Assembly (NCBI RefSeq): GCF_018873765.1
Contig: NC_057926.1
Location: 49,219,043-49,283,042 of the forward strand
DNA length: 64,000 nt
Source: Telopea speciosissima
Lineage: Eukaryota; Streptophyta; Magnoliopsida; Proteales; Proteaceae
Direction of reading: 5' to 3'
Shown here: piece by piece, positions 1 to 64,000 of the stretch
Position numbering within the stretch: position 1 is the stretch's first letter
Layout: each line of letters begins with the position of its first letter
Program-made: the position numbers and the translations under genes
Notes under the pieces: model-generated
What the model saw: only the letters and a program-made list of their open reading frames with translations
Database searches by the model: none
What the model was told of the DNA's origin: nothing

Positions 1-3000
1 AAATATTTTGTAACTTAATTTTTTGTCGTCTTATTTTAACACAGTTTTTCCTTTTAATAGGTAAAATATGTCACTCATGTGTATTCGAAAAGTCGAAACA
101 GTTCCAACTCTTGAAAATATCATGATTTACAAATAATTTTGGAAACCATCTTTTACCCCTGACCTAAAAAACTTATGGAAATAAAACAAGAGGCAATTAT
201 ATGAAGAATACATATTCTAAATACACCTATAGAGATGTCATTCAAATCAATTTTTAAATATTTCCATATGGATTGTAGCTTGTGGAATGATTGGGGATGC
301 AAGTTTGGCCCTGTGAACCCTGATCTGCCTTGAGATCAAACAAGACATGGGCTAGATTTTTCAACCCTAAGGACAGGTTAGGATTGGATTTTTCAAGCCC
401 GAAGTCAGGATCAGGGCAAGCATTACTCTGAAGTTGGAGTAATATTGGAAAAAAAATCATGTGTTAAAAAAAGGGAAAATCTTCAACACATGGTAATCGT
501 GTGGTTGAATTCTAATATAAAATTTAACAAATCACTAATCCGATCTAGACTATTCTTTACATATATCCATGAATTAAAGTTGTCTTTCAACCCAAAAAAC
601 AAAAAATGAATTAAAGTTGTCTCATCAGCCTTCTAAATGGCATAATTTACTCTCTCTATACACCATGGAGGTGAGGGAAAGCTTTCCTATAAGGTTATAA
701 TTACTATGGGAGAGGCTTCTCTGAGCAACGACTCTTTTTCCAATTAATAGTATGGAAAAAAGAACTTGTCTAGTTGCGTGCGACTTGCGCCCTGACACAA
801 TCCTTGAAAATGACCGACCCATTTCTTATAAAATGAAAAATTCCCTTGGTTGATGCTCCTACATGCGCTCTCATTGGGAAAATGATTTTTATGGGGGTGT
901 GTGACACCTACGCCCAGACACATGAGGGTGAAATGACCATTCTGCCCCCATGAAATGTGAAATGACGCTCATGTTTATGCTTCCACGTATTTAGGTACTA
1001 ATCCCATATCAGTTGTGGGTACTCCGACTATCAAGGATAAGAGCCACAAAAGGCCACCCCACTTTGAATCAATTGGTTTTAAGATGGAAGCTTAACATGG
1101 AATCATAGCAGGTACATTGGGCCTTCATCGATGATGGCCCCTTCTCCACCTACGAAGACAGCCCATAATAGACCTGCACGTAAGGCGAAGTATTGAGGCA
1201 ATAATTCTACCTCGGTTGTGGGTGCTCCGACTATCAAATATAAGAGCCACACAAGGCCACCCAACTTTGAACTAATTGGTTTTAAGATGTATGCTTAGTA
1301 ACGCGCACTCTCATTTTTGGCTCCTGCATGTGCATAGAGGCCACGCTTCCCCCCCCCCCCCCTCCTCTCCCACAAGAACCACCCCTATTATTTTTTGGAT
1401 AAAGAATGCTACCTAGGCAAGTGCAGTGCACTGTCCCTATGCCAAACATTGGACCAGGTGAAATGACTGCTGCGCTCCAGGGAAATTCCACTTTTCCGTA
1501 GGAGTATAATGATCATTTCACCTACCCTTGTGTCTAGGCGTAGGGGCAACGTACCTCCTTATTTTTCTTTATTAACTTTACCCATTGGGATTATATACAT
1601 CTATTACGATGCTTTAGTTGAACTATATATCTTTGATGGATAAGAACTGCTTGTCCTCTTCTTTGTTTTAAGAACATTAGTACAGTTATATCTTTGTCTA
1701 TTCTACATTGATTAAGTTTATGTTTGTAGATCTACAGGGCTGACAATGATAGGCTTGATTATGAGTTTGTGAACTCGACATTGGGCTATTGTGGAGATGT
1801 AAATAAAACTACATGTTTGGACTTAAAAAGCAACACCAATTAGAAAAACACTTTTATACTAAAAAAGAATATAAGAATTCGGGAATTCCACACATGATCC
1901 AACATAAATAGAGCTGATTTAAATTGTTATTTATTTATGGTAAAAAGTTTTATGCATGGATGTGCATGGTGTACGGTCATGCATCCAATTGTTGTATAAT
2001 CGTGCATAAAACTTCTCCCCTTTATTTATTCCCTTTATGGATATAGATTTCATGCACGATCATGTCTCCATTCCCCTCTTGCAAGGAGGTGAAAAAAGAT
2101 ATTAACTCCTCCCCTCCCCCCCTCCCCCCATTTAGGCCTCGAAGCTTCCACCCTGTCACATGCACAACTTGCAGAACCATGCATGAAAACTGTCTCCTTT
2201 ATTATTATGCACAATTCTCGCATGGGTTTACCAAAAAATATCTTGCATGGCAGATGTCATCTGGAAGCAATACATCATATAAGATGGTATGCATCACAAC
2301 ACCTATATTCCTTTTACACAATTTCTTTTAATAGATATCTTTTGTTTTCAATTTTTGATCTTCATGTCTCATCTTAAATATCTAGGAGCATTTTAAGCAA
2401 AATAGCAGAGTAAAATAAAATATGTTAGGCCAAATTATTATTATAATTTTTTTTAACTCTATTATATAATAAGAAAAATGATGACCTAAAAGGATATTAC
2501 AATAATAGATTTTTTTTCTACACTATGAGTAGACGAGTAGTGAAACCATAAGTTTAATGGCAATCTAGGCATTTCATAGTAATTAACAAATCTCATTTAT
2601 AAATTGATTGATTTGGATTTTTCATAATCGATGGTAAAGTTATTGACTACTTGTTAATACCATAGGTAAAATATATAAATGTCCATTATACTTTCACATT
2701 CTATTCTCCAAAAATTATTATTTTAATTAATATGATATAAACTTACGGATATTTTGCATTTAAACCCAAATAATATGATATGAAAGATGTCATAATTATA
2801 GATTTTTTTTCTCTAAACAACAAAACTTCAGTCTAAAGTTATGTTTAATTTAAGAATTGCAAAAAGTTTCATGTATGGCTGTGCATAGTGCACAGTCATT
2901 CTTGAAACCCTTGGATGCGAATAAAACCCTTTTTAATGTACTAAAAAAAATCCACTTTCAGTATATGAAGCTTTTGAATCTCGAAAGCGATTGTACACAA

Positions 3001-3090
3001 AACTCTTCCCCTTTAAGATTTCATAGAGGACAACACGAGAAAAACGATTGAATTTAATTTTAAGAATAGGGAGAGGGACGGGTATGATAG
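1..3090. other. Intergenic repeat-derived DNA
   Basis: I see no gene here. The stretch holds AT-rich DNA and two direct copies of an approximately 90-bp segment (about 1012-1110 and 1213-1300), each starting near a 'tgtgggt.ctccgactatcaa' motif. Short segments resembling the ends of a dispersed element ('gtgtctaggcgta', 'atttcacc') lie near 900 and 1530. A poly-C run lies at about 1349-1361. The open frames are short and show no recognisable protein. Confidence 0.6.
1012..1300. repeat. Direct repeat, two ~90-bp copies about 200 bp apart
   Basis: Positions about 1012-1110 and 1213-1300 match closely: both read through the phrases 'ctccgactatcaa', 'taagagccaca' and 'aattggttttaagatg'. The spacer also mentions the same theme. 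It looks like a partial tandem duplication inside an old repeat. Confidence 0.7.
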
Positions 3091-3096
3091 CAGTAT

Positions 3097-3895
3097 ATCT
3101 GATGAACCCAAATTCACACCACCCAATCAGAGGTCGCCACGTGTCATGGCCCAAAGAAGGGGGCCAAGACAGAGCCAGTGAAGAACCAATCGCAAGCACC
3201 GATCACCAGCACCCACGGGAGCGAACCCCCTTGGGTGCGCCACCCTTGGGCGCCAACCCCCTGGGGGGTGGACCTCCTTGGGGCGCCAACCCCTTTGGGG
3301 CATGGATCTCCCTCAGGGCGCCATCCCCCTTGGGTGACAACTCCTTCGGGCGCGGTCTCCTTCGAACACGGCGATCACCACCATCAACAAGACACAGACC
3401 GACATCACCAAGGACTCTAGGCCACCGCCTATCAAGTCACGTAGTCCGAATGGGCTCATATACTAAGAACCTCCTCTACCATGAAGGTAGGACTATTCAC
3501 TACGGATACTAAGTCTATCATGACACTACGTCTCTCAGGAAGACGATTACCAAGTCTACGTGACACCACGTTTCACGGGAAGACAACCAGTCAAGGAGGA
3601 GCCCTGCTACTCAGGGACTCTATCACCTACTACGGACACTCTACAACAACTGGGACTCTCCACACCGTCATGCTCTACTATAAAAGGCAAGGTACTCAGC
3701 CCCATCAGGGGACATCTTAACTCATCTTGAATACTACTATTCATCTGTTTGCTCAGAGAGATCTAACTTAGGCATCGGAGAGTCGTAGGCCGGAACCACA
3801 CCGGTTCTCCTTTGTCACCCAAGGTCTTTTGCAGGTTACGGCACTCAAAGGACTGCTGAGCGATTTCTTGACTCAATAATATCGTATGCTAGCAC
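3097..3895 (+). repeat. Probable solo LTR of a Ty3/gypsy-type element
   Basis: The block starts near 'tgatgaaccc', has a GC-rich internal array of a degenerate 'cccttgggcgccaac' unit (about 3216-3345), a TATA box (tataaaag, 3679-3686), and a 3' section with the 'taacttaggcatcggag' phrase that I associate with plant Ty3/gypsy LTRs of the Tat/Ogre type. No gag or pol frame lies next to it, so a solo LTR is the simplest reading. Exact ends and the 5-bp target duplication were not established. Confidence 0.5.
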
Positions 3896-3899
3896 CCTA

Positions 3900-5547
3900 T
3901 GTGTCTATTTCTCTTCCCCCTTTGAAATGACTCACTTACCCCTCAAAGGGAGGAAAAGAAAGATACACATATAGGATGCTAGCATACCCAAAAGAATAAT
4001 AGAATAAACTCATCCACTAATACCAAAACCTAACCATTAGAGGTAGTGGAAGTTAGGTCCGTACTTAACTTCCTAGCGGAGGAATTGGAATGGAAAATGC
4101 ATGGAGCACGTGTGAAGAATCATAGTCCAACTTTTATTGGTCCAAAATACTCTTAAAGCTTTGCCCTGTTACAAGGCTAGCAGCCAAGGAAATGGAATCT
4201 TAAAGGATATTTTAGAAAATACTAAAATCTTGGAGGGTATTTATGAACCCAAAGGGGAAGTGAATTATTCTTTTTTCTTGGCTACCAGCCTTGTAGTAGC
4301 AAATTTTTTTTCCAATCACAGTGTATGCGGATTTTTCGCACACAGGATGGGGCAGTCAACTTTGTGTCTGGGCGGTAGATGCCACCTTGCCAGGCAGGGT
4401 TATTTTTATCTTAGGTCAATTTCTTCTTTTCTAGGGGTTTTTTGTGACCAAATGTTTGTTTTTTAATAGAATGACCAGATGCTTTTGAATATACTAACGG
4501 GTGGATCAACTTAAACGCGGTTTGAAATAATCATAGTATAAGCCACCCCAAATCCTATGGACTGTGTGTGTGCAATTAACATCAGAATATCTAAAAGCAT
4601 GAGCTCCAAAAGTTGCCCCAAATATGCCATACTGGAATAGGCTGATGTGATCCACTTTAAAATGTTGAATTTTTTTTTTCCACCAAGTCTATTTGGAATC
4701 ATCATCTAATTATTGGTTAAAAGGAAAAATAACTCTGTCCATGAATGTATGCCCTGAACTTAGACGAAAGAAAGCACAAATCAAAATCTCTAATAAATAG
4801 AATATGCAAGTTAAATAACAATTGAATGATTCTCAATATGCTCAAAAAACAAAACTAGATGTACCAATAAAGCTCTAAAAGTCTCCTTAATTACCTCTCT
4901 TAAATAGAGGAAAATGAATGACCAAGAATTATGGCCAGAAGAGTCTCTAAAGTCTATTTTTTACAGAACCAATTGACCCCCTCGAAAATAATTGCTATTA
5001 ATATGATCATTCATTGGTCGTTAAAGGTTAGATTATGAATAGTAATAGGACAATTATCGGATTTTTTTTAAATGTATATAAACATAAGTTAGTATACATA
5101 AAAAACATACCTGAAAATGAAATATCTCAATAACTTATTGAGATTAAGTGCAACAACGAATCTTTGAAATAAAAGGATGGAAACTTGCTTCAAGGTTGTC
5201 TAGAAATAGGTTTCCAAATTTGACATATATGTGTCATATCTATATATCATTATCATTTCCTATGCATCCATCCAATGATTAGCATTAGTGAATAGCGCAT
5301 ATGGACTAAGTACCCTTACCAATTGAAACACTTTTATATGCAATTTCGTTGACTACATTTTTCTCATGATATTGATATTTAGTGTGAATCATTGAGTCTC
5401 CCACATGTCATCACATCAAAAATACATGTCATCACATCAAAAATATAAATAAATAAATAAAATCTCCCATGTATGATGTTTTTGCCTTTAGGGTTGAACA
5501 AAATTTGTGAAAGTTTAATTTTCAATGTCTTCTTTAAAGTTCTACAG
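3900..5547. other. Intergenic, no gene seen
   Basis: AT-rich DNA without a convincing coding frame. A short 22-bp direct repeat ('acatgtcatcacatcaaaaata') occurs twice near 5405-5445, followed by a small 'aaat' run. Confidence 0.6.
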
Positions 5548-6031
5548 TTAAGGGTGTCAAACAGTGTGGTTTTTTATTATACAGTACGGTTTTAACAGTT
5601 TCTATTTGGTTTTTCGTTATGTGGTTAACAATTGGTTTACATTCGGTTTGTAATATAAGTTCACATTCGGTTTTACCTTTGTATCTTTTAATTCTATTTT
5701 CCATTTCCTTGTTATTTGGGATAAATTATATTGTTTCATACACATTAACTCTACGGAAAGTTCACTTAGACATGCTGATGACAATGATATTTTAAGTGAT
5801 TATTCAATGCTACAAAGTACCACAAGGGAAACCAACTTGAGGACTACCCCACTCAATTCATTAACAATGTCTAAGACATATTCGTTGCAATGATATTTTA
5901 GAGTGATTAGAACCCTTTGTCCCTTCATGAATTTGACAAACTAAGAACCTATGAAATAAGAGTCGCGTAGTTATGATGCAGTTCGATTGAATCGTAAACG
6001 GTTGATTTCAGTTCCATTTTGACACCCTTAC
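5548..6031. mobile_element. hAT-like MITE
   Basis: The left end reads 'ttaagggtgtcaaa' and the right end is its inverse, 'tttgacaccctta'. The flanks share 'ctacag' (5542-5547 and 6032-6037), an imperfect remnant of an expected 8-bp duplication. The inside is AT-rich, with repeated 'ttcggttt' phrases and no coding capacity. Terminal 'gggtgtcaa' motifs are common in plant hAT MITEs. Confidence 0.6.
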
Positions 6032-6063
6032 CTACAGCTCCACATAGAAAACTGGATCAGATT

Positions 6064-6280
6064 TCTTTTTTTTTTGTGTGTGCAAGGCCCACATTGGAGC
6101 CGGAGAGAGCGACCCACTAGGGGTCAACAAGGGACACTAGGCCCACTTATTGATAAGTACTTACAACTACTACTACTATAGTCAAGAAGGTTGTGGGTAG
6201 GAGTTGATCACTTGACCCCCCCTAGACTTACAACACTTCCAATGGGTGGAGGCCTGCCACTAAACTAGAAGCTCATCCCC
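6064..6280 (-). mobile_element. SINE, minus orientation, with 17-bp target duplication
   Basis: The body is bracketed by an exact 17-bp direct repeat beginning 'gaaaactggatc' (6047-6063 and 6281-6297). On the minus strand it starts 'ggggatgagcttctagttta', contains box-A-like 'tagtttagtggcag' and a box-B-like stretch ending 'gatcaactcc', and ends in an A-rich tail (the plus-strand T run after 6064). The long exact duplication, the tail and the internal pol III-like boxes are the marks of a tRNA-derived SINE. I cannot name the family. Confidence 0.75.
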
Positions 6281-6297
6281 GAAAACTGGATCAGATT

Positions 6298-7754
6298 GAA
6301 ACTTTAATAAATTTGATGAGGAACAAATCTAATGAAATGCCATAGTAAACTTAACTGCAAGCACAATTTAGTGATGATTTTATCGTGCACCATTTATCTA
6401 TAGATTGTTTTGGAAAAAGATTTTCTGAGCCTTGGGGTATAGGATATGATGGCATCCTTTGTGTCTATCTTTCTCCTTTTCGTATGAAATGATTTTGTTG
6501 TCTTTCAATATAAGATGCCATTTTGCCGCAAGTCATTGGTGAACTCCCATAAATTGCTTGAGAACAATCGGTTAATTGCATTATTACATTTATTTTTATT
6601 AAATAAAAATTGAAATACTAACACTTTGAAATGGAATACAGAAGTGGATTATACCCATTATTGCCACCTCATCATGAGATACCAAGCAAATCTTCCCTTT
6701 ATTTAGGCCAGATCTTTTCTACAATTAATAGAACTTTTTAAAGGCATGCTTAAGGCCTCAATTTAGTAAGGCTTCTTTGTCATATAAATCTTGAAAGACA
6801 AAAAGGCCGGCCCTAGAGCACAACCACAGAATTTGGTCCTGGATGTAGAAGGGTCATTCTTTTCTCCTTTTTTCTTTTTAGAGACAAAAAATGATGCCTC
6901 TCTTTCCCTGGCCTCACACATAAGGGGAAAAATGATCTCCGTGCCTCTTATGTTGGCTACATGGTTTGAAGTATCGCTATCAAATTGTCCATATTGATTT
7001 TGCACCTTATTGATCCTGATATCGTGCCAATATTATATCGGTGATACGATACAGGCCAAAGGTAAAATGGTCAAAAAAACCTATTTTTAAAGGAGTTGTT
7101 CAATACCGATCCAATACCATATTGGTTTCCGACTTTCCAAGTTAACCGATACCCGTTTCAACACCGTGCATTAAAACCAGAGTTGGATGCCCCTGTACAT
7201 CCCTTCATTAGTCCCACATTGGTGCTGGCCACACAATCGGACAACAAACCTGAAATTAAGAGAACTTGACGGTGACCGCAGACCTTAGTGGAATCCATTT
7301 GTTTACATTTAGACCGGGTGAGCTGCCCGAAACCCAAATCATTTTCAATCCACAGTTTTATTGTTCGGTCAGGGGAATAACCGGTCTAATCCGAGCGAAC
7401 CAAATCGATCGGAACCGATCCCACGTGCGTATTCTATCCCTCACTAAAAAATTTGGGGCATACCAAAATAATAATAAATTTGGAGGGATCGAATTTAAAA
7501 GTATTTTTAGAGACAGGGTTATTTTGGTAATTTCAGTATGCTGGTTGGCCTTAAGCGTGAAGTAATGAGACAAGTAGTCTTTAAAAACCTTCCGTATTAT
7601 TTATGGGAATTTTCAGATTTTAATTAGAACCCAAAATCTTCCATCTTGCTCGCCTTTTTTTCTCAGAGAATTGAAGTTGATCAAATTCCCTAAAAGACCT
7701 TGATATTTCTCTGAACTTTCTCTACAATTCGATCCTATTTGATCAGCAATTTCA
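6298..7754. other. Upstream region of the Rab5 gene
   Basis: No other gene is visible. About 7020-7180 carries degenerate 'ccgatacc/gatcc' repeats of a type that recurs elsewhere in the window. The 5' leader of the Rab5 gene probably lies in the last 150 bases before 7755. I could not fix a TATA box or a transcription start. Confidence 0.5.
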
Positions 7755-10451
7755 ATGGCTACCATGGGGAACAACAATCTCAATGCGAAGCTTGTGAGTC
7801 GAACGCTTCTTAGGGTTTCAATTTTGATTCATTTGTTCAAAATTCTGAATTTTTTCTGTTACAAGTTCGCAATTCAATAAGTTCTGGTTCCGATCGCAGG
7901 TTCTCCTTGGAGACATGGGTGCTGGGAAGTCAAGCCTCGTCTTGCGCTTCGTCAAGGGCCAATTCCTTGAATTCCAGGTGATTTACTTTTCGACTACTTA
8001 TTAACGAGTTCGGATGATACAAGTTATTTCTAGGATTTTTTCTGTTTAGGCTTAGGGTTTTCAATTCTTCGACTGTTTTGGTTTTTTAATTACTAGTTAT
8101 TTGATGGTAGGAGTCGACAATTGGAGCAGCGTTCTTCTCGCAGACGCTGGCGGTGAATGATGCGACTGTGAAATTTGAGATTTGGGATACGGCTGGGCAG
8201 GAGAGGTACCATAGCTTGGCCCCCATGTATTACAGAGGAGCTGCAGCTGCCATAATCGTCTATGACATTACTAACACGGTCTGAATCTTATTCTGTTTTC
8301 CTTTTTATTCAACTGGTCTCTCTCTTTTCCGTTTGATTCTGAATTTCCCTTACTTAATTCTTCTGTGTTTGAACTGGGGAAGCATAACTGCAGTAGATTA
8401 TGTTCTTCGAATGGCAATTTATTCACTTTGTACCTTTTTTCCTTCTTTTTTAAAACTTCAGGAGTCATTCGCAAGGGCCAAGAAGTGGGTGCAAGAACTT
8501 CAGAAACAAGGTCTGAATGACTTATTTCATTGAATTTCTGACCGTAGAGAATTAATTAATTTCTGGGTTGATGGCATCGGTTCCTCTCTCTCTCTCCTTT
8601 AATTTTACTGCAAATATTACCCCACTCCCTGCAACCCACCAGAAAAATGTGTGAGTAAAAGTTATGAGTTTCTGGGGTTATCCATTCATGTTGTACTCAT
8701 CAGTTTTACATTTGGATCCAGGCAATCCTAACATGGTTATGGCATTTGCTGGTAATAAAGCTGATCTGGAAGACAAAAGGAAGGTGACAGCTGAGGTAAG
8801 TAATCGCCTAATTGACTTCTCCAGTATCTGGGCGTGTTTACAATTGGATTACAGATATAGAGTTAAGAGGGGTTTTGGAACATCTCTCTCTCTTTCCTTT
8901 TTGGTTGCTTAATTACTACTTTGATGTGTGGTAATAGAATGTTCTACCTAGAAAAGATATGTTGCTACTCTTGTTAGGAACCAGCTGGATATTTCAAAAT
9001 TGCCCTCAATGCAAATATCATATCAAAATTTAAATAATTTTTTATGGAGGAGGAACCAAAAGCAGTTCTATGGCAAGTCCTTACGGGAAGCCAAGTTCAA
9101 GAGAGGCCAAAGTGGGGATTTGCTATGAATTAGGACTGGATCCATTAAAGGGTAGGGTACCTCCAGAATTTGGGTTTGATACATTTGTTTTTGGAGATCA
9201 ACCCTATTTGCTTGTAATTACTAAATTCAATAATGAATAAAGGGTTTCTCATATGCAAAATTAATCTTTTATGAGAGTAAAGTTTTAGTCCGGCAACCTT
9301 TAAATGTCTAACTAACTACATTGTATACATTTACTTGTTGTTTTCGTGTGTGTGTGAGTGATAGTATTTCTGCAAATTGTAGTAGTTGTAGTATTTCTGC
9401 AAATTGTATCACTCAGTTATGCATAACATATCGTAACACTGAATTCCTGCATAAAAATTCCAAATATGTCATTGCTGGACGAGTTTGACTGCTGATTTAA
9501 CTCTCTGTGGTGTATTTGTCATCCATGTTATTGGTTTCTTGTGACTTGTGTTTATTGCTTCGTAATGCTTGCTGTTACAGGAGGCTCGTATGTATGCAGA
9601 GGAGAATGGTCTTTTCTTCATGGAGACATCTGCTAAAACTGCTATCCATGTCAATGACATATTCTATGAGATAGGTATGCTTTGTATTATTGTTGTTCTG
9701 AATTAAATAAATGTATTATGATATTGTAATATTTATTTTGCATATTCATTGTCCAATTTAAATCTTTTTTTTAGTGTAACAGTTAGTGTACCTGCAAAAA
9801 GTACTTGCAGTCCTCTGATTGCTGAGTGCAGCTTGTTCTGATGTTGTAATCAGCTTTTGCTGATGATACCTTCCATTTATGCATATACTTGTTATCATCA
9901 GAAGTATCAGTTGGAGGGCCCCATCCAATTTGAATGTAAATGCACATATTTATGTGGTTTTTTTGTGCAATTCAGAGGATATTTATGTACTAATATGAGG
10001 AGACTGTAGCATTGGGGCAGTTTTGGTGCTGACATGTGTGATGCACATTTGTCAGATCAGCCTTCAGATCTTCATCCAACCCTGCTTGCTTGAATTACGA
10101 ATCTTAAATGTTAGTTACTGTGTGGTTGATTCAGACTTGATGTTGCCCAAGTCATTTTGATAGGCTTATGTTTCTGCTGCTTCTGATTGAATGTTGGATG
10201 GTGATAGTTCCTCTATCTCTCTGACTCGCTTGCTTCCTCTCTCTCCCCCTCCCCCCCGGGGGTGGGTGGTTTGTTTGTATTATTCAAATTTATGCTCTCT
10301 ATGTCTATTATGAATGTCTATGACATGGCTTTCTGTTTTGATGCGAGCAGCTAAGAGATTGCCCCGAGCTCAGCCAACCCAGAATCCAGCAGGCATGGTT
10401 CTTGTTGACAGACCAACAGAAAGATCCAGTGCTGCAGCATGCTGCTCCTAA
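7755..10451 (+). CDS. RABF2: Rab5-type small GTPase (RABF2 class), seven exons
   Basis: The exons are 7755-7793, 7900-7977, 8111-8278, 8462-8510, 8722-8795, 9581-9674 and 10351-10451. All have GT/AG borders and together give 200 aa, the usual length of plant Rab5. Visible motifs are the P-loop GDMGAGKSS (residues 17-25), switch Thr42, WDTAGQER (64-71, with Gln69), NKAD (123-126) and ETSAK (151-155). The C-terminal Cys198-Cys199-Ser end should be geranylgeranylated. Rab5 proteins of this class act on endosomes and prevacuolar compartments, recruiting tethers for vacuolar transport. The N terminus carries none of the acylation signals of the RABF1/ARA6 type. The first ATG is used; a second lies at codon 4. 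The P-loop Met at residue 19 is usually Val. Nothing in the reading frame is broken. Confidence 0.95.
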
Positions 10452-10937
10452 GTATTTACCTATTTCTCTTTTCTCTCTTATTCATAATTTTTCCCTTAGT
10501 TTCATCCCGCTATGATTACCATTTTGTGATTCAATTTCACTTTGCTGTGTTACGGAATTAAATCATGTGGTGCTAATGGTGCATTTATTAAGTATCATCC
10601 AGGCAGGTAGTTGCAACATACGATTAATTATTGTGTAACTTTCAATGACCAAATATGTTGGCAAGTAGCCCAATTTTGTGAGCAATTGATGGTTGTACTC
10701 AATAAAATTGGATCATCTGGTTGATGTTCCAGCGTGGGCCATGACAAATGTCTCTGGACCTGATATCTCCATGTGTCTTCTGTATGGTTCATTTGATTGT
10801 GCTTGTTGTGATATGTTCAGTTATATGCTGAAATCTATATTGTTGATCTGTATTACTGTATAGTCTTCATGCTTCCCTCTATCCGGTCTCAAAGCTGATA
10901 ATAACATTTTCATTTCTCTGAAATTTGTGTTTGACAG
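10452..10937 (+). other. Possible 3'-UTR intron of the Rab5 gene
   Basis: The stop codon TAA (10449-10451) is followed directly by GTATTT, a plausible splice donor. A pyrimidine-rich acceptor ending 'tttgacag' closes at 10937. If spliced, the 3' UTR would continue from 10938. The alternative is a short 3' UTR ending near the AATAAA-like 'caataaaatt' at about 10701. Confidence 0.35.
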
Positions 10938-11611
10938 GTTCGTAGTTACAGTAACTTCATAAACTGTTTGAGGGTTGTGATGATAGGCCAGAGATCATTC
11001 AATGGGGAGACAATGGAATAGTTTGATGCGAATATTGGAAGGATCGACCCTGGTGACCTGACTGGGGTAACACATTGTTCTTTCTTCATGGCATTGTAAT
11101 GCTTATTATTTTGAAACCTGTAAATGAGTATTAGTGTGTGTTTGTGCACTGAATTTCGTACAAACAGAAAAGGAAAGGGGTTGGGATGGGGGAGTGGGGG
11201 ACCATTGTCTATTCCATTTACTCGTTTTCTCTCAATTGTGAATTGTGATATTTGGCGTTTCTTCTTGCTCTTTGAAGAGGGTAAAGGGGAATACGCACTA
11301 GGTGGGTATAGACGTATGGTGTCTTGAGGAATTCTTAGTCTGGGATGCTTATTACAGAAAATATACTGTAACTGACAGAAACATTGATTGTATATTAAGG
11401 GCTTGTGCTTGTCTAATCCATTCTGAAAAAACATAAGCAATCCCTTTTGAAGCGATAGAAATATCGACTTTAAACTCAAAAGCAAGGCAACCCCCCTAAA
11501 TCATTGACAGCAAATAGTTATAAGATTACGACGGATTCACTGGCCACTAGTGGTAATAATCATGTAATTTGAGCATCATCAACCTTCCTACATTGCACCG
11601 GATGTTGTAGG

Positions 11612-11949
11612 AAGGAATGTAAACGAGTACCTGAAAATCTGAATTCGATTCGTATCTGTATTTGTGTAAGGGTATCCGAAGTTTTATTCAAATAATCTGG
11701 GAAAAACTATCTGATCCAAATAGATATCCAACTAATAAAATTATGAGACTAAACTATGGATTGAGAGTGAATCGTATCTGTTGGGGGGAGGAAGGTCAGT
11801 GTTATACAATCTGAGATGTAAAGAGATATTTGAAAATCTGAATTCAAATCACATTTGTATTTGTTTAGGAATATCTGTATCCAGGCAGAGAATATATTGA
11901 TCCGATCACCTCCGATTTATATCTATTATCCAATCTATTTACATCCCTA
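11612..11949. mobile_element. hAT MITE, 338 bp, perfect 8-bp target duplication
   Basis: The element lies between two exact copies of 'gttgtagg' (11604-11611 and 11950-11957). Its ends are inverted relatives ('aaggaatgtaaa' and 'tttacatcccta'). The inside contains two similar halves that share 'gaaaatctgaattc' and 'tgtatttgt', so it arose through an internal duplication. A fragment of the same family lies near 37555-37650. Confidence 0.8.
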
Positions 11950-12159
11950 GTTGTAGGCCTCTCCACCGCCTCAACTGTGTGGCAGCCCTGGAAACTGTAT
12001 TTGGCACTCTTTCAAACACCAACATTCTTCAACTTTATATGCAGTTGCAAAATACCGATCCGAGATTACAAACCGTGACACAAGGGTAAAAAAATAATAG
12101 AACTTGATTTTTATTAAAAAACTAGTGAGCAAATCTGTCTGATTGGTATTGGCTGAACC

Positions 12160-13620
12160 GGATTCAGATTCTCTACTGCCGAAGGCTTGGCTGCCATCGC
12201 GTTGCCAAGCCTCCTGCATCAACACGTGTCCATATTACAATCTAATGGCACACTTTAGATAAATTCAAAATTTAATTTAAAATACCCACTTGGTTACCTG
12301 ACCAACCAACCCCAACTGGGCAGAGAACAAACCGAGAAAGAGTCACCTCCATTGTAGAAGGAACCATTGTTACAAGTTCCTTGTGTTTCATCTATTATAA
12401 CCCATGGTCGCCTCCATTTTCAACCTCATCATATGAGATTTTTCCTTGATTCGCAAAGGACAAACAATCTTAGGCTTGAATTCAAATGGAAGATTTTTAA
12501 GAATTAAAAATTTTAAACATTTGCACTGATTTTGTAAGTATAAAATACAATTTTACATTGAAAAGTATACAGATTTAATTTTCTGGAAGTGCTAAAATTT
12601 GAGAGAAGGCTCACATCATAATCCAAATGTATCACCTTCAATGGTTAGCATGAATGGGGAGCAAAAGGTTTCTTGATATCCATAAATACAACATATGAAG
12701 CCCATCTAGAATGTGAACACTTCATTGACGCTTATGATATATCGCATGTAAGTGTATTCCAGCAACTGAATACAATACTCGATCACCTATTGAATCGTTC
12801 GGAACAGTCCAACTACAACCAAGATTGGGCCAATTCAAGGACATGTAGAAAAATGTTGAAGACTAGATGTATCAAAGTGAGCTGAGTCTCTGTCTTCAGG
12901 CCAATGTTAAGCCCCGAGGAAAGCCTGGTAAATTGGGTAACATGACAAGATTATAATTCCATAATATAAACAAGATTCTTCAAGAGGAAACTAGTTCATC
13001 TGGGTGGTTCAATCAAGCTCTCTGTCTCATTATTTCCAGAAGATCGACCACAGGATTCAGGCTGGGAATTGTAACTTCCTGGTGGAATTATGGAGCTCAT
13101 CATGTTCCTCGAATTAAGAAATGGTGGCTGTGTCGGCCTGGAGATGTCATGCTTATCAGTGAGTATTTTTACCCCCATAGACATTGATGGCCGCAATTCT
13201 GCTGAGGCTTGAGTATAAAGTAATCCAATTTGGGACCGAAATGGTTGAGTTTCAATTCGCCATCGCGCACGGTGAGTAGAGGAACCGCAGAGGCAGAGTT
13301 TCAGTCGGCCCTCACACATGGTGAGGAGAGTAGAGGTTATAGAAGACGATCCCCAAAAGGTTTTTTGGGTTTCTCTAACCGAAATTGGTCTCTTAGGGTT
13401 TTTTGAAACAACCATTTGGTTTGGTTCGTTTTGGTCTTGTCTGTCCCGTTGGGGTTGGTTGGTCAGATAACCAAGTGGGTATTTTAAATTTTGAATTTAT
13501 CTAAAGTGAGCCATTAGATTGTAATATGGACACGTGTTAATGCAGGGAGGCTTGGCAGTGCGACGGCAACCAAGCCTTTGGCAGTAGATTGTAATCTGAA
13601 TCCGATCCTAATCCGATTCC
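12160..13620. mobile_element. Mutator-like element with long inverted repeats
   Basis: The arms at about 12160-12330 and 13425-13615 are inverted copies. They share 'gttaatgcagg' / 'cctgcatcaac', 'cacgtgtccatatta', 'ggcttgg' and 'accaagtgggtatttt' in opposite orientation. The arms are about 170-190 bp, too long for a typical hAT or Harbinger element. The outer ends are degraded and I found no convincing 9-bp duplication. The interior is unique and includes a 139-codon minus-strand frame. Confidence 0.65.
12996..13415 (-). CDS. Hypothetical 139-aa frame inside the Mutator-like element
   Basis: This is an uninterrupted 139-codon frame on the minus strand. It begins in the inner part of the right inverted repeat and runs into the unique interior. 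I recognise no domain. The C-terminal half is rich in Ser, Pro, Asn and Arg, like a disordered tail of a plant regulatory protein, so it could be a captured gene fragment. It could equally be a chance frame. Which one depends on whether the segment at 12996-13250 has a single-copy relative elsewhere in the genome. Confidence 0.25.
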   Translation of the reverse strand: MVVSKNPKRPISVRETQKTFWGSSSITSTLLTMCEGRLKLCLCGSSTHRARWRIETQPFRSQIGLLYTQASAELRPSMSMGVKILTDKHDISRPTQPPFLNSRNMMSSIIPPGSYNSQPESCGRSSGNNETESLIEPPR

Positions 13621-13769
13621 GGTTTACTAAAAATCATGAATTAAATGTTTCCATCGATCCACTCATGAATCATGTCCGTTGCGAGATCATACACTTTGCC
13701 TGTGATGATGTACAAGCAACACAGGGAGTGCACGTACTACTTGTTGCCCGATCATACTGAGGGAATGCA

Positions 13770-13910
13770 CTTCTTATGTTCACTTAGTCACATTTTGTTT
13801 TATTTGAGCACAACATAATTCACCCACTCTTGGATTGCATTCGATCCGACAAGTCATACCAGATCAAGGTTTCTTCATAAAGAATTTAACTACTCTAGCA
13901 ATAAAAATGG
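13770..13910 (+). repeat. Relic of a copia LTR end and primer-binding region
   Basis: The segment reads from 'cacattttgttttattt' through 'ttggattgcattcgatcc' to 'ataccagatcaaggtttctt'. The last part is a decayed version of the copia primer-binding phrase 'tggtatcagagca'. The same sequence recurs at 19857-19975, where it is better preserved. No gag or pol follows. Confidence 0.6.
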
Positions 13911-14990
13911 TAACCATGAGTTAAATAAATTATAGGCCATCTTATGATAACTTGCTTCATAATGTTAAATATCTTTGTGATAAAATAGCTAGAATTGATT
14001 CACTCTGATTATAACTGCTTAAAAGATAAATGTTCATCTATGACTGGTGATATTGGTGATCTTAGGCTGTTAAATCTTTCCTTGTCATGTGAAATTATTG
14101 ATCTTAAATTTTCTCTGTCTGGAAATTGTACTTCTTTCTAAGGATGAGACTAATGAAAACTATTGTTTTAATGCTATTCATAATGAGAGTGATGATAGCT
14201 GTAAAAATAAGGATGATACATCCTTTGCCCTAACCCTGGACCCTCTTATAACATGTTGAAATATGTCATGATAATAACCATGTGTTGAAGCTAGGAGGTT
14301 CCATTTATATATTGTGAGTTTTGGATACGAAAACAATTATGTGATGTTTGTTTTGAGTATACTGATGTGTGTGCTAAATATTCTAAGAGATAGATGATAC
14401 CTAAGCTGGCGAAGAAGTGTTGAATTGAAGGAAGAACAAAGCATGCTGAATGGAAAAAGAACTATTGAAGACGATTTTCTGTGAAAAGAGGATGATCTTC
14501 TGTGACCTTGAAGAATCAGAGATTTGAATGCTACATCATATGGAAGATTCTTTCAAGTCAAGTATTAGGATTTGTTTACGATTGAAATATCTTTGTAATC
14601 CTAATGTAGTTGATCAACAAAATGTGAAAAACCCAAAAAACGACATAAACAAAGACTTAAATGAAAGAATCAAGAAATTAGATGGTTTGACTTAAAAGAG
14701 AGTCCAAGTCTACTGACAATGGTCTTCTATGAACTAGGACGGACAATCAAGCTTAATTGGAAAACCTCAGAAATTCTAAGTTTGAACTCATGAACAACTG
14801 AGCTTTCAATGTTAAATTGTTACGTAGTCTGCGGACGACCACTACGATCTTCCATGCGATCTTTCGTGAATGTCTGAGATTTGTGAGATTCAATCATCTT
14901 AGACGGACGATGTTGTGGTTTTTTATGACTGTCGCACAGTCTTCTATGCAATAGCAATTAATACTACATGGGCAAGAAGTTGGAAAGTCT
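13911..14990. other. Intergenic, no gene seen
   Basis: AT-rich DNA. Around 14226-14290 there is a short match to the start of the large duplicated unit at 18190 and 27230 ('ataacatgttgaaata', 'catgataat'). I see no coding frame. Confidence 0.5.
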
Positions 14991-14998
14991 AATTATTG

Positions 14999-15932
14999 GG
15001 AAAATTATCCGTATACCCCCTGTACTTTGCCTAAAGTAATAATTAAACTGAGTTTCAAAAAACCACCTTGTACGCCCCCCTCTATTTAAAAAAAAAAAAA
15101 AACACAAAAGTAACAGTTCGTTAGGAAGTAAACATTAAGTGATGACATGGACTTTACTTTGGACATGAAATTACATTTTTACCCTTTCACCCTACCCTGA
15201 ACAAACCAATTGTCTTTCCCAAACCTCACCATCCCTGTCTCCTGCGAAGAGGCGAACCAGCCCTATTCCTCTATGCTGGCGCATTCTCTCAGTTGGGTCC
15301 CTATTAACAGAGACGGCCTCACCAAAAAAATGTAAAATCAAGAAGAAATTAACATTCGTTGGTTCTTCATTTTAATTACCCAAAAAACTGTCATCTAATC
15401 TGGTGAGATCAGAACTAGTGTTGGTGTAGGAGAGCCCAACTCCCACTAGAGATTCCACGAATAACAAATTTGCTCTGCAACATCAAAAGAAGAAAGGGAA
15501 AAAAAAAAAAAAAAAAAATTCCATCTAAGGGGGTGTCCGGGAAATTTTCCCTTATAAAAATGAAAAAACAGAGGACTCCGTTTGGTTGCAAGGGGAATTA
15601 AAGGGAAGAGAGGGGAAAGGAAATTTTCATATTTAAAGAAGGAATTTTTGTAATTATTACCCCATTAAACCAAAGAAGGAGAGACCTTTTGCATTTTCCC
15701 TTTCTCCCCCAATTGCAATGAAGAACTCCTCCTTTGTCTTGCCTAGTGCCCATCGACGGCCACCCCTCGATTTTTAACATAAAGTCCACGTCATCACTTA
15801 ACTTACTTCCTAACGGACTGTTACTTTTGTAATTTTTTTAAATAGAAGGTGTATACAAGGTGGTTTTTTGAAATCTTGGATTTATTATTACTTTAGACAA
15901 AGTACAGGGGGTGTACGTGTAATTTTCTCTTG
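14999..15932. mobile_element. Mutator-type inverted-repeat element
   Basis: The left arm (about 14999-15180, starting 'gggaaaattatccgtata') and right arm (about 15775-15932, ending 'gtgtaattttctc') are inverted copies. They share 'ccccctgtactttg', 'ctaaagtaataat', 'gttacttttg' and the 'aagtgatgac' phrase. Flanks resemble each other ('ctaattatt' / 'ttgattatt', 7 of 9), as expected for an old 9-bp duplication. The inside carries a poly-A run (about 15491-15518) and a partial copy of the 'gtttggttgcaagggga' repeat, and has no transposase. Confidence 0.7.
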
Positions 15933-16555
15933 ATTATTTATTTATAATCACTTGGATTATATGCACTTGAGAGAAACTTTTAAACATCTTTACTAATGTA
16001 GAGGAATTCTAACAGTTAGTTTTTTCATGGGAATCTTAAGTTGAATATTAGAGATCAAAATTGATTTAATGCTTCTAATCATTTTGATGTTTTAGTGGTT
16101 CTCCAATAGTTAGTTTCCTTTGTAAATGAAAATTGAATTCAACTCTTCAAAGGAGAAGCCCTCGATTTTTAACTTAAAGTCCACGTCATAACTTAACTTA
16201 CTTCCTAACGGACTGTTACTTTTGTGTTTTATTTTTTAAATTGAGGGGGTGTACGTGGTGGTTTTTTGAAACCTCGGGTTTATTATTACTTTAGGCAAAG
16301 CATAGGGGGTGTATGCATAATTTTCTCTTGATTATTTATTTATAAACACATGGACTATATGCACTTGAGAGAAACTTTTAAACATCTTTACAAGTGTCGA
16401 GGAATTCCAACAGTTGATTTTTTATGGAAATCTTAATTTGAATATTATAAATTAAAAGGAATTTAATGTTTTTAATCATTTTGATGTTTTAGTGATTCTC
16501 CAATAACTAGTTTCTTTTGTACATGAAAGTTGAATTCAACTCTTCAAAGGAAAAG
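15764..16555 (+). repeat. Tandem duplication of a ~395-bp unit
   Basis: Copy 1 (15764-16158) and copy 2 (16159-about 16555) both begin 'ccctcgatttttaac' and both end in 'actcttcaaagga.aag'. Each contains the right end of the Mutator-type element plus the same flank ('gcacttgagagaaactttt', 'tttgatgttttagtg'). The duplication therefore happened after the element had inserted. Confidence 0.85.
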
Positions 16556-16610
16556 CTGAGCTTGACTCTAGCTAACGTTTAGTTTAACAACTAGTACCAT
16601 TGCCTATAAA

Positions 16611-16829
16611 ATGATGGAGTCAGTTGATGTTATAGAAAAAAAAAAGGATCAATCACAAGCAAATACAACATGTGTGCAAAGCAATAAAAAGCAAGATTAT
16701 CTTGAATTGCTAATATTGAGCTTCATTGTTTACATCATTTTGAGATGTTGTCGTTACTACTCGGACAGAGCAAAAGTGAAAGATCATCTTGATAATCCTA
16801 ATATAGTTGATCAACAAGCATCAACATAG
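16611..16829 (+). CDS. Small hypothetical protein with one membrane segment
   Basis: A 72-codon frame. The N-terminal half is polar and Lys/Gln-rich. Residues about 29-48 form one hydrophobic helix (LELLILSFIVYIILRCC) with two Cys at its end, and the tail is charged. A decayed relative appears at about 29590-29690: the nucleotide phrases 'gagatgttg', 'ggacagag..aaagt' and 'gatc.atcatctt' recur there in the same order. I do not recognise a family. A chance frame cannot be excluded. Confidence 0.25.
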   Translation: MMESVDVIEKKKDQSQANTTCVQSNKKQDYLELLILSFIVYIILRCCRYYSDRAKVKDHLDNPNIVDQQAST

Positions 16830-17110
16830 TTTGACAAAAAATTCATTGTTTTGATGATTTTTTTCTTTATTTGATTATTTTGGTATGATCAAAATGAGAA
16901 CAAAATGCAAGTTCTTGAACTATAATCAAAAGCCAAAACTTTCAAAGGAACCAAACACAAGTCTTGGTCCATAATATGATTCAAAATAAGATTAAAATCC
17001 TCTTCAGTGCGGGCATTTAGCGGTGCATTACAGTGCGGCCCTGAGAGTTCGACACTTGGAAAAAGCGTCATCCAACAGTGGGAGCTCGATGCAAGACAGT
17101 TTTTCTTTTG

Positions 17111-17734
17111 GGTAAAATACACATACCCCCCTATAATGCACCCAATATTCCTCATGCCCCCCTAAGGCTCTGACGACTCCACAAGCACTCCCTCAAAATT
17201 TCACGTACCACCTCTATTTTACCCCCTAAAGCCATTTAAGTCCACATCGTTAATTTCAGGCGTTAAATGCTAACGTGAAGAAGGTAATGTACAATTATAC
17301 CCTTTCTAGTGCTAAGTTACCAAAATGCCCTTAAGTTAAACATAAGTTAAAGTAAGTAAAATACCCATCTTCTAATGAGTTCACCGCTGGTTTGTTGCTT
17401 ATATCGTAAGGTTGAAGAAAGGGGGAAATAGTGGGGGTAAAAAGGCCTTTTCAAATTGGGTTAGGGCACAAAGGTCTTTCCAAATTATGAACAAATAGGT
17501 CAGGGCAATTAGGTCTTTTCAAATTTTAGAAAAAATAGAAGAAAGGGTAGTTTGATCAATAAAAAAAATTATTAGCATTTAACGCCTAAAATTAACGGTG
17601 TGGACTTAAATGGCTTTAGGGGGTAAAGTAGAGGTGGTATGTGGAATTTTGAGAGGGTGCGTGTGGACTTGTCAGAAACTTAGGGGGGTATGAGGAATAT
17701 TGGGTGCATTATAGGGGGTATGTGTATTTTACCC
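17111..17734. mobile_element. Mutator-type MITE with ~165-bp inverted repeats
   Basis: The left end starts 'gggtaaaatacacatacccc' and the right end is its inverse, 'gggggtatgtgtattttaccc'. The arms extend to about 17280 and from about 17565. They share 'attgggtgcatta', 'tggctttagggggtaaa' and 'attaacg' in opposite orientation. The central about 290 bp have no coding content. The flanks are T-rich, so the duplication cannot be read with confidence. Confidence 0.75.
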
Positions 17735-17938
17735 TTTTTTTCCCCCCTTTTTCTTTCTTCTCGAACTGGCACCGGTTGAACAAAAGAACCTATATGTTTC
17801 CCTCCCTTGCTTCATATAGCAATTCCTAAATTCTCTTGAGCTTTGTTCTCTCTCCTCTCTCATGGGCAGTCCCTCAATAGGTTCTCGGTGCCCTAAAACT
17901 CTGGAGAAGCTCTGCAATCTTTAGGAAATCCAGAAAAA

Positions 17939-19730
17939 CCTAGTGAGAGCGGAAAAACTCGAAAAAACCTAAAAATTCGCAAAGTGTAATCTATGGTTAA
18001 AATTTCAATTAAATCATTGTAGAAATATCAGCATTCCACATAATTGGCCCGATAAGCCCTCTTTAGGCTCTAGAAGGGGGTTTTTTTTTTTTCTCACTTA
18101 TCACTTTTTGTCCATATTTACTAAGTTATATAGGTAGATCAATACTATGTAGACATTTAACCTATTTGATGGCCGGGTTAGGGTTTTTGCCCTAACGTAG
18201 ACCCCTTTTATAACATGTTGAAATACACCATGATAATTACCATATATGCTATTGCTATGCTATATTAATATAGGGATGGTGCCCACTACACCCGGCCCTC
18301 TCATAGGGTACCATGAATGACATACTTGCTCCCTGGGTGGATACTGAGATGTGCTCTCCCATTGGCGCAGATGCTTGTTTAGAAACCATATATGTGACCA
18401 AGCAGACATCTCTTGCCCATTAGTATAATATATATTTACTTGTGTATTTGAAAAACCCCGGCCTCCATTAAGACATACGTCGATTTTCTTAAAATACTTC
18501 TAGTTAGACTATTGTGCTGTCGACCATAGACACTGAATTTTGTCACCCCAAAGAATCAATCCCATGGCAACAATAAAAAAAATATAAAGAAGGCTGCCAA
18601 ATCAACACGTTTTCCTTTCCAACTTAAATTCTCATCGGATTCTTCTTTAGAGTGCACATACCACAGTGTGCACCTTCATACCCCAGAGTTGGGATCCTCT
18701 GCAATGAGCCATTTGATAGCTGGACTGGCTGTGCAAGCATTGGGATGTATGTGAGCAGACACACATTCCGGCACGCACCCAGTCAGCCAAGCTGTTGGAT
18801 GCTCATTGGGTGCTCCTCATTGGAGAGGATCCGGACACCTCATCCCCCTCCATTGTGGACCCCACTCAAAATAACAACAGACAACCCGGTTAGGCCCTTT
18901 CTCGATAATTAAGTTCCAAATAATTAAGGAAGAAAAAAAAAATCTCCCTCAAATCTCAAGGATGTAACCAAAGATTAATACCATCAACAACAGTTGAATT
19001 TCTCCAACAATTTCTGTCGAGATTCCCTCGAAAACTGAATTATTGCCTATTAAATACCAGCTGGACCCGTAATGTAAGTAACGACTCCTCCTCAGCCTGT
19101 CTTCCCTTAATTTGCTAGCTGCGACCTCATCAAATTTACAAATTAGGAGGCAACAACCCCTAAATTCTCTCCCCTTCGGCCGTCGATCCCCACCCTTTCA
19201 TCTCTTTAACACCTCCAAGCCCGTTTCATTCAAATAAATATCTATGAATCGGATCTATGGTCTCACTAAAATCTTCCTCAAATTCCATATTTATGCCCAC
19301 CCTCAGGCCTCAGCCCGTCTTATCTCCTCAATAAAATTAGTAACTCAACCACCCTGTAGTGTAATATCGAAAATTGTTGATCCTATAAATAGTTTTCTTT
19401 AACTTGCAGGTGTAAAGGGTTTCTACGCAACATTGGAGATTTGTGATTGTTAATTTGCAAACTGAGATCATCAACAAAAACTATTAATATATCATTGACT
19501 GCTGAGATCAAATTATATATTAAGCTCTCAAAGACAGATTGAGAAGGAACAGCTGGGATTAACATACATGGAGATGACGAGGTGGCAGAGTTTCCCCCCT
19601 CTTCAACACTATGTATGTTAACCTCTAGCTGTTGATTTCACGTCATTGAGAAAAACAGATTTTTGTTAGACGGTCAACCATCTTATTGAGGCAATGCAAC
19701 ACAGAGAGAGACACCATCAAGAATCTCGTT
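17939..19730 (+). repeat. Large direct duplication, unit A upstream part
   Basis: This block is repeated at 26973-29508. Anchor phrases in the same order are 'cctagtgagag.ggaaaaactc', 'cacataattggcccgataag', 'cccagagttgggatcctct', 'caccctttcatctcttta', 'cctataaatagttttctt' and 'caaagacagattgagaagga'. Unit B has an extra stretch of about 650 bp near 28380-29000. The sequence is non-coding. The conserved 'tataaatag' near 19384 and 29101 could be an old promoter. A defensin exon follows further downstream in both units. Confidence 0.85.
18690..18840. repeat. Hairpin MITE, copy 1
   Basis: An inverted repeat: the left arm 'ggatcctctgcaatgag' and the right arm 'ctcattggagaggatcc' bracket complementary inner arms ('gctggactggctgtg' / 'cagtcagccaagct'). 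The same hairpin sits at 27735-27885. A relative with different arms is at 40394-40566. Confidence 0.7.
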
Positions 19731-19734
19731 ACAA

Positions 19735-19985
19735 ATATACAAACTGGTAATATCCTCCATGGTTCTACTACCTTTGCTAGTTGCTTATTTGTTTTCTATT
19801 TATTGTTGTTGTGTGTTAGGGTTAGGATTAATTTTTGTTTATGTTTATGTTTAATTTGTCACATTTTGTTTTATTTAATCACATCCCAATTCACCCTCTC
19901 TCGGATTGCATTAGATCCTACAAATGATACCAGAACAAGGTTTCTTCATAAAGAGTTTAACTACTCAATCAGATTGCATTAGATT
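19735..19985 (+). repeat. Copia LTR end and primer-binding region
   Basis: From about 19790 the sequence becomes LTR-like. It ends 'ctcggattgcattagatcc' and is followed by 'gataccagaacaagg', a mutated copy of the copia tRNA-Met primer-binding phrase. It replaces the part of unit A that should match 29510-30050, so its insertion explains why unit A lacks a defensin first exon. No pol is attached. Confidence 0.6.
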
Positions 19986-20605
19986 TAATCTTTAGTGATA
20001 TTGGTACTAATATTAATTACACCAATTACTATGCTTAATTTGAATGTATTAGATTCCATTCCAGTTGTAACAAGTGACAGACCGGATATTGGTGTTGCCC
20101 ACCATCCAGATGTGTCCAGCTGAAGAACTCATTCTATGTAACTTCAACTTTATCCCCAAAATTTTTTCATCTCAACCCAGTGGATGCCATTGATATGCAT
20201 CACACCCAATATATATACTAACACCCATTACACAATCTCCAGTCCTACCGATGTCCTTCTTTCTAGAGATGGAAACATCTGATTCACTAAAAGTAGGATG
20301 AGCTAGGATCAGTTATTATATCAAATAAACAACTTTATTGCAGTTTCAATGATTTTTGGAATTGTAGGGATTGCACAAGAAACAGAACTCAAAAGAACTC
20401 CACAAGGGATCGGCGAGGCATTTCTACTAAGATGCAGGAACCTAACTATCTGGACAAACTCTTTAGAACTAACCAAATTTTTTTTTGGTAGACTTTAGAA
20501 CTTACCAATTGGTTTACCAATACAGGGAATCATCAATGTCTCATGAAAACTCTGTCATTTGCTTTTTGATAGTAAGACTAGTATCAGTTTCCTTAAATTT
20601 GTATT
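19986..20605. other. Intergenic, no gene seen
   Basis: AT-rich DNA continuing from the copia leader. No gag-like frame could be followed. Nothing else is recognisable. Confidence 0.4.
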
Positions 20606-20614
20606 TATAATTAA

Positions 20615-20782
20615 GGGAAGCAGTTTTCTTTCTGGGAGTGTGGCCTACGCCAGCACTCCCATGTGTCTATCTCTCTCCTCCTTAAAACAAGGGGTAGATG
20701 TGTCTTTTCAAATAAGGAGGAGAGAGATAGACTCATGGGAGTGCTGGCGTAGGCCACACTCCCGGACAGGGAACTTTCTCCC
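20615..20782. mobile_element. Near-palindromic MITE, 9-bp target duplication
   Basis: The element is flanked by two exact copies of 'tataattaa' (20606-20614 and 20783-20791). Inside, the arms 'gggagtgtggcctacgccag' and its inverse pair almost perfectly over about 60 bp, around a short loop near 20695-20715. The outer ends are inverted ('gggaagcag' / 'ctttctccc'). The 9-bp duplication points to the Mutator superfamily. Confidence 0.85.
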
Positions 20783-20921
20783 TATAATTAAACAGCCTAG
20801 ACATCTCATACAAACAGCTCATAACTTATCCTAACATGCTAGACTTTTCAGTTCAATGTCAAACTCTATTAGTTGTAATGTTTCTATAATATTTTAGTTA
20901 ATGAACTTTCTTAACTAAAAT

Positions 20922-21105
20922 TTGGATCCTCTACTGTCGATCGAGCTGCCCTGGCAGGACCTTACTGCCAATTCAGGCACAGTAAAGCGATAAATGACCG
21001 CCTTACCCCTATTCAAACAAGACGTTTGGGCAGAGATAAAATGGTCATTTCCTGCCTTGCTATATCTCGACAATAAGGCAGCTCGGCAGCGGAGGATCAG
21101 GGTCC
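20922..21105. repeat. Hairpin element (dispersed family with 'aaatgac' core)
   Basis: The arms 'ggatcctctactgtcgatcg' and 'ctcggcagcggaggatc' pair, with a second pair 'gagctgcc' / 'ggcagctc'. The centre holds 'aaatgaccgccttacccct' and its inverse, a theme shared with the hairpins at 33421-33580, 49455-49612 and 62430-62620. Confidence 0.6.
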
Positions 21106-21399
21106 GGCATCCAAACGCATTTCGTAGTTCAAGCTTCAAGGCGTGAACGCCGTCAAGTAACCTTATTACATTTTGTTTTATTTTGTTTTTATTTTCAAGA
21201 GATTGCTATCTGGCGTGTAGCACCTGCATCAGCACACGGGTAAATGAGAACGCATGCATTATATTTTAAGTACTTTTATTCGTTTTTAAGTTATTTATTG
21301 GTATGTGTACGTAAATATATATACCGTGTGATGCATAGGATCATAACTTGTGAATTTAAAAAAATAAAAACAACGGAAAGACGCTGAAGTGTAGAACCG

Positions 21400-21801
21400 T
21401 CGTCGTGTTTCGTCATCCGTTTTTCTTCTTTCTTTCTGAGACTCAGACCCTTCTCGACTTAAAACCTTACTATACCCTATTTTTTCAAGGAAGAAGAACC
21501 GAAGGCATCGGCGACGATCACCTCGGCACCTGTTATTCTGGCTAGGCCGCGACGATCTCCCATTCCTCCAGCGACAATCCGATAAGTATTTCTCTGTTCT
21601 TTTTTCTCCCTTATCTTTTTCAACTCTTTTTTTGGTCCCATGTTGTTGCTGCTTCTTATCCTTCTCTGCTTCTCTGTTTTTTCTTAGACTATACCCCTAT
21701 TTTCTCAAGGAAGAAGAAGCGAAGGCATCGGCGACGATCACCTCGGCTCCTGTTATTCTGGCTAGGCCGCGACGATCTTCCATTCCCCGGGGACAATCCG
21801 G
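21400..21801 (+). other. Probable 5' leader of the coiled-coil gene, with tandem duplication
   Basis: A 'tatatatac' TATA-like run lies at about 21317. A segment of about 150-200 bp is present twice (about 21472-21650 and 21694-21880); both copies read 'gaaggcatcggcgacgatca' and 'gttattctggctaggccgcg'. The second copy ends in a consensus donor, 'ccg|gtaagtattt' (GT at 21801-21802). In the first copy the same place reads 'ccg|ataagtattt', so that donor is lost. This suggests an untranslated first exon spliced to the exon at about 23233. Confidence 0.5.
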
Positions 21802-22788
21802 TAAGTATTTATGTGTTCTTTATGTTCTTTTTTTTTTTTTTCCCCACTTTTTTTTTGGTCCCATGTTGCTGCTGCTTCTCTGTTTTTTCTTATCTACATC
21901 TGTGTTTTTTTGGGTAATGATTAATGAAATTCTTTGTATTTTGATTCTTGTATCAACTCCCAATAAAATCAACTTGCTGGAAGTCAACAAAAAGTCAACC
22001 TTCCCAGATGAAGGTCAAACTTGAGATTTCAAACCCCCAAGATCAATAATAGCACCCTTCTGAAGATCAGAGCGATTGGATAAGTAATTTGAGAGTAATT
22101 CGAAAATTCCGACTCAGGACAGAAATCTAGGAAGTACAGTGAAGAATGGTCAAACTCAAATTAAATCAAGTCAGATCAATAGAATTTTCCAAATTCAGAT
22201 CAGTTTCTATCCTTGATAGGAGCTATCAATCAAACCCTCAAATATTCAAACAGATCAGATGCCTTATTAGGGAGTAATTAGATTAGCAAGAAATCTGAAC
22301 CCCAAACTCTGTGAGTTAAAGTGATTTTAAAGTAGCAGCAGCAATGATGATCAGAATCCCTCAAAAGTCTGATCGGATATAGGTCTTGGGTAGACCTTTG
22401 ATATTCCAGAGTTTGGGCGGAATCAGATTATCAACTAGAACTGAAATCAAACCTTAATTTATCCTTACCTACTGATGGATTTGTAATCTCAGAGGAAGCA
22501 CCAAATAGCTCTATGGAATTCTGAGATCAAATCACAAGAGCAGGGAAAAACTGGTGGTAAACAGAGGATGGGAGGGGAAGAATTCGAAGAACTGGACCTA
22601 TCCCCGGTTGGGTCTCTCACCCACTGTCTCACGCCAGTCTCTTAAGGCTCTATAGCACTCAACAATCTCAATTCAATTGTATTTATAGAGTGAAAATAAA
22701 ACTCCTACCCATCTAGGAATATGAAAAACCAACTCCTACCATGAATAGGAGTTATTACAATGTTGCTGGAATTTAATTCAGATTGTTG

Positions 22789-22950
22789 GATGCCCTAGGA
22801 GAAGTGATGTGGAAAGACATCCTTAGCTTAGGCCTTATATCAAGTATGGCGTCGAATAGAGCTAATTGGAGGGTAAGGATCCATATAACCAACCCCATTA
22901 AGTTGGGATAAGGCTGTGGTGGTTGTTGGACAATGTTTTTGAAATTTAAA
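22789..22950 (+). mobile_element. RTE-clade LINE 3' end
   Basis: A 40-codon open stretch ends at the stop at 22909-22911. Its last residues include SNRANWRVRIHITNPIKLG, which matches the usual C-terminal end of plant RTE reverse transcriptases ('RA.WR.RIHVADP.KLG'). It is followed by 'ggctgtggtggttgttgg', a decayed (TTG)n tail. Only the last part of the element is present, as expected for a 5'-truncated LINE copy. It sits in the presumed first intron of the coiled-coil gene. Confidence 0.75.
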
Positions 22951-23256
22951 GTCAACTTTAGTAGTGTTCCTAACACTACTAGAAATGGAAATAACTTAAA
23001 CAAACAAATAAAAAACAATTAAATAGCTCATGCGTGCTTAAAGAGAACCAGCCCAGCCGGCTGGTATTATTACTAAACTTTGCTGGTATTGTATTTCTAG
23101 AATTACCGAACTATGCTGGAATTGCCGTGCTGCCATTCTAGAATTTCTGAACTGTTAGTACTGAATTCATATTAATTTTTGGCCTGTTTTTTTTCTAGAA
23201 TCTCTGATGTTTCTCCCCTTTGTTTTCAGCAGTAAACTGGAAAACACTGCAACATT

Positions 23257-23875
23257 ATGGGAATCTGTGAAGAAGATATATTTATAAACAGCTTGTTTGT
23301 CGAAGAAGCGTGGTTGTTAGCCAGGTCTCCCAGTGGGTGCGGAGACGTTGGAGTTGAAGCTCCAAGCTTCAGAATTCTTGAGAAAAAAATTTTGGGAGCA
23401 GTACTTCAATGTCCTAGAGAAATTGAAAGAAAAGCTTAAGGCATTGAATGGGGCCAAGGTACGTCTTTTTTTTGTTCACTTTTTTTTTTATTCATAAGAA
23501 TTTTGAACCTGACAGTCTGACTTTGTATTTAGGCTGAAGCGTCGATGAATGCTCGAGCCCTAAAGACTTTCATTGAAAAAAATCAGAAGTTGTCTGAGGA
23601 ATGTGCTAACCTCAGAAGTCGGTGTTCGAGGTTGGAGGAATGGGGAACGGAACTTATTCTTGGTGATTGTGTTAGGTATATTGGACTCATTATTTGAATT
23701 TATGTCTGAAATTTAGTGTTGTTGCGTGCCTACTCCTTCTTCTACTCATAGGAAGACCTGGCAAACAGCCCACTGTATCTTCGATGAAGAGGCGGATGGT
23801 AAAAAGTTTTTCTTTGGAGAAATACATGGTCTGCATTTGGAGAAATTTCATGAGTTTTTAATGCAATTGAACTAA
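23257..23875 (+). pseudogene. Coiled-coil protein gene of unknown function, probably decayed
   Basis: Three exons can be read: about 23257-23458, 23533-23675 and 23752-23875, with GT/AG borders and matching phases. They end in a stop at 23873-23875. The second exon and the end of the first encode a heptad-rich helix (KLKEKLKALNGAK, then ALKTFIEKNQKLSEECANL). Upstream the frame that opens at ATG 23257 is not the coiled-coil frame. A shift of one base between about 23335 and 23365 is needed to join 'EEAWLLARSPSGCG' to the helix, so the copy is either frameshifted or starts differently. The general layout recalls small uncharacterised plant coiled-coil proteins. I cannot give a function. Confidence 0.5.
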
Positions 23876-24232
23876 TAAACTGGAACTAAACTTATTTCCC
23901 ATGCAAGAAATCCAAGATTAGTGAGCAATAAATTCATGAAAATCACTAACAGGGCTGGACCATTATACAAAATGGGCTCACAGAGATTCACCTCTACCTC
24001 ATAGTTTTCTTAACAACTCTCTACAGTTATAGTTCTTGACAAACAAGCTGGCAGAGGCATAACAGAGCAAAGAGAGCATTAATACACCACAATATGTTGT
24101 AGCTAAGACCATTTTCCACTTCGTCTCCTGAGTTGCATCTTTGGGCTTCAATAAGATTAGCCTTTGTGCAAAATGAGAGAGAGAGAGCATACTTGAGTCT
24201 CCAATTGAGCTTTTAAAAAAACCCACCGAGCA

Positions 24233-24392
24233 AAACTTAACAGTTGCAGTGGAACGACTTGTGAGTCGCAGAGCCATTGCTTCAAGGGGGTATGCTTCCG
24301 AAAGACCAATTGTGCTGCAGTTTGCTAAACACAGGGCTTTCATTGAGGGCAATGCCAAGGCTTAACAATGCTTTTGCTCCAAACATTGTTAA
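24233..24392 (+). pseudogene. Plant defensin pseudogene A (exon 2 only)
   Basis: From ACT-TGT at 24257-24262 the frame reads as the mature part of a PDF2-type defensin (TCESQSH, FKGVC, NCAAVC). All eight Cys codons are still present (24260, 24293, 24311, 24323, 24353, 24369, 24375 and 24387). Lesions are TAA at 24326-24328, TGA at 24344-24346, a 5-nt deletion after 24361 relative to copy B, and an added Cys codon at 24278. No signal-peptide exon is found upstream; a copia fragment and other insertions replace that region. The 3' flank, including 'gaataaaatgcag', matches copy B at 31179-31290. Defensins are secreted, disulfide-rich antifungal peptides. This copy cannot make one. Confidence 0.85.
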
Positions 24393-24599
24393 TTCAATGA
24401 GATTTCAGAGGTTACCTAATAAGGGTTTTTCAATCCATGTCTGGAACTGCTGTGTGTGTATCCATATGGGAATAAAATGCAGTGTGCATTAGATTGCGTT
24501 TGTTAGTTTATCTGGGTTTACCATGTTGCCTATGTTGGTGGGTGTGTCTCACTTTGTTTTCTTTTCTATAAATAAATCGATTCAATTTTGGTTTTAAAA

Positions 24600-25790
24600 A
24601 TTGTCACTTGGAAGTGACAAAATGAGGTGTTTACACTTGAATGTGTATATCCTACCAATCAAGTACTTTTGAACTTCGATATAATAGCAAACTACAAGTT
24701 TTCATTTCCGTCACAATAGCGAGAATATTTATAGTTGAGTTTGATCCATGATGTGAACTTTTATACATGCAAGAATTGCAAGGACGAGAATGACAGCCTG
24801 TAACACTAAGAAAGCTAAAGCCAGAACAGAAAGCCCTACTGACTATGATTCAATGAAATTCCAGAGAAGAAAAGATGTTTCTTACGTGGCACCAAAGAAA
24901 GAATTCCAAGGAGTATAACAAGAACTTGATCTTTGTTGGCGAATTTGATTGAAGTAAGACAACATATCTATAACAATAAGAAGAAACATCATAATTTTAG
25001 GGAAAGAAAATTTATCTTAAAGGATTATGAAAGATAAATATTTACCAAATAAATTCATATGATTGGTTTCCTCGAATGTCGTAGTATTGGAAAGTTTCAT
25101 CATCATAATTCCTTCTCATATTTTAAAAAATAACATCCAAGTTAAGAGGAAAGCAAAAAAGAAAAAACAACTGTGAAAAATATTTGGGCAATGTTGTTAT
25201 AACCAAATATCTTGCAAACAATGCATGATATTTGGGCAATGAGTTGTTATAACCAAATATCATGCAAACAGTGCATGGTGAGTATATTGATTTGATATGT
25301 GTTATGAAAATTATATATTACGTTTTATTTTCTGTTATAAAATATTGATATTATGGCATTCATTAACTTAATCTATTTCAATTTTATGATGATTTATTAT
25401 TGTAAAAGGCTGGGCACACCGCCCGTGCACCACAATCTAGTGGGTGTTGTGTCCATCTCTCTCTCTCTCTCTCTCTCTCCCCCACCCCCCTCTTTGAAAT
25501 GACACCTTGCCCCTCTTGGATGATGCATGTGCCCCCATTGGTGCCGCTCGCTAGCTTACCGCATGCGGGTGGTATGCCTATCCCTCTCCCTTTTATTATT
25601 TACCTTTTTGAATATGCTCGCTAGCTTACCACACAGATGGTGTGCCTATCCCTCTCCCATTTATTATTTACCTTTTTGAATGAAGATCTTCTGGATGACT
25701 ATCAAGAAATGCCTTTTATAGTAATTGTTGAGAATCCTATTAATCTTGTTCTTTGGAACAATGGAATTATAAACACTATTCACTCGGATT
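24600..25790. other. Intergenic with short tandem repeats
   Basis: No gene is visible. A 48-bp unit is repeated twice at about 25182-25280 ('tatttgggcaatg', 'aaccaaatatc.tgcaaac'). A CT microsatellite runs at 25455-25480. A second unit of about 65 bp is repeated at about 25550-25680 ('ggtgtgcctatccctctccc'). Confidence 0.6.
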
Positions 25791-25799
25791 TTTATCTGC

Positions 25800-26450
25800 T
25801 CCATTACTGACAGGTTATGTCTTCTTGATGGGTGGAGGAGCTGTTTCATGGAAAAGTGTTAAGCAGACGATTATAGCTTCATCCACCATGCAGACATAAT
25901 TTGTTGCAGTTTTTTAGGCGACCAAGTAGGCAAAGTGGTTGAGAAATTTTATGCAGAACTGAAGATTGTTGACTCTATCTCTAAACCCTTGAGACTATGG
26001 TGTGACGACAACTCCGTAGTCATCTTCTCAAAGAACAACAAAAAGTGGGGTCATGGGCTTCATAATTTTGGTTATGGAGACCAACAAGGCAAAAACCCTG
26101 GCCACTCGTACTCGTACTAGGGCTAGTGCTAGTACGAGTGGTTCCCCCACCAGTCCCACTCCTAAAAGGAGGCGTCCGCCTAAACTAAAAAAGAAAGAAA
26201 CACAGGCCAAAAATAATGAAAATCAAACAGCTCAAAGCATATTGAGAAAAAATATCTTCTAGTCAAAGAGAATGTAACTGAGTGAGAGATTGATGTTGTA
26301 CACATCTCAACTGAGAAGATGATGGCTGATCTTCTCACTAAGGCTCTTTCAGTGGGAGTTTTCAGAGGTCATGTTACTAGCATGAGACTTATAGAGTCTT
26401 TTGATATGTTTGTTTAGTGGGAGTCTGTTTTCCCCTTTTGACTATTATTT
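25800..26450 (+). pseudogene. Copia polyprotein relic (RNase H end)
   Basis: Broken frames carry the C-terminal RNase H part of a Ty1/copia polyprotein: [17 protein letters not shown], then FYAELKIVDSISKPLRLWCDDNSVVIFSKNNK, read here in short pieces, and further on DVVHISTEKMMADLLTKALS (about 26290-26360). Stops at about 25897 and 25914 and a foreign segment at 26043-26210 interrupt it. No integrase or reverse transcriptase is attached, so it is a truncated remnant. Confidence 0.8.
26043..26210 (+). other. Foreign ~165-bp segment inside the copia relic
   Basis: Between 'ttctcaaagaacaacaaa' and 'aataatgaaaatcaaac', where copia RNase H should be continuous, lies a segment with a short palindrome ('cactcgtact' / 'agtacgagtg', about 26104-26140). 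It has an open frame rich in Arg, Thr, Ser, Pro and Lys (STSGSPTSPTPKRRRPPK). I find no target duplication. Its source is unknown. Confidence 0.4.
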
Positions 26451-26545
26451 GAGCTCTTTATTTGACCAGTGGTTTTGTATTCTTTTGTCATCTTAATATA
26501 TTTACTGGTTATGGTTTCATTATTTATTCTTATATGACATGTCTA

Positions 26546-26665
26546 GTGAAATGGCGGTTAGCCATAGACGGTATTAGCCAAAGATTCTGAAATGGCGGTT
26601 AGCCATAGACGGTATTTAACCAAAGATTCTAAAATGGTGGTTACCATGGGTGGTGAGCCAAAGTA
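26546..26665 (+). repeat. ~42-bp minisatellite, three copies
   Basis: The unit 'aaatggcggttagccataga' plus 'cggta..agccaaagattct' occurs twice almost exactly and a third time in degraded form ('aaatggtggttaccatggg'). It lies just downstream of the copia relic, where a 3' LTR would be expected. Confidence 0.75.
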
Positions 26666-26972
26666 TAGTATTAACTCAAGTTTATGTCGATTTTGCCCTA
26701 GTATGAGTTAATGTCAAAGTACACTACCTGTGAAGATGTTTAAGGTAAAGGACCTACAAAGAAAGAGCATTTACTTGGTGATCACTTGTTATGCTTTTGT
26801 TTCCTTGTTTATACATACACCCAAAGTGATTCACATTAATAGGTTATTTATGGTTGTGATGATAGAAAGTTGTATGCCGTATGTTGAGGCATGTTTTCTG
26901 CTGTCATTCAACACAAGTGGTTACTAATTGAATCAAAATGACTAGAGTGGAAGATTGAGACTTTGGTCAAAT

Positions 26973-29508
26973 CCTAGTGAGAGTGGAAAAACTCAAAAAA
27001 AACCTAAAGATTCGCAAAGTGTGATCTATGGTTAAAATTTCTCTTAAATCATTGTAGAAATATTAGAATTCCACATAATTGGCCCGATAAGCCCTCTTTG
27101 GGCTCTAGAAGGTATTTTTCTCACTTATCACTTTCTGTCCATATTTTCTAAGTTATATATGTAGATCAATACTGTTATGTAGACATTTAACCTATTTGAT
27201 CACCCGTGTAAGGGTTTTTGCCCTAACCTAGACCCCTTTTATAACATGTTCAAATACACCATGATAAATTACCATATATGCTATTCCTATGCAATATTAA
27301 TATAGGGGAAAAGATCCCTTCTTGATGGTGCCCACTACACCCTCTCACAAGGTACCATGAAATGACATTCTTGCCCCTTGGGTGGATACCGAGACATGCT
27401 CTCCCATTGGCACAGATGCTGGTTTAGAAACCATGTGACCAAGCAGACATCTCTTGCCCATTAATTTAATGTATACTTACATGTGTATTTTGAAATCCCC
27501 GGCCTCCGTTAAGATGTTGTTTTTTTTTAAAATACCCCTAGTCAGGTCATTGTGTTGTCGACCGTAGACATTGAATTTTGTCACCCTAAAGAATCAATCC
27601 CATGACAACAATAAAAAATACAAAAAAGCCAGTCAAATCAACACGTTTTCCTTTTCAACTGAAATGATACTCACCGAATTCCCATCTGATCCTTCCTTAG
27701 ACTGCACAAACCTGCACACCTTCATCCCCCAGAGTTGGGATCCTCTCCAATGAGCCATCTAACGGTTGGACTGGCAGTGCAAGCGTTGGGATGTGCACAG
27801 GCACACATCCCGACGTGCACCCAGTCAACCTAGCCGTTGGATGGATGCTCATTGGGTGCTCCTCATTGGAGAAAATCCGGACACCTCATCCCCCTCCATT
27901 GTAGACCCCACTCAAAATCAAAATAACAACGGACAACCCGGCTAGGCCCTTTCTCGATAATTAAGTTCCAAAGAATTAAGGGAGAAAAAAAAAAATTATC
28001 TCCCTCAAAATCTAAGACCTTTGAGGATGTAACCAAAGATTAATACCATCAACAACACTTGACTTTCTCCAACAATTTCTGTCGAGATTCCCTCGAAAAC
28101 CGAATTATTGCCCATTAAATACCAGTTGGACCCGTAATGTAACTAACGACTCCTCCTCAGCCTTGTCATCCCTTAATTTGCTAGCTGCGACCTCATCCAA
28201 TTTACAAATTAGGAAGCAACAACCCCTAAATTCTCGCCCCTTCGGCCTTCGATCCCCACCCTTTCATCTCTTTAAAACCTCCAAGCCCGTTTCATTCAAA
28301 TAAATATCTATGAATCGGATCTGTAGTATCACTAAAATTCCATTTTTACCCACTTTCAGGCCTCAGCCCGAAATCCTCGTTTATAAGGGTCAAATGTCTT
28401 TTTCTTTTTTTTTTTTTTTTTAATAAAAAACTCCATTGTTGACATAGATAACAACTGGCAAAATATAGGAGCACCTTAGAAATAGGAGCTCGATCTCCAT
28501 TGTTGGCATACAATGGTGTCAACCGAATCGGTTATGAAATTTGATACTCGAAACCGAACTTCTAAATCTTCTTTAACATTCCTACGTCCTAATAGTGTCC
28601 TTCACACACTCTCTCCTCTCCCCTAAACCATACGCATTTCTAAATCTTCTTTAAGATCTCTATCTCTCTCCCTCGCTATATATATATCCGATCTCCACGG
28701 TTTACTCTGTTTCTATTTCTATCCTTGTCTCCTCCTTATCACTCTCTGTATCTGATCTCCACAGTTTACTCTTATGTATATACATATTCCAACTTCTTTT
28801 TTTGAATTCGACGTTATAAATTAATTCTGTTTCAGTCTGACTCTTCTTTGATCCAAGTAGTGAACAGAACAGAACAGAACACATTATTATTTGTTTATTT
28901 CGGTACATAATTAAGGCTCTTATTACTGACTTTAAAGCTAAAACTCGCTCCACCGATCCTTTTTGAATCAAGGTAGTGGTGAAAGCCTACATCCATTTTT
29001 ATGCCCACCCTCAGCCCGTCTTCTCTCCCCCCAAATTAGTTACTCAACCACCCTGTAATATTTACTAACCGTAAGAGAATCAGATTCACACCTTCCGATC
29101 CTATAAATAGTTTTCTTGAACTTGCAGGTATACTGGGTTTCATTAATTTGAGATAACCTTTGGAGATTTGTGATTGTTTGCACCCTGAGATGACCGTCAG
29201 CAAAAACTATTATTATATCATTGACTGTTGAGGTCAAATTATTAAGCTCTCAAAGACAGATTGAGAAGGAAGAACTGGGATAAACATACATAGAGGGGAA
29301 GTGGTGGAAGAGTCTCCTCCTCTTCAACATTATGTATGTTTGTCTCCAGTTGTTGGTTTCACGTCATTGAGATAAACCAATTTTGTTAGACGGTCAAGCA
29401 TATATCGATCGATCGATCGTGTATATATAATTACGGAGAACCAATTATTCTTGATGAAGCAATACGTGCAAGAGAGAGAGAGAGACAGAGACACCATCGA
29501 GAATGTGA
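26973..29508 (+). repeat. Large direct duplication, unit B upstream part
   Basis: This is the counterpart of 17939-19730, in the same orientation, about 9 kb away. It contains the hairpin MITE copy 2 (27735-27885), an additional stretch of about 650 bp (28380-29000) absent from unit A, and the conserved 'cctataaatagttttctt' at about 29100. In unit B the sequence continues without the copia insertion into the defensin exon at 30053. Confidence 0.85.
27735..27885. repeat. Hairpin MITE, copy 2
   Basis: The arms 'ggatcctctccaatgag' and 'ctcattggagaaaatcc' pair, with inner complementary arms 'ggttggactggcagtgc' and 'acccagtcaacc'. It is the unit-B copy of 18690-18840 and so was carried along by the duplication. 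Confidence 0.7.
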
Positions 29509-30052
29509 AGGTTCTTCTTGTATCAACTACATAATCAAATTATTGTTCTAATACTCTTTTAATTTGCCTTTACACAATGAATTATTGAATTTTAATTTTA
29601 TTGTTTGTTTCTTTTTCGGTTATGAGATGTTGATGCTGTTGGGACAGAGTTAAAGTCATAAAGATCTATCATCTTCAGAAGGCCGGGCTAACTTTTGTGG
29701 TGCTTCAACCTATATGAGTACAGGTTGATCCCAACTACTCTAATCTTTTGTGCATTGAAAATCAGAAACATGATCATCAAGATTTAACAAATTCAGAAGT
29801 TGGAGACAAAAAGTTTTAAAAAGTTTGAATAATCAATTGAATCAGAAGAAGCAAAGCTAACTAATGTGGATTGTGGAGAGAGTACGTTGAGAACTGACAG
29901 GGTCCTAAAACCAAGGGATACTTTAACTATTGGGACCTTTATTAGGGTATCCACCCATTGATGATCTTGGGTATGTATGGCTTCTTTACTCTTATTTGGT
30001 TGCTCTCTTCAGTCACACACTACCAACTTCTCTCTCTCTCTGACTGACTTCA

Positions 30053-31178
30053 ATAGAGGGCAACAAGCGTTTGTTTTCAGCACTGTTCGTTCTCATGCTG
30101 TTTCTTGTGGCTACTGGTAACTACTCTTATTCCTTTACCTCTCTCTAAGTTTAGTACCATTTTTGTTTTCAACTTAAATTTCCTTACCAACTGATTCATG
30201 GTAATACAGCCATGGCATGTGATGAGCAGCTGATGACACTAAGAGAGAGTGTTAGCCAAGCTATTCTCTCGTCATAAACTCTTCATAAATTAAAGGGGGG
30301 AAAATCCTCTGCAATGTCCTAATCTTGCGGTGCAGACATTAGAGCACAACACACGGAAGATATGACATCCAATGTTGCCAAGCTCGAAAAGAAAGAAAAG
30401 AAAAAACTGCCTTGCATCGAGCTTGCACAGTTGGATGGAGCTTCTTCCACGTGTCAAGCTCTTAGGACCGCATTGCCATGCACCACCAAGGGTGACAGGA
30501 AGACTAGAGAGTTTTGTTTGTTTTCTCATGAGTTAAAACTGAACATAAAAAAGGTGACAGGAAAACTAGAAACTAGGTTTCTTATAAGAAAATCTGTTTG
30601 CTATGTCAAGTAAAAGAAGTAGGTATGTTAATGGGCTGAATAGCTCATATATTTTAGTTCCAATCTGATGCTGCAACATAGCTGACAAGGGTTTGGGCAA
30701 TCGGTACGGACCAAGGGTAAAAAGGTAATAAAATATGAAAAATCATGGGTAAATCTGTCTGATCCATCCGATCCAGATTGATCCCGATCAGTATCGGCCG
30801 AGACCGATACCAGAATACCAATACCGATGACTAAATCACTGTGCTCAGCCTCAGATGGTCACCAAGAATTCGGATATATTCATCCAATCCAGGGATGGGA
30901 TGGGCCTAGTTCTGGGCCTAAAGTTGGCCCATTAACACTACTAAGATTGAATTTTCAGATAACCTTCTTATGTTTAGACTAAATAAGTGCATGCTTTGTT
31001 GGTAGAAGAGAAGGGACCAAGAATGGAAGAGGCAAGGACTTGTGAGTAGCAGAGCCATCGTTTCAAAGGGGTATGCATCCTAAAGAGCAACTGTGCCGCT
31101 GTTTGCCAAACAGAGGGCTTTCATGGAAGGCAATGCCGAGGCTTCCGCCGCCGATGCTTTTGCACCAAACATTGTTAA
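30053..31178 (+). pseudogene. Plant defensin pseudogene B, two exons, two point lesions
   Basis: Exon 1 (30053-30116, 64 nt) encodes a signal peptide (NKRLFSALFVLMLFLVAT) and has the same length and phase as exon 1 of the intact gene at 62080-62017. The donor is GTAACT at 30117. Exon 2 (31009-31178) starts after an 'aag' acceptor and encodes the prodomain end (EEARTCE) and a mature region with all eight Cys codons (31041, 31074, 31092, 31104, 31134, 31155, 31161, 31173), ending at TAA 31176-31178. Two lesions disable it: the start codon is ATA (30053-30055), and a TAG occupies 31047-31049, where the family has Ser. The intron is about 890 bp, enlarged by later insertions. The family is antifungal. 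The copy looks recently lost. Confidence 0.88.
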
Positions 31179-31399
31179 TTCAATGAGATTTCAGAGGTTA
31201 TCTAACAAGGGTTTTTCAATCCATGGCCGGAACTGCCCTGTGTGCCTCTATGAATAAAATGCAGTGTGCATGAGATTGCGTCTGTTGGTTTATCTTGTGT
31301 TTACTGGTTTACCTTGTTGCCTATGTTGGTGGGCTTTCTCACTTTGTTTTCCATTTTATAACATACATCAATTTGATTTTGGTTTCAAAAGTTAAGAAT

Positions 31400-32880
31400 C
31401 CTTTTTCGGTTTGATTTTGTTTTCTTGAGTGAAACTGTCAAACCAAATTATTCATTTTCGAATCGAATAAGGAACCGGATAAATCATATTCTTTTTTAAC
31501 TATTCTTTTTTAATGTCTAGAAGATGTTTGGTGTAAAAAGTTGGTCTAAAGACCTAAAATAAGGCATAACTCGAATACAAATCAGGTCAAAATCGAATAA
31601 AAAACCGAGCCAATTAACACCCTTATTTGATAGGACTAAATCCTATGAAAACTGATCAAACTAAACTGGTCCAATGAAACTTAAAGAGTTGGTCTATTTA
31701 TTGCACAGATCAAACCAGCAAACCATAATTAGCCTGCGGTCCAATTTGGTTTCTTCTATTTTCATCAAGACCAGAAAGTATGGTTCATCACGTATATAAA
31801 AGTGTCAATGTCGAATTCAAGGATATTTGGGTACGGCTTAACTTGAGCCGGGTTTACTGCTATTAGCTAATGTCAATTAATAAGTTTCATAAAATTGCAA
31901 GTACATCATTCATCATAATCAAGGTTTTATCGGAATCGGTCAGAGAGGATTCTGCTTGGAATCGGCCTAAATCGGTTTAGGAATCATGAATCTAAACTAT
32001 TTTATGATGAAAATAAAATCGGCTTAGGAATTGAGAATTGGCCCATGAATCAGTCCGATTCAAGATGAATTATAAAGAAAATGACTAGGACTCGGTCAAT
32101 TCGGATCCGACTCAGTCGATCCGATTCCAATTCAGGAAGCAATGATTAGGAGCAGTGGAAATCAGGATTAATGTTAGTCGATTTCAATCCAAAGTAGCCA
32201 ATTGACCGATCTAATTCCCAATTTTTTTTAAACTATGGTTATAATGGCATTTTCACAAATTTTTCACTTTGAACTCACTTTTGAAGCACTTCAACAACTT
32301 GTTTGGAACAAAATTCAACTTGAATGAATTCAGGTACTTCTGAAAGAGAATAGAGATTCAAGATATTTCATTATCATTTTATTCAAGTTGCATGGAGTAG
32401 GGTTTAGTACAATAAATTACAAAGACACCTTTGGTAGACCAACACACACTATAATACCCTCTGGTCATGTTGATGGTGGGTAGTCAAAATCCAACAAGTT
32501 GCGCCAGCTATCGGGTTGTGCCGTTTTCCAGACACAAGAATACATGAAAATACTATCCTACCCCCTTAAAATATAAAAAATCACATCTATGTTGATGTTC
32601 CTATATACGCTCTCATTGACCCCGTAAAATCATTGTTGCTATTTTTTATGAAGTGAGACTTTTTCTAACTTCTCTTAATTCCATTTTTCAAGCAAATTAA
32701 GTAGGGAGGGAAGTTGTGAGGTATTTGACCATTATGGTTACAAAACCGTAGAAGGCTAGAGCTATAAAATCAATCACCAACATTTCTCTAGCATGTATTA
32801 ATTCTGCCATAATCAGAACTCACTTTTGCTTCAATTTTGATTTTATTGTTCTTTCCTTTCGCCTCTCATTCTCTCTATCT
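31400..32880. other. Intergenic with degenerate 'atcgg' repeats
   Basis: No gene is visible. About 31920-32220 is full of 'aatcggt', 'cgattc' and 'gatccga' words on both strands, similar to 30770-30830, 7020-7180, 33290-33370 and 60890-61100. A TATA-like 'tataaaat' at about 32765 precedes the F-box relic. Confidence 0.5.
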
Positions 32881-32903
32881 TTTATACTCACTCTCATAGA
32901 CGA

Positions 32904-33146
32904 ATGGAGGCAACCCCACAATGGTCGGAGCTTCCAGAAGAATTGATAGAGAAGATTGCAAAGTGCCTGAATCATCATCGCGATTATATACGATTTCGAG
33001 CAGTTTGCGTTTCATGGAAATCTGCGGTTCCCAAAAACCCCACCCACCTACCTTTGTTCCCCCACTTAATGACCTATGATGATTCTTGGAACCCATTTTA
33101 TAAGAGACCTGGCGTATGCACCCGTCCATGGGGTTATTGCGATTAA
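32904..33146 (+). pseudogene. F-box gene fragment
   Basis: The first about 50 codons match the F-box of the intact gene at 36226 (WSELPEELIEKIAKCL, then RAVCVSWKSAVPKNP.HLP). After about residue 57 the sequence departs, and a stop follows at codon 81. The DUF295 part is missing. It is a truncated paralogue, about 3.3 kb upstream of the full gene in the same orientation, so a local duplication followed by loss is likely. Confidence 0.85.
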
Positions 33147-33420
33147 CTACTATTCCTGTATCGAATTTCAATTTTGATTTGTGAAAGGTTTTAAGTGATA
33201 ATAAATACATCGGTATCAGGAAAAGGTTTCTCTAGGGTTATTTTTTCTATTATGGGCAGCGTTTCAAAACACCAAATTGAGGTTCTTTTTTTCTATTTCC
33301 AACCTGAATCAGATTGGAATTGATCGGAATTGGTCTCCAAGGACCTAGTATCATCAGCTTTTAGATCTAAAATCTCATCGATTCTACGGTTCCTTGGCAT
33401 GCGTCATGGATCATTATCGT

Positions 33421-33580
33421 CTCCTGTTTCTGTCAGGTACAGTGGTCCAGCTCCTCTCATAGGGGGCGGGAAATGACGATCTAACCCCCTGCCTAAACAC
33501 ATTGCCTGAGGGAGGTTAAAACGTCATTTCCACCTCCTTGTGAGAGAAACTGGACCACTGTACCAGACAGGGAACAGGAC
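33421..33580. repeat. Hairpin element (dispersed family with 'aaatgac' core)
   Basis: The arms 'tacagtggtccag' and 'ctggaccactgta' pair exactly and extend outward ('tcctgtttctgtc' / 'gacagggaacagga'). The core reads 'aaatgacgatctaaccccct'. A second copy lies at 49455-49612. Confidence 0.75.
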
Positions 33581-33589
33581 AGGAAAAAA

Positions 33590-36225
33590 ATTTCATGTGT
33601 CACCCGTGTTGGATCAGTCAGAATTAAAATTGATCACAGCTGATAATTATCCAAAAAAAAAAAAAAAAAAAAAAAAACCATATCACAGCTGATTCAGAAT
33701 TCTTCAATCTGATTCTCGATTTTAACATCATGTTTATGGGTGTTTGTCGGATTATTTTTAATTAAGCCTCGGATTTCATTGAATCTTTCTTCTTTATTTT
33801 GACAATAGATAGATTAGAGAGAGAGAGAGAGAGATGCTCACCGTGGAAGAGATGAGGGAGATCGAGCTCGAGCTCACTTCGGAGAAGAGTGGAGGACTAC
33901 TCAATTAACTTTCTCACCATTGAGGACGAGATTAGTTTTAGGGTCCAATGGAAAGCTTTATAATTATTATGATTTTTTTGTTTTTTTAAAACAGAATTTT
34001 CTGTCTTAAATTTATCAACGAAACAATCAAAAAATATGAAAGCCAAGAAACTTTAGAGGACGTTCTTTTCTTTTCTTGGCTTCCTAACGTAGCCTAATTG
34101 TTTTTGTTTATTCTATTTTATTTAATTAATTTCTCTTTTAATTAGATTGAGTTAGGCCTTGGCCTATTTGCTTTTGTAGAGATTTGGACTTTTAGATAAT
34201 TTGCAACTCTTTCCCCTATGATGAAATTTCTACAAAGATAAAAAGATCTAATGAGTATTAAAAATTTATTATTTTCTGTTACCTTCAATTGCGATTCCAT
34301 TCTCCAAAGCTGAAAATGTCGAAGAATTCTGAGCTAAGGAATAAGTTTTCTTTTTTATTTACCATTTTACACCTTTGTATTGTAATTAATAATAAGAGGT
34401 AAGGTTCTACCAAAAAAATTAATAAGAGGTAAGGACATCAAACCTGAGCACGAGGGTATTTTCACTCACTTTAAATTTCAAAATTTTAAGGGTTTGGCTA
34501 ATCTTATTGAAACAACTTCGGATCATGGATTAATTAGGCTCAATATGTTTATGGGGCGATGTTCTCTAACCCGGGAGCGTACAGAGGCAGAGCCACATGG
34601 GGTGGGATGAGATTATCGTTCTGATCATTCAGGGGTGGGGTGGTCATCCCCCCCCCCCCCCCAAAAAAAAAAAAAAAAAAATGTGTCTAAGCGCATCCTG
34701 CACCCAGGTGCAAAGGACATTTTTCCGTTCAAAATTTATCAACTCCCCCACATCCAGGCTTGACCCGCTTTTCAGCCCCAAATAGAGTTAGACAAGGACA
34801 CAACAAGAGATGCATGAAGCCATAGAGAAAGTTATTCCATTTTCACTAGTGCTTTAGCACTTCAAAAAATGGTGGGCTTTAACAATTATGGACACATAAA
34901 TTTATTTTAGATAAAAAAAAAACCTTGAAAAGCAACAAGGACTCTATGTACAAATAAATTTTGTATTGCACCGTGACCACCTGAATATGTAGTCGGACTT
35001 GCATATGGCAGGCATGGTACGGTTAATAAACTGTCAATCATTTTCGGGCTTCAATCAAACTAAACTTGCTAATGACATGTTTATCTCTAAACGGGTTGTA
35101 AAAGAGCTATAAATAAGCTTTAAATGGGCTGTAAACATGTTGGGCTGAGTTAACAGGCTCCAAACAAAGTTCTAAGCAGGCTCTAAACGTGTTTTTAACA
35201 TGTCGGACGCCTGTCAGGTAGCACCATTGCACAGGGAACGATAGGATGTTAGTCAAACCTGGAATTGATATCCCTACTATTGATTACATCCATGGGCATC
35301 ACAAGATGTGCGCAATACAAAAAAGGGTATTTGATTGAATTAAAATCTGTGATTCGGTATGTGACTAATTTAGACCATGCCATCTCTAATTAATGGTTAG
35401 AATGGACATTGCATCTGCCCACGTGAGAGAATAGATGTTATATGACATTTGAAAAAATAAGAGACTTATCATAATAATATTTTGAAATTTCATGGGTTTT
35501 TTTATTTCGACCCTTGTTTTAAGGGAAAATGTTTTATACGCATTCAATGTATCTTATGACGTCTCATAATGGGTTTTGGCTTATACTTTTCTCCCTCCTC
35601 CAGTTACCATGTGGGCCCATAAAATTGATATTGTTCCTAAAGTACCATTGATATGGCATGGGGAATGGGAGATTCCCCCTCCCCACAATAGCGGTGTGGG
35701 GAACACCACACATCATCTATATGTGAACAAAAAAATGATTGAATTGAAAGCAGCTCCAACAGAACAGTTTCATTGAATCATCCAACTTGCTTGGTCAGTT
35801 GATCGGTGGCTTTCTAGTTGAGTAGATGCCTCAAGGAAGTCATGGATTCAACTCTCCTACTTCATTTTTGTGCAATAAAAAAGACACCCTTTCCTCATAT
35901 AAAAATCCTCTGCCATACTACTGAAAGTGCGGGGTGGAGTGCACATCTTGCCGCACAGCAGAGGCCATGTGTACTGCCGACCTTTCCTTGATTAAGATTA
36001 GACCCAAAAAAAAAAAAAAAAAAAAAGATCAGAATGATTTGTATTTGCTTAAATAAATAAAACTGTAGTGATTGACTCCCACTTTTATTTTTTTAATAGA
36101 TTGAAAATGTAATGATTAACTCCCACGTTCTTTTTTCTATTTGGTAATAGACTGACTCCCACTGGTTTAAGTTCTTCACAGATAGTCACACACACAATCA
36201 ATCTCTCCCTCTACTGCACAGAGGA
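33590..36225. other. Intergenic with homopolymer runs
   Basis: Poly-A at about 33653-33676, a C16/A19 run at 34649-34681 and poly-A at about 36007-36026. About 35035-35220 carries degenerate 'ggctctaaacgtgt' repeats. A short frame of 25 codons starts at 33834 after a GA run and is not recognised. The F-box promoter lies in the last part. Confidence 0.5.
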
Positions 36226-37368
36226 ATGACAGTAGCCCAAAAGTGGTCAGAGCTTCCAAGGGAATTGTTAGAGAAGATTGTCAAGTGTCTCACTCTCTAT
36301 GCCGATTATATTCGAGTTCGAGCAGTCTGCGTTTCATGGCAATCTGCTCTACCAAAGACACCCAAACACCTACCTAACCAGTTCCCACTTTTAATGCTAC
36401 CCTACAATCCAGAAACTGATACACACTGTAAATTCTACAGCCTTTCTGAGAACAAGTCATATCACCTCGACATTCCTTTTGAGATCCATAGCAAGTTTCT
36501 TTGTGGATCATGTCATGGTTGGCTCGTTACAGTAGATAACACTTCTTCCCTTGCCCTCTTCAATCCTTTCACCAATGCCCACATAGATCTTCCATCTTTA
36601 TCCGAATATGGTTCTCAAGGGTTATTATCTCTACACAAAGTTGTGTTATCATCAAATCCCTCTTCTTCTGATTTCATGGCAATAGCCATATTTAGATATT
36701 GTTCAAGTTTGTTATTCTACAAATGTGGAGACAAGAGATGGACTATAGTGGAAGAACCAGCTGCAGAGATCAAATTTTTATTCAGAGATGTTATATTCTA
36801 CAAGAATCAAATTGTTGCTGTGAGAACAGATGGAGAAGTTGTTATAATGGATATCATTGGTAATCATAGAAATTCTACTCCTGAGATTAAGATTAAGCAG
36901 ATATTGAGACCACCAGATTCAATCACTCTTGATCATAATTTGTATCTGGTAGAGTCTGAAGATGAGTTTTTGATTGTTACTCAGTTGGTAGGTTTGTGGA
37001 GATTGGATGACAACAGTGCTAACCATTATATAACAACTGGGTTTGCTGTTTATAAGCTAAATTGGAGCAAGAACAGCACAGGGGTTATAAATGCAGAGTG
37101 GTCTGAAGTGAAGAGCTTAGGTGACTGGATTTTCTTTCTGGGTTTGGGACCTTCGTCTTATTTCTCGACCAATGATTTCCCTGGGTGTAGAGGGAACTGC
37201 TCATATTTCAGTGATGATCTCTGGAATACTCACTTGGAGAGTGCCGGAGGGGGTAATATTGCTCTGTTCGACATGGAAAATAAAAGGATTAAATCATTGC
37301 CATGCAATCCTCAAGGACTCAATTGGCCGTCTCCCCCTGCAATTTGGGTTACACCCAGTCCCATTTAA
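36226..37368 (+). CDS. F-box protein with DUF295 (KIB/SKIP23-like) domain
   Basis: A single-exon gene of 380 codons. The F-box spans about residues 6-48 (WSELPRELLEKIVKCL, RAVCVSWQSALPKTPKHLP) and would bind a SKP1-like adaptor of an SCF ubiquitin ligase. The DUF295 part follows from about residue 60, with typical motifs: CGSCHGWLVTVD, ALFNPFTNAHIDLPSL, and a late YFSDDLW followed by GGNIALFDME. Substrates of DUF295 F-box proteins are mostly unknown. The length is normal for the family and there is no break. The frame begins at the first ATG after a pyrimidine-rich leader. The truncated relative at 32904 supports a locally duplicating family. Confidence 0.93.
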   Translation: MTVAQKWSELPRELLEKIVKCLTLYADYIRVRAVCVSWQSALPKTPKHLPNQFPLLMLPYNPETDTHCKFYSLSENKSYHLDIPFEIHSKFLCGSCHGWLVTVDNTSSLALFNPFTNAHIDLPSLSEYGSQGLLSLHKVVLSSNPSSSDFMAIAIFRYCSSLLFYKCGDKRWTIVEEPAAEIKFLFRDVIFYKNQIVAVRTDGEVVIMDIIGNHRNSTPEIKIKQILRPPDSITLDHNLYLVESEDEFLIVTQLVGLWRLDDNSANHYITTGFAVYKLNWSKNSTGVINAEWSEVKSLGDWIFFLGLGPSSYFSTNDFPGCRGNCSYFSDDLWNTHLESAGGGNIALFDMENKRIKSLPCNPQGLNWPSPPAIWVTPSPI

Positions 37369-37919
37369 TCTCATCTCATTTTCTCTAAAACTTTTTCTTG
37401 CTACCCAAGATTTTACCCCGTGGCATCTCGATAGTTAAGTGGATGAGTTAATTTGGATTTTGATACCTTTTGTTGTTATTTCCTTTCAAGTAAACATATA
37501 TGTTATCTGATTCATGTTATATTTACTGAAATTAGCTATGCTTGCATCGAATTTTTCTATTTCCGTTTAGGGGTATTTGGATTTGAATTTGAATAATTCA
37601 GGGAAAATTTTATCTGATCCAAATAGATATCCAACTAATAATAAAAATTAAGTAACTAATATTCTTGATGGTTTTTTGAAGATACAACACATTCTTAAAA
37701 AGGAGGAAATGAGAAGCGTGAGACTAAGACAATTGAGTCTTATATATATAACCAAGTAGGTTACAAATAGATTTTACAACCACAAACTTTTGCCCTTCAC
37801 AAAATGATGTGACAATATAATTAAATTTCTAATGGTGTACGTGCTCTTATTGCCCCCCGTGCTGATGCAGACGCTACATGATCAGATAGAGATCTCTTGC
37901 CCATTTATACATATATACT

Positions 37920-38425
37920 ATTTGTCCATTCTGCCTGGAGAAAGAGGCTGGTCACGAGGTTAATCAAGTAGCTGTTCAATTCAAGAATTGAGAAATACTA
38001 ATGATATAGTAGGACTGTCAACATCATCCTCCTGAACACCCGATAGCGTGCAACATGAATGAACCCAATCACTTCACTTATTGAACGAAGTTCTCTTAAA
38101 ATTGGATCAATAAGGTAAGTTTCTCCATTCCAATGTCACCAGGCCTGCAACAATTGATCCATATGAATCAACTGTTAAGATTTAACAGAAAAGTCAAAAG
38201 ACTGATACTTTAATGTCCTGGCAATCTTTTAATATATAAACAACAATCCACACGAACGAAGGAAAAGGGGTGCAATACCTCTACTTAGATAGCTTATAAG
38301 ATCCTCAGCACAGTCCATTTTATAGAAGCTATTCCCCTTGCACCTCCTATATTCTCCAAAACTAATACACCACAGCTGAACATATCCGTTTTGACCGAGA
38401 AGTGAGGACGGCCCATGTAGTTGCA
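37920..38425 (-). pseudogene. Cysteine-rich receptor-like kinase relic
   Basis: On the minus strand, two pieces of the C-terminal kinase lobe can be read. The first (about 38425-38270), after a 'tttctgcag' acceptor, reads HFSVKTDMFSCGVLVLE and, after a frame change near 38340, NSFYKMDCAEDLISY. The second starts at an acceptor at 38144 with AW, a TGA, then HWNGETYLIDPILRE. It continues in shifted frame to a VQEDDVD.PT piece. These correspond to the FSVKTDVFSFGVLVLE, DLLSYAW and CVQE motifs of CRK/DUF26 kinases. Frameshifts and stops make it non-functional, and no ectodomain is nearby. Confidence 0.8.
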
Positions 38426-38429
38426 TACT

Positions 38430-40390
38430 CTGCAGAAATATAGCTAAAAGCCAATCAGTAAGACAATTTTAAGCAACTGAGAGCAGACATCGAGATTCTA
38501 CTACATTGAACTTCCCGTCATTTTCACTATGCCCATTATAGGAAAGGGTGGGGGGCTGGAGGCTTGAGCAAGTAGCCCAACCCAGCCCCTTTTTGCCTCT
38601 TGTGGCAACTGATCTCAGGTTGGCTTCTGTCCTTACCAAGAATACATTTTGCAATGTGCATATCAGGCAATTTCAGAACCCAGTCTTTAAGGCCCTGTGC
38701 AAGGGGAATTAGTTTTTTAGGTTTGCAAAATCCAATTCACTTCCCTTTAATTCCCCTTGCAACCAAATGGATCTTAAGGAAAGTTGCACAGTGTGTGTGT
38801 GTGTGTTCATGTCAGGCATTTCATATTGTTTGTAAAGTGAAATGCCTGATAACCAGGACATCCCTATGCAATTATGCTGTGACACAACCCAAGAAAACTT
38901 GGAGCCTAAAATCAAAATCCAGACCTTAAATACCCAGCTTACCTCCCAAGGCTGTGCTTGGATTGCATGATGTGGCTTTGGGGTAGATTCCAAATCAATG
39001 AATCCATGGGAGAGGGGAATCCAAGAGCCTCACCTTGATATGAAATGAATGATGTCATTTGCTTTTGTAATGCAGCCAGCCATTCCTAATCCTACATTGG
39101 GCATCAACAAATCAATTGACTGCAGCAAAGGCCCAGGTCTAGGCTATTTTCCTGGCAAGAGGGGCTGAGAAGCTTGCTGGTTTGTATGTTCCAGAAGCCT
39201 GTGATGGAGAAAAGAAGGGACTGCTGCCTAAGAAAGAAAGCAGATTAATAGCAGGGAGAACAGAAGTGCAATCTGCAGAGAAGAGGGAGAGTGAACAGTA
39301 CTGCGAACAATAACATGAACAGTACCATGGACAGCGAAGAAGCAAGAGACGAGAGAGAAAATAAGAAGCCTTCTTGGCTACACAATTCAAATCCATATTC
39401 TATACTCCATTCATACGTAAGCGAGGCGATGCGATCCCAGGTTCAATAACCCTGATTATGATATCTATGTTCCCACAAATAACAAATAACTAAAATTTGA
39501 AGGAGCAGAGGGAGAGGGGAATCACATAAATTCTGAGACCGTTTAAGAACCTATTGGAAGGAATAAAGGACTCTGGGACAGAGGGGTAATTAAATTGAAG
39601 GGAAGGGATTTTCAAGAATTATAGGATGTTCCGGAGTAAAACAGAATAAAACTTATAAGACTGAAAGGTAAATATGGACTTCTGATTTTACTTCCAATTA
39701 AGTGAACTTTGTGTCTTCTTCCACATCTCGATTGCACTAGTCACTCGGTAGAACTCTAGACAGAGAAATTGAACTGCAACCTATAAATCCTAATCATAAT
39801 GGTCTGTAACTCAACCAATGGGATCACACGGACTTAATTGGCTGATTCAAACCTGGAATTATCGTTTAGATAGGACTGGAGAGGTTCGACTGGGTCTGGT
39901 TCAACACAATTGCAAAACAGGGCACGTTGGGTAGATTCAACAGTAGGGAGACTAGTAAGAACCAGGAATCAGGGGTTTGGATCGTTTTTGGGTGGGAGAT
40001 CCTTCCCCTCAAGGTGTATTGGACTTAGGCCCAGGAGTTGTATCAACTCCTTCCAACCCACGTAACTCAAGTAGCAAAGAAGAATAGTAATGAACAAACA
40101 AAGAAATAATGAAAAGGAGGAAAGAACAATGAAGAGGAATAGGAGAAAGGGCTGTGGGGAGATCAAACCTGAGATTGAAAGATTAGAAGCAGTACCAGAG
40201 AGATGTATAAGATGGAACAGCACAATGGTGTCCAAAGAGAGCAACCATAACAACCTTTTATTCAAAAAACTCCTATCTCTATAATATTGATGGGTACATG
40301 CATATATAGATAAAGAAACGAAACAAAGACTCCTAATCTGAAAATAGAAACTGTAGCAATTAGGTAACTAAACAACTACCAAATCCCCAT
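38430..40390. other. Intergenic, repeat-derived
   Basis: A partial copy of the 'cctttaattccccttgcaacc' repeat lies at about 38740 and a TG run at 38789-38806. I see no coding frame with a recognisable domain. Confidence 0.4.
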
Positions 40391-40393
40391 GCG

Positions 40394-40566
40394 TATGCAA
40401 CGAATTTAGCTCGTCTCCAGGGAGCCCAGCACACCCAGGGTGCTGCCAGCCATTGAGCTGTGCTGCACACATCCCTAGGTGTGCACCGAGATGTGTGCGG
40501 CACAGCTCAGCCGCTGGATGCCCCCTGGCAGCACCCTGGACGCAAGCCTCCCTGGAGACGATCCTG
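40394..40566. repeat. Hairpin element, GC-rich
   Basis: The arms 'cgtctccagggag' and 'ctccctggagacg' pair, as do 'cagggtgctgccag' / 'ctggcagcaccctg' and 'gagctgtgctgcacaca' / 'tgtgtgcggcacagctc'. The loop is near 40480. The arrangement is like the hairpins at 18690 and 27735, with different arm sequence. Confidence 0.8.
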
Positions 40567-40569
40567 ATC

Positions 40570-42040
40570 CGTATGCAACTCCCCTAATATAAAAATATTG
40601 CAAAATTTATAATATAACCCCAAATCTCCTACGTGTAACTACATCAGGAGGGGTGATTACATGTATTTAAATATCCGAAAATAAAAAATAAAAAAATAAA
40701 TCCTCCTAATATCTAGTTTCCTAAATAAGTATTAGCATAGAAACTACTTTTAGGACTCTTATCTTGCTAAACAACTAGAACCCCCAAAACAGAAACTAAA
40801 CTTAATAGGACTCTACTTAAAACGAAACTTTGACAGCTCAGGAATGGACCCCAAGATCCTTACAACTACTAATATTAGATAATTTTTAAAGTAATCTTTA
40901 ATAGGACCCACCACTAATTAAAATATTTATTTTCATGCACCTCTTCAAACCTCCCACTTTTGAGCTTTATAATTCTGTCTGTACAAATAAAAACCAAAGA
41001 ATTAAAAGCTCATACCACATATTAAAATAGGAACAATTTTTGGACCGATCCTGCAATATTTAACCTTGATTACGAGAGCTTTTGGTATGTGGCAAGCCAA
41101 GGAGCTTCTAATAATGTCTGAGAGAGTTCCTGTATGAGAGTAACTATTATCATGTTGGAGAGTAATTACACATATACTGGAACAGATGAGGAACATCAAA
41201 GAAAACTCTACCTCCCAATTTTGATCATTTAACAAGTTGTAAAAGGTAGAACAGATACCAAACTAGAGTCTACAGTCAACACTAAGAACTCAATAGCATA
41301 ACCTGCAATTAAAAAACTAAATCAAAACAATCACTCAGAAAAGAGTTCAAAACAACACCAGGATAACATAACTCTGAATCATCTAAGGACTAAGATAACA
41401 AAGGACCAATCCGGGAATAAAGAATTAACAAGTAACAAATAGAGGTTTATTCACATGCAAATTGCAAGTCAATCCCAGAGTACACATCAATTTCAATGCA
41501 AAAAAATTTTCATCTCTAATTTAATGAGGCTGAAAAATCAATTTAACAAGGCTGAGAAATCTCAATTGAAATGACTCAATATATCCAAAAGCAATGGTTC
41601 ACTAATTCGAATTTCAACTTAATAAATTTTGACAACACTCTAGGGGTGGATTCTTTCCTGCATTATTACACAACCAGGTTATAAACCAGAACTAAAAATG
41701 GCTACTAGAGCATAACCAAGCTAATCCTGATATGATGGATTGACTACAGTTTCTGGCAACAAAAGAATATATAGTCAACCATAAGAATATATTTCTGGAA
41801 CCCAAAAGGCTAAAACTCCATGTTAGTATGAGAAAAAAACATATTATAGATATGAGAACCTCAGATATTGTGGGAAATTAGACAGGGAATATACTGTTAA
41901 GAATACTGTGTTAAAGTTGCGGATTATTAGTGTTTATTAGTTATGGTTGCTGTTTATCACTTCTTGTCTACGATTTGGGTACTTTAGTCTTTATATGTTA
42001 CTGTTTAAGGTTTATGCGAGGGTGTACATAAATCAAGGTG
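40570..42040. other. Intergenic, AT-rich, no gene seen
   Basis: Simple A-rich stretches and short chance frames only. Confidence 0.4.
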
Positions 42041-42047
42041 CGGCAAC

Positions 42048-42765
42048 CTAGGAGAGTTGCGGCGGCACCGCAAGAGAGACCGGCGGAAAGGCTGGTGACC
42101 TGCGGGATAGCAGCGGAGGCGAGAGACAGCACCGGCTGAAGGGGCCAGTGGAAGAGGCACAGCGACCTGTTGGATCATGGAGGTGGCGAGTGGAGGCACC
42201 GCCGGCAACAAGAGGGTCAACGGAAGAGGCACAGCGACCTGCTGGGTCGCTGCGGTGGCAAGCGGAGGCAGCATCAGTGGCAAGAGGCACGTCGATGGTC
42301 GCGGCGGCAGCGAGCAGTGGCAGTGACGTGCGGTGGGTCGCAGCGGACACAAGGGCGACCAAGGGGTCACAGCAGCAGTAGCGAGAGGTGACCAGGGGTC
42401 GTGTCAAAGTGGCAGCGGCAGCTGAAGCGCCAGCAGCGGGAAAAGGCTGGCGGACAAAGACGGCAGAGGCAACGGTGGTGGGAATGCACGGTGAGGAGGC
42501 ACGATGTAGTGAGAAACTCAAGAGTGCATGGTGGAGGTTTTGTCTACCATGCGAAAAACGGAAAAGATTTTCTAAAGTTTTGGGCTCTGATTCCAAGTTC
42601 AGAATCAGAGTTGAGGATAATGTGACTTGTCACTAATGACAGAAGTCCTCTTAATTTATAATGTAGTTACAACCCAAAAGGGGTAAAAAGGGAAAATAAA
42701 GTAAAACCCTAATGTAACCTAATGTAAGGTGCTAATATTCTAATCCCACGATTCCCAACAGATAC
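42048..42765 (-). repeat. Retrotransposon LTR and leader relic, minus strand
   Basis: On the minus strand, an LTR-like block begins 'tgttgggaatcgtgg' (about 42750) and ends near 42610. It is followed by 'ttggaatcagagccc', one base from the copia primer-binding phrase 'tggtatcagagc'. Downstream is a GC-rich, low-complexity region with a 182-codon frame (42048-42596) rich in Ala, Ser, Pro and Leu. That frame shows no gag motif and has open frames on both strands, which is typical of GC-rich repeats. I see no pol. Confidence 0.5.
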
Positions 42766-43084
42766 TGACAGGGCTAATATCCTTGACTTTCCAACTAATG
42801 ACTTCCCTATTTTGAGACAGTTGAGCTCGTTGACTAGGGGAGAGAAAAATTGCCATAGGGAGGAAAAAAGTGAAAATAGGACCTCAGATATATAATCTGA
42901 TATCAATGAATATAGGAAGGGAAAGACAGCAAAAATATAGAAAAAAAAAAACAGGGGGAAGAAACCTTACCAAGTGGGGAAGAGATAGAAAAGCTAACAT
43001 CCAAACCAGGCCATTATAACAACTTTGGCAACAGACAACAAATCCAATATTATCCCTTAACCCTTTTTCGGGGGAGGGGTCATT

Positions 43085-43255
43085 TTAGCAAAGAGCAACC
43101 CAGTGCACGAGGCTCCCGCTACTGCAGTGTCTGGGAGGGGCAAATGTATGCAGCCTTACCTCCTGCTTTGCAGAAGAGGCTGTTTCCAAGTTTTGAACTC
43201 GCAACCAACAGGTTGCCATAGCACAACTTAACCTTTGCGCCAAGGCTCGCCCACT
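43085..43255 (-). mobile_element. Au-type SINE, 13-bp target duplication
   Basis: The element lies between exact copies of 'gggaggggtcatt' (43072-43084 and 43256-43268). On the minus strand it starts 'gtgggcgagccttggcgcaa' and contains a box-B-like 'ggttgcgagttcaaaac'. It continues with 'ggaaacagcctctt' and 'gtaaggctgcatac' and ends 'agcctcgtgcactgggttgc'. These are the marks of the Au SINE family of flowering plants. It is full length. Confidence 0.9.
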
Positions 43256-43508
43256 GGGAGGGGTCATTACGTATTTATAAAAACTTCTAAAACATCCTAG
43301 TCGACTCTAATAAGAGACCCCCACAACTGCCTAAAGACCACTAATTTTAATACTAAAAATTATCACTTATCACCTCCCTCACACACACAAAAACAAAAAG
43401 ACCTTTCTAACCCTTTGTTACAACAAAACTTCTCACATAAAGGAACAGATCTGGACCATACATAGGGCATACAAAGATGCTCCTGCATCAAACCATTAGT
43501 TTTATTTT

Positions 43509-45156
43509 GAGTAAATTACTCTGACCTCCCCTGCGTTTCTGACAATTACTCAGTCCTCTCCCACTTTTCAAACTTGGCTTCACTTAGCCCCAGTCCGTTA
43601 GTATTTTAACGCTAGTTAACAGATAAATTTGAAAAACCTATGAAACTTGACAATTATACCTTCTTCTTCTTCCTCCTGCAAACCCATCCACGCAGGCCAC
43701 AAACCCCACTCTCCTCCACCTGCTCCCGCCCCTCTGCAACCCCATCCACGCAGGCCGCAACCCCTACTCTCCTCCACCTGCTCCCACCCCTCTGCAACCC
43801 CATCCACACCGGCCCTAGAATCAAGTTCCAAAACCCTAGAATCGATCAATCCAGAATGGCTGGAAACAGATCAGATTTTGGAAAGGTGGGCACAGTAGTA
43901 CCAGCAGCAGTATTTCCTACAGCTCACTCCGTTGGGTGCGTTTACTATTTCAGCTAGTGTTCTTAACCCCAAGAACAGAACTCGACCTGAATTTCAGATC
44001 CATCTGATCATTGGATTTGTCTTATGTAATTTCTCCTTAATCTGAACTTTGTTTCTCTGAGAAAATATTCTGTTTGGTACTGTTTTGATTCTTCAATTAC
44101 AGTATTAATTCTCCCCCCCCAAAAAAAAAAAAAAAAAAAAGGAAACTGGGTGATCACCAAAATGTAAGAATAATTGAAGCAAATGTATAAGAGAGATGAA
44201 TTTACAAACTTATGCACTTTAAAATGGATCAATGATTCAACAAATTTAGTCTGAAGTTACAGAAATACAGGTCAGTGGCCCAAACAGCTGCATTATCTGC
44301 TCTCTTTCTGCATCTATCTGCAAGATTTGACAAAATATTAACCATTGCTGGATTTTTTTTTCCCGTAATAAAATTATGTTCACTGGTTACTTTTGGAACT
44401 CAGCAATATAGATCCGCCAATTACTTTGATTCTTAATGCACACACAGGTAGATTTTAATCATACATTTGCTGATTAGAATCTGTAAATCTTTCTATGCAT
44501 TGTGGTATACTGTGTTCAGGTATTTATCGTCTGGAAATTCCTAGTTGACGACTGAAATCGTCTTTGCTAACGCAGATTGTAGAAGCCAGAGCTACGTGGA
44601 TGCAGGAGTTGCAGAACCGGACAAAGCCAGAACCAAACTGGTCTGGAAGAGGTACGTCTTATAGAAGAGACACCACTAATTCACTGCATGAAGACCGTCA
44701 ACCTGCATCACCTAACACTTTCTCTGAAAATCAACCAGTCAACAGATGCACGGGGGAAATAGTTAACGCACCCAATGGCAGGAACTGTAGGAAATACTGC
44801 TGCTGGTACTATTGTGCCCACATTTTCCAAAATCTGATCTGTTTCCGGCCATTCTGGATTGATCGATTCTAGGGTTTTTGAACTTGATTCTAGGGCCTGC
44901 GTGGATGGGGTTGCAGAGGGTTGGGAGCAGGTGGGTTTGCAGGAAGAAGAAGAAAGGGAAAGGGTGTGTTGATGTTGGTCCTTTATAAGTAAGGGCATTT
45001 TGGTCACGGTAGGTTTTTTACTAACACCGTTAACGGACTGGAGCTAAGTGAAACCAAGTTTGAAACGTAGGGGAGGTTTAAGTAATTGTCAGAAACACGG
45101 GAGGGGAGGTTTGCTGAATTGTCAGAAAGGTCAGGGGAGGTCAGAGTAATTTACTC
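43509..45156. mobile_element. Mutator-like element, ~400-bp inverted repeats, 9-bp target duplication
   Basis: The ends are inverted copies ('gagtaaattactctgacctc' and its complement). They are flanked by exact 'ttttatttt' duplications (43500-43508 and 45157-45165). The inverted repeats extend to about 43955 and from about 44756. The left arm contains two tandem 58-bp units (about 43681-43797) where the right has one. The interior (about 43960-44755) has no transposase. It includes what looks like a captured host exon. Structure and duplication length indicate a non-autonomous Mutator element of the Pack-MULE kind. Confidence 0.85.
44579..44770 (+). pseudogene. Possible captured exon inside the Mutator element
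   Basis: After an acceptor-like 'ctaacgcag' the frame reads IVEARATWMQELQNRTKPE, then NWSGRGTSYRRDT and SENQPVN. It has ordinary protein composition and stays open until it enters the right inverted repeat at about 44756 and stops at 44870. I do not recognise the parent gene. Such segments are typical cargo of Pack-MULEs. A chance frame is less likely, given the splice-site position and the balanced composition. Confidence 0.4.
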
Positions 45157-45301
45157 TTTTATTTTCATTTTGGAAATCTGTAATCATTACAATTTTCCAT
45201 TCAACATTTCATAGAATACACACAACTGCCTTTATATATTAACCATCATCACTAACAAATGCAAACATTTCGATACTCTTACGATAGTGCAGTATATACA
45301 G

Positions 45302-46084
45302 CATAGTTGTCAAGGCATCGCCTAGGCGTCCAGGCTCTTTCTTGGGTCCAAGGCGACAGCACGCCTTGTTGACACTTCACGAGTTTACATTGATTTATGT
45401 TTGTAGCTTCGTTTTTTATGAAAATACTTGTATTATTGGTGGAGGGCAAGTAGGAAAGAAGTTGCAGGGGAGAGGAAATCTCATAAGAAGAAGAAAAGAG
45501 GGGAGGGGAAGGAAGAAGAGTGCACACGCACGCATCAGCCCACAGGCTTCAACCAAACTCAACTATTCCATATTCAATCTGTCTTTCTCAGTTACAAGCT
45601 GGTATTTTAAAGATGAAAATAAAAGACTCCTAATGTAACTCTAAAATTGAAATAGAACTGGACTTTATCTTGGACTTTAGAAATAAAATCCTAACTCTAA
45701 CTCTACCACAACAGTAAAAGAAATTATAAAATAAATAAAACTCCTAATGGACCCAATTACAAAATAGACCATAAAGTAAAATACCCTACTGAACTATAAA
45801 TCAAACTGGACCCGGTTCAACTCCGTCTGGATACCCAAATGACTTTGGGTCAGTCCAAGGCTGTGTATCTGCATCAATTATATTCTATGCTTTGTCTATT
45901 ATATGTTGGTTTTCTCATATTAGGTCATTACTAGCATCATATTACATTTATATGGCTTTTATGGTGCATATAAGCATAATTATATAAAATTACTATTGCT
46001 ATATTACATATCATTAACTGCACACCTAGGGCGCCTAGGTGCCCTTCAAATGCCTTGGGTCACCTAGCCACCATGACAATTATG
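45302..46084. mobile_element. Non-autonomous hAT element, 783 bp
   Basis: The ends are 'catagttgtcaaggc' and, inverted, 'cataattgtcatggt'. Both resemble the ends of the 5.2-kb hAT at 51422-56613 ('catagttgtcatggcg'). Subterminal 'gcgcctaggtg' / 'cgcctaggcg' repeats are present at both sides. The flanks share 'tacag' (45297-45301, 46085-46089), a partial duplication. There is no transposase. Confidence 0.75.
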
Positions 46085-46265
46085 TACAGTAACCATCACC
46101 ATTTCCAGTCATCGGTTATAGAACAGAATGCAATACGAAGCTTAAGATGATAGAGCTTACCTGCATGTACCTATCAAGCAAATTCTAATTCCTTTTCATG
46201 CATCTAAACAGACACAGAAAGAGCAGGAAATAAAAGGCATTTACTTGATGGGTATGATGGATTAT

Positions 46266-48692
46266 TTACCCGATGGAAGTTGGTCTGAAAAGAAAGAACA
46301 GGTATACATTGTTCTTCACCAGACCCTTCATCCTCAACTCATTATATGCCTCTTCAAGCTTTATATAGTCCAATAAGTCCATAGCAACCATATAAGGTCC
46401 TGGAAGTGAGCCTGGAACCTGTCAAGATTGGTCCGTAAGGTCAAAAAGTCACTTGGTTTATGCTTCATTCCCTTGGCTGTGTAACCTTCATAGTCTACCA
46501 CCATCCGACCCAAGTACCAAATAGGTAACATCGTCTGGCAACATACCCACCTTCTTCATCTCATTATATGTTGCATGAGCTTTATCCTTTAAACCAAGTC
46601 TGCAGTATGCAGTGATAAGTGCAGTATATGTTACCTCATTCGGAGTGGCATTATGCTTTATCATCTCATTAAACCACTGCTGCGCAATGTCCATCCGGCT
46701 TGATTTGCAGTACCCATCAACCAGACAAGTATAAGTGACTACATCAGGCAAAAGACCATTTTGCACCATTTCATTAAAAAGGACACAAGCCTTACCCATG
46801 TATCCAATTTTACAAAAACCAGAAATAATTGCTGTGTAACAAATTCCATCTGGCATCAAATCCTTTGCTTTCATTTCCTTGAATAAATTCAAGGCTTCAC
46901 TGATCCTGTTAACCTTGCACAGTCCACTAACAAGGCTTGTGTACGTGACTCTGTTTGGTGCAATCCCACTTTTTGACATCCTCGCATATAACTTGCAAGC
47001 CTCCTTTAAATTTGACTGTTTGACAAAACCATCTATAAGGGTACTATAAATAACAACATCGGGAACAAGACCCCTACTCAGCATCAAAGAGAATAGCTCC
47101 CAAGCCCTCTCTGCTTTCCTTTCCTTGCACAGTCCATTGATGATTGCATTAAATGTAAACAAGTTGGGAATAATGCCCTGCTCTTGCATTTCATCCAAGA
47201 GTCTGAAAGCTTCATCAATGTGCCCTTTCTTGCAGTATGCATCAACAATAACACTGCATGTAACGGTGTTTGGCAGTACACCTCCATCCACCATAAGTTT
47301 GAAAAGTTCCAAGGCTTTCTCTAAGCATCCCATCATGCAATAAGCATGGACCAAGCTAGTATAGTTGTAAACATCAGGGATGAAATTATTTCTGATCATC
47401 TCCATCCAAAGTCTATGAACATAATTGAAGTCCCCAAGCTTACAGCATCCTGCTATTAAGATGTTATAAGCAATTTGATCAGGATTACAAGCCAAAGCCT
47501 CAAGTTTGTGGAACAATTTAAGTGCATCTTCCATTTGTCCATTCAAGCAAAGACCACCCAAAAGAGAACTATAGCTAACTAGGGAAGGCCTTATTTTATG
47601 GATAACCATTTCCTCCAGTAAAGTGATGCCTTTCGTAACATTCCCCTTCTTACAGAACCCATGAATCAGAATGCTGTAGCTGTGAGCATCCGGTGATACT
47701 CCACATCTCTTCATTTCTTCAAAGACCCCCTCAGCATCATCTAACCTACTTTTGTGGCAAAAGCCATGGATAACAGCATTATAACATTGACTATTGAGGG
47801 GCTGGTTTCTATCTCTCAAGATTCGAAGGAATTTCAGCCCGGATTCTGCATCCCCAACCCTGCAGAGCCCACGAATATATGTACCATAAGTCACAACTGT
47901 AGGGCACACCCCACACCTCTCCATTTCTTCTAATATTTCAGTAGCTTGGCTAATATCTGTGACAGCCTGCCCAATATCTCCTTTACAGTAAAAATTCATC
48001 AAAATAGTATAAGAGAAAACATTAGGCCGTGGACCGTAGTTCTTCATTTCCTCAAATAAACTTCTTAAAAATTCTATTTTGTTTCTTTCCACCAAACACT
48101 GGAGCAAGATATTGCATGCTTTGACATTTGGTTCAAGTCCAATGTTCTTAGCTTGCACAAACACATCTACAGCATGTTCAAGCATTAATGAGCTTGTAAA
48201 AACCATCATAAGAACTTCAAAGACAGAAACCGACTTTTCTGCCCCCGCTAACTCCAGTAGAGTGGGACACAATGCAAATGTGTTCCAGTTCACTTCCTTA
48301 CAGTAGCATACAACCTCTCGTAAAAGATCACGTACTTCCTTGTGCATTCCTGCTGATGAAAAGATATGAACCATAATGCAGAAGGCATTGATAGAATGAG
48401 AAAATCCATACTTCTCAACAGCTTCTAAGAATCTTATTTCCCTTGCAAACTTCACATTCAATGAATGAAATACTCTGACTACAACGGGGAATAGGGTACA
48501 CTTTCCACTGACAAATAAAATGTCTCCTCGAGCATAATTTTCAGCAGTAATTTTAGTTTCATGGTTTGGTGCTAAATCAAATGAGTTTTCCTCCAAAAGC
48601 GATGGTGAAGAAGCACCATAGTACACTCTGAACCAGAATCTTTGTCTTAGACGGGCTCGATTACGCAGCAATCCCAGTTCAGTCAGTGTCAT
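46266..48692 (-). CDS. P-class pentatricopeptide repeat protein
   Basis: The long frame 46488-48692 gives 734 aa. From about residue 190 it is a row of about 15 PPR units of 35 aa (for example YNILIAGCCKLGDFNYVHRL and YSTLIDGFVKQSNLKEACKL), without E or DYW domains, so it is a P-class RNA-binding protein. The family acts mostly in mitochondria or plastids. The Arg-rich N terminus (NRARLRQRFWFRVYY) fits an organelle presequence. A TAA lies in frame 6 nt before the ATG, which fixes the start. A possible alternative end exists: a donor at 46517 and acceptor at 46419 would replace the last 9 residues with 50 others ending at TAA 46266-46268 (775 aa). The entry covers both forms. Confidence 0.92.
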
Positions 48693-48699
48693 AGATTAG

Positions 48700-49450
48700 G
48701 GATTCTTATTGATGGAAACCCGAATAGCCCAAGTAATTCTTGAAAACACGCGAAGAACCACCGGACTCGACGCCCATTAATTGAAAACCTACACGTGAAA
48801 ATATTGACCCTAAGAAAACACACGAGAACACTTATGAACTAAGTTTGAATTCAGCACTTGAAGTAGAGTTCGAACAATAAAACACACTTATGAACTAAGT
48901 TTGAATTCAGCACTTCAAGTATAAGGTTCGAACAATAAACAGAGAAAGAAAGAGAGAGAGAGAGAGAGAGATTTCACCACTACATGGAGCAACATCCGAA
49001 AGAGCTCACAGAATTGCAATGACTCGGATCAGTTACTCAAGCAACTACGAAACCCAACTGTAGAATTGCAGAGAGAGTACCTCGATCGCTGCTGCAACTA
49101 ACTCTCTTGATATTTGATGTTAACTGCGAGGAGTAAAGTATGGACGGGTCTGGGGAGGAGAATGGCAACACCTCTTCGCGTCTTCCCACTCCCCGCTGAA
49201 TTTCTTCGCCATTAGTGATTTGATCTTTATGATTTGACCTCGACCTCCTTGGACTTGGACACACTCCCAAAAACCAATTGCGAAATTGTAGTCAAACCCG
49301 GATTGAATTCGTGTTAGTGGATCGGGTCCCTCTACTCTTAGCAGTGGGCCCACAATCTTAGGGTTAGCTTGAAGATCTTGACCAAATTTAGCAGCAAAGT
49401 AAACATTGGAGGAGAGAAAAAGGGGAGGACTTGAACTGTGTATCCTCTCA
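48700..49450 (-). promoter_or_regulatory. Upstream region of the PPR gene
   Basis: This holds the presumed 5' leader and promoter on the minus strand. A 'gaactaagtttgaattcagc' segment is duplicated (about 48835-48880 and 48893-48940), and a GA run lies at 48945-48971. I could not identify a TATA box with confidence. Confidence 0.35.
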
Positions 49451-49454
49451 AGTT

Positions 49455-49612
49455 CCTGTCCAGTACAGTTTGTCCGATTTCTCTTATAGAAGGTGAAAAT
49501 GACGATCTAACCCCCTATTCGAACACACTGCCCAGGTGTGGTTAAGTTGACATTTCCTCCCTCATAAGAGGAACCAGATAACTGGACCAGGCAAGAACCT
49601 GATAGGAAAAAA
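49455..49612. repeat. Hairpin element, same family as 33421-33580
   Basis: The outer arms 'ttcctgtccagtac' and 'ggaccaggcaagaa' pair imperfectly, and 'tctcttatag' pairs with 'cataagag'. The core 'aatgacgatctaacccccta' matches the copy at 33421-33580 almost exactly. Confidence 0.7.
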
Positions 49613-49774
49613 TTTTCTTGGGTTCCAGTGGCAAGCGGGGCAGAGAGAGAAAAGGTAGTGGTAGTGGAGAGAATATGGATGTAGGCTTGCGGCAAGTGAC
49701 AGGATTAAAGAGTTGAGATATAATTAGAGAGATCTGATGATAAATAAGATTCTCTAACATGTAATTTTCCGTTA

Positions 49775-50510
49775 TACAACACTAATGTGGTTTGGTTCAA
49801 GCCTTTCCCATGTAGTGCCATCCTCAACGAATCCAAAAATCTATGTATGGTTGCAAGAATGGTTTCAATCTTCAAAACCTTCAAGTCGATGGGGCAAGAC
49901 TCGTTATCTTTGGCTTTCTTCATTTGTTGGTATATTTGGAAGGCAAGGAATGATATGATTTTCAATGCCAAATATACCAACAAATGAATTCAATGAAGCT
50001 CGCTAGTACTCCCATGACATCATCATCTCCTATTTCAAGATCAGCTACTACTTTTATTTGTGATGCGCTAACTAGGCAGCCTCCGTCGTTTGGCATCTTC
50101 AAAATCAACACTGATGCATCTATTCCTAAGGGTGAAACTAGTGGTGGTATTGGTTTTATTGTATAGGCTCATCATGGTGCTCAAATGTTAGCGGTCTCAA
50201 AAAAATTAGTTTTTTAATTCTGCTGTTGTGGGAGAAGATCTAGCAGTAAGATCTATGCTTAAAGCAATGGTGGAAGAGGGGTATTTGCAAATCCAAGCGG
50301 AATCAGATAATGCAGAACTGATCTCGTTTTGTGCCCTTGAGTTGATCCACTTGTCAAAGAAATTAGGCATTTATCGTCATCCTTTTCTATTTGCTCTTTT
50401 TCGTTATCCCAAGGGGAGCAAATTGTGCAGTTCATACCCTTACCAGGAAGGCCTTGTCATTAGTGTGTACGACATTTTGGCCAAATTCCACTTCCTAGCT
50501 TCATGATTTG
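49775..50510 (+). pseudogene. LINE-type reverse transcriptase C-terminal/RNase H relic
   Basis: Three frames in sequence: SLAFFICWYIWKARNDMIFN (ending at a stop near 49987), FGIFKINTDASIPKGETSGG with GFIV (ending at the TAG 50164-50166), and VGEDLAVRSMLKAMVEEGYL with ESDNAELISF. This is the order of the tail and the RVT_3 RNase H domain found in plant non-LTR polyproteins. The catalytic first Asp (NTDAS) and the later ESD are visible. Stops and frame changes make it a relic. Confidence 0.8.
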
Positions 50511-50929
50511 TTTTGTAAATGAAGTCATGGCTATTGCGCATTCCTATTATCAATAATTTTCTCATTACCCAAACAGAAAACTAGTGTGTACATCAATTTT
50601 TCATAGTGGTGAACTGTGAAGAAGTTGTAAGCTTTGTTGATTGCTCCTTGTCTTATTCCCAAAAGTTTTTAAAACTAAAGCCAAAAAAAGTTCATTATGT
50701 CATTCTCAATGTCTTGCATGTTTTTCGAATACACATGTGAAATGATAGGATTTTACCCTCATTGAAAAATGAAGGGTGTTTGGTATATTAAAAGGACAAA
50801 AAGTGAGGTTACAATTTCTTTTTACCAACTTTAGTTTTTTTTTTTTTTTTTTTTTTGAGGTAAAATTTTACCAACTTTAGTTACAACATGATTTTCCCTT
50901 ACATATTAAACATATATAAATATAGAGGG

Positions 50930-51160
50930 TTGAGCTTGGCTGGCTGAGCTTGATAGGGCTGGGCTGCATTAAGCCCGACATAGCTGGCTGGGCCTGGGGG
51001 AATATCTTAGGCCGACCTTGGGCTGGGTTGGGCTGGGTTGGGCCTAAGCTAATTTAAGGGGACCTAAGTTGGGTTGGGGTTTTAAAAAACCTAGCCAAAC
51101 CTGTCTCGGCCAGTTGCAACACTACATATTTTAAAACCCCAGCCCAGCCTGGTTGCAACC
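50930..51160. repeat. Degenerate 'gggctgggtt' repeats
   Basis: A run of 'ggctgggc', 'gggctgggttggg' and 'tagctggctggg' words, with an inverse portion near 51135-51150. It is low-complexity DNA with no coding content. Confidence 0.6.
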
Positions 51161-51164
51161 CTAC

Positions 51165-51421
51165 GGGCGTGTTTGGTTGCAAGGGAAATGGGAAAGGGAA
51201 GTGAAGGGAAGGGAAAGGAAGTGAAGGGAATTTTTTTTCCCTTTTAAGTCGTTTGGTTGCAAAGGAAGCCAAGTGAAATTAATTTTGCTAAGTCATTTGG
51301 TTGTCTATGAAATTGATGTAAAATCAATGTAAATTTTTTTAAAATTTGTAATCCAACCCACTTTACTAACTTTCACTTATTAAGGCTCTTTCTTAATAAT
51401 TTATGGAAAAGGAACGCTAAC
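51165..51421 (+). repeat. Dispersed repeat, left part, target of the hAT insertion
   Basis: This begins 'gggcgtgtttggttgcaagg' and is almost identical to 63729-63992. It continues to 'ggaacgctaac', where the hAT element is inserted. After the element the repeat resumes at 56614 with 'acgctaaccggtgctgcag'. Confidence 0.9.
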
Positions 51422-52239
51422 CATAGTTGTCATGGCGTGTCATGGCGTCCTGGCGCTGGGGGAAAGGGCATATCGAGATCCGCCATGGTATATGTATAAA
51501 TATCGAGGGATATGGCTTCCATGGCGTCGCCATGGACGCCATACCACGATATATGGGTATGTCGACCGATATTTAAACATTTAATGTATAAAAGTCAGAT
51601 TTATATATATATATTTTTTTAAAAACGATTTAATAACTTAGATGCTTTTTCGTTAATGTGTATTGGAGGTGTAACTTTTTCAAGTTACACCTACAATACA
51701 CATTATCATAAAACTTAAATAAACATAATAACTTATACTCTTATAGTCTTATACGGTTATACCCTAATGGGGAAATAGAAAATTAGAAATCGCAAAAGGG
51801 AAATCGAGAGGAGAGGGATCGTGACTCCGGCAAGCGGCAACGGTAATCCTCGCTTCCTGCAACTCTCGAGTCTCGGCAGCCTTCGAACAAGTTCGAAGTT
51901 CGAACTTCTCCAGTTCTCCGGCAATCTCCAGGACTCCAACTCTCCAAGTAAGTAAATTTTTAATTTTTTTAAATTTGGATCTTCTTCCTCCTCCCAGGGA
52001 CGCTAGACCTCGTCTTCTTCTTCTTAACTTCTTTTTCTTCAGTTCTTCTCCTCCCAGCCTCCGGTAGTGATTACGGCCAGTAGTATCTTTTTTTTTGTAA
52101 TTTTTCTCTTGCCTTGCTTCCTCCTCCCAGGCAGACCTCTTCTTCTTCTTCTTAACTTCTTCTTCTTGTTCTTCTCCTCCCGGCCTCCGATCACTACTAC
52201 ACCCGTAGTATCGTTTTTATTTTTATTTTTCTCTTGCCT

Positions 52240-52945
52240 TGCACAGACCACATTTACACACACGTGTGGGAGAGAGTCGAGAGACAGGGGATTTATTTCA
52301 GTTAGTAGTCCTCACTCTCGACTCCTCTCGGTTTTTATTTTCTTTTTCTTTTTCTTCTTTGCTTGTACGTCACGGAGACGGGACATAGTCGAGAGACAGA
52401 GGGGGAGGGATTCATTCCGATCAGTCTTGTAACCATAGCCTTCTCGGTTTTTTTATTTTTCTTTTTCTTCTTTGCTTGTACATCACGAGAGATTCACGAG
52501 AGACAGGGACATAGTCGAGAGAGAGGGGGAGGGATTTATTCCGCCAGTGTTGTAACCATAGTCCTCTCGGTTTTTTTTTTCTTTTTTTTTCTTCTTCTTG
52601 CCTTGCAACTAGCTTGCGATGTGAGACCTTGGGACTTCTTGCCTTGCATTTTTTTCTTCTTCTTGCCTGCACAGTGCACACATACACGTGTCACACACAG
52701 AGACAGGGAGAGAGTTGAGAGACGAGAAGGGGAGGATTTATTAGGCCGAACTATCTCTGTTTTTGTTTTTTTCCTTTTTCTTGCCTTGCGATTTGCGGGG
52801 TTGCACATCCATGAGAGAAGGTGTTTGTTTTTGATTTTTCTTCTTCTTACCTTGCACACGACCCACAGGCCCACACATACACGATTACACTTACACACAC
52901 AGAGACAGGGAGAGAGTCGAGAGACAATGGGGGAGGATTTAATAG
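52240..52945 (+). repeat. Degenerate tandem array in the hAT leader
   Basis: About five units of about 110-200 bp. Each contains a pyrimidine run, 'ttgccttgca' or 'ttgcttgta', then 'gagacaggg.gagagagtcgagagac' (broken here into words) and 'ggggaggatttatt'. The units start near 52225, 52345, 52460, 52590 and 52780. The array lies between the left end and the transposase frame, where a hAT promoter would be. Confidence 0.7.
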
Positions 52946-53234
52946 TTATTACTTATTACAGCCGGTAGTCCATCACTATTCACCGATTTCACTCACAGTC
53001 TCGATCCACGAGACTCACGATGTCACACACACAACAGAGCAAGCACATATTCAACTCCATAATTTCAGTTTTTTTCCCCTCCATCCATTAATGTTAATCT
53101 GCTAAAAACCATACTTGGATTTTATGTTTTTGTATTCCATCCTAGTTCACTTAATGTTAATATGCTAAAAATCAGTTTAATTGTTTTTTTTTTTTTGTTA
53201 CCTTTGTAGTCTACTAGTGTCTTTCACTCAACTA

Positions 53235-55935
53235 ATGGATGGTTCTACACCAATTAGTAGTGGGGGTGAAAATATTGTAAATCTTGGAGCTACTCCAGGA
53301 TATGATCAGCGAAGACCAGCAAGAAAGGCCAAATCAAATGACCCTGGGTGGAAGTATGGGTATTGGCGGATCTAACAAACAAGAATGTTGTTAAATGCAC
53401 CCTTTGTGGCAAAGAAATGAGTTGTGGAATTAAAAGATTGAAGCAACATTTGGTGGGTGGATATGGAGATGTTATTAAGTGTACCAAGACGAATGATTCT
53501 ATTTCTCAAGTGATGAGGGCAGCTCTAAATAAAAAAAGAAGAAACAAATTACGAAGTATTGGATGATGATGATGGTGATGATAATCTTTGTAGAAGTTGG
53601 AGGGCAAATACAATCGGAAGATACACTAGAAGGACAATCCCAGACTCTGGATGCTGCTAGGGTGGCTCCTAGCTCTGGGACAATTGCTAAGAAAAGAAAG
53701 GTTACTCAGCCTCAAGTAAGGGGTCCCATGGATGCTCATGTTAGACGGACTCCTGAGCAAGTAGTCAATGAGAGGCATAATAGTAGTTCTACTCAGACTA
53801 CTATAGAGAACCGTTTTAGGACACCAGAACAAAAAGCTAGAGTTGATTATCACATTGCTAAGTGGTTGTATCAGCAAGGTATCCCATTCAATGCTATTAA
53901 GGCAAGGACCTTTGAGGTGATGTGCGAGTCTATTGCACAATATGGTTCTGGATATATTCCACCTTCATATCATCAAGTGAGAGTGCCATTGTTAAGAAAT
54001 GTTGTGAATGAAACTGAGAGATGAAGAAAAATATGAAGAGTATTGGAAGCAGTATGGGTGCACTCTTATGTCGATGGATGGACGGATAAGCGGGAAGGCA
54101 CTTAATTAATTTTCTCGTTAAGCTGTCGAGGGGACTTATTTCATGGGATCCGTTGATGCATCGGTATGGTTCAAAGTGCACAAATGCTATTTGAATTGCT
54201 TGATAGCAAAATTGATGAGATTGGTGAGGATTATGTCATTCAAGTTGTGACTGACAATGCTTCAAACTATAAGTTGGCTGGTAAAATGCTTATGGAAAAG
54301 AGAAAAAAGCTATCTTGGACTCCTTGTGCAGCCCATTGTTTAGACTGATGTTGGAGGATATAGGTGGTCGAAAGACTTTAAGAATGTGATAGGTAAGGCA
54401 AAAAAATAACCACCTTCATCTACGAGGCACACACGTCTTCTTGATGCAATGAGGAAAAGAAGCTGGACAAAATGATCTTGTGAGAGTACTACTAGATTTG
54501 CAACGCTTGTTTGACATGTCGAGCTTAGTTAGGCATAAGGATGCATTGAAGCATTTGTTTATTTCGATGAGTGGAAGGGTTCTAATTTGTCAAAGACAGA
54601 ATTTGGAAAGAAAGTGGAAGAAACGGTGTTTTTGTACCATTTTGGAACACTGTGGAGGATTTTATTAGAGCATCTAAGCCACTTATTGTTGTTTTGAGGA
54701 TTGTTGATGGTGATGAGAGGGCTGCAATGCCTGAAGTTTATGTTGCTATGGAAGAGGCAAAAAAGAAAATACGTGAACATTTAGCACATAAAGAACGGCT
54801 GTGGAAGAAAATTATAAGTATCATTGACAGGCGTTGGGAGTGTCAGATGGAGCGTCCATTGTATGGAGCCGCACTATTTCTTAATCCCGAAAAATTTTTC
54901 ATGTTCAAGGAAAATGAAAATGGCGAACTGATTGCCAATCTACACATCTCATTGGTTGATGTCATGACCAGATTGGTAGTTGACCCTGCTATACAAGACA
55001 AGATAACTTTGCAAATTGATGATTATAGATATTCAAAGGGTTGTTTCGGGAGGGATATGGCGATTAGACAACGGACAACCATAAATCCTAGTAAGTAACT
55101 TAGTATTTTTAGTTTGTACCTACATTGTATGCTACTATGTCTATGATGTATTACTATTAATTCAGTTTTTTTATTATATTTTTATAGTTACTTGGTGGAG
55201 TACAAATGGAGGTCGTGCTTTTGAGCTTTCAAAGCTTGCACGACGCATACTAGGCCTTTGTTGCTCTTCTTCTAGTTGCGAGCGCAACTGGAGCACATTT
55301 GAGTTTGTAAGTATTAAGTATTAACTTACATGATTACATTTACTTTTAATTTATTTTGTAGACTTTTTTTTTTCACTTTTGTTATGTCTTTTTATTGAAA
55401 AATGACTTTTTTGTTCTCTCTTGTTTATGAATTCAGATTCATACCAAAAGAGGAATAGACTGGAACATTCTCGTTTGAATGATCTAGTCTATGTTCAATA
55501 CAATAGCTGCCTCCATGAAAGGTTTCAACAGAGACGTGAGTGGAAGGCAAAAACAAAACATATGATCCACTAATTCTTGATGAGCTGGATTGGTCTAGTG
55601 AGTGGATGGTTACCCGATCAGAGGAAGATTTAGTCCATCCCAATGATGATCTCACGTGGGATGATGTTGGTAGAGCAATGGGGGCATCGATTGAAGCCCC
55701 CATCCGACCAAGGAGAACTCAAGCATCAACCTCTAGAGCCGATGTGACATATTCACGCCGTGGACATGCTAGAGGGAGAGGTAGCTCAAGGATGGCTGAT
55801 GTTCAGGATGACTGTGAGCTAGATGAAGATGAGGAAGAAGAGGAAGATGATGTGAATGACGACGAGAATGTCGTAGATGACTATGTTGGTGTCGAAGAGC
55901 CACGACAAGAAAATCGCCAAATGCGGATCTTTTAG
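53235..55935 (+). pseudogene. hAT transposase (BED, DUF659, hAT dimerisation), frameshifted
   Basis: Pieces of one protein are in order. The N terminus at 53235 leads to DPGWKYGYW, then after a 1-base loss near 53366 comes a BED zinc finger (C-T-L-C, then LKQHLVGG and VIKC). A DUF659 region follows (FNAIKARTFEVMCESI about 53890; VIQVVTDNASNYKLAGKM about 54235; CAAHCLD about 54330). Next is a spacer (about 54650-55095), an intron (about 55097-55187) and the dimerisation motif (LARRILGLCCSSSSCERNWS, about 55228). An acidic C-terminal tail ends at TAG 55933-55935. At least four frame changes or stops break it. It would have cut and rejoined DNA at the element ends. It cannot do so now. Confidence 0.88.
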
Positions 55936-56621
55936 ATGAATATGATAATTAATTAGTTTTGGTCCTTTTGGATATTATGATTATGGATTATTTAAACTTT
56001 GAAGTTTGAACTTTAAACTTTGATCTTTGAAGATTAGTTAAGGACTTAAAGTTATCTATATTTGGTTGATTACTTGACTTTAATAATTTGATCTTTGATT
56101 CCTATATTAGATTATCTATCTTAAATTATTTTTTGGCTTTTAAATACATAATTTCCTCTCCTCTTTCATCAAATTCATATATATTAATATATACCTATTA
56201 CTTTGTTCGTTGCTTTGCTCCAAATCACACACACTGAAGAAAGACTATTGCTATCAAGCTTGATGCAGTTAGCCTATCATTTAATTTTTACTATTGCTTT
56301 CAATTATTTGATAGGTTATCTATATTTTCAATTTTTCATACTTTCATATACACTAATGGATATTAGTTACACTTTCATGAATTAAACCATAGTGGCATAG
56401 TATATTAGTAGTAGTGTAGTACACTTTCATGTTGATTTTTGATGTTATAGGACATATATTATGGCATACTCAATGACATTAAAAATAGAGAAAATAAAAA
56501 ATTAAACATGGTCGACATGCTCGCCATGGCAACGCCATGGCGGGCGACATGTCGATATATCGACGTGACACCCTTCCACCGACTTGGATCGCCGTGACGC
56601 CGTGACAACTATGACGCTAAC

Positions 56622-57440
56622 CGGTGCTGCAGCGCAGTGTGTATCTGCGCTTAGGCATTGCCATGCAAAATGGCCGGTGCACCCCCTGGAAAGGTAGAAA
56701 GGACCAGGGGTGTGTCGGTCATTTCAAACTTTGTAATATATAACAAAATTTTAATGAATTTGAAAACACATCATATCCACCCCATTGAGACCCATAACAT
56801 TTATTAACAAATTTGCATGGGCAATTAGAGAGAGCCTCCAAAGTCTAACAATTTGGATGGTTAGGAGAGGGTATCGCACATCAATGGGGGGGATATTATC
56901 GGACATTCATAAATAAATGGGTAGACATTTATAGTCATTAATGATCATTGAAGCAAAACCAAATTGTAAATTCGGGCCTAATGATTCAAAATGCAAACAT
57001 TCAATATGCCTCTTCTGCATTTCTCTAACCGTGTGTGGAAGAAAAAAATAAAACGATTTCCAATCACAAACTGGATAAAGGAAATTCTATCTATAACCAG
57101 TTGGATTTTTCCTCAATCAACCAAATAGTACAATTTGCTTACAAAAAAAAAAAACAAATCCAAAAATGGCCACAAACAAGACCAGCCTCAATGGCATGTC
57201 AGTATCAGATTGCAGTGTCAAGTTCCTAATTGAAGTTTTCCAACTACAATGTGACCACTATATACAAGGGCAAGGAATAGAAACTAGGCTCAAATACCAT
57301 ATTCAAAGACCAAAATTAAACTCCACAGGAAACACCAATGAAACTCAACGAGTGAGCCAAACATCATAAATCCAAAGTGCAAACAGTTCCATACTTAGCT
57401 AACAATGTTGTATCTTATGTAGCTAACAATGTTGTATCTT
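56622..57440. other. Intergenic, remainder of the dispersed repeat and flank
   Basis: From 56622 the repeat interrupted by the hAT element continues ('cggtgctgcagcgcagtgtg'). Beyond about 56780 there is AT-rich DNA. No gene is visible. Confidence 0.5.
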
Positions 57441-57448
57441 ATGCTAAT

Positions 57449-57620
57449 TCAGCTGTAGGTTCCCAACCCCACACCAATGTCTTTGCCAAAGTCAGATCTG
57501 AATCCATCATTAGCCTTAGAGTAACAAACATGAAGAGTTCCTTGAGTATGCCAGTGAACACAATGAAGGCAACCCCTGCTCCAAAGACCCCTTTCCTCAA
57601 GATCTCGCAAGAAGAAGGTT
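57449..57620 (-). pseudogene. DUF1218 membrane protein fragment (last exon)
   Basis: On the minus strand the sequence reads SCEILRKGVFGAGVAFIVFT and, after a 1-base shift near 57530, YSKANDGFRSDFGKDIGVGLGT, ending at TGA 57449-57451. The order (C-E-hydrophobic-RKGVFGAG, a membrane segment, then a short tail ending VG.GTY) fits the end of plant DUF1218 proteins, small four-helix membrane proteins. Upstream exons are not found within the next 1 kb, so it is a fragment. Family assignment is from memory of motif order. Confidence 0.55.
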
Positions 57621-57639
57621 TTTTTTTTTTATGAGACGC

Positions 57640-58380
57640 AAGAAGGAGGTTGGTCCCAAAATACTGTCTTGTATATTGTATGGTAGGCAGTCCTCACAAA
57701 ACCCGCAAGCAAGCAAGCAAATCTCCGCGATAAAAAATGCCAACCTGCGATGGACAAATCAACATTATATTTAATAGTTGGAGCAAAGAAGGAGAATATT
57801 AATGTCATGGAATGGAAAATTAAAGCATTGGGCAGATACAGATCAAAGAGAGTTCAATTTCAAAATTTATCCACCATTAATAAGTGCCAACATCCTAAAT
57901 TTCATCAAGCAAATCCAAGTATGCTGCAAGGGAACCTTTTCCCAAAACTAACAGAGTACAACACCCCCCCCCCCCAATAAATAAATAAATAGCAATCAAT
58001 CAATAGAATAATCAGTTGAGTCCAATAAACAACAGTAAATCCAAGTATGCCATAAGAGGCATTGATGTTAGATTTGGGATTTGAATCAAGAAAGGAATAC
58101 TAACATCCATGGCTACAAAGATTTATTTTGGCAACATTACATATTATTGCATATCCTACCAACTCCAATTGTAATCTATCTGCAGTCAAATCCACCACTG
58201 TAATGATGCTCAAGTTTGGGTTGAATGGAGTAGAAGGGGGAGGGAATAATAACATAGTCAAAACTCAGCCCCATCTGATGTTTAGATACTCTAAAAATAG
58301 ACTCTTCCCTATCTCGACTTCCCCTCCACGGCTCCTCCCACACCCTTGCAAGTTGGAAGATGGAAAATGGAAATTGATAA
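57640..58380. other. Intergenic, no gene seen
   Basis: A short 'aagcaagcaagc' run lies near 57710, and a poly-C run with 'aaataaataaat' lies near 57965-57990. No recognisable coding frame. Confidence 0.45.
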
Positions 58381-58385
58381 GTAAT

Positions 58386-59013
58386 ATGTGAATTTCAAAT
58401 CGAAATCACATGTGGCCAACACATTTTGGGTGGGATTTTGCTTACGACCACGAAACCTAGCTTCATACTCAGGACTTACACTAGCCGGGATATGTGTGCC
58501 ATTTATGGCACCTATGCAGTCCTAAAAGAGATATGTTCCATTGATTAGTAAAAACAAATTAATATATGCTTAAATGTTTATTGTATTCAAGTTTTGTACC
58601 TGGAAATATGGCATCCATCTAGGATTATCCTGACTTTTTTGAGGGATTTCAGTAATAGGATCCTTGATGAACACTTTTTGCATGTCTAAGATAGCATTTA
58701 GAACCTTATGGAAGTAACGACACACGGTCTCTCAAGATCTTTTCGTGCAGATACGTACGGTACGGTTCCTTTGGTTTAGGAAAATTGTGTGTAGGAAGCG
58801 TAATACTTGTTCTTCAACAGTACAATAAATGGTATTGTGAAGACGACCCGATTCTCTAAAAATATTGACAAAGCGTTGAAAGCAATCTACAGTCATCCTA
58901 GTCATGTGTTTGCAGTCCTCATCTGACTCTAGTAAACGACTCACAAAACCACGATGAGTATAATAAGTATTCCTATAGATTGACTTGTCCATATATTTTG
59001 AGTAGTATTCCAC
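58386..59013 (-). pseudogene. PIF/Harbinger transposase relic
   Basis: Exon 1 runs from ATG 59013 to 58600 (FVSRLLESDEDCKHMTRMT, CFQRFVNIFRESGRL, then ETVCRYFHKVLNAILDMQ). It is interrupted by TGA at 58732-58734. An intron follows (58522-58599, GT/AG), then exon 2 reading DCIGAINGTHIPASVSPEYE and RGRKQNPTQNVLA. The sequence leaves the family after about 58390, so the later catalytic residues are missing. The first catalytic Asp of 'AIDGTH' is Asn here (codon 58501-58503). It is a dead copy of a Harbinger nuclease. Confidence 0.85.
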
Positions 59014-59019
59014 AGCATT

Positions 59020-60370
59020 GCATTAGCAGAGAGACAGAGAGAGAAGGAAAGGAAGGTGACGTTCGTACGTGGAAAGAAAATTTATTGGGCGGAAAATAAG
59101 GCTACAACAAATTAAAGATGAGAGAGAAAGAAGCACTATGGTGGGGCGGGTTTTAAGGGGAGGGAGGGGGTAGGGTTGGAGAGAGCGGGAAAAGGAAGGA
59201 GGCCGGCTTTGTAGGGAGGAGGGTGGAGGGAGTTGCAAGGAAAGGAGAAGAAGAAAGGAGAGATAAGGATGTTGGGGGTATTTTAGGTTTTTTATTTGGC
59301 TTTTTTTATACATATGGGGATTTGGTAAATCTTTTCAACATCATAACTTGTAGTTGTAAAACATAATTTATACCACCTAGTTTTGTAAATCTTTTTATAT
59401 ATTATCTAGTAGATCTAAGTAATTCTCCCTATAATCTAATTGTTTTGTTTGCTTTGCTTTCCCATTGGAATTAGGATTTTCTTTACCTTGAGGATTCGTG
59501 GGTCATGAACGCTAGAACGAGATATAGCCCCCAGACTTTCTATTGCATCACTTTTTTTTTAAGCATAGGCTGAAAATCTCTTGAAATAACCAATATATGT
59601 AGATCTAATGGTCAGTAAACTATCATACTAATCATGAATTATTTGTCATGGTAACAAATTTTTTTAAAAATTAATATTTGAAGTTGTACTTTAAAAAATG
59701 GGCTAAGTTACCGAGGACAAACCATCCTTATAAACTTGTGAAGATGGCCTAAGATTCTATTACTTGCCAAATCAAATGGGCTCAAATTTTGTGGACATAT
59801 AGACCTCAAGGAACTCATCCGGGTCGAATTTCAGCTTAAATGCACAGTGGCAAAATAAAATCTTGAAAATCTAAGAGAAGTTGTATGAGCAAATGCGGTG
59901 GGGGTGCTTGAAGCTGAGACCTTAGCTTAGGGCCTGCTTCTACATGACAAGCTCAAAAGTAAGCTGGTATGCGTGTATACGCGGATAGTTGACAATAAAT
60001 ACAATAATGTATGTGCACAAAGGTGAAGGCTTTTGGTTTAATTAGCCCCTAAAAATTTAACATGGGCCAATCTAATTTAGACCTATCTATTTCAATGGTC
60101 AGAATTACCACATCATCCCACTAAGTGGCGAAAAATTGGTGAGCAACCCTGGTAACTTATCATATGACCTATTTTGAAGAACTTTTGCCTTCATTTTTTT
60201 TATCATGGTGATCTTATTTGTGAATTTTTACCTTACTTTTCATGTTATTCCAAAAATTTTGTACATATTTATGCTGTCAAATAATTTGTAATTTTAGTTT
60301 TTGGACAAAGTTTTTCTCAACCCATAGGTTACATGTTCTAAATGCACCTATAGAATTGTCATTCAAGATC
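59020..60370. other. Intergenic, no gene seen
   Basis: A purine-rich stretch (59030-59275, mostly G and A on the plus strand) borders the Harbinger relic. The remainder is AT-rich without coding frames. Confidence 0.45.
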
Positions 60371-60375
60371 CGGAG

Positions 60376-60487
60376 GGGGTAATAATGACTGTAGCCGGCC
60401 TTACCCCTGCTTTCGCAGGGAGACTATTTCCAGACTCGAACCTATGACCACTTGGTCACAATGGAGCAACCTTTACCGTCTACCCCC
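60376..60487 (-). mobile_element. Truncated Au-like SINE
   Basis: On the minus strand: 'gggggtagacggtaaaggtt', then 'gaccaagtggtcataggttc' with a box-B-like 'ggttcgagtctgg', then 'gaaatagtctccctgcgaaa' and 'gtaaggccggctaca'. It matches the first two-thirds of the Au family. The 3' part ('gtgcacc.gg') is absent. Confidence 0.75.
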
Positions 60488-61590
60488 ATAAATAAACGAT
60501 GCACATATTTATATTTATTTAATTACATTTTATTGTGCCAAAAAAATATCATCATATTTCTCAGAGTTCTGTACCGTAATTTTCCCATATACCACCAAGC
60601 CCACAAATCCATAGTCCAGTTTAGGAGGAAACAGGGTTCAAAGGGGATTGGGCTCAATTTGGGCAAGAGTAAACGAAATGATCGGCCCATAACCCTATTG
60701 ATTGTTTTACACCATTGGATAGGGTTCGCCTTTGGTTTTTTCCTCCGTTGATTTTCTTTGTAAGACCGGTCCTTGAGCAGGAAATTTTGGATATGATATT
60801 GGGATCCATTTCTTCCAACTTCCTAAATAAAATTTGAATCGAAATCATTAAATTTTATATAATTAGCCCCTGGCAATGAGGTATGTGTATTGGTATCGGA
60901 TCGACAAGATCGGATCTGTATCGATATCGGCTGAGGCCTATCCTGACCCTTGGCGATCCTGGATCAAGGGTAAAATCCAAAAAAAAAAAAAAACCCCAAT
61001 TTTTAATGAAAACTAGAGGGAAAATCGACCAATTTGAATCGATACAAGGCCGTCAATCTGGATCAATGTCAACGGAGTCCTATACCATCTTCGATACCAA
61101 TATCTCAATCCATGGTTAATCCACCGAGGTCACGCAAGCCAGAGGTGGGTCTCTCACACCATGGATGGACCATACCTATGTGGGGACCATCCCTTTGTGG
61201 GGAGAGGATCTGGATCTGCTTAGTCCATTTTTGGATCAGCTCCCCACATGGGGATCAACTGCTTATATGGTGTGAGTCCCGCATGCTATGGACGGTGGAT
61301 CCCACATGAGACCGTTGCTACATGGGGACAGGATCCGGAATCTGGATTTAGTCTAGGTTTGGATCAGCTCCCAACATGGGGATCGACTATCTATAGGATC
61401 TGGGTCCCACACCCCATGGATGGTGAATCACATGTGAAGATCATCCCGGTGTAGGAAGAGGATTCGATGAATTTAGGAGAGAGAGAGCACAAACATAGTA
61501 TTACATAAACTGACTACGTACGAAGGTAACAAAACACATTAGTAGCAGAGCAATCTCAATCTAACTCTCCATTCTCAAAACATAACTCGG
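60488..61590. repeat. Repeat-rich intergenic DNA
   Basis: About 60890-61100 carries 'atcggatc' / 'cgatatcggctgagg' words. About 61140-61450 contains two diverged copies of a segment of about 140-150 bp sharing 'ggatcagctcc.cacatgggg', 'ggatc' and 'gtgagtccc / gggtcccac'. No coding frame is convincing. Confidence 0.5.
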
Positions 61591-61596
61591 TTCACT

Positions 61597-61602
61597 TTAT
61601 TC
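61597..61602 (-). terminator. Poly(A) signal of the defensin gene
   Basis: AATAAA on the minus strand ('tttatt' on the plus strand), about 85 nt after the stop codon. It is the only such signal in this position. Confidence 0.5.
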
Positions 61603-61686
61603 TTAAAACACATCAAAACACTGAAAATTAAGAAACGATCAAGCAATCCCTTGTGCAGAAGAAGCTGGTAATGTCTGACTTGTCGA

Positions 61687-62080
61687 TCATGGATCACAAG
61701 TTTTGGTGCAGTAGCATTTACGTTCAAATCCCTTGCATTTGCCTCCATGAAATCCCTCCGTTTTGCAAACATGAGCACAGTTCTTCTCATGAACACACGT
61801 CCCTTTGTAGTGATGACTCTGTGACTCGCAAAGTCTAGCCTCTGCCACCTTCGGCCCCATCTCTATTATCAATCAAGTAAAACAAACCAACTCTATTAGT
61901 TATAAATCAAGAAAAAATCTACTACTACTACTACTACTACAACTTCAAACGATGAACTTTCAACTTATAAACTTAAAGAGGATAAAGGACTAGTAAAGAA
62001 GAAGAAGAAGAAGAACCAGTAGCCATGAAAAGCAATGAAAGCACAAGAAGAGCTGAAAAAACCCGCATGCTTCGCTCCAT
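61687..62080 (-). CDS. Plant defensin (PDF2/gamma-thionin type), two exons
   Basis: Exon 1 (62080-62017) encodes the signal peptide ([20 protein letters not shown]). Exon 2 (61862-61687) follows a 154-bp intron with donor GTTCTT and acceptor AATAG. It completes an E-MGPKVAEA junction and a mature peptide of 48 aa starting at RLC, in total 79 aa. The mature part has the eight-Cys pattern of defensins, the GFHGGKC gamma-core and a C-Y-C pair. Such peptides are secreted to the cell wall and act against fungi; some have other targets. A TATA-like box (tttaaata on the plus strand, about 62127-62134) and AATAAA (61597-61602 in reverse) fit a complete gene. Two broken relatives lie at 24233 and 30053. 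Confidence 0.94.
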
Positions 62081-62126
62081 TGATAGCTTCTTCTGATACA
62101 CAAGAGACGAAGACAGCAATCCTGTG

Positions 62127-62134
62127 TTTAAATA
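62127..62134 (-). promoter_or_regulatory. TATA-like box of the defensin gene
   Basis: 'tatttaaa' on the minus strand, about 50 nt before the ATG at 62080. The spacing allows a transcription start near 62100 and a short leader. Confidence 0.4.
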
Positions 62135-62429
62135 GGCGTTTTTCCAAGATGTTACCACACTAAAACATTCTTGATTTACCACAGTAATTTCTTAAACTAT
62201 TCAGGGCTTCACCTTCACGTGTCTTCGGTCTTCGCATAGAAATTTGGGAAAGAACCAATATTTGGTTGAAAAAAAATAATTTGAAAATGGAAAATTTTTT
62301 GACTTGTGCGGTGTGCACCGTCATCCACGCCTCCACCAGTTCGGATTTCCTGAGATGGGATATATTCTTATAGTACAAGTAAGGATGCGTTTGGTTGTGA
62401 CCTAGAGAGAAACCAGTTCATCTGGGTTT

Positions 62430-62620
62430 TGGTGGCTCGTGATCATCTACGGTGCTCTGTCCGTAGCGGTCATATCGGCCAGACACATTGCCTTGTGCAA
62501 TGTCTGTCTCACCCTTGTCCGAACACCTTGCCCAAGCAGAGGTAAGGCGAACATTAGGCGTAATGATGTGTTTGACCTCTATGGCCGCTACAGACAACGT
62601 ACCATAGAGGATCTGAATTA
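62430..62620. repeat. Hairpin element (dispersed family)
   Basis: The arms 'tacggtgctctgtccgtagcg' (cut here as words) and 'cgctacagacaacgtacca' pair imperfectly. The core holds 'gtccgaacaccttgcccaag', resembling the 'cccaaacacattgcc' phrase of the hairpins at 33421 and 49455. Confidence 0.55.
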
Positions 62621-63189
62621 GGATTTTGGTAGGTTAGTAAGATACATGAAGTCAACTCATTACATATACATAAATTACATTGATGGGTATGGAAGAAAAA
62701 AAAATATTAATTAAGAATTTTAGTGAGTTCCCAGAAGAGACCATTTTTTTTTGGGTGAAGGTCTTATGCAAAATATAGAAAAAGAAATGAAGAGGAAGGG
62801 CACCTAAAACGTAGGTCTTTCATCAGGGGACAAGAATCAAGATTACAGGTACCTACTAAAGAAATCTGTATACATGTGGGTTTTTTTTAATTTTTCCTGA
62901 CATGTGATGATGAGGATGTGATACGATGGATTTGTGTGTGTGTGCATGTGCTTGTGCGTGCAAGGCTAATGAGGGCACACGGCGCATTCAATGATGGTGG
63001 AATTTTTTATTTCACAAGGGTAGGGTGATCATTTCACTCTTCTTGTGTCTAGGTATAGTTGCGATAGCCTGACTGCCTTCTTTTTTCCTTTATATTTATT
63101 ATCTCTTCAATTAATAAATATTTGAAGGAAAGGATGGATGCATAATGCTGCTAATTTAGGGAGATGATAAGCTTATTTCTGTCAAGGAA

Positions 63190-63532
63190 AATAATAACCC
63201 TATTTTTTAGAATATGAATTTCTAACAACGGTTACACAAAAACTGTCATCCAAACAGGTTTTTTACGACAGTAATTCATAGAATACCGTCTAAAAACACC
63301 TTTATTACGATGATATATAAACAACAGTCACCTAATATATGGATTTATAGTCATGGTTATGAACTGTCATAAAAAATGAGTTTTCCCTTATGGAAACATT
63401 AATCGTCGGCAAAAATAGATTCTGCTAGATGGGAACACTTTTTCCCCAACGTCACATTAACTGACAGAATGGATACAGTTGAAACTACCGCCATCGTGAT
63501 ATTTAATGACGAAAATTGGATTTCTTGTAGTG
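63190..63532. mobile_element. CACTA element end
   Basis: The block ends 'ggatttcttgtagtg', the inverse of the CACTA terminal motif 'cactacaagaaa'. Before it lie several short repeats around 'tgtcat' / 'acagt' words, as in CACTA subterminal regions. The other end is not found in the window and no transposase is present. Confidence 0.6.
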
Positions 63533-63728
63533 ATGGTAGGACGATGTGGAAAATCTAGCTATTGCATGTCTAGGGAATGATATGGATCAGATTGACCACA
63601 TGCCAAATTTCACAACCAAATTCAATTATATGATGTTCTCCCATGTATGTTAATGCACGCGTGCTCTTGGTATTCCAAAATTTTGGAATGTTTTATTTTA
63701 CCACATGGCAAATTCCATTCAATATGAA

Positions 63729-64000
63729 GGGCGTGATTGGTTGCAAGGGAAATGGGAAAGGGAAGTGAAAGGATGGGAAGGGAAGGGAAGGGAAGGGAAT
63801 TTTTTTTCCCTTTTAAGTCGTTTGGTTGCAAAGGAAGCCAAGTGAAATTAATTTTGCTAAGTCGTTTGGTTGTCTGTGAAATTGATGTAAAATCAATGTA
63901 AATTTTTTAAAAATTTGTAATCCAACCCACTTTACTAACTTTCACTTATTAAGGCTCTTTCTTAATAATTTATGGAAAAGGAACGCTAATCGGTGCTGCA
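63729..64000 (+). repeat. Dispersed repeat, uninterrupted copy
   Basis: Almost identical to 51165-51421, but without the hAT element. Here the sequence runs 'ggaacgctaatcggtgctgc' straight through. It reaches the end of the window. Its start motif 'gggcgtg.ttggttgcaagg' occurs in several other places. I do not know the element's class. Confidence 0.9.

Follow-up and report, generated by a model that had tools for sequence, protein, structure and literature searches.

A plant-defensin cluster of Telopea speciosissima with signs of birth-and-death turnover and local gene conversion after a probable segment duplication

Results and Discussion

The stretch of Telopea speciosissima DNA analyzed here (64,000 nucleotides, referred to as the window) ends inside a plant-defensin cluster on C11, which is best explained, with a probability of about 0.85, by birth-and-death evolution after duplication of a chromosomal segment, probably as part of a whole-genome duplication, together with local gene conversion. 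Duplicated defensin clusters that turn over in this way and undergo local conversion are a known kind of system. Being compact and datable, the locus is a valuable record of how defensins turned over following segment duplication: one type appears dead in both its tandem copies on C11 and intact on C6, and a second type has newly doubled.

Plant defensin-type peptides are exported and antimicrobial, and a signal peptide cut by one phase-1 intron is typical of them. In the proposed mechanism, the intact gene would comprise a signal peptide in exon 1, one phase-1 intron and, in exon 2, a short linker with the eight-Cys defensin, giving a putative secreted precursor for which a defensin function is predicted. 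After separation of the C6 and C11 segments, a gene of one type on C11 would have duplicated in tandem, producing copies A and B. Copy A would then have lost its coding capacity through replacement of its 5′ half and through stops and frameshifts, and copy B when its start codon was lost and a stop arose; on C6 the type would have stayed intact. Copy C, also on C11, would have given rise to an inverted duplicate, and the two, C and C′, would have exchanged sequence by gene conversion over the signal exon and intron. The gene structures, lesions, segment homology and divergences described below are observed; the order of these events is the one we infer.

Defensin Copies in the Genome

Genome-wide, there are 25 exon matches to PF00304; they form clusters on C2 (4), C6 (9), C9 (5) and C11 (6), with a single match on C8. 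Complete gene models, with a phase-1 intron and the eight-Cys pattern, were obtained for 20 of the 25, copy C among them, the signal exons and acceptors having been picked by the analyst among candidates; exon 1 of these complete models is 58-76 nt long and ends in phase 1. The remaining five are A, B, two copies on C6 and the one on C8. A further three complete copies are located 14-33 kb past the window (C11 49297002, 49302858 and 49316341), one of them being C′, the inverted near-copy of C, and the six copies found on C11 thus comprise four complete and two broken ones. Three open reading frames in 53563-55935 gave no Pfam match. In a literature search on plant defensins and Proteaceae, no such cluster appeared in the titles and abstract openings of the matches listed.

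The initial annotation had recognized three defensin exons in the window, and the profile search bears this out, with 42.5 bits for A, 58.3 bits for B and 64.3 bits for C, against a curated cut-off of 25.1 bits. Its description of all three as eight-Cys exons holds for B and C, where the codons are in frame; in A, the eight Cys codons are split over two frames because of a 5-nt deletion, and there is one extra Cys. The 64-nt signal exons that it had assigned to B (30053..30116, plus strand) and C (62017..62080, minus strand) were likewise recovered, both in phase 1 and followed by GT. Its reading of A and B as a broken tandem pair, with the distant C intact, also agrees with the lesions observed, namely stops and frameshifts in A and start loss plus a TAG in B.

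Copies A and B

In addition to the 5-nt deletion, the ruined exon 2 of copy A (24239..24392, plus strand) carries a 1-nt deletion, a TAA and a TGA, and its PF00304 match, starting at window position 24257, has two stops inside. The stops and the two frames leave no open eight-Cys frame, and none of 4653 one-intron GT-AG models enumerated over 22900-24700 yields an eight-Cys product. The 5′ part of the duplicated unit of A (17935..19681, plus strand) is separated from exon 2 by about 4.5 kb for which no counterpart was found in unit B (19730..24238, the left border placed by eye); this stretch occupies the expected place of the signal exon and intron and contains a MITE-like palindrome (20605-20790). 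No signal exon for A was detected in window positions 10000-26500, whether the query was the exon-1 protein of B, C or the C6 copy (best E 0.39) or exon-1 DNA, taken from B or the C6 copy (best E 0.13), and the same search of 28000-32000, run as a control, recovered the signal exon of B at E 2e-10. The intron DNA of B matches the minus strand near 17017-17109 (81% over 94, E 2e-18), with weaker matches elsewhere; none is placed as expected for the intron of A, and they are taken as a probable repeat. With exon 2 and the unit flanks kept alongside disabling lesions, copy A has the layout of a duplicated pseudogene, and it is probably without function as a coding gene.

Copy B, nearly intact in the initial annotation, is also broken. 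Its signal exon has a start codon changed from ATG to ATA, and its exon 2 (31006..31178, plus strand) retains all eight Cys codons in one frame, interrupted by a TAG as the second codon past Cys1; the PF00304 match, from 31035, contains this single stop. The second Gly of the GG preceding Cys5, in the gamma-core, is replaced by Arg. Both exons, the intron and the flanks are kept together with the disabling lesions, again the layout of a duplicated pseudogene. Among 5165 one-intron GT-AG models over 29850-31400, 18 give eight-Cys products, all without the signal exon of B and its native Cys1, and a splice form bypassing the stop was rejected on these grounds. Against the intact copy on C6 (C6:49780348, referred to as X), B shows a dN of 0.082 and a dS of 0.339, values that point to constraint for most of its history and hence suggest a formerly working gene, part of this signal falling on the C6 branch.

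The 3′ flanks common to A and B, noted previously, were confirmed over 24253-24602 and 31034-31393 at 82.5% identity; beyond the exons they correspond to 24393..24602 and 31179..31393, both on the plus strand. The two copies are also tied by 5′ flanking DNA (17935-19681 against 26969-29401, the latter being the 5′ part of the unit of B, plus strand), at a spacing of 9.0-9.7 kb, a link absent from the initial annotation. The likeness of the 3′ flanks is not due to chance, since a genome-wide DNA search with exon 2 and the 3′ flank of B matched only B, A and X. A and B have no disabling lesion in common and therefore probably died separately. K80 distances over exon 2 and the 3′ flank are 0.17 for A-B, 0.32 for B-X and 0.39 for A-X, and the order of duplication rests on this longer alignment together with the common flanks. 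In a 105-nt codon set, dS does not set the A-B pair apart (A-B 0.314, A-X 0.295, B-X 0.391), and the relations among A, B and X are not resolved in a tree of the 25 mature regions, where the nearest row to B is X (87%) and not A. X is a complete copy with a PF00304 score of 66.6 bits. As judged from the sequence, the A/B type is lost from C11 and survives once, intact, on C6.

Homology of the C6 and C11 Segments

The regions on C6 and C11 resemble a duplicated pair, because X, the counterpart of a PPR gene of the window and the counterpart of the last C11 defensin neighbor each other on C6. The PPR gene (46488..48692, minus strand), which anchors the duplicated segment, has its best non-self match on C6, between the homologous defensins, at 81% identity, the next best match in the genome reaching 34%. 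The pair shows a dS of 0.31 and a 4DTv of 0.081 raw or 0.089 corrected (18 of 222 sites). The comparison covered 114 kb on C11 and 90 kb on C6; within it, the PPR gene, a stretch at 75.2 kb and the last defensin of the C11 cluster (E), with its flanks, occur on C6 in reversed order. The dS between E and its C6 counterpart E′ is 0.48 (16 changes in 45 sites), above that of the PPR pair. C11-C6 matches off this collinear order, for example at 40.4, 43.1, 56.5, 79.7, 82.4 and 101.5 kb, are taken as putative repeats. Given the inverted block, X would be expected on the other strand, and a further local inversion is therefore needed to account for its orientation. The PPR and E pairs speak against C6 and C11 being unrelated clusters, and the segment duplication was probably part of a whole-genome duplication.

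Copy C and Its Inverted Near-Copy

Exon 2 of copy C (61687..61862, minus strand) is intact, and the gene encodes a complete 79-residue precursor; the genome profile match spans 61696-61836 on the minus strand, and a further PF00304 search gives 65.5 bits. C lies in one arm of an inverted duplication (59430..63728), roughly 93% identical to its partner arm, which is found past the window end at 76075-81123 in the same numbering. Within the arms, C and C′ are identical at 336 compared sites (61801..62142), apart from one 6-nt length difference in the intron, over a tract covering the signal exon, the intron and the start of exon 2, with flanks 6-7% diverged. The next longest identical run is 80 sites, and 336 was reached in 0 of 5000 shuffles, a test that presumes equal mutability along the arm. 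Gene conversion is the probable cause, because so long an identical tract, including signal exon and intron, is set within diverged flanks. Selective constraint is an unlikely alternative source of the identity; the tract does take in the signal exon and the first part of exon 2, and divergence of the coding sequence is low (5/240 vs the rest, Fisher P 0.004), but the tract also includes an intron with 0 differences in 148 aligned sites, against 167/2475 in the flanks, and the remainder of exon 2, expected to be the most constrained part, carries 5 changes, of which 4 alter the amino acid. It is conceivable, though doubtful, that conversion keeps the promoter-proximal DNA, signal exon and intron of C and C′ alike, while the mature peptide past the tract end diverges mainly by amino-acid changes (4/5). 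One small gene would then combine a homogenized export half with a diversifying effector half.

Alternative Explanations for A and B

The initial annotation had concluded that the locus now carries a smaller defensin dose, a view not upheld beyond the window, where three more complete copies are found, including an inverted duplicate of C of recent origin, and the A/B type is intact on C6. Plain shrinkage, in which the locus lost copies and its output fell, would fit the breakage of both A and B; with four complete genes left on C11, two of them from recent duplication, and the lost type retained on C6, it is improbable. Copy loss judged from a single window can, in this sense, misrepresent a whole cluster. 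It is very unlikely that A and B, dead as coding genes, provide transcripts acting as RNA, as decoys or a source of small RNAs, on the intact C6 copy or on C: the exon layout kept in B and the sequence that A and B have in common with X would allow it, but B and X are only about 78% identical and the 5′ half of A is gone. Long-read assemblies can contain indel errors, which could in principle account for the stops and frameshifts; this is hardly credible here, as the lesions include several base substitutions and the lost signal exon of A has been replaced by about 4.5 kb of other DNA. Birth-and-death turnover of a duplicated cluster accommodates these observations best.

Comparison with Known Systems

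The closest solved sequence to C is PDB 7c2p (entry name 'Plant defensing Egk'), with 72 bits over all 47 chain residues. C resembles this member of the plant defensin / gamma-thionin family (PF00304) in its eight-Cys spacing and signal peptide and differs in two residues (DP) after Cys8; A and B differ in being broken. For the segment duplication, a 4DTv peak of ~0.10 is reported from Macadamia tetraphylla, for a recent genome duplication (PMC8906886). The value for the PPR pair is close to this peak, although it comes from one gene pair and the peak is genome-wide. The Macadamia duplication may be one common to Telopea. The Arabidopsis AtLURE1 / CRP810_1 array has five functional genes and one pseudogene, with duplication and/or gene conversion proposed for its history (PMC3525529). 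The likeness lies in a tandem array mixing a pseudogene with intact copies; the LURE peptides differ in having six Cys and attracting pollen tubes, whereas the Telopea copies are putative eight-Cys defensins on two duplicated segments.

Structure of the defensin copies

The three defensin exons reported in the initial annotation were confirmed in both coordinates and gene structure, and the plant-defensin (PF00304) copies are named A, B and C in order along the window. Copy C, on the minus strand, is intact: exon 2 (61687-61862) and a 64-nt, phase-1 signal exon (62017-62080) encode a precursor of 79 residues with eight cysteines, with a Pfam score of 65.5 bits and 7c2p as the nearest solved chain (72 bits, 47 residues). 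Copy B keeps this layout (signal exon, 30053-30116; exon 2, 31006-31178), with a frame continuous from exon 1 into exon 2; its lesions are ATA in place of ATG and a TAG at codon 36, and Arg replaces one Gly of the pair preceding Cys5. Copy A (exon 2, 24239-24392) is broken by deletions of 1 nt upstream of Cys1 and 5 nt upstream of Cys6, with stops past Cys4 (TAA) and ahead of Cys5 (TGA). No signal exon of A was detected in window 10000-26500 by a search that did recover that of B, and about 4.5 kb of other DNA occupies the expected place of A's signal exon and intron. Exon-like coding fragments of a gene, recognised by eye, lie within this DNA at 23200-23870. A palindromic MITE-like element is present at 20605-20790, with relatives on C2, C6 and C9 (76-88%).

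Enumeration of one-intron splice models gave hits in 210 of 4233 models for X, the A/B-type defensin of C6, and in 40 of 1262 for C, both used as controls. None of the 4653 models of A gave a hit; B gave 18 of 5165, and none of these 18 retains B's signal exon or native Cys1. The enumeration is evidence, short of proof, that A and B no longer encode peptide.

A/B duplication and its counterpart on C6

By alignment, A and B are tandem duplicates, the two units matching at 17935-19317/26969-28370 (84.6%), 19284-19681/28992-29401 (76.7%) and 24253-24602/31034-31393 (82.5%). The duplication probably preceded the breakage of either copy, because no disabling change is common to both: A reads the sense codon TCG at the position of B's TAG, and B reads sense codons at the positions of A's stops and has neither A deletion. 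Between the copies, 25800-26450 appears, by eye only, to be a copia-type retrotransposon remnant. An open F-box/KIB1-4 beta-propeller gene is located at 36226-37368, with a partial relative (76%) at 32895-33053.

Genome-wide, B's exon 2 and 3' flank match only themselves, A and C6:49780348-49780670. The latter is X, an intact defensin whose intact signal exon closely resembles that of B (MEGSKRLFSALFVLMLLLVAT). K80 distances are 0.17 (A-B), 0.32 (B-X) and 0.39 (A-X); this order is opposed by the tree of the short mature region, which leaves the three unresolved, and by dS on 105 nt of that region (A-B 0.314, A-X 0.295, B-X 0.391). Over both exons, B-X dS is 0.34 and dN 0.08. These values suggest that constraint prevailed for most of the history of the pair; some of that constraint belongs to the X branch.

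The C/C' inverted repeat

C and its near-copy C' lie in an inverted repeat with arms at 59430-63728 and 76075-81123 (window numbering), alignable in four pieces (92.9-96.7%). The main piece contains 172 differences across 2863 compared sites: 109/1643 in the 5' flank, 58/832 in the 3' flank, 5/240 in the CDS and 0/148 in the intron, where the two copies differ by one 6-nt length difference. The longest identical run, 336 sites at 62142-61801 (second longest, 80), was reached in none of 5000 shuffles, which presume equal mutability. The simplest reading is a probable gene conversion whose tract takes in the sequence immediately upstream of the start, the signal exon, the intron and the beginning of exon 2. 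All five CDS differences, four of them amino-acid changing and too few for a selection test, fall outside the identical tract. A direct repeat also flanks C's arm (56614-59023 vs 63983-67977, window numbering; two pieces, 91.6% and 93.4%), and 51165-51420 is repeated at 63729-63989 (95.8%).

Defensin complement and the C6 segment

The PF00304 search covered the whole 822.9-Mb genome (1287 contigs) and returned 25 exon matches out of 36 scored candidates. C6 carries nine of these matches, C11 six, C9 five, C2 four and C8 one; additional degenerate copies may exist. The window itself covers C11:49219043-49283042, and the C11 cluster continues beyond it with complete copies C' (C11:49297002, plus strand), D (C11:49302858) and E (C11:49316341), so that four of the six copies found there are complete and two broken; on C6, two of the nine are broken and the other seven complete, namely E', X and five of a different type. 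In the tree, C and D group with no C6 match. The interpretation in the initial annotation was partly right: A and B are broken and C is intact. Its proposal that the defensin dose at the locus has shrunk is unsupported and cannot be claimed; losing A and B thus represents one side of turnover.

Among the other C6 type, C6:49809359, which has ten cysteines, differs from C6:49781608 with dN 0.179 and dS 0.163 (31 vs 8 changes), possibly reflecting fast or relaxed evolution. The lone C8 exon (C8:60631127), beside C2:81526396 in the tree, lacks Cys8, continues into lysine/glutamate-rich sequence and has in-phase acceptors only farther upstream than usual; it is likely broken.

The C6 and C11 regions appear to be duplicated segments. 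The top non-self match of the window's PPR gene (46488-48692, minus strand) is C6:49743756 (81%; next, 34%), an open frame of 760 codons plus stop, with dS 0.311, dN 0.097 and 4DTv differences at 18 of 222 sites. E, the last copy of the cluster, pairs with E' (C6:49729254; dS 0.48), and the PPR gene, the 75.2 kb stretch, the 96.7-97.4 kb region with E and 98.9 kb follow in reverse order and strand on C6. Simple collinearity is opposed by the strand of X, opposite to expectation, and by several further scattered C11-C6 matches, which are taken as repeats.

Comparison with known systems

PMC8906886 gives Macadamia tetraphylla 4DTv peaks near 0.10 and 0.42; the Telopea PPR pair is close to the first. 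We infer that this duplication is common to both plants. Overall, we regard the locus as an array of plant defensins that has evolved by birth and death following a segment duplication. Its modest interest lies in the probable tract of conversion and in the opposite fates that the duplicated segments have met. It is of an already known kind, comparable to the Arabidopsis array with a pseudogene described in PMC3525529.
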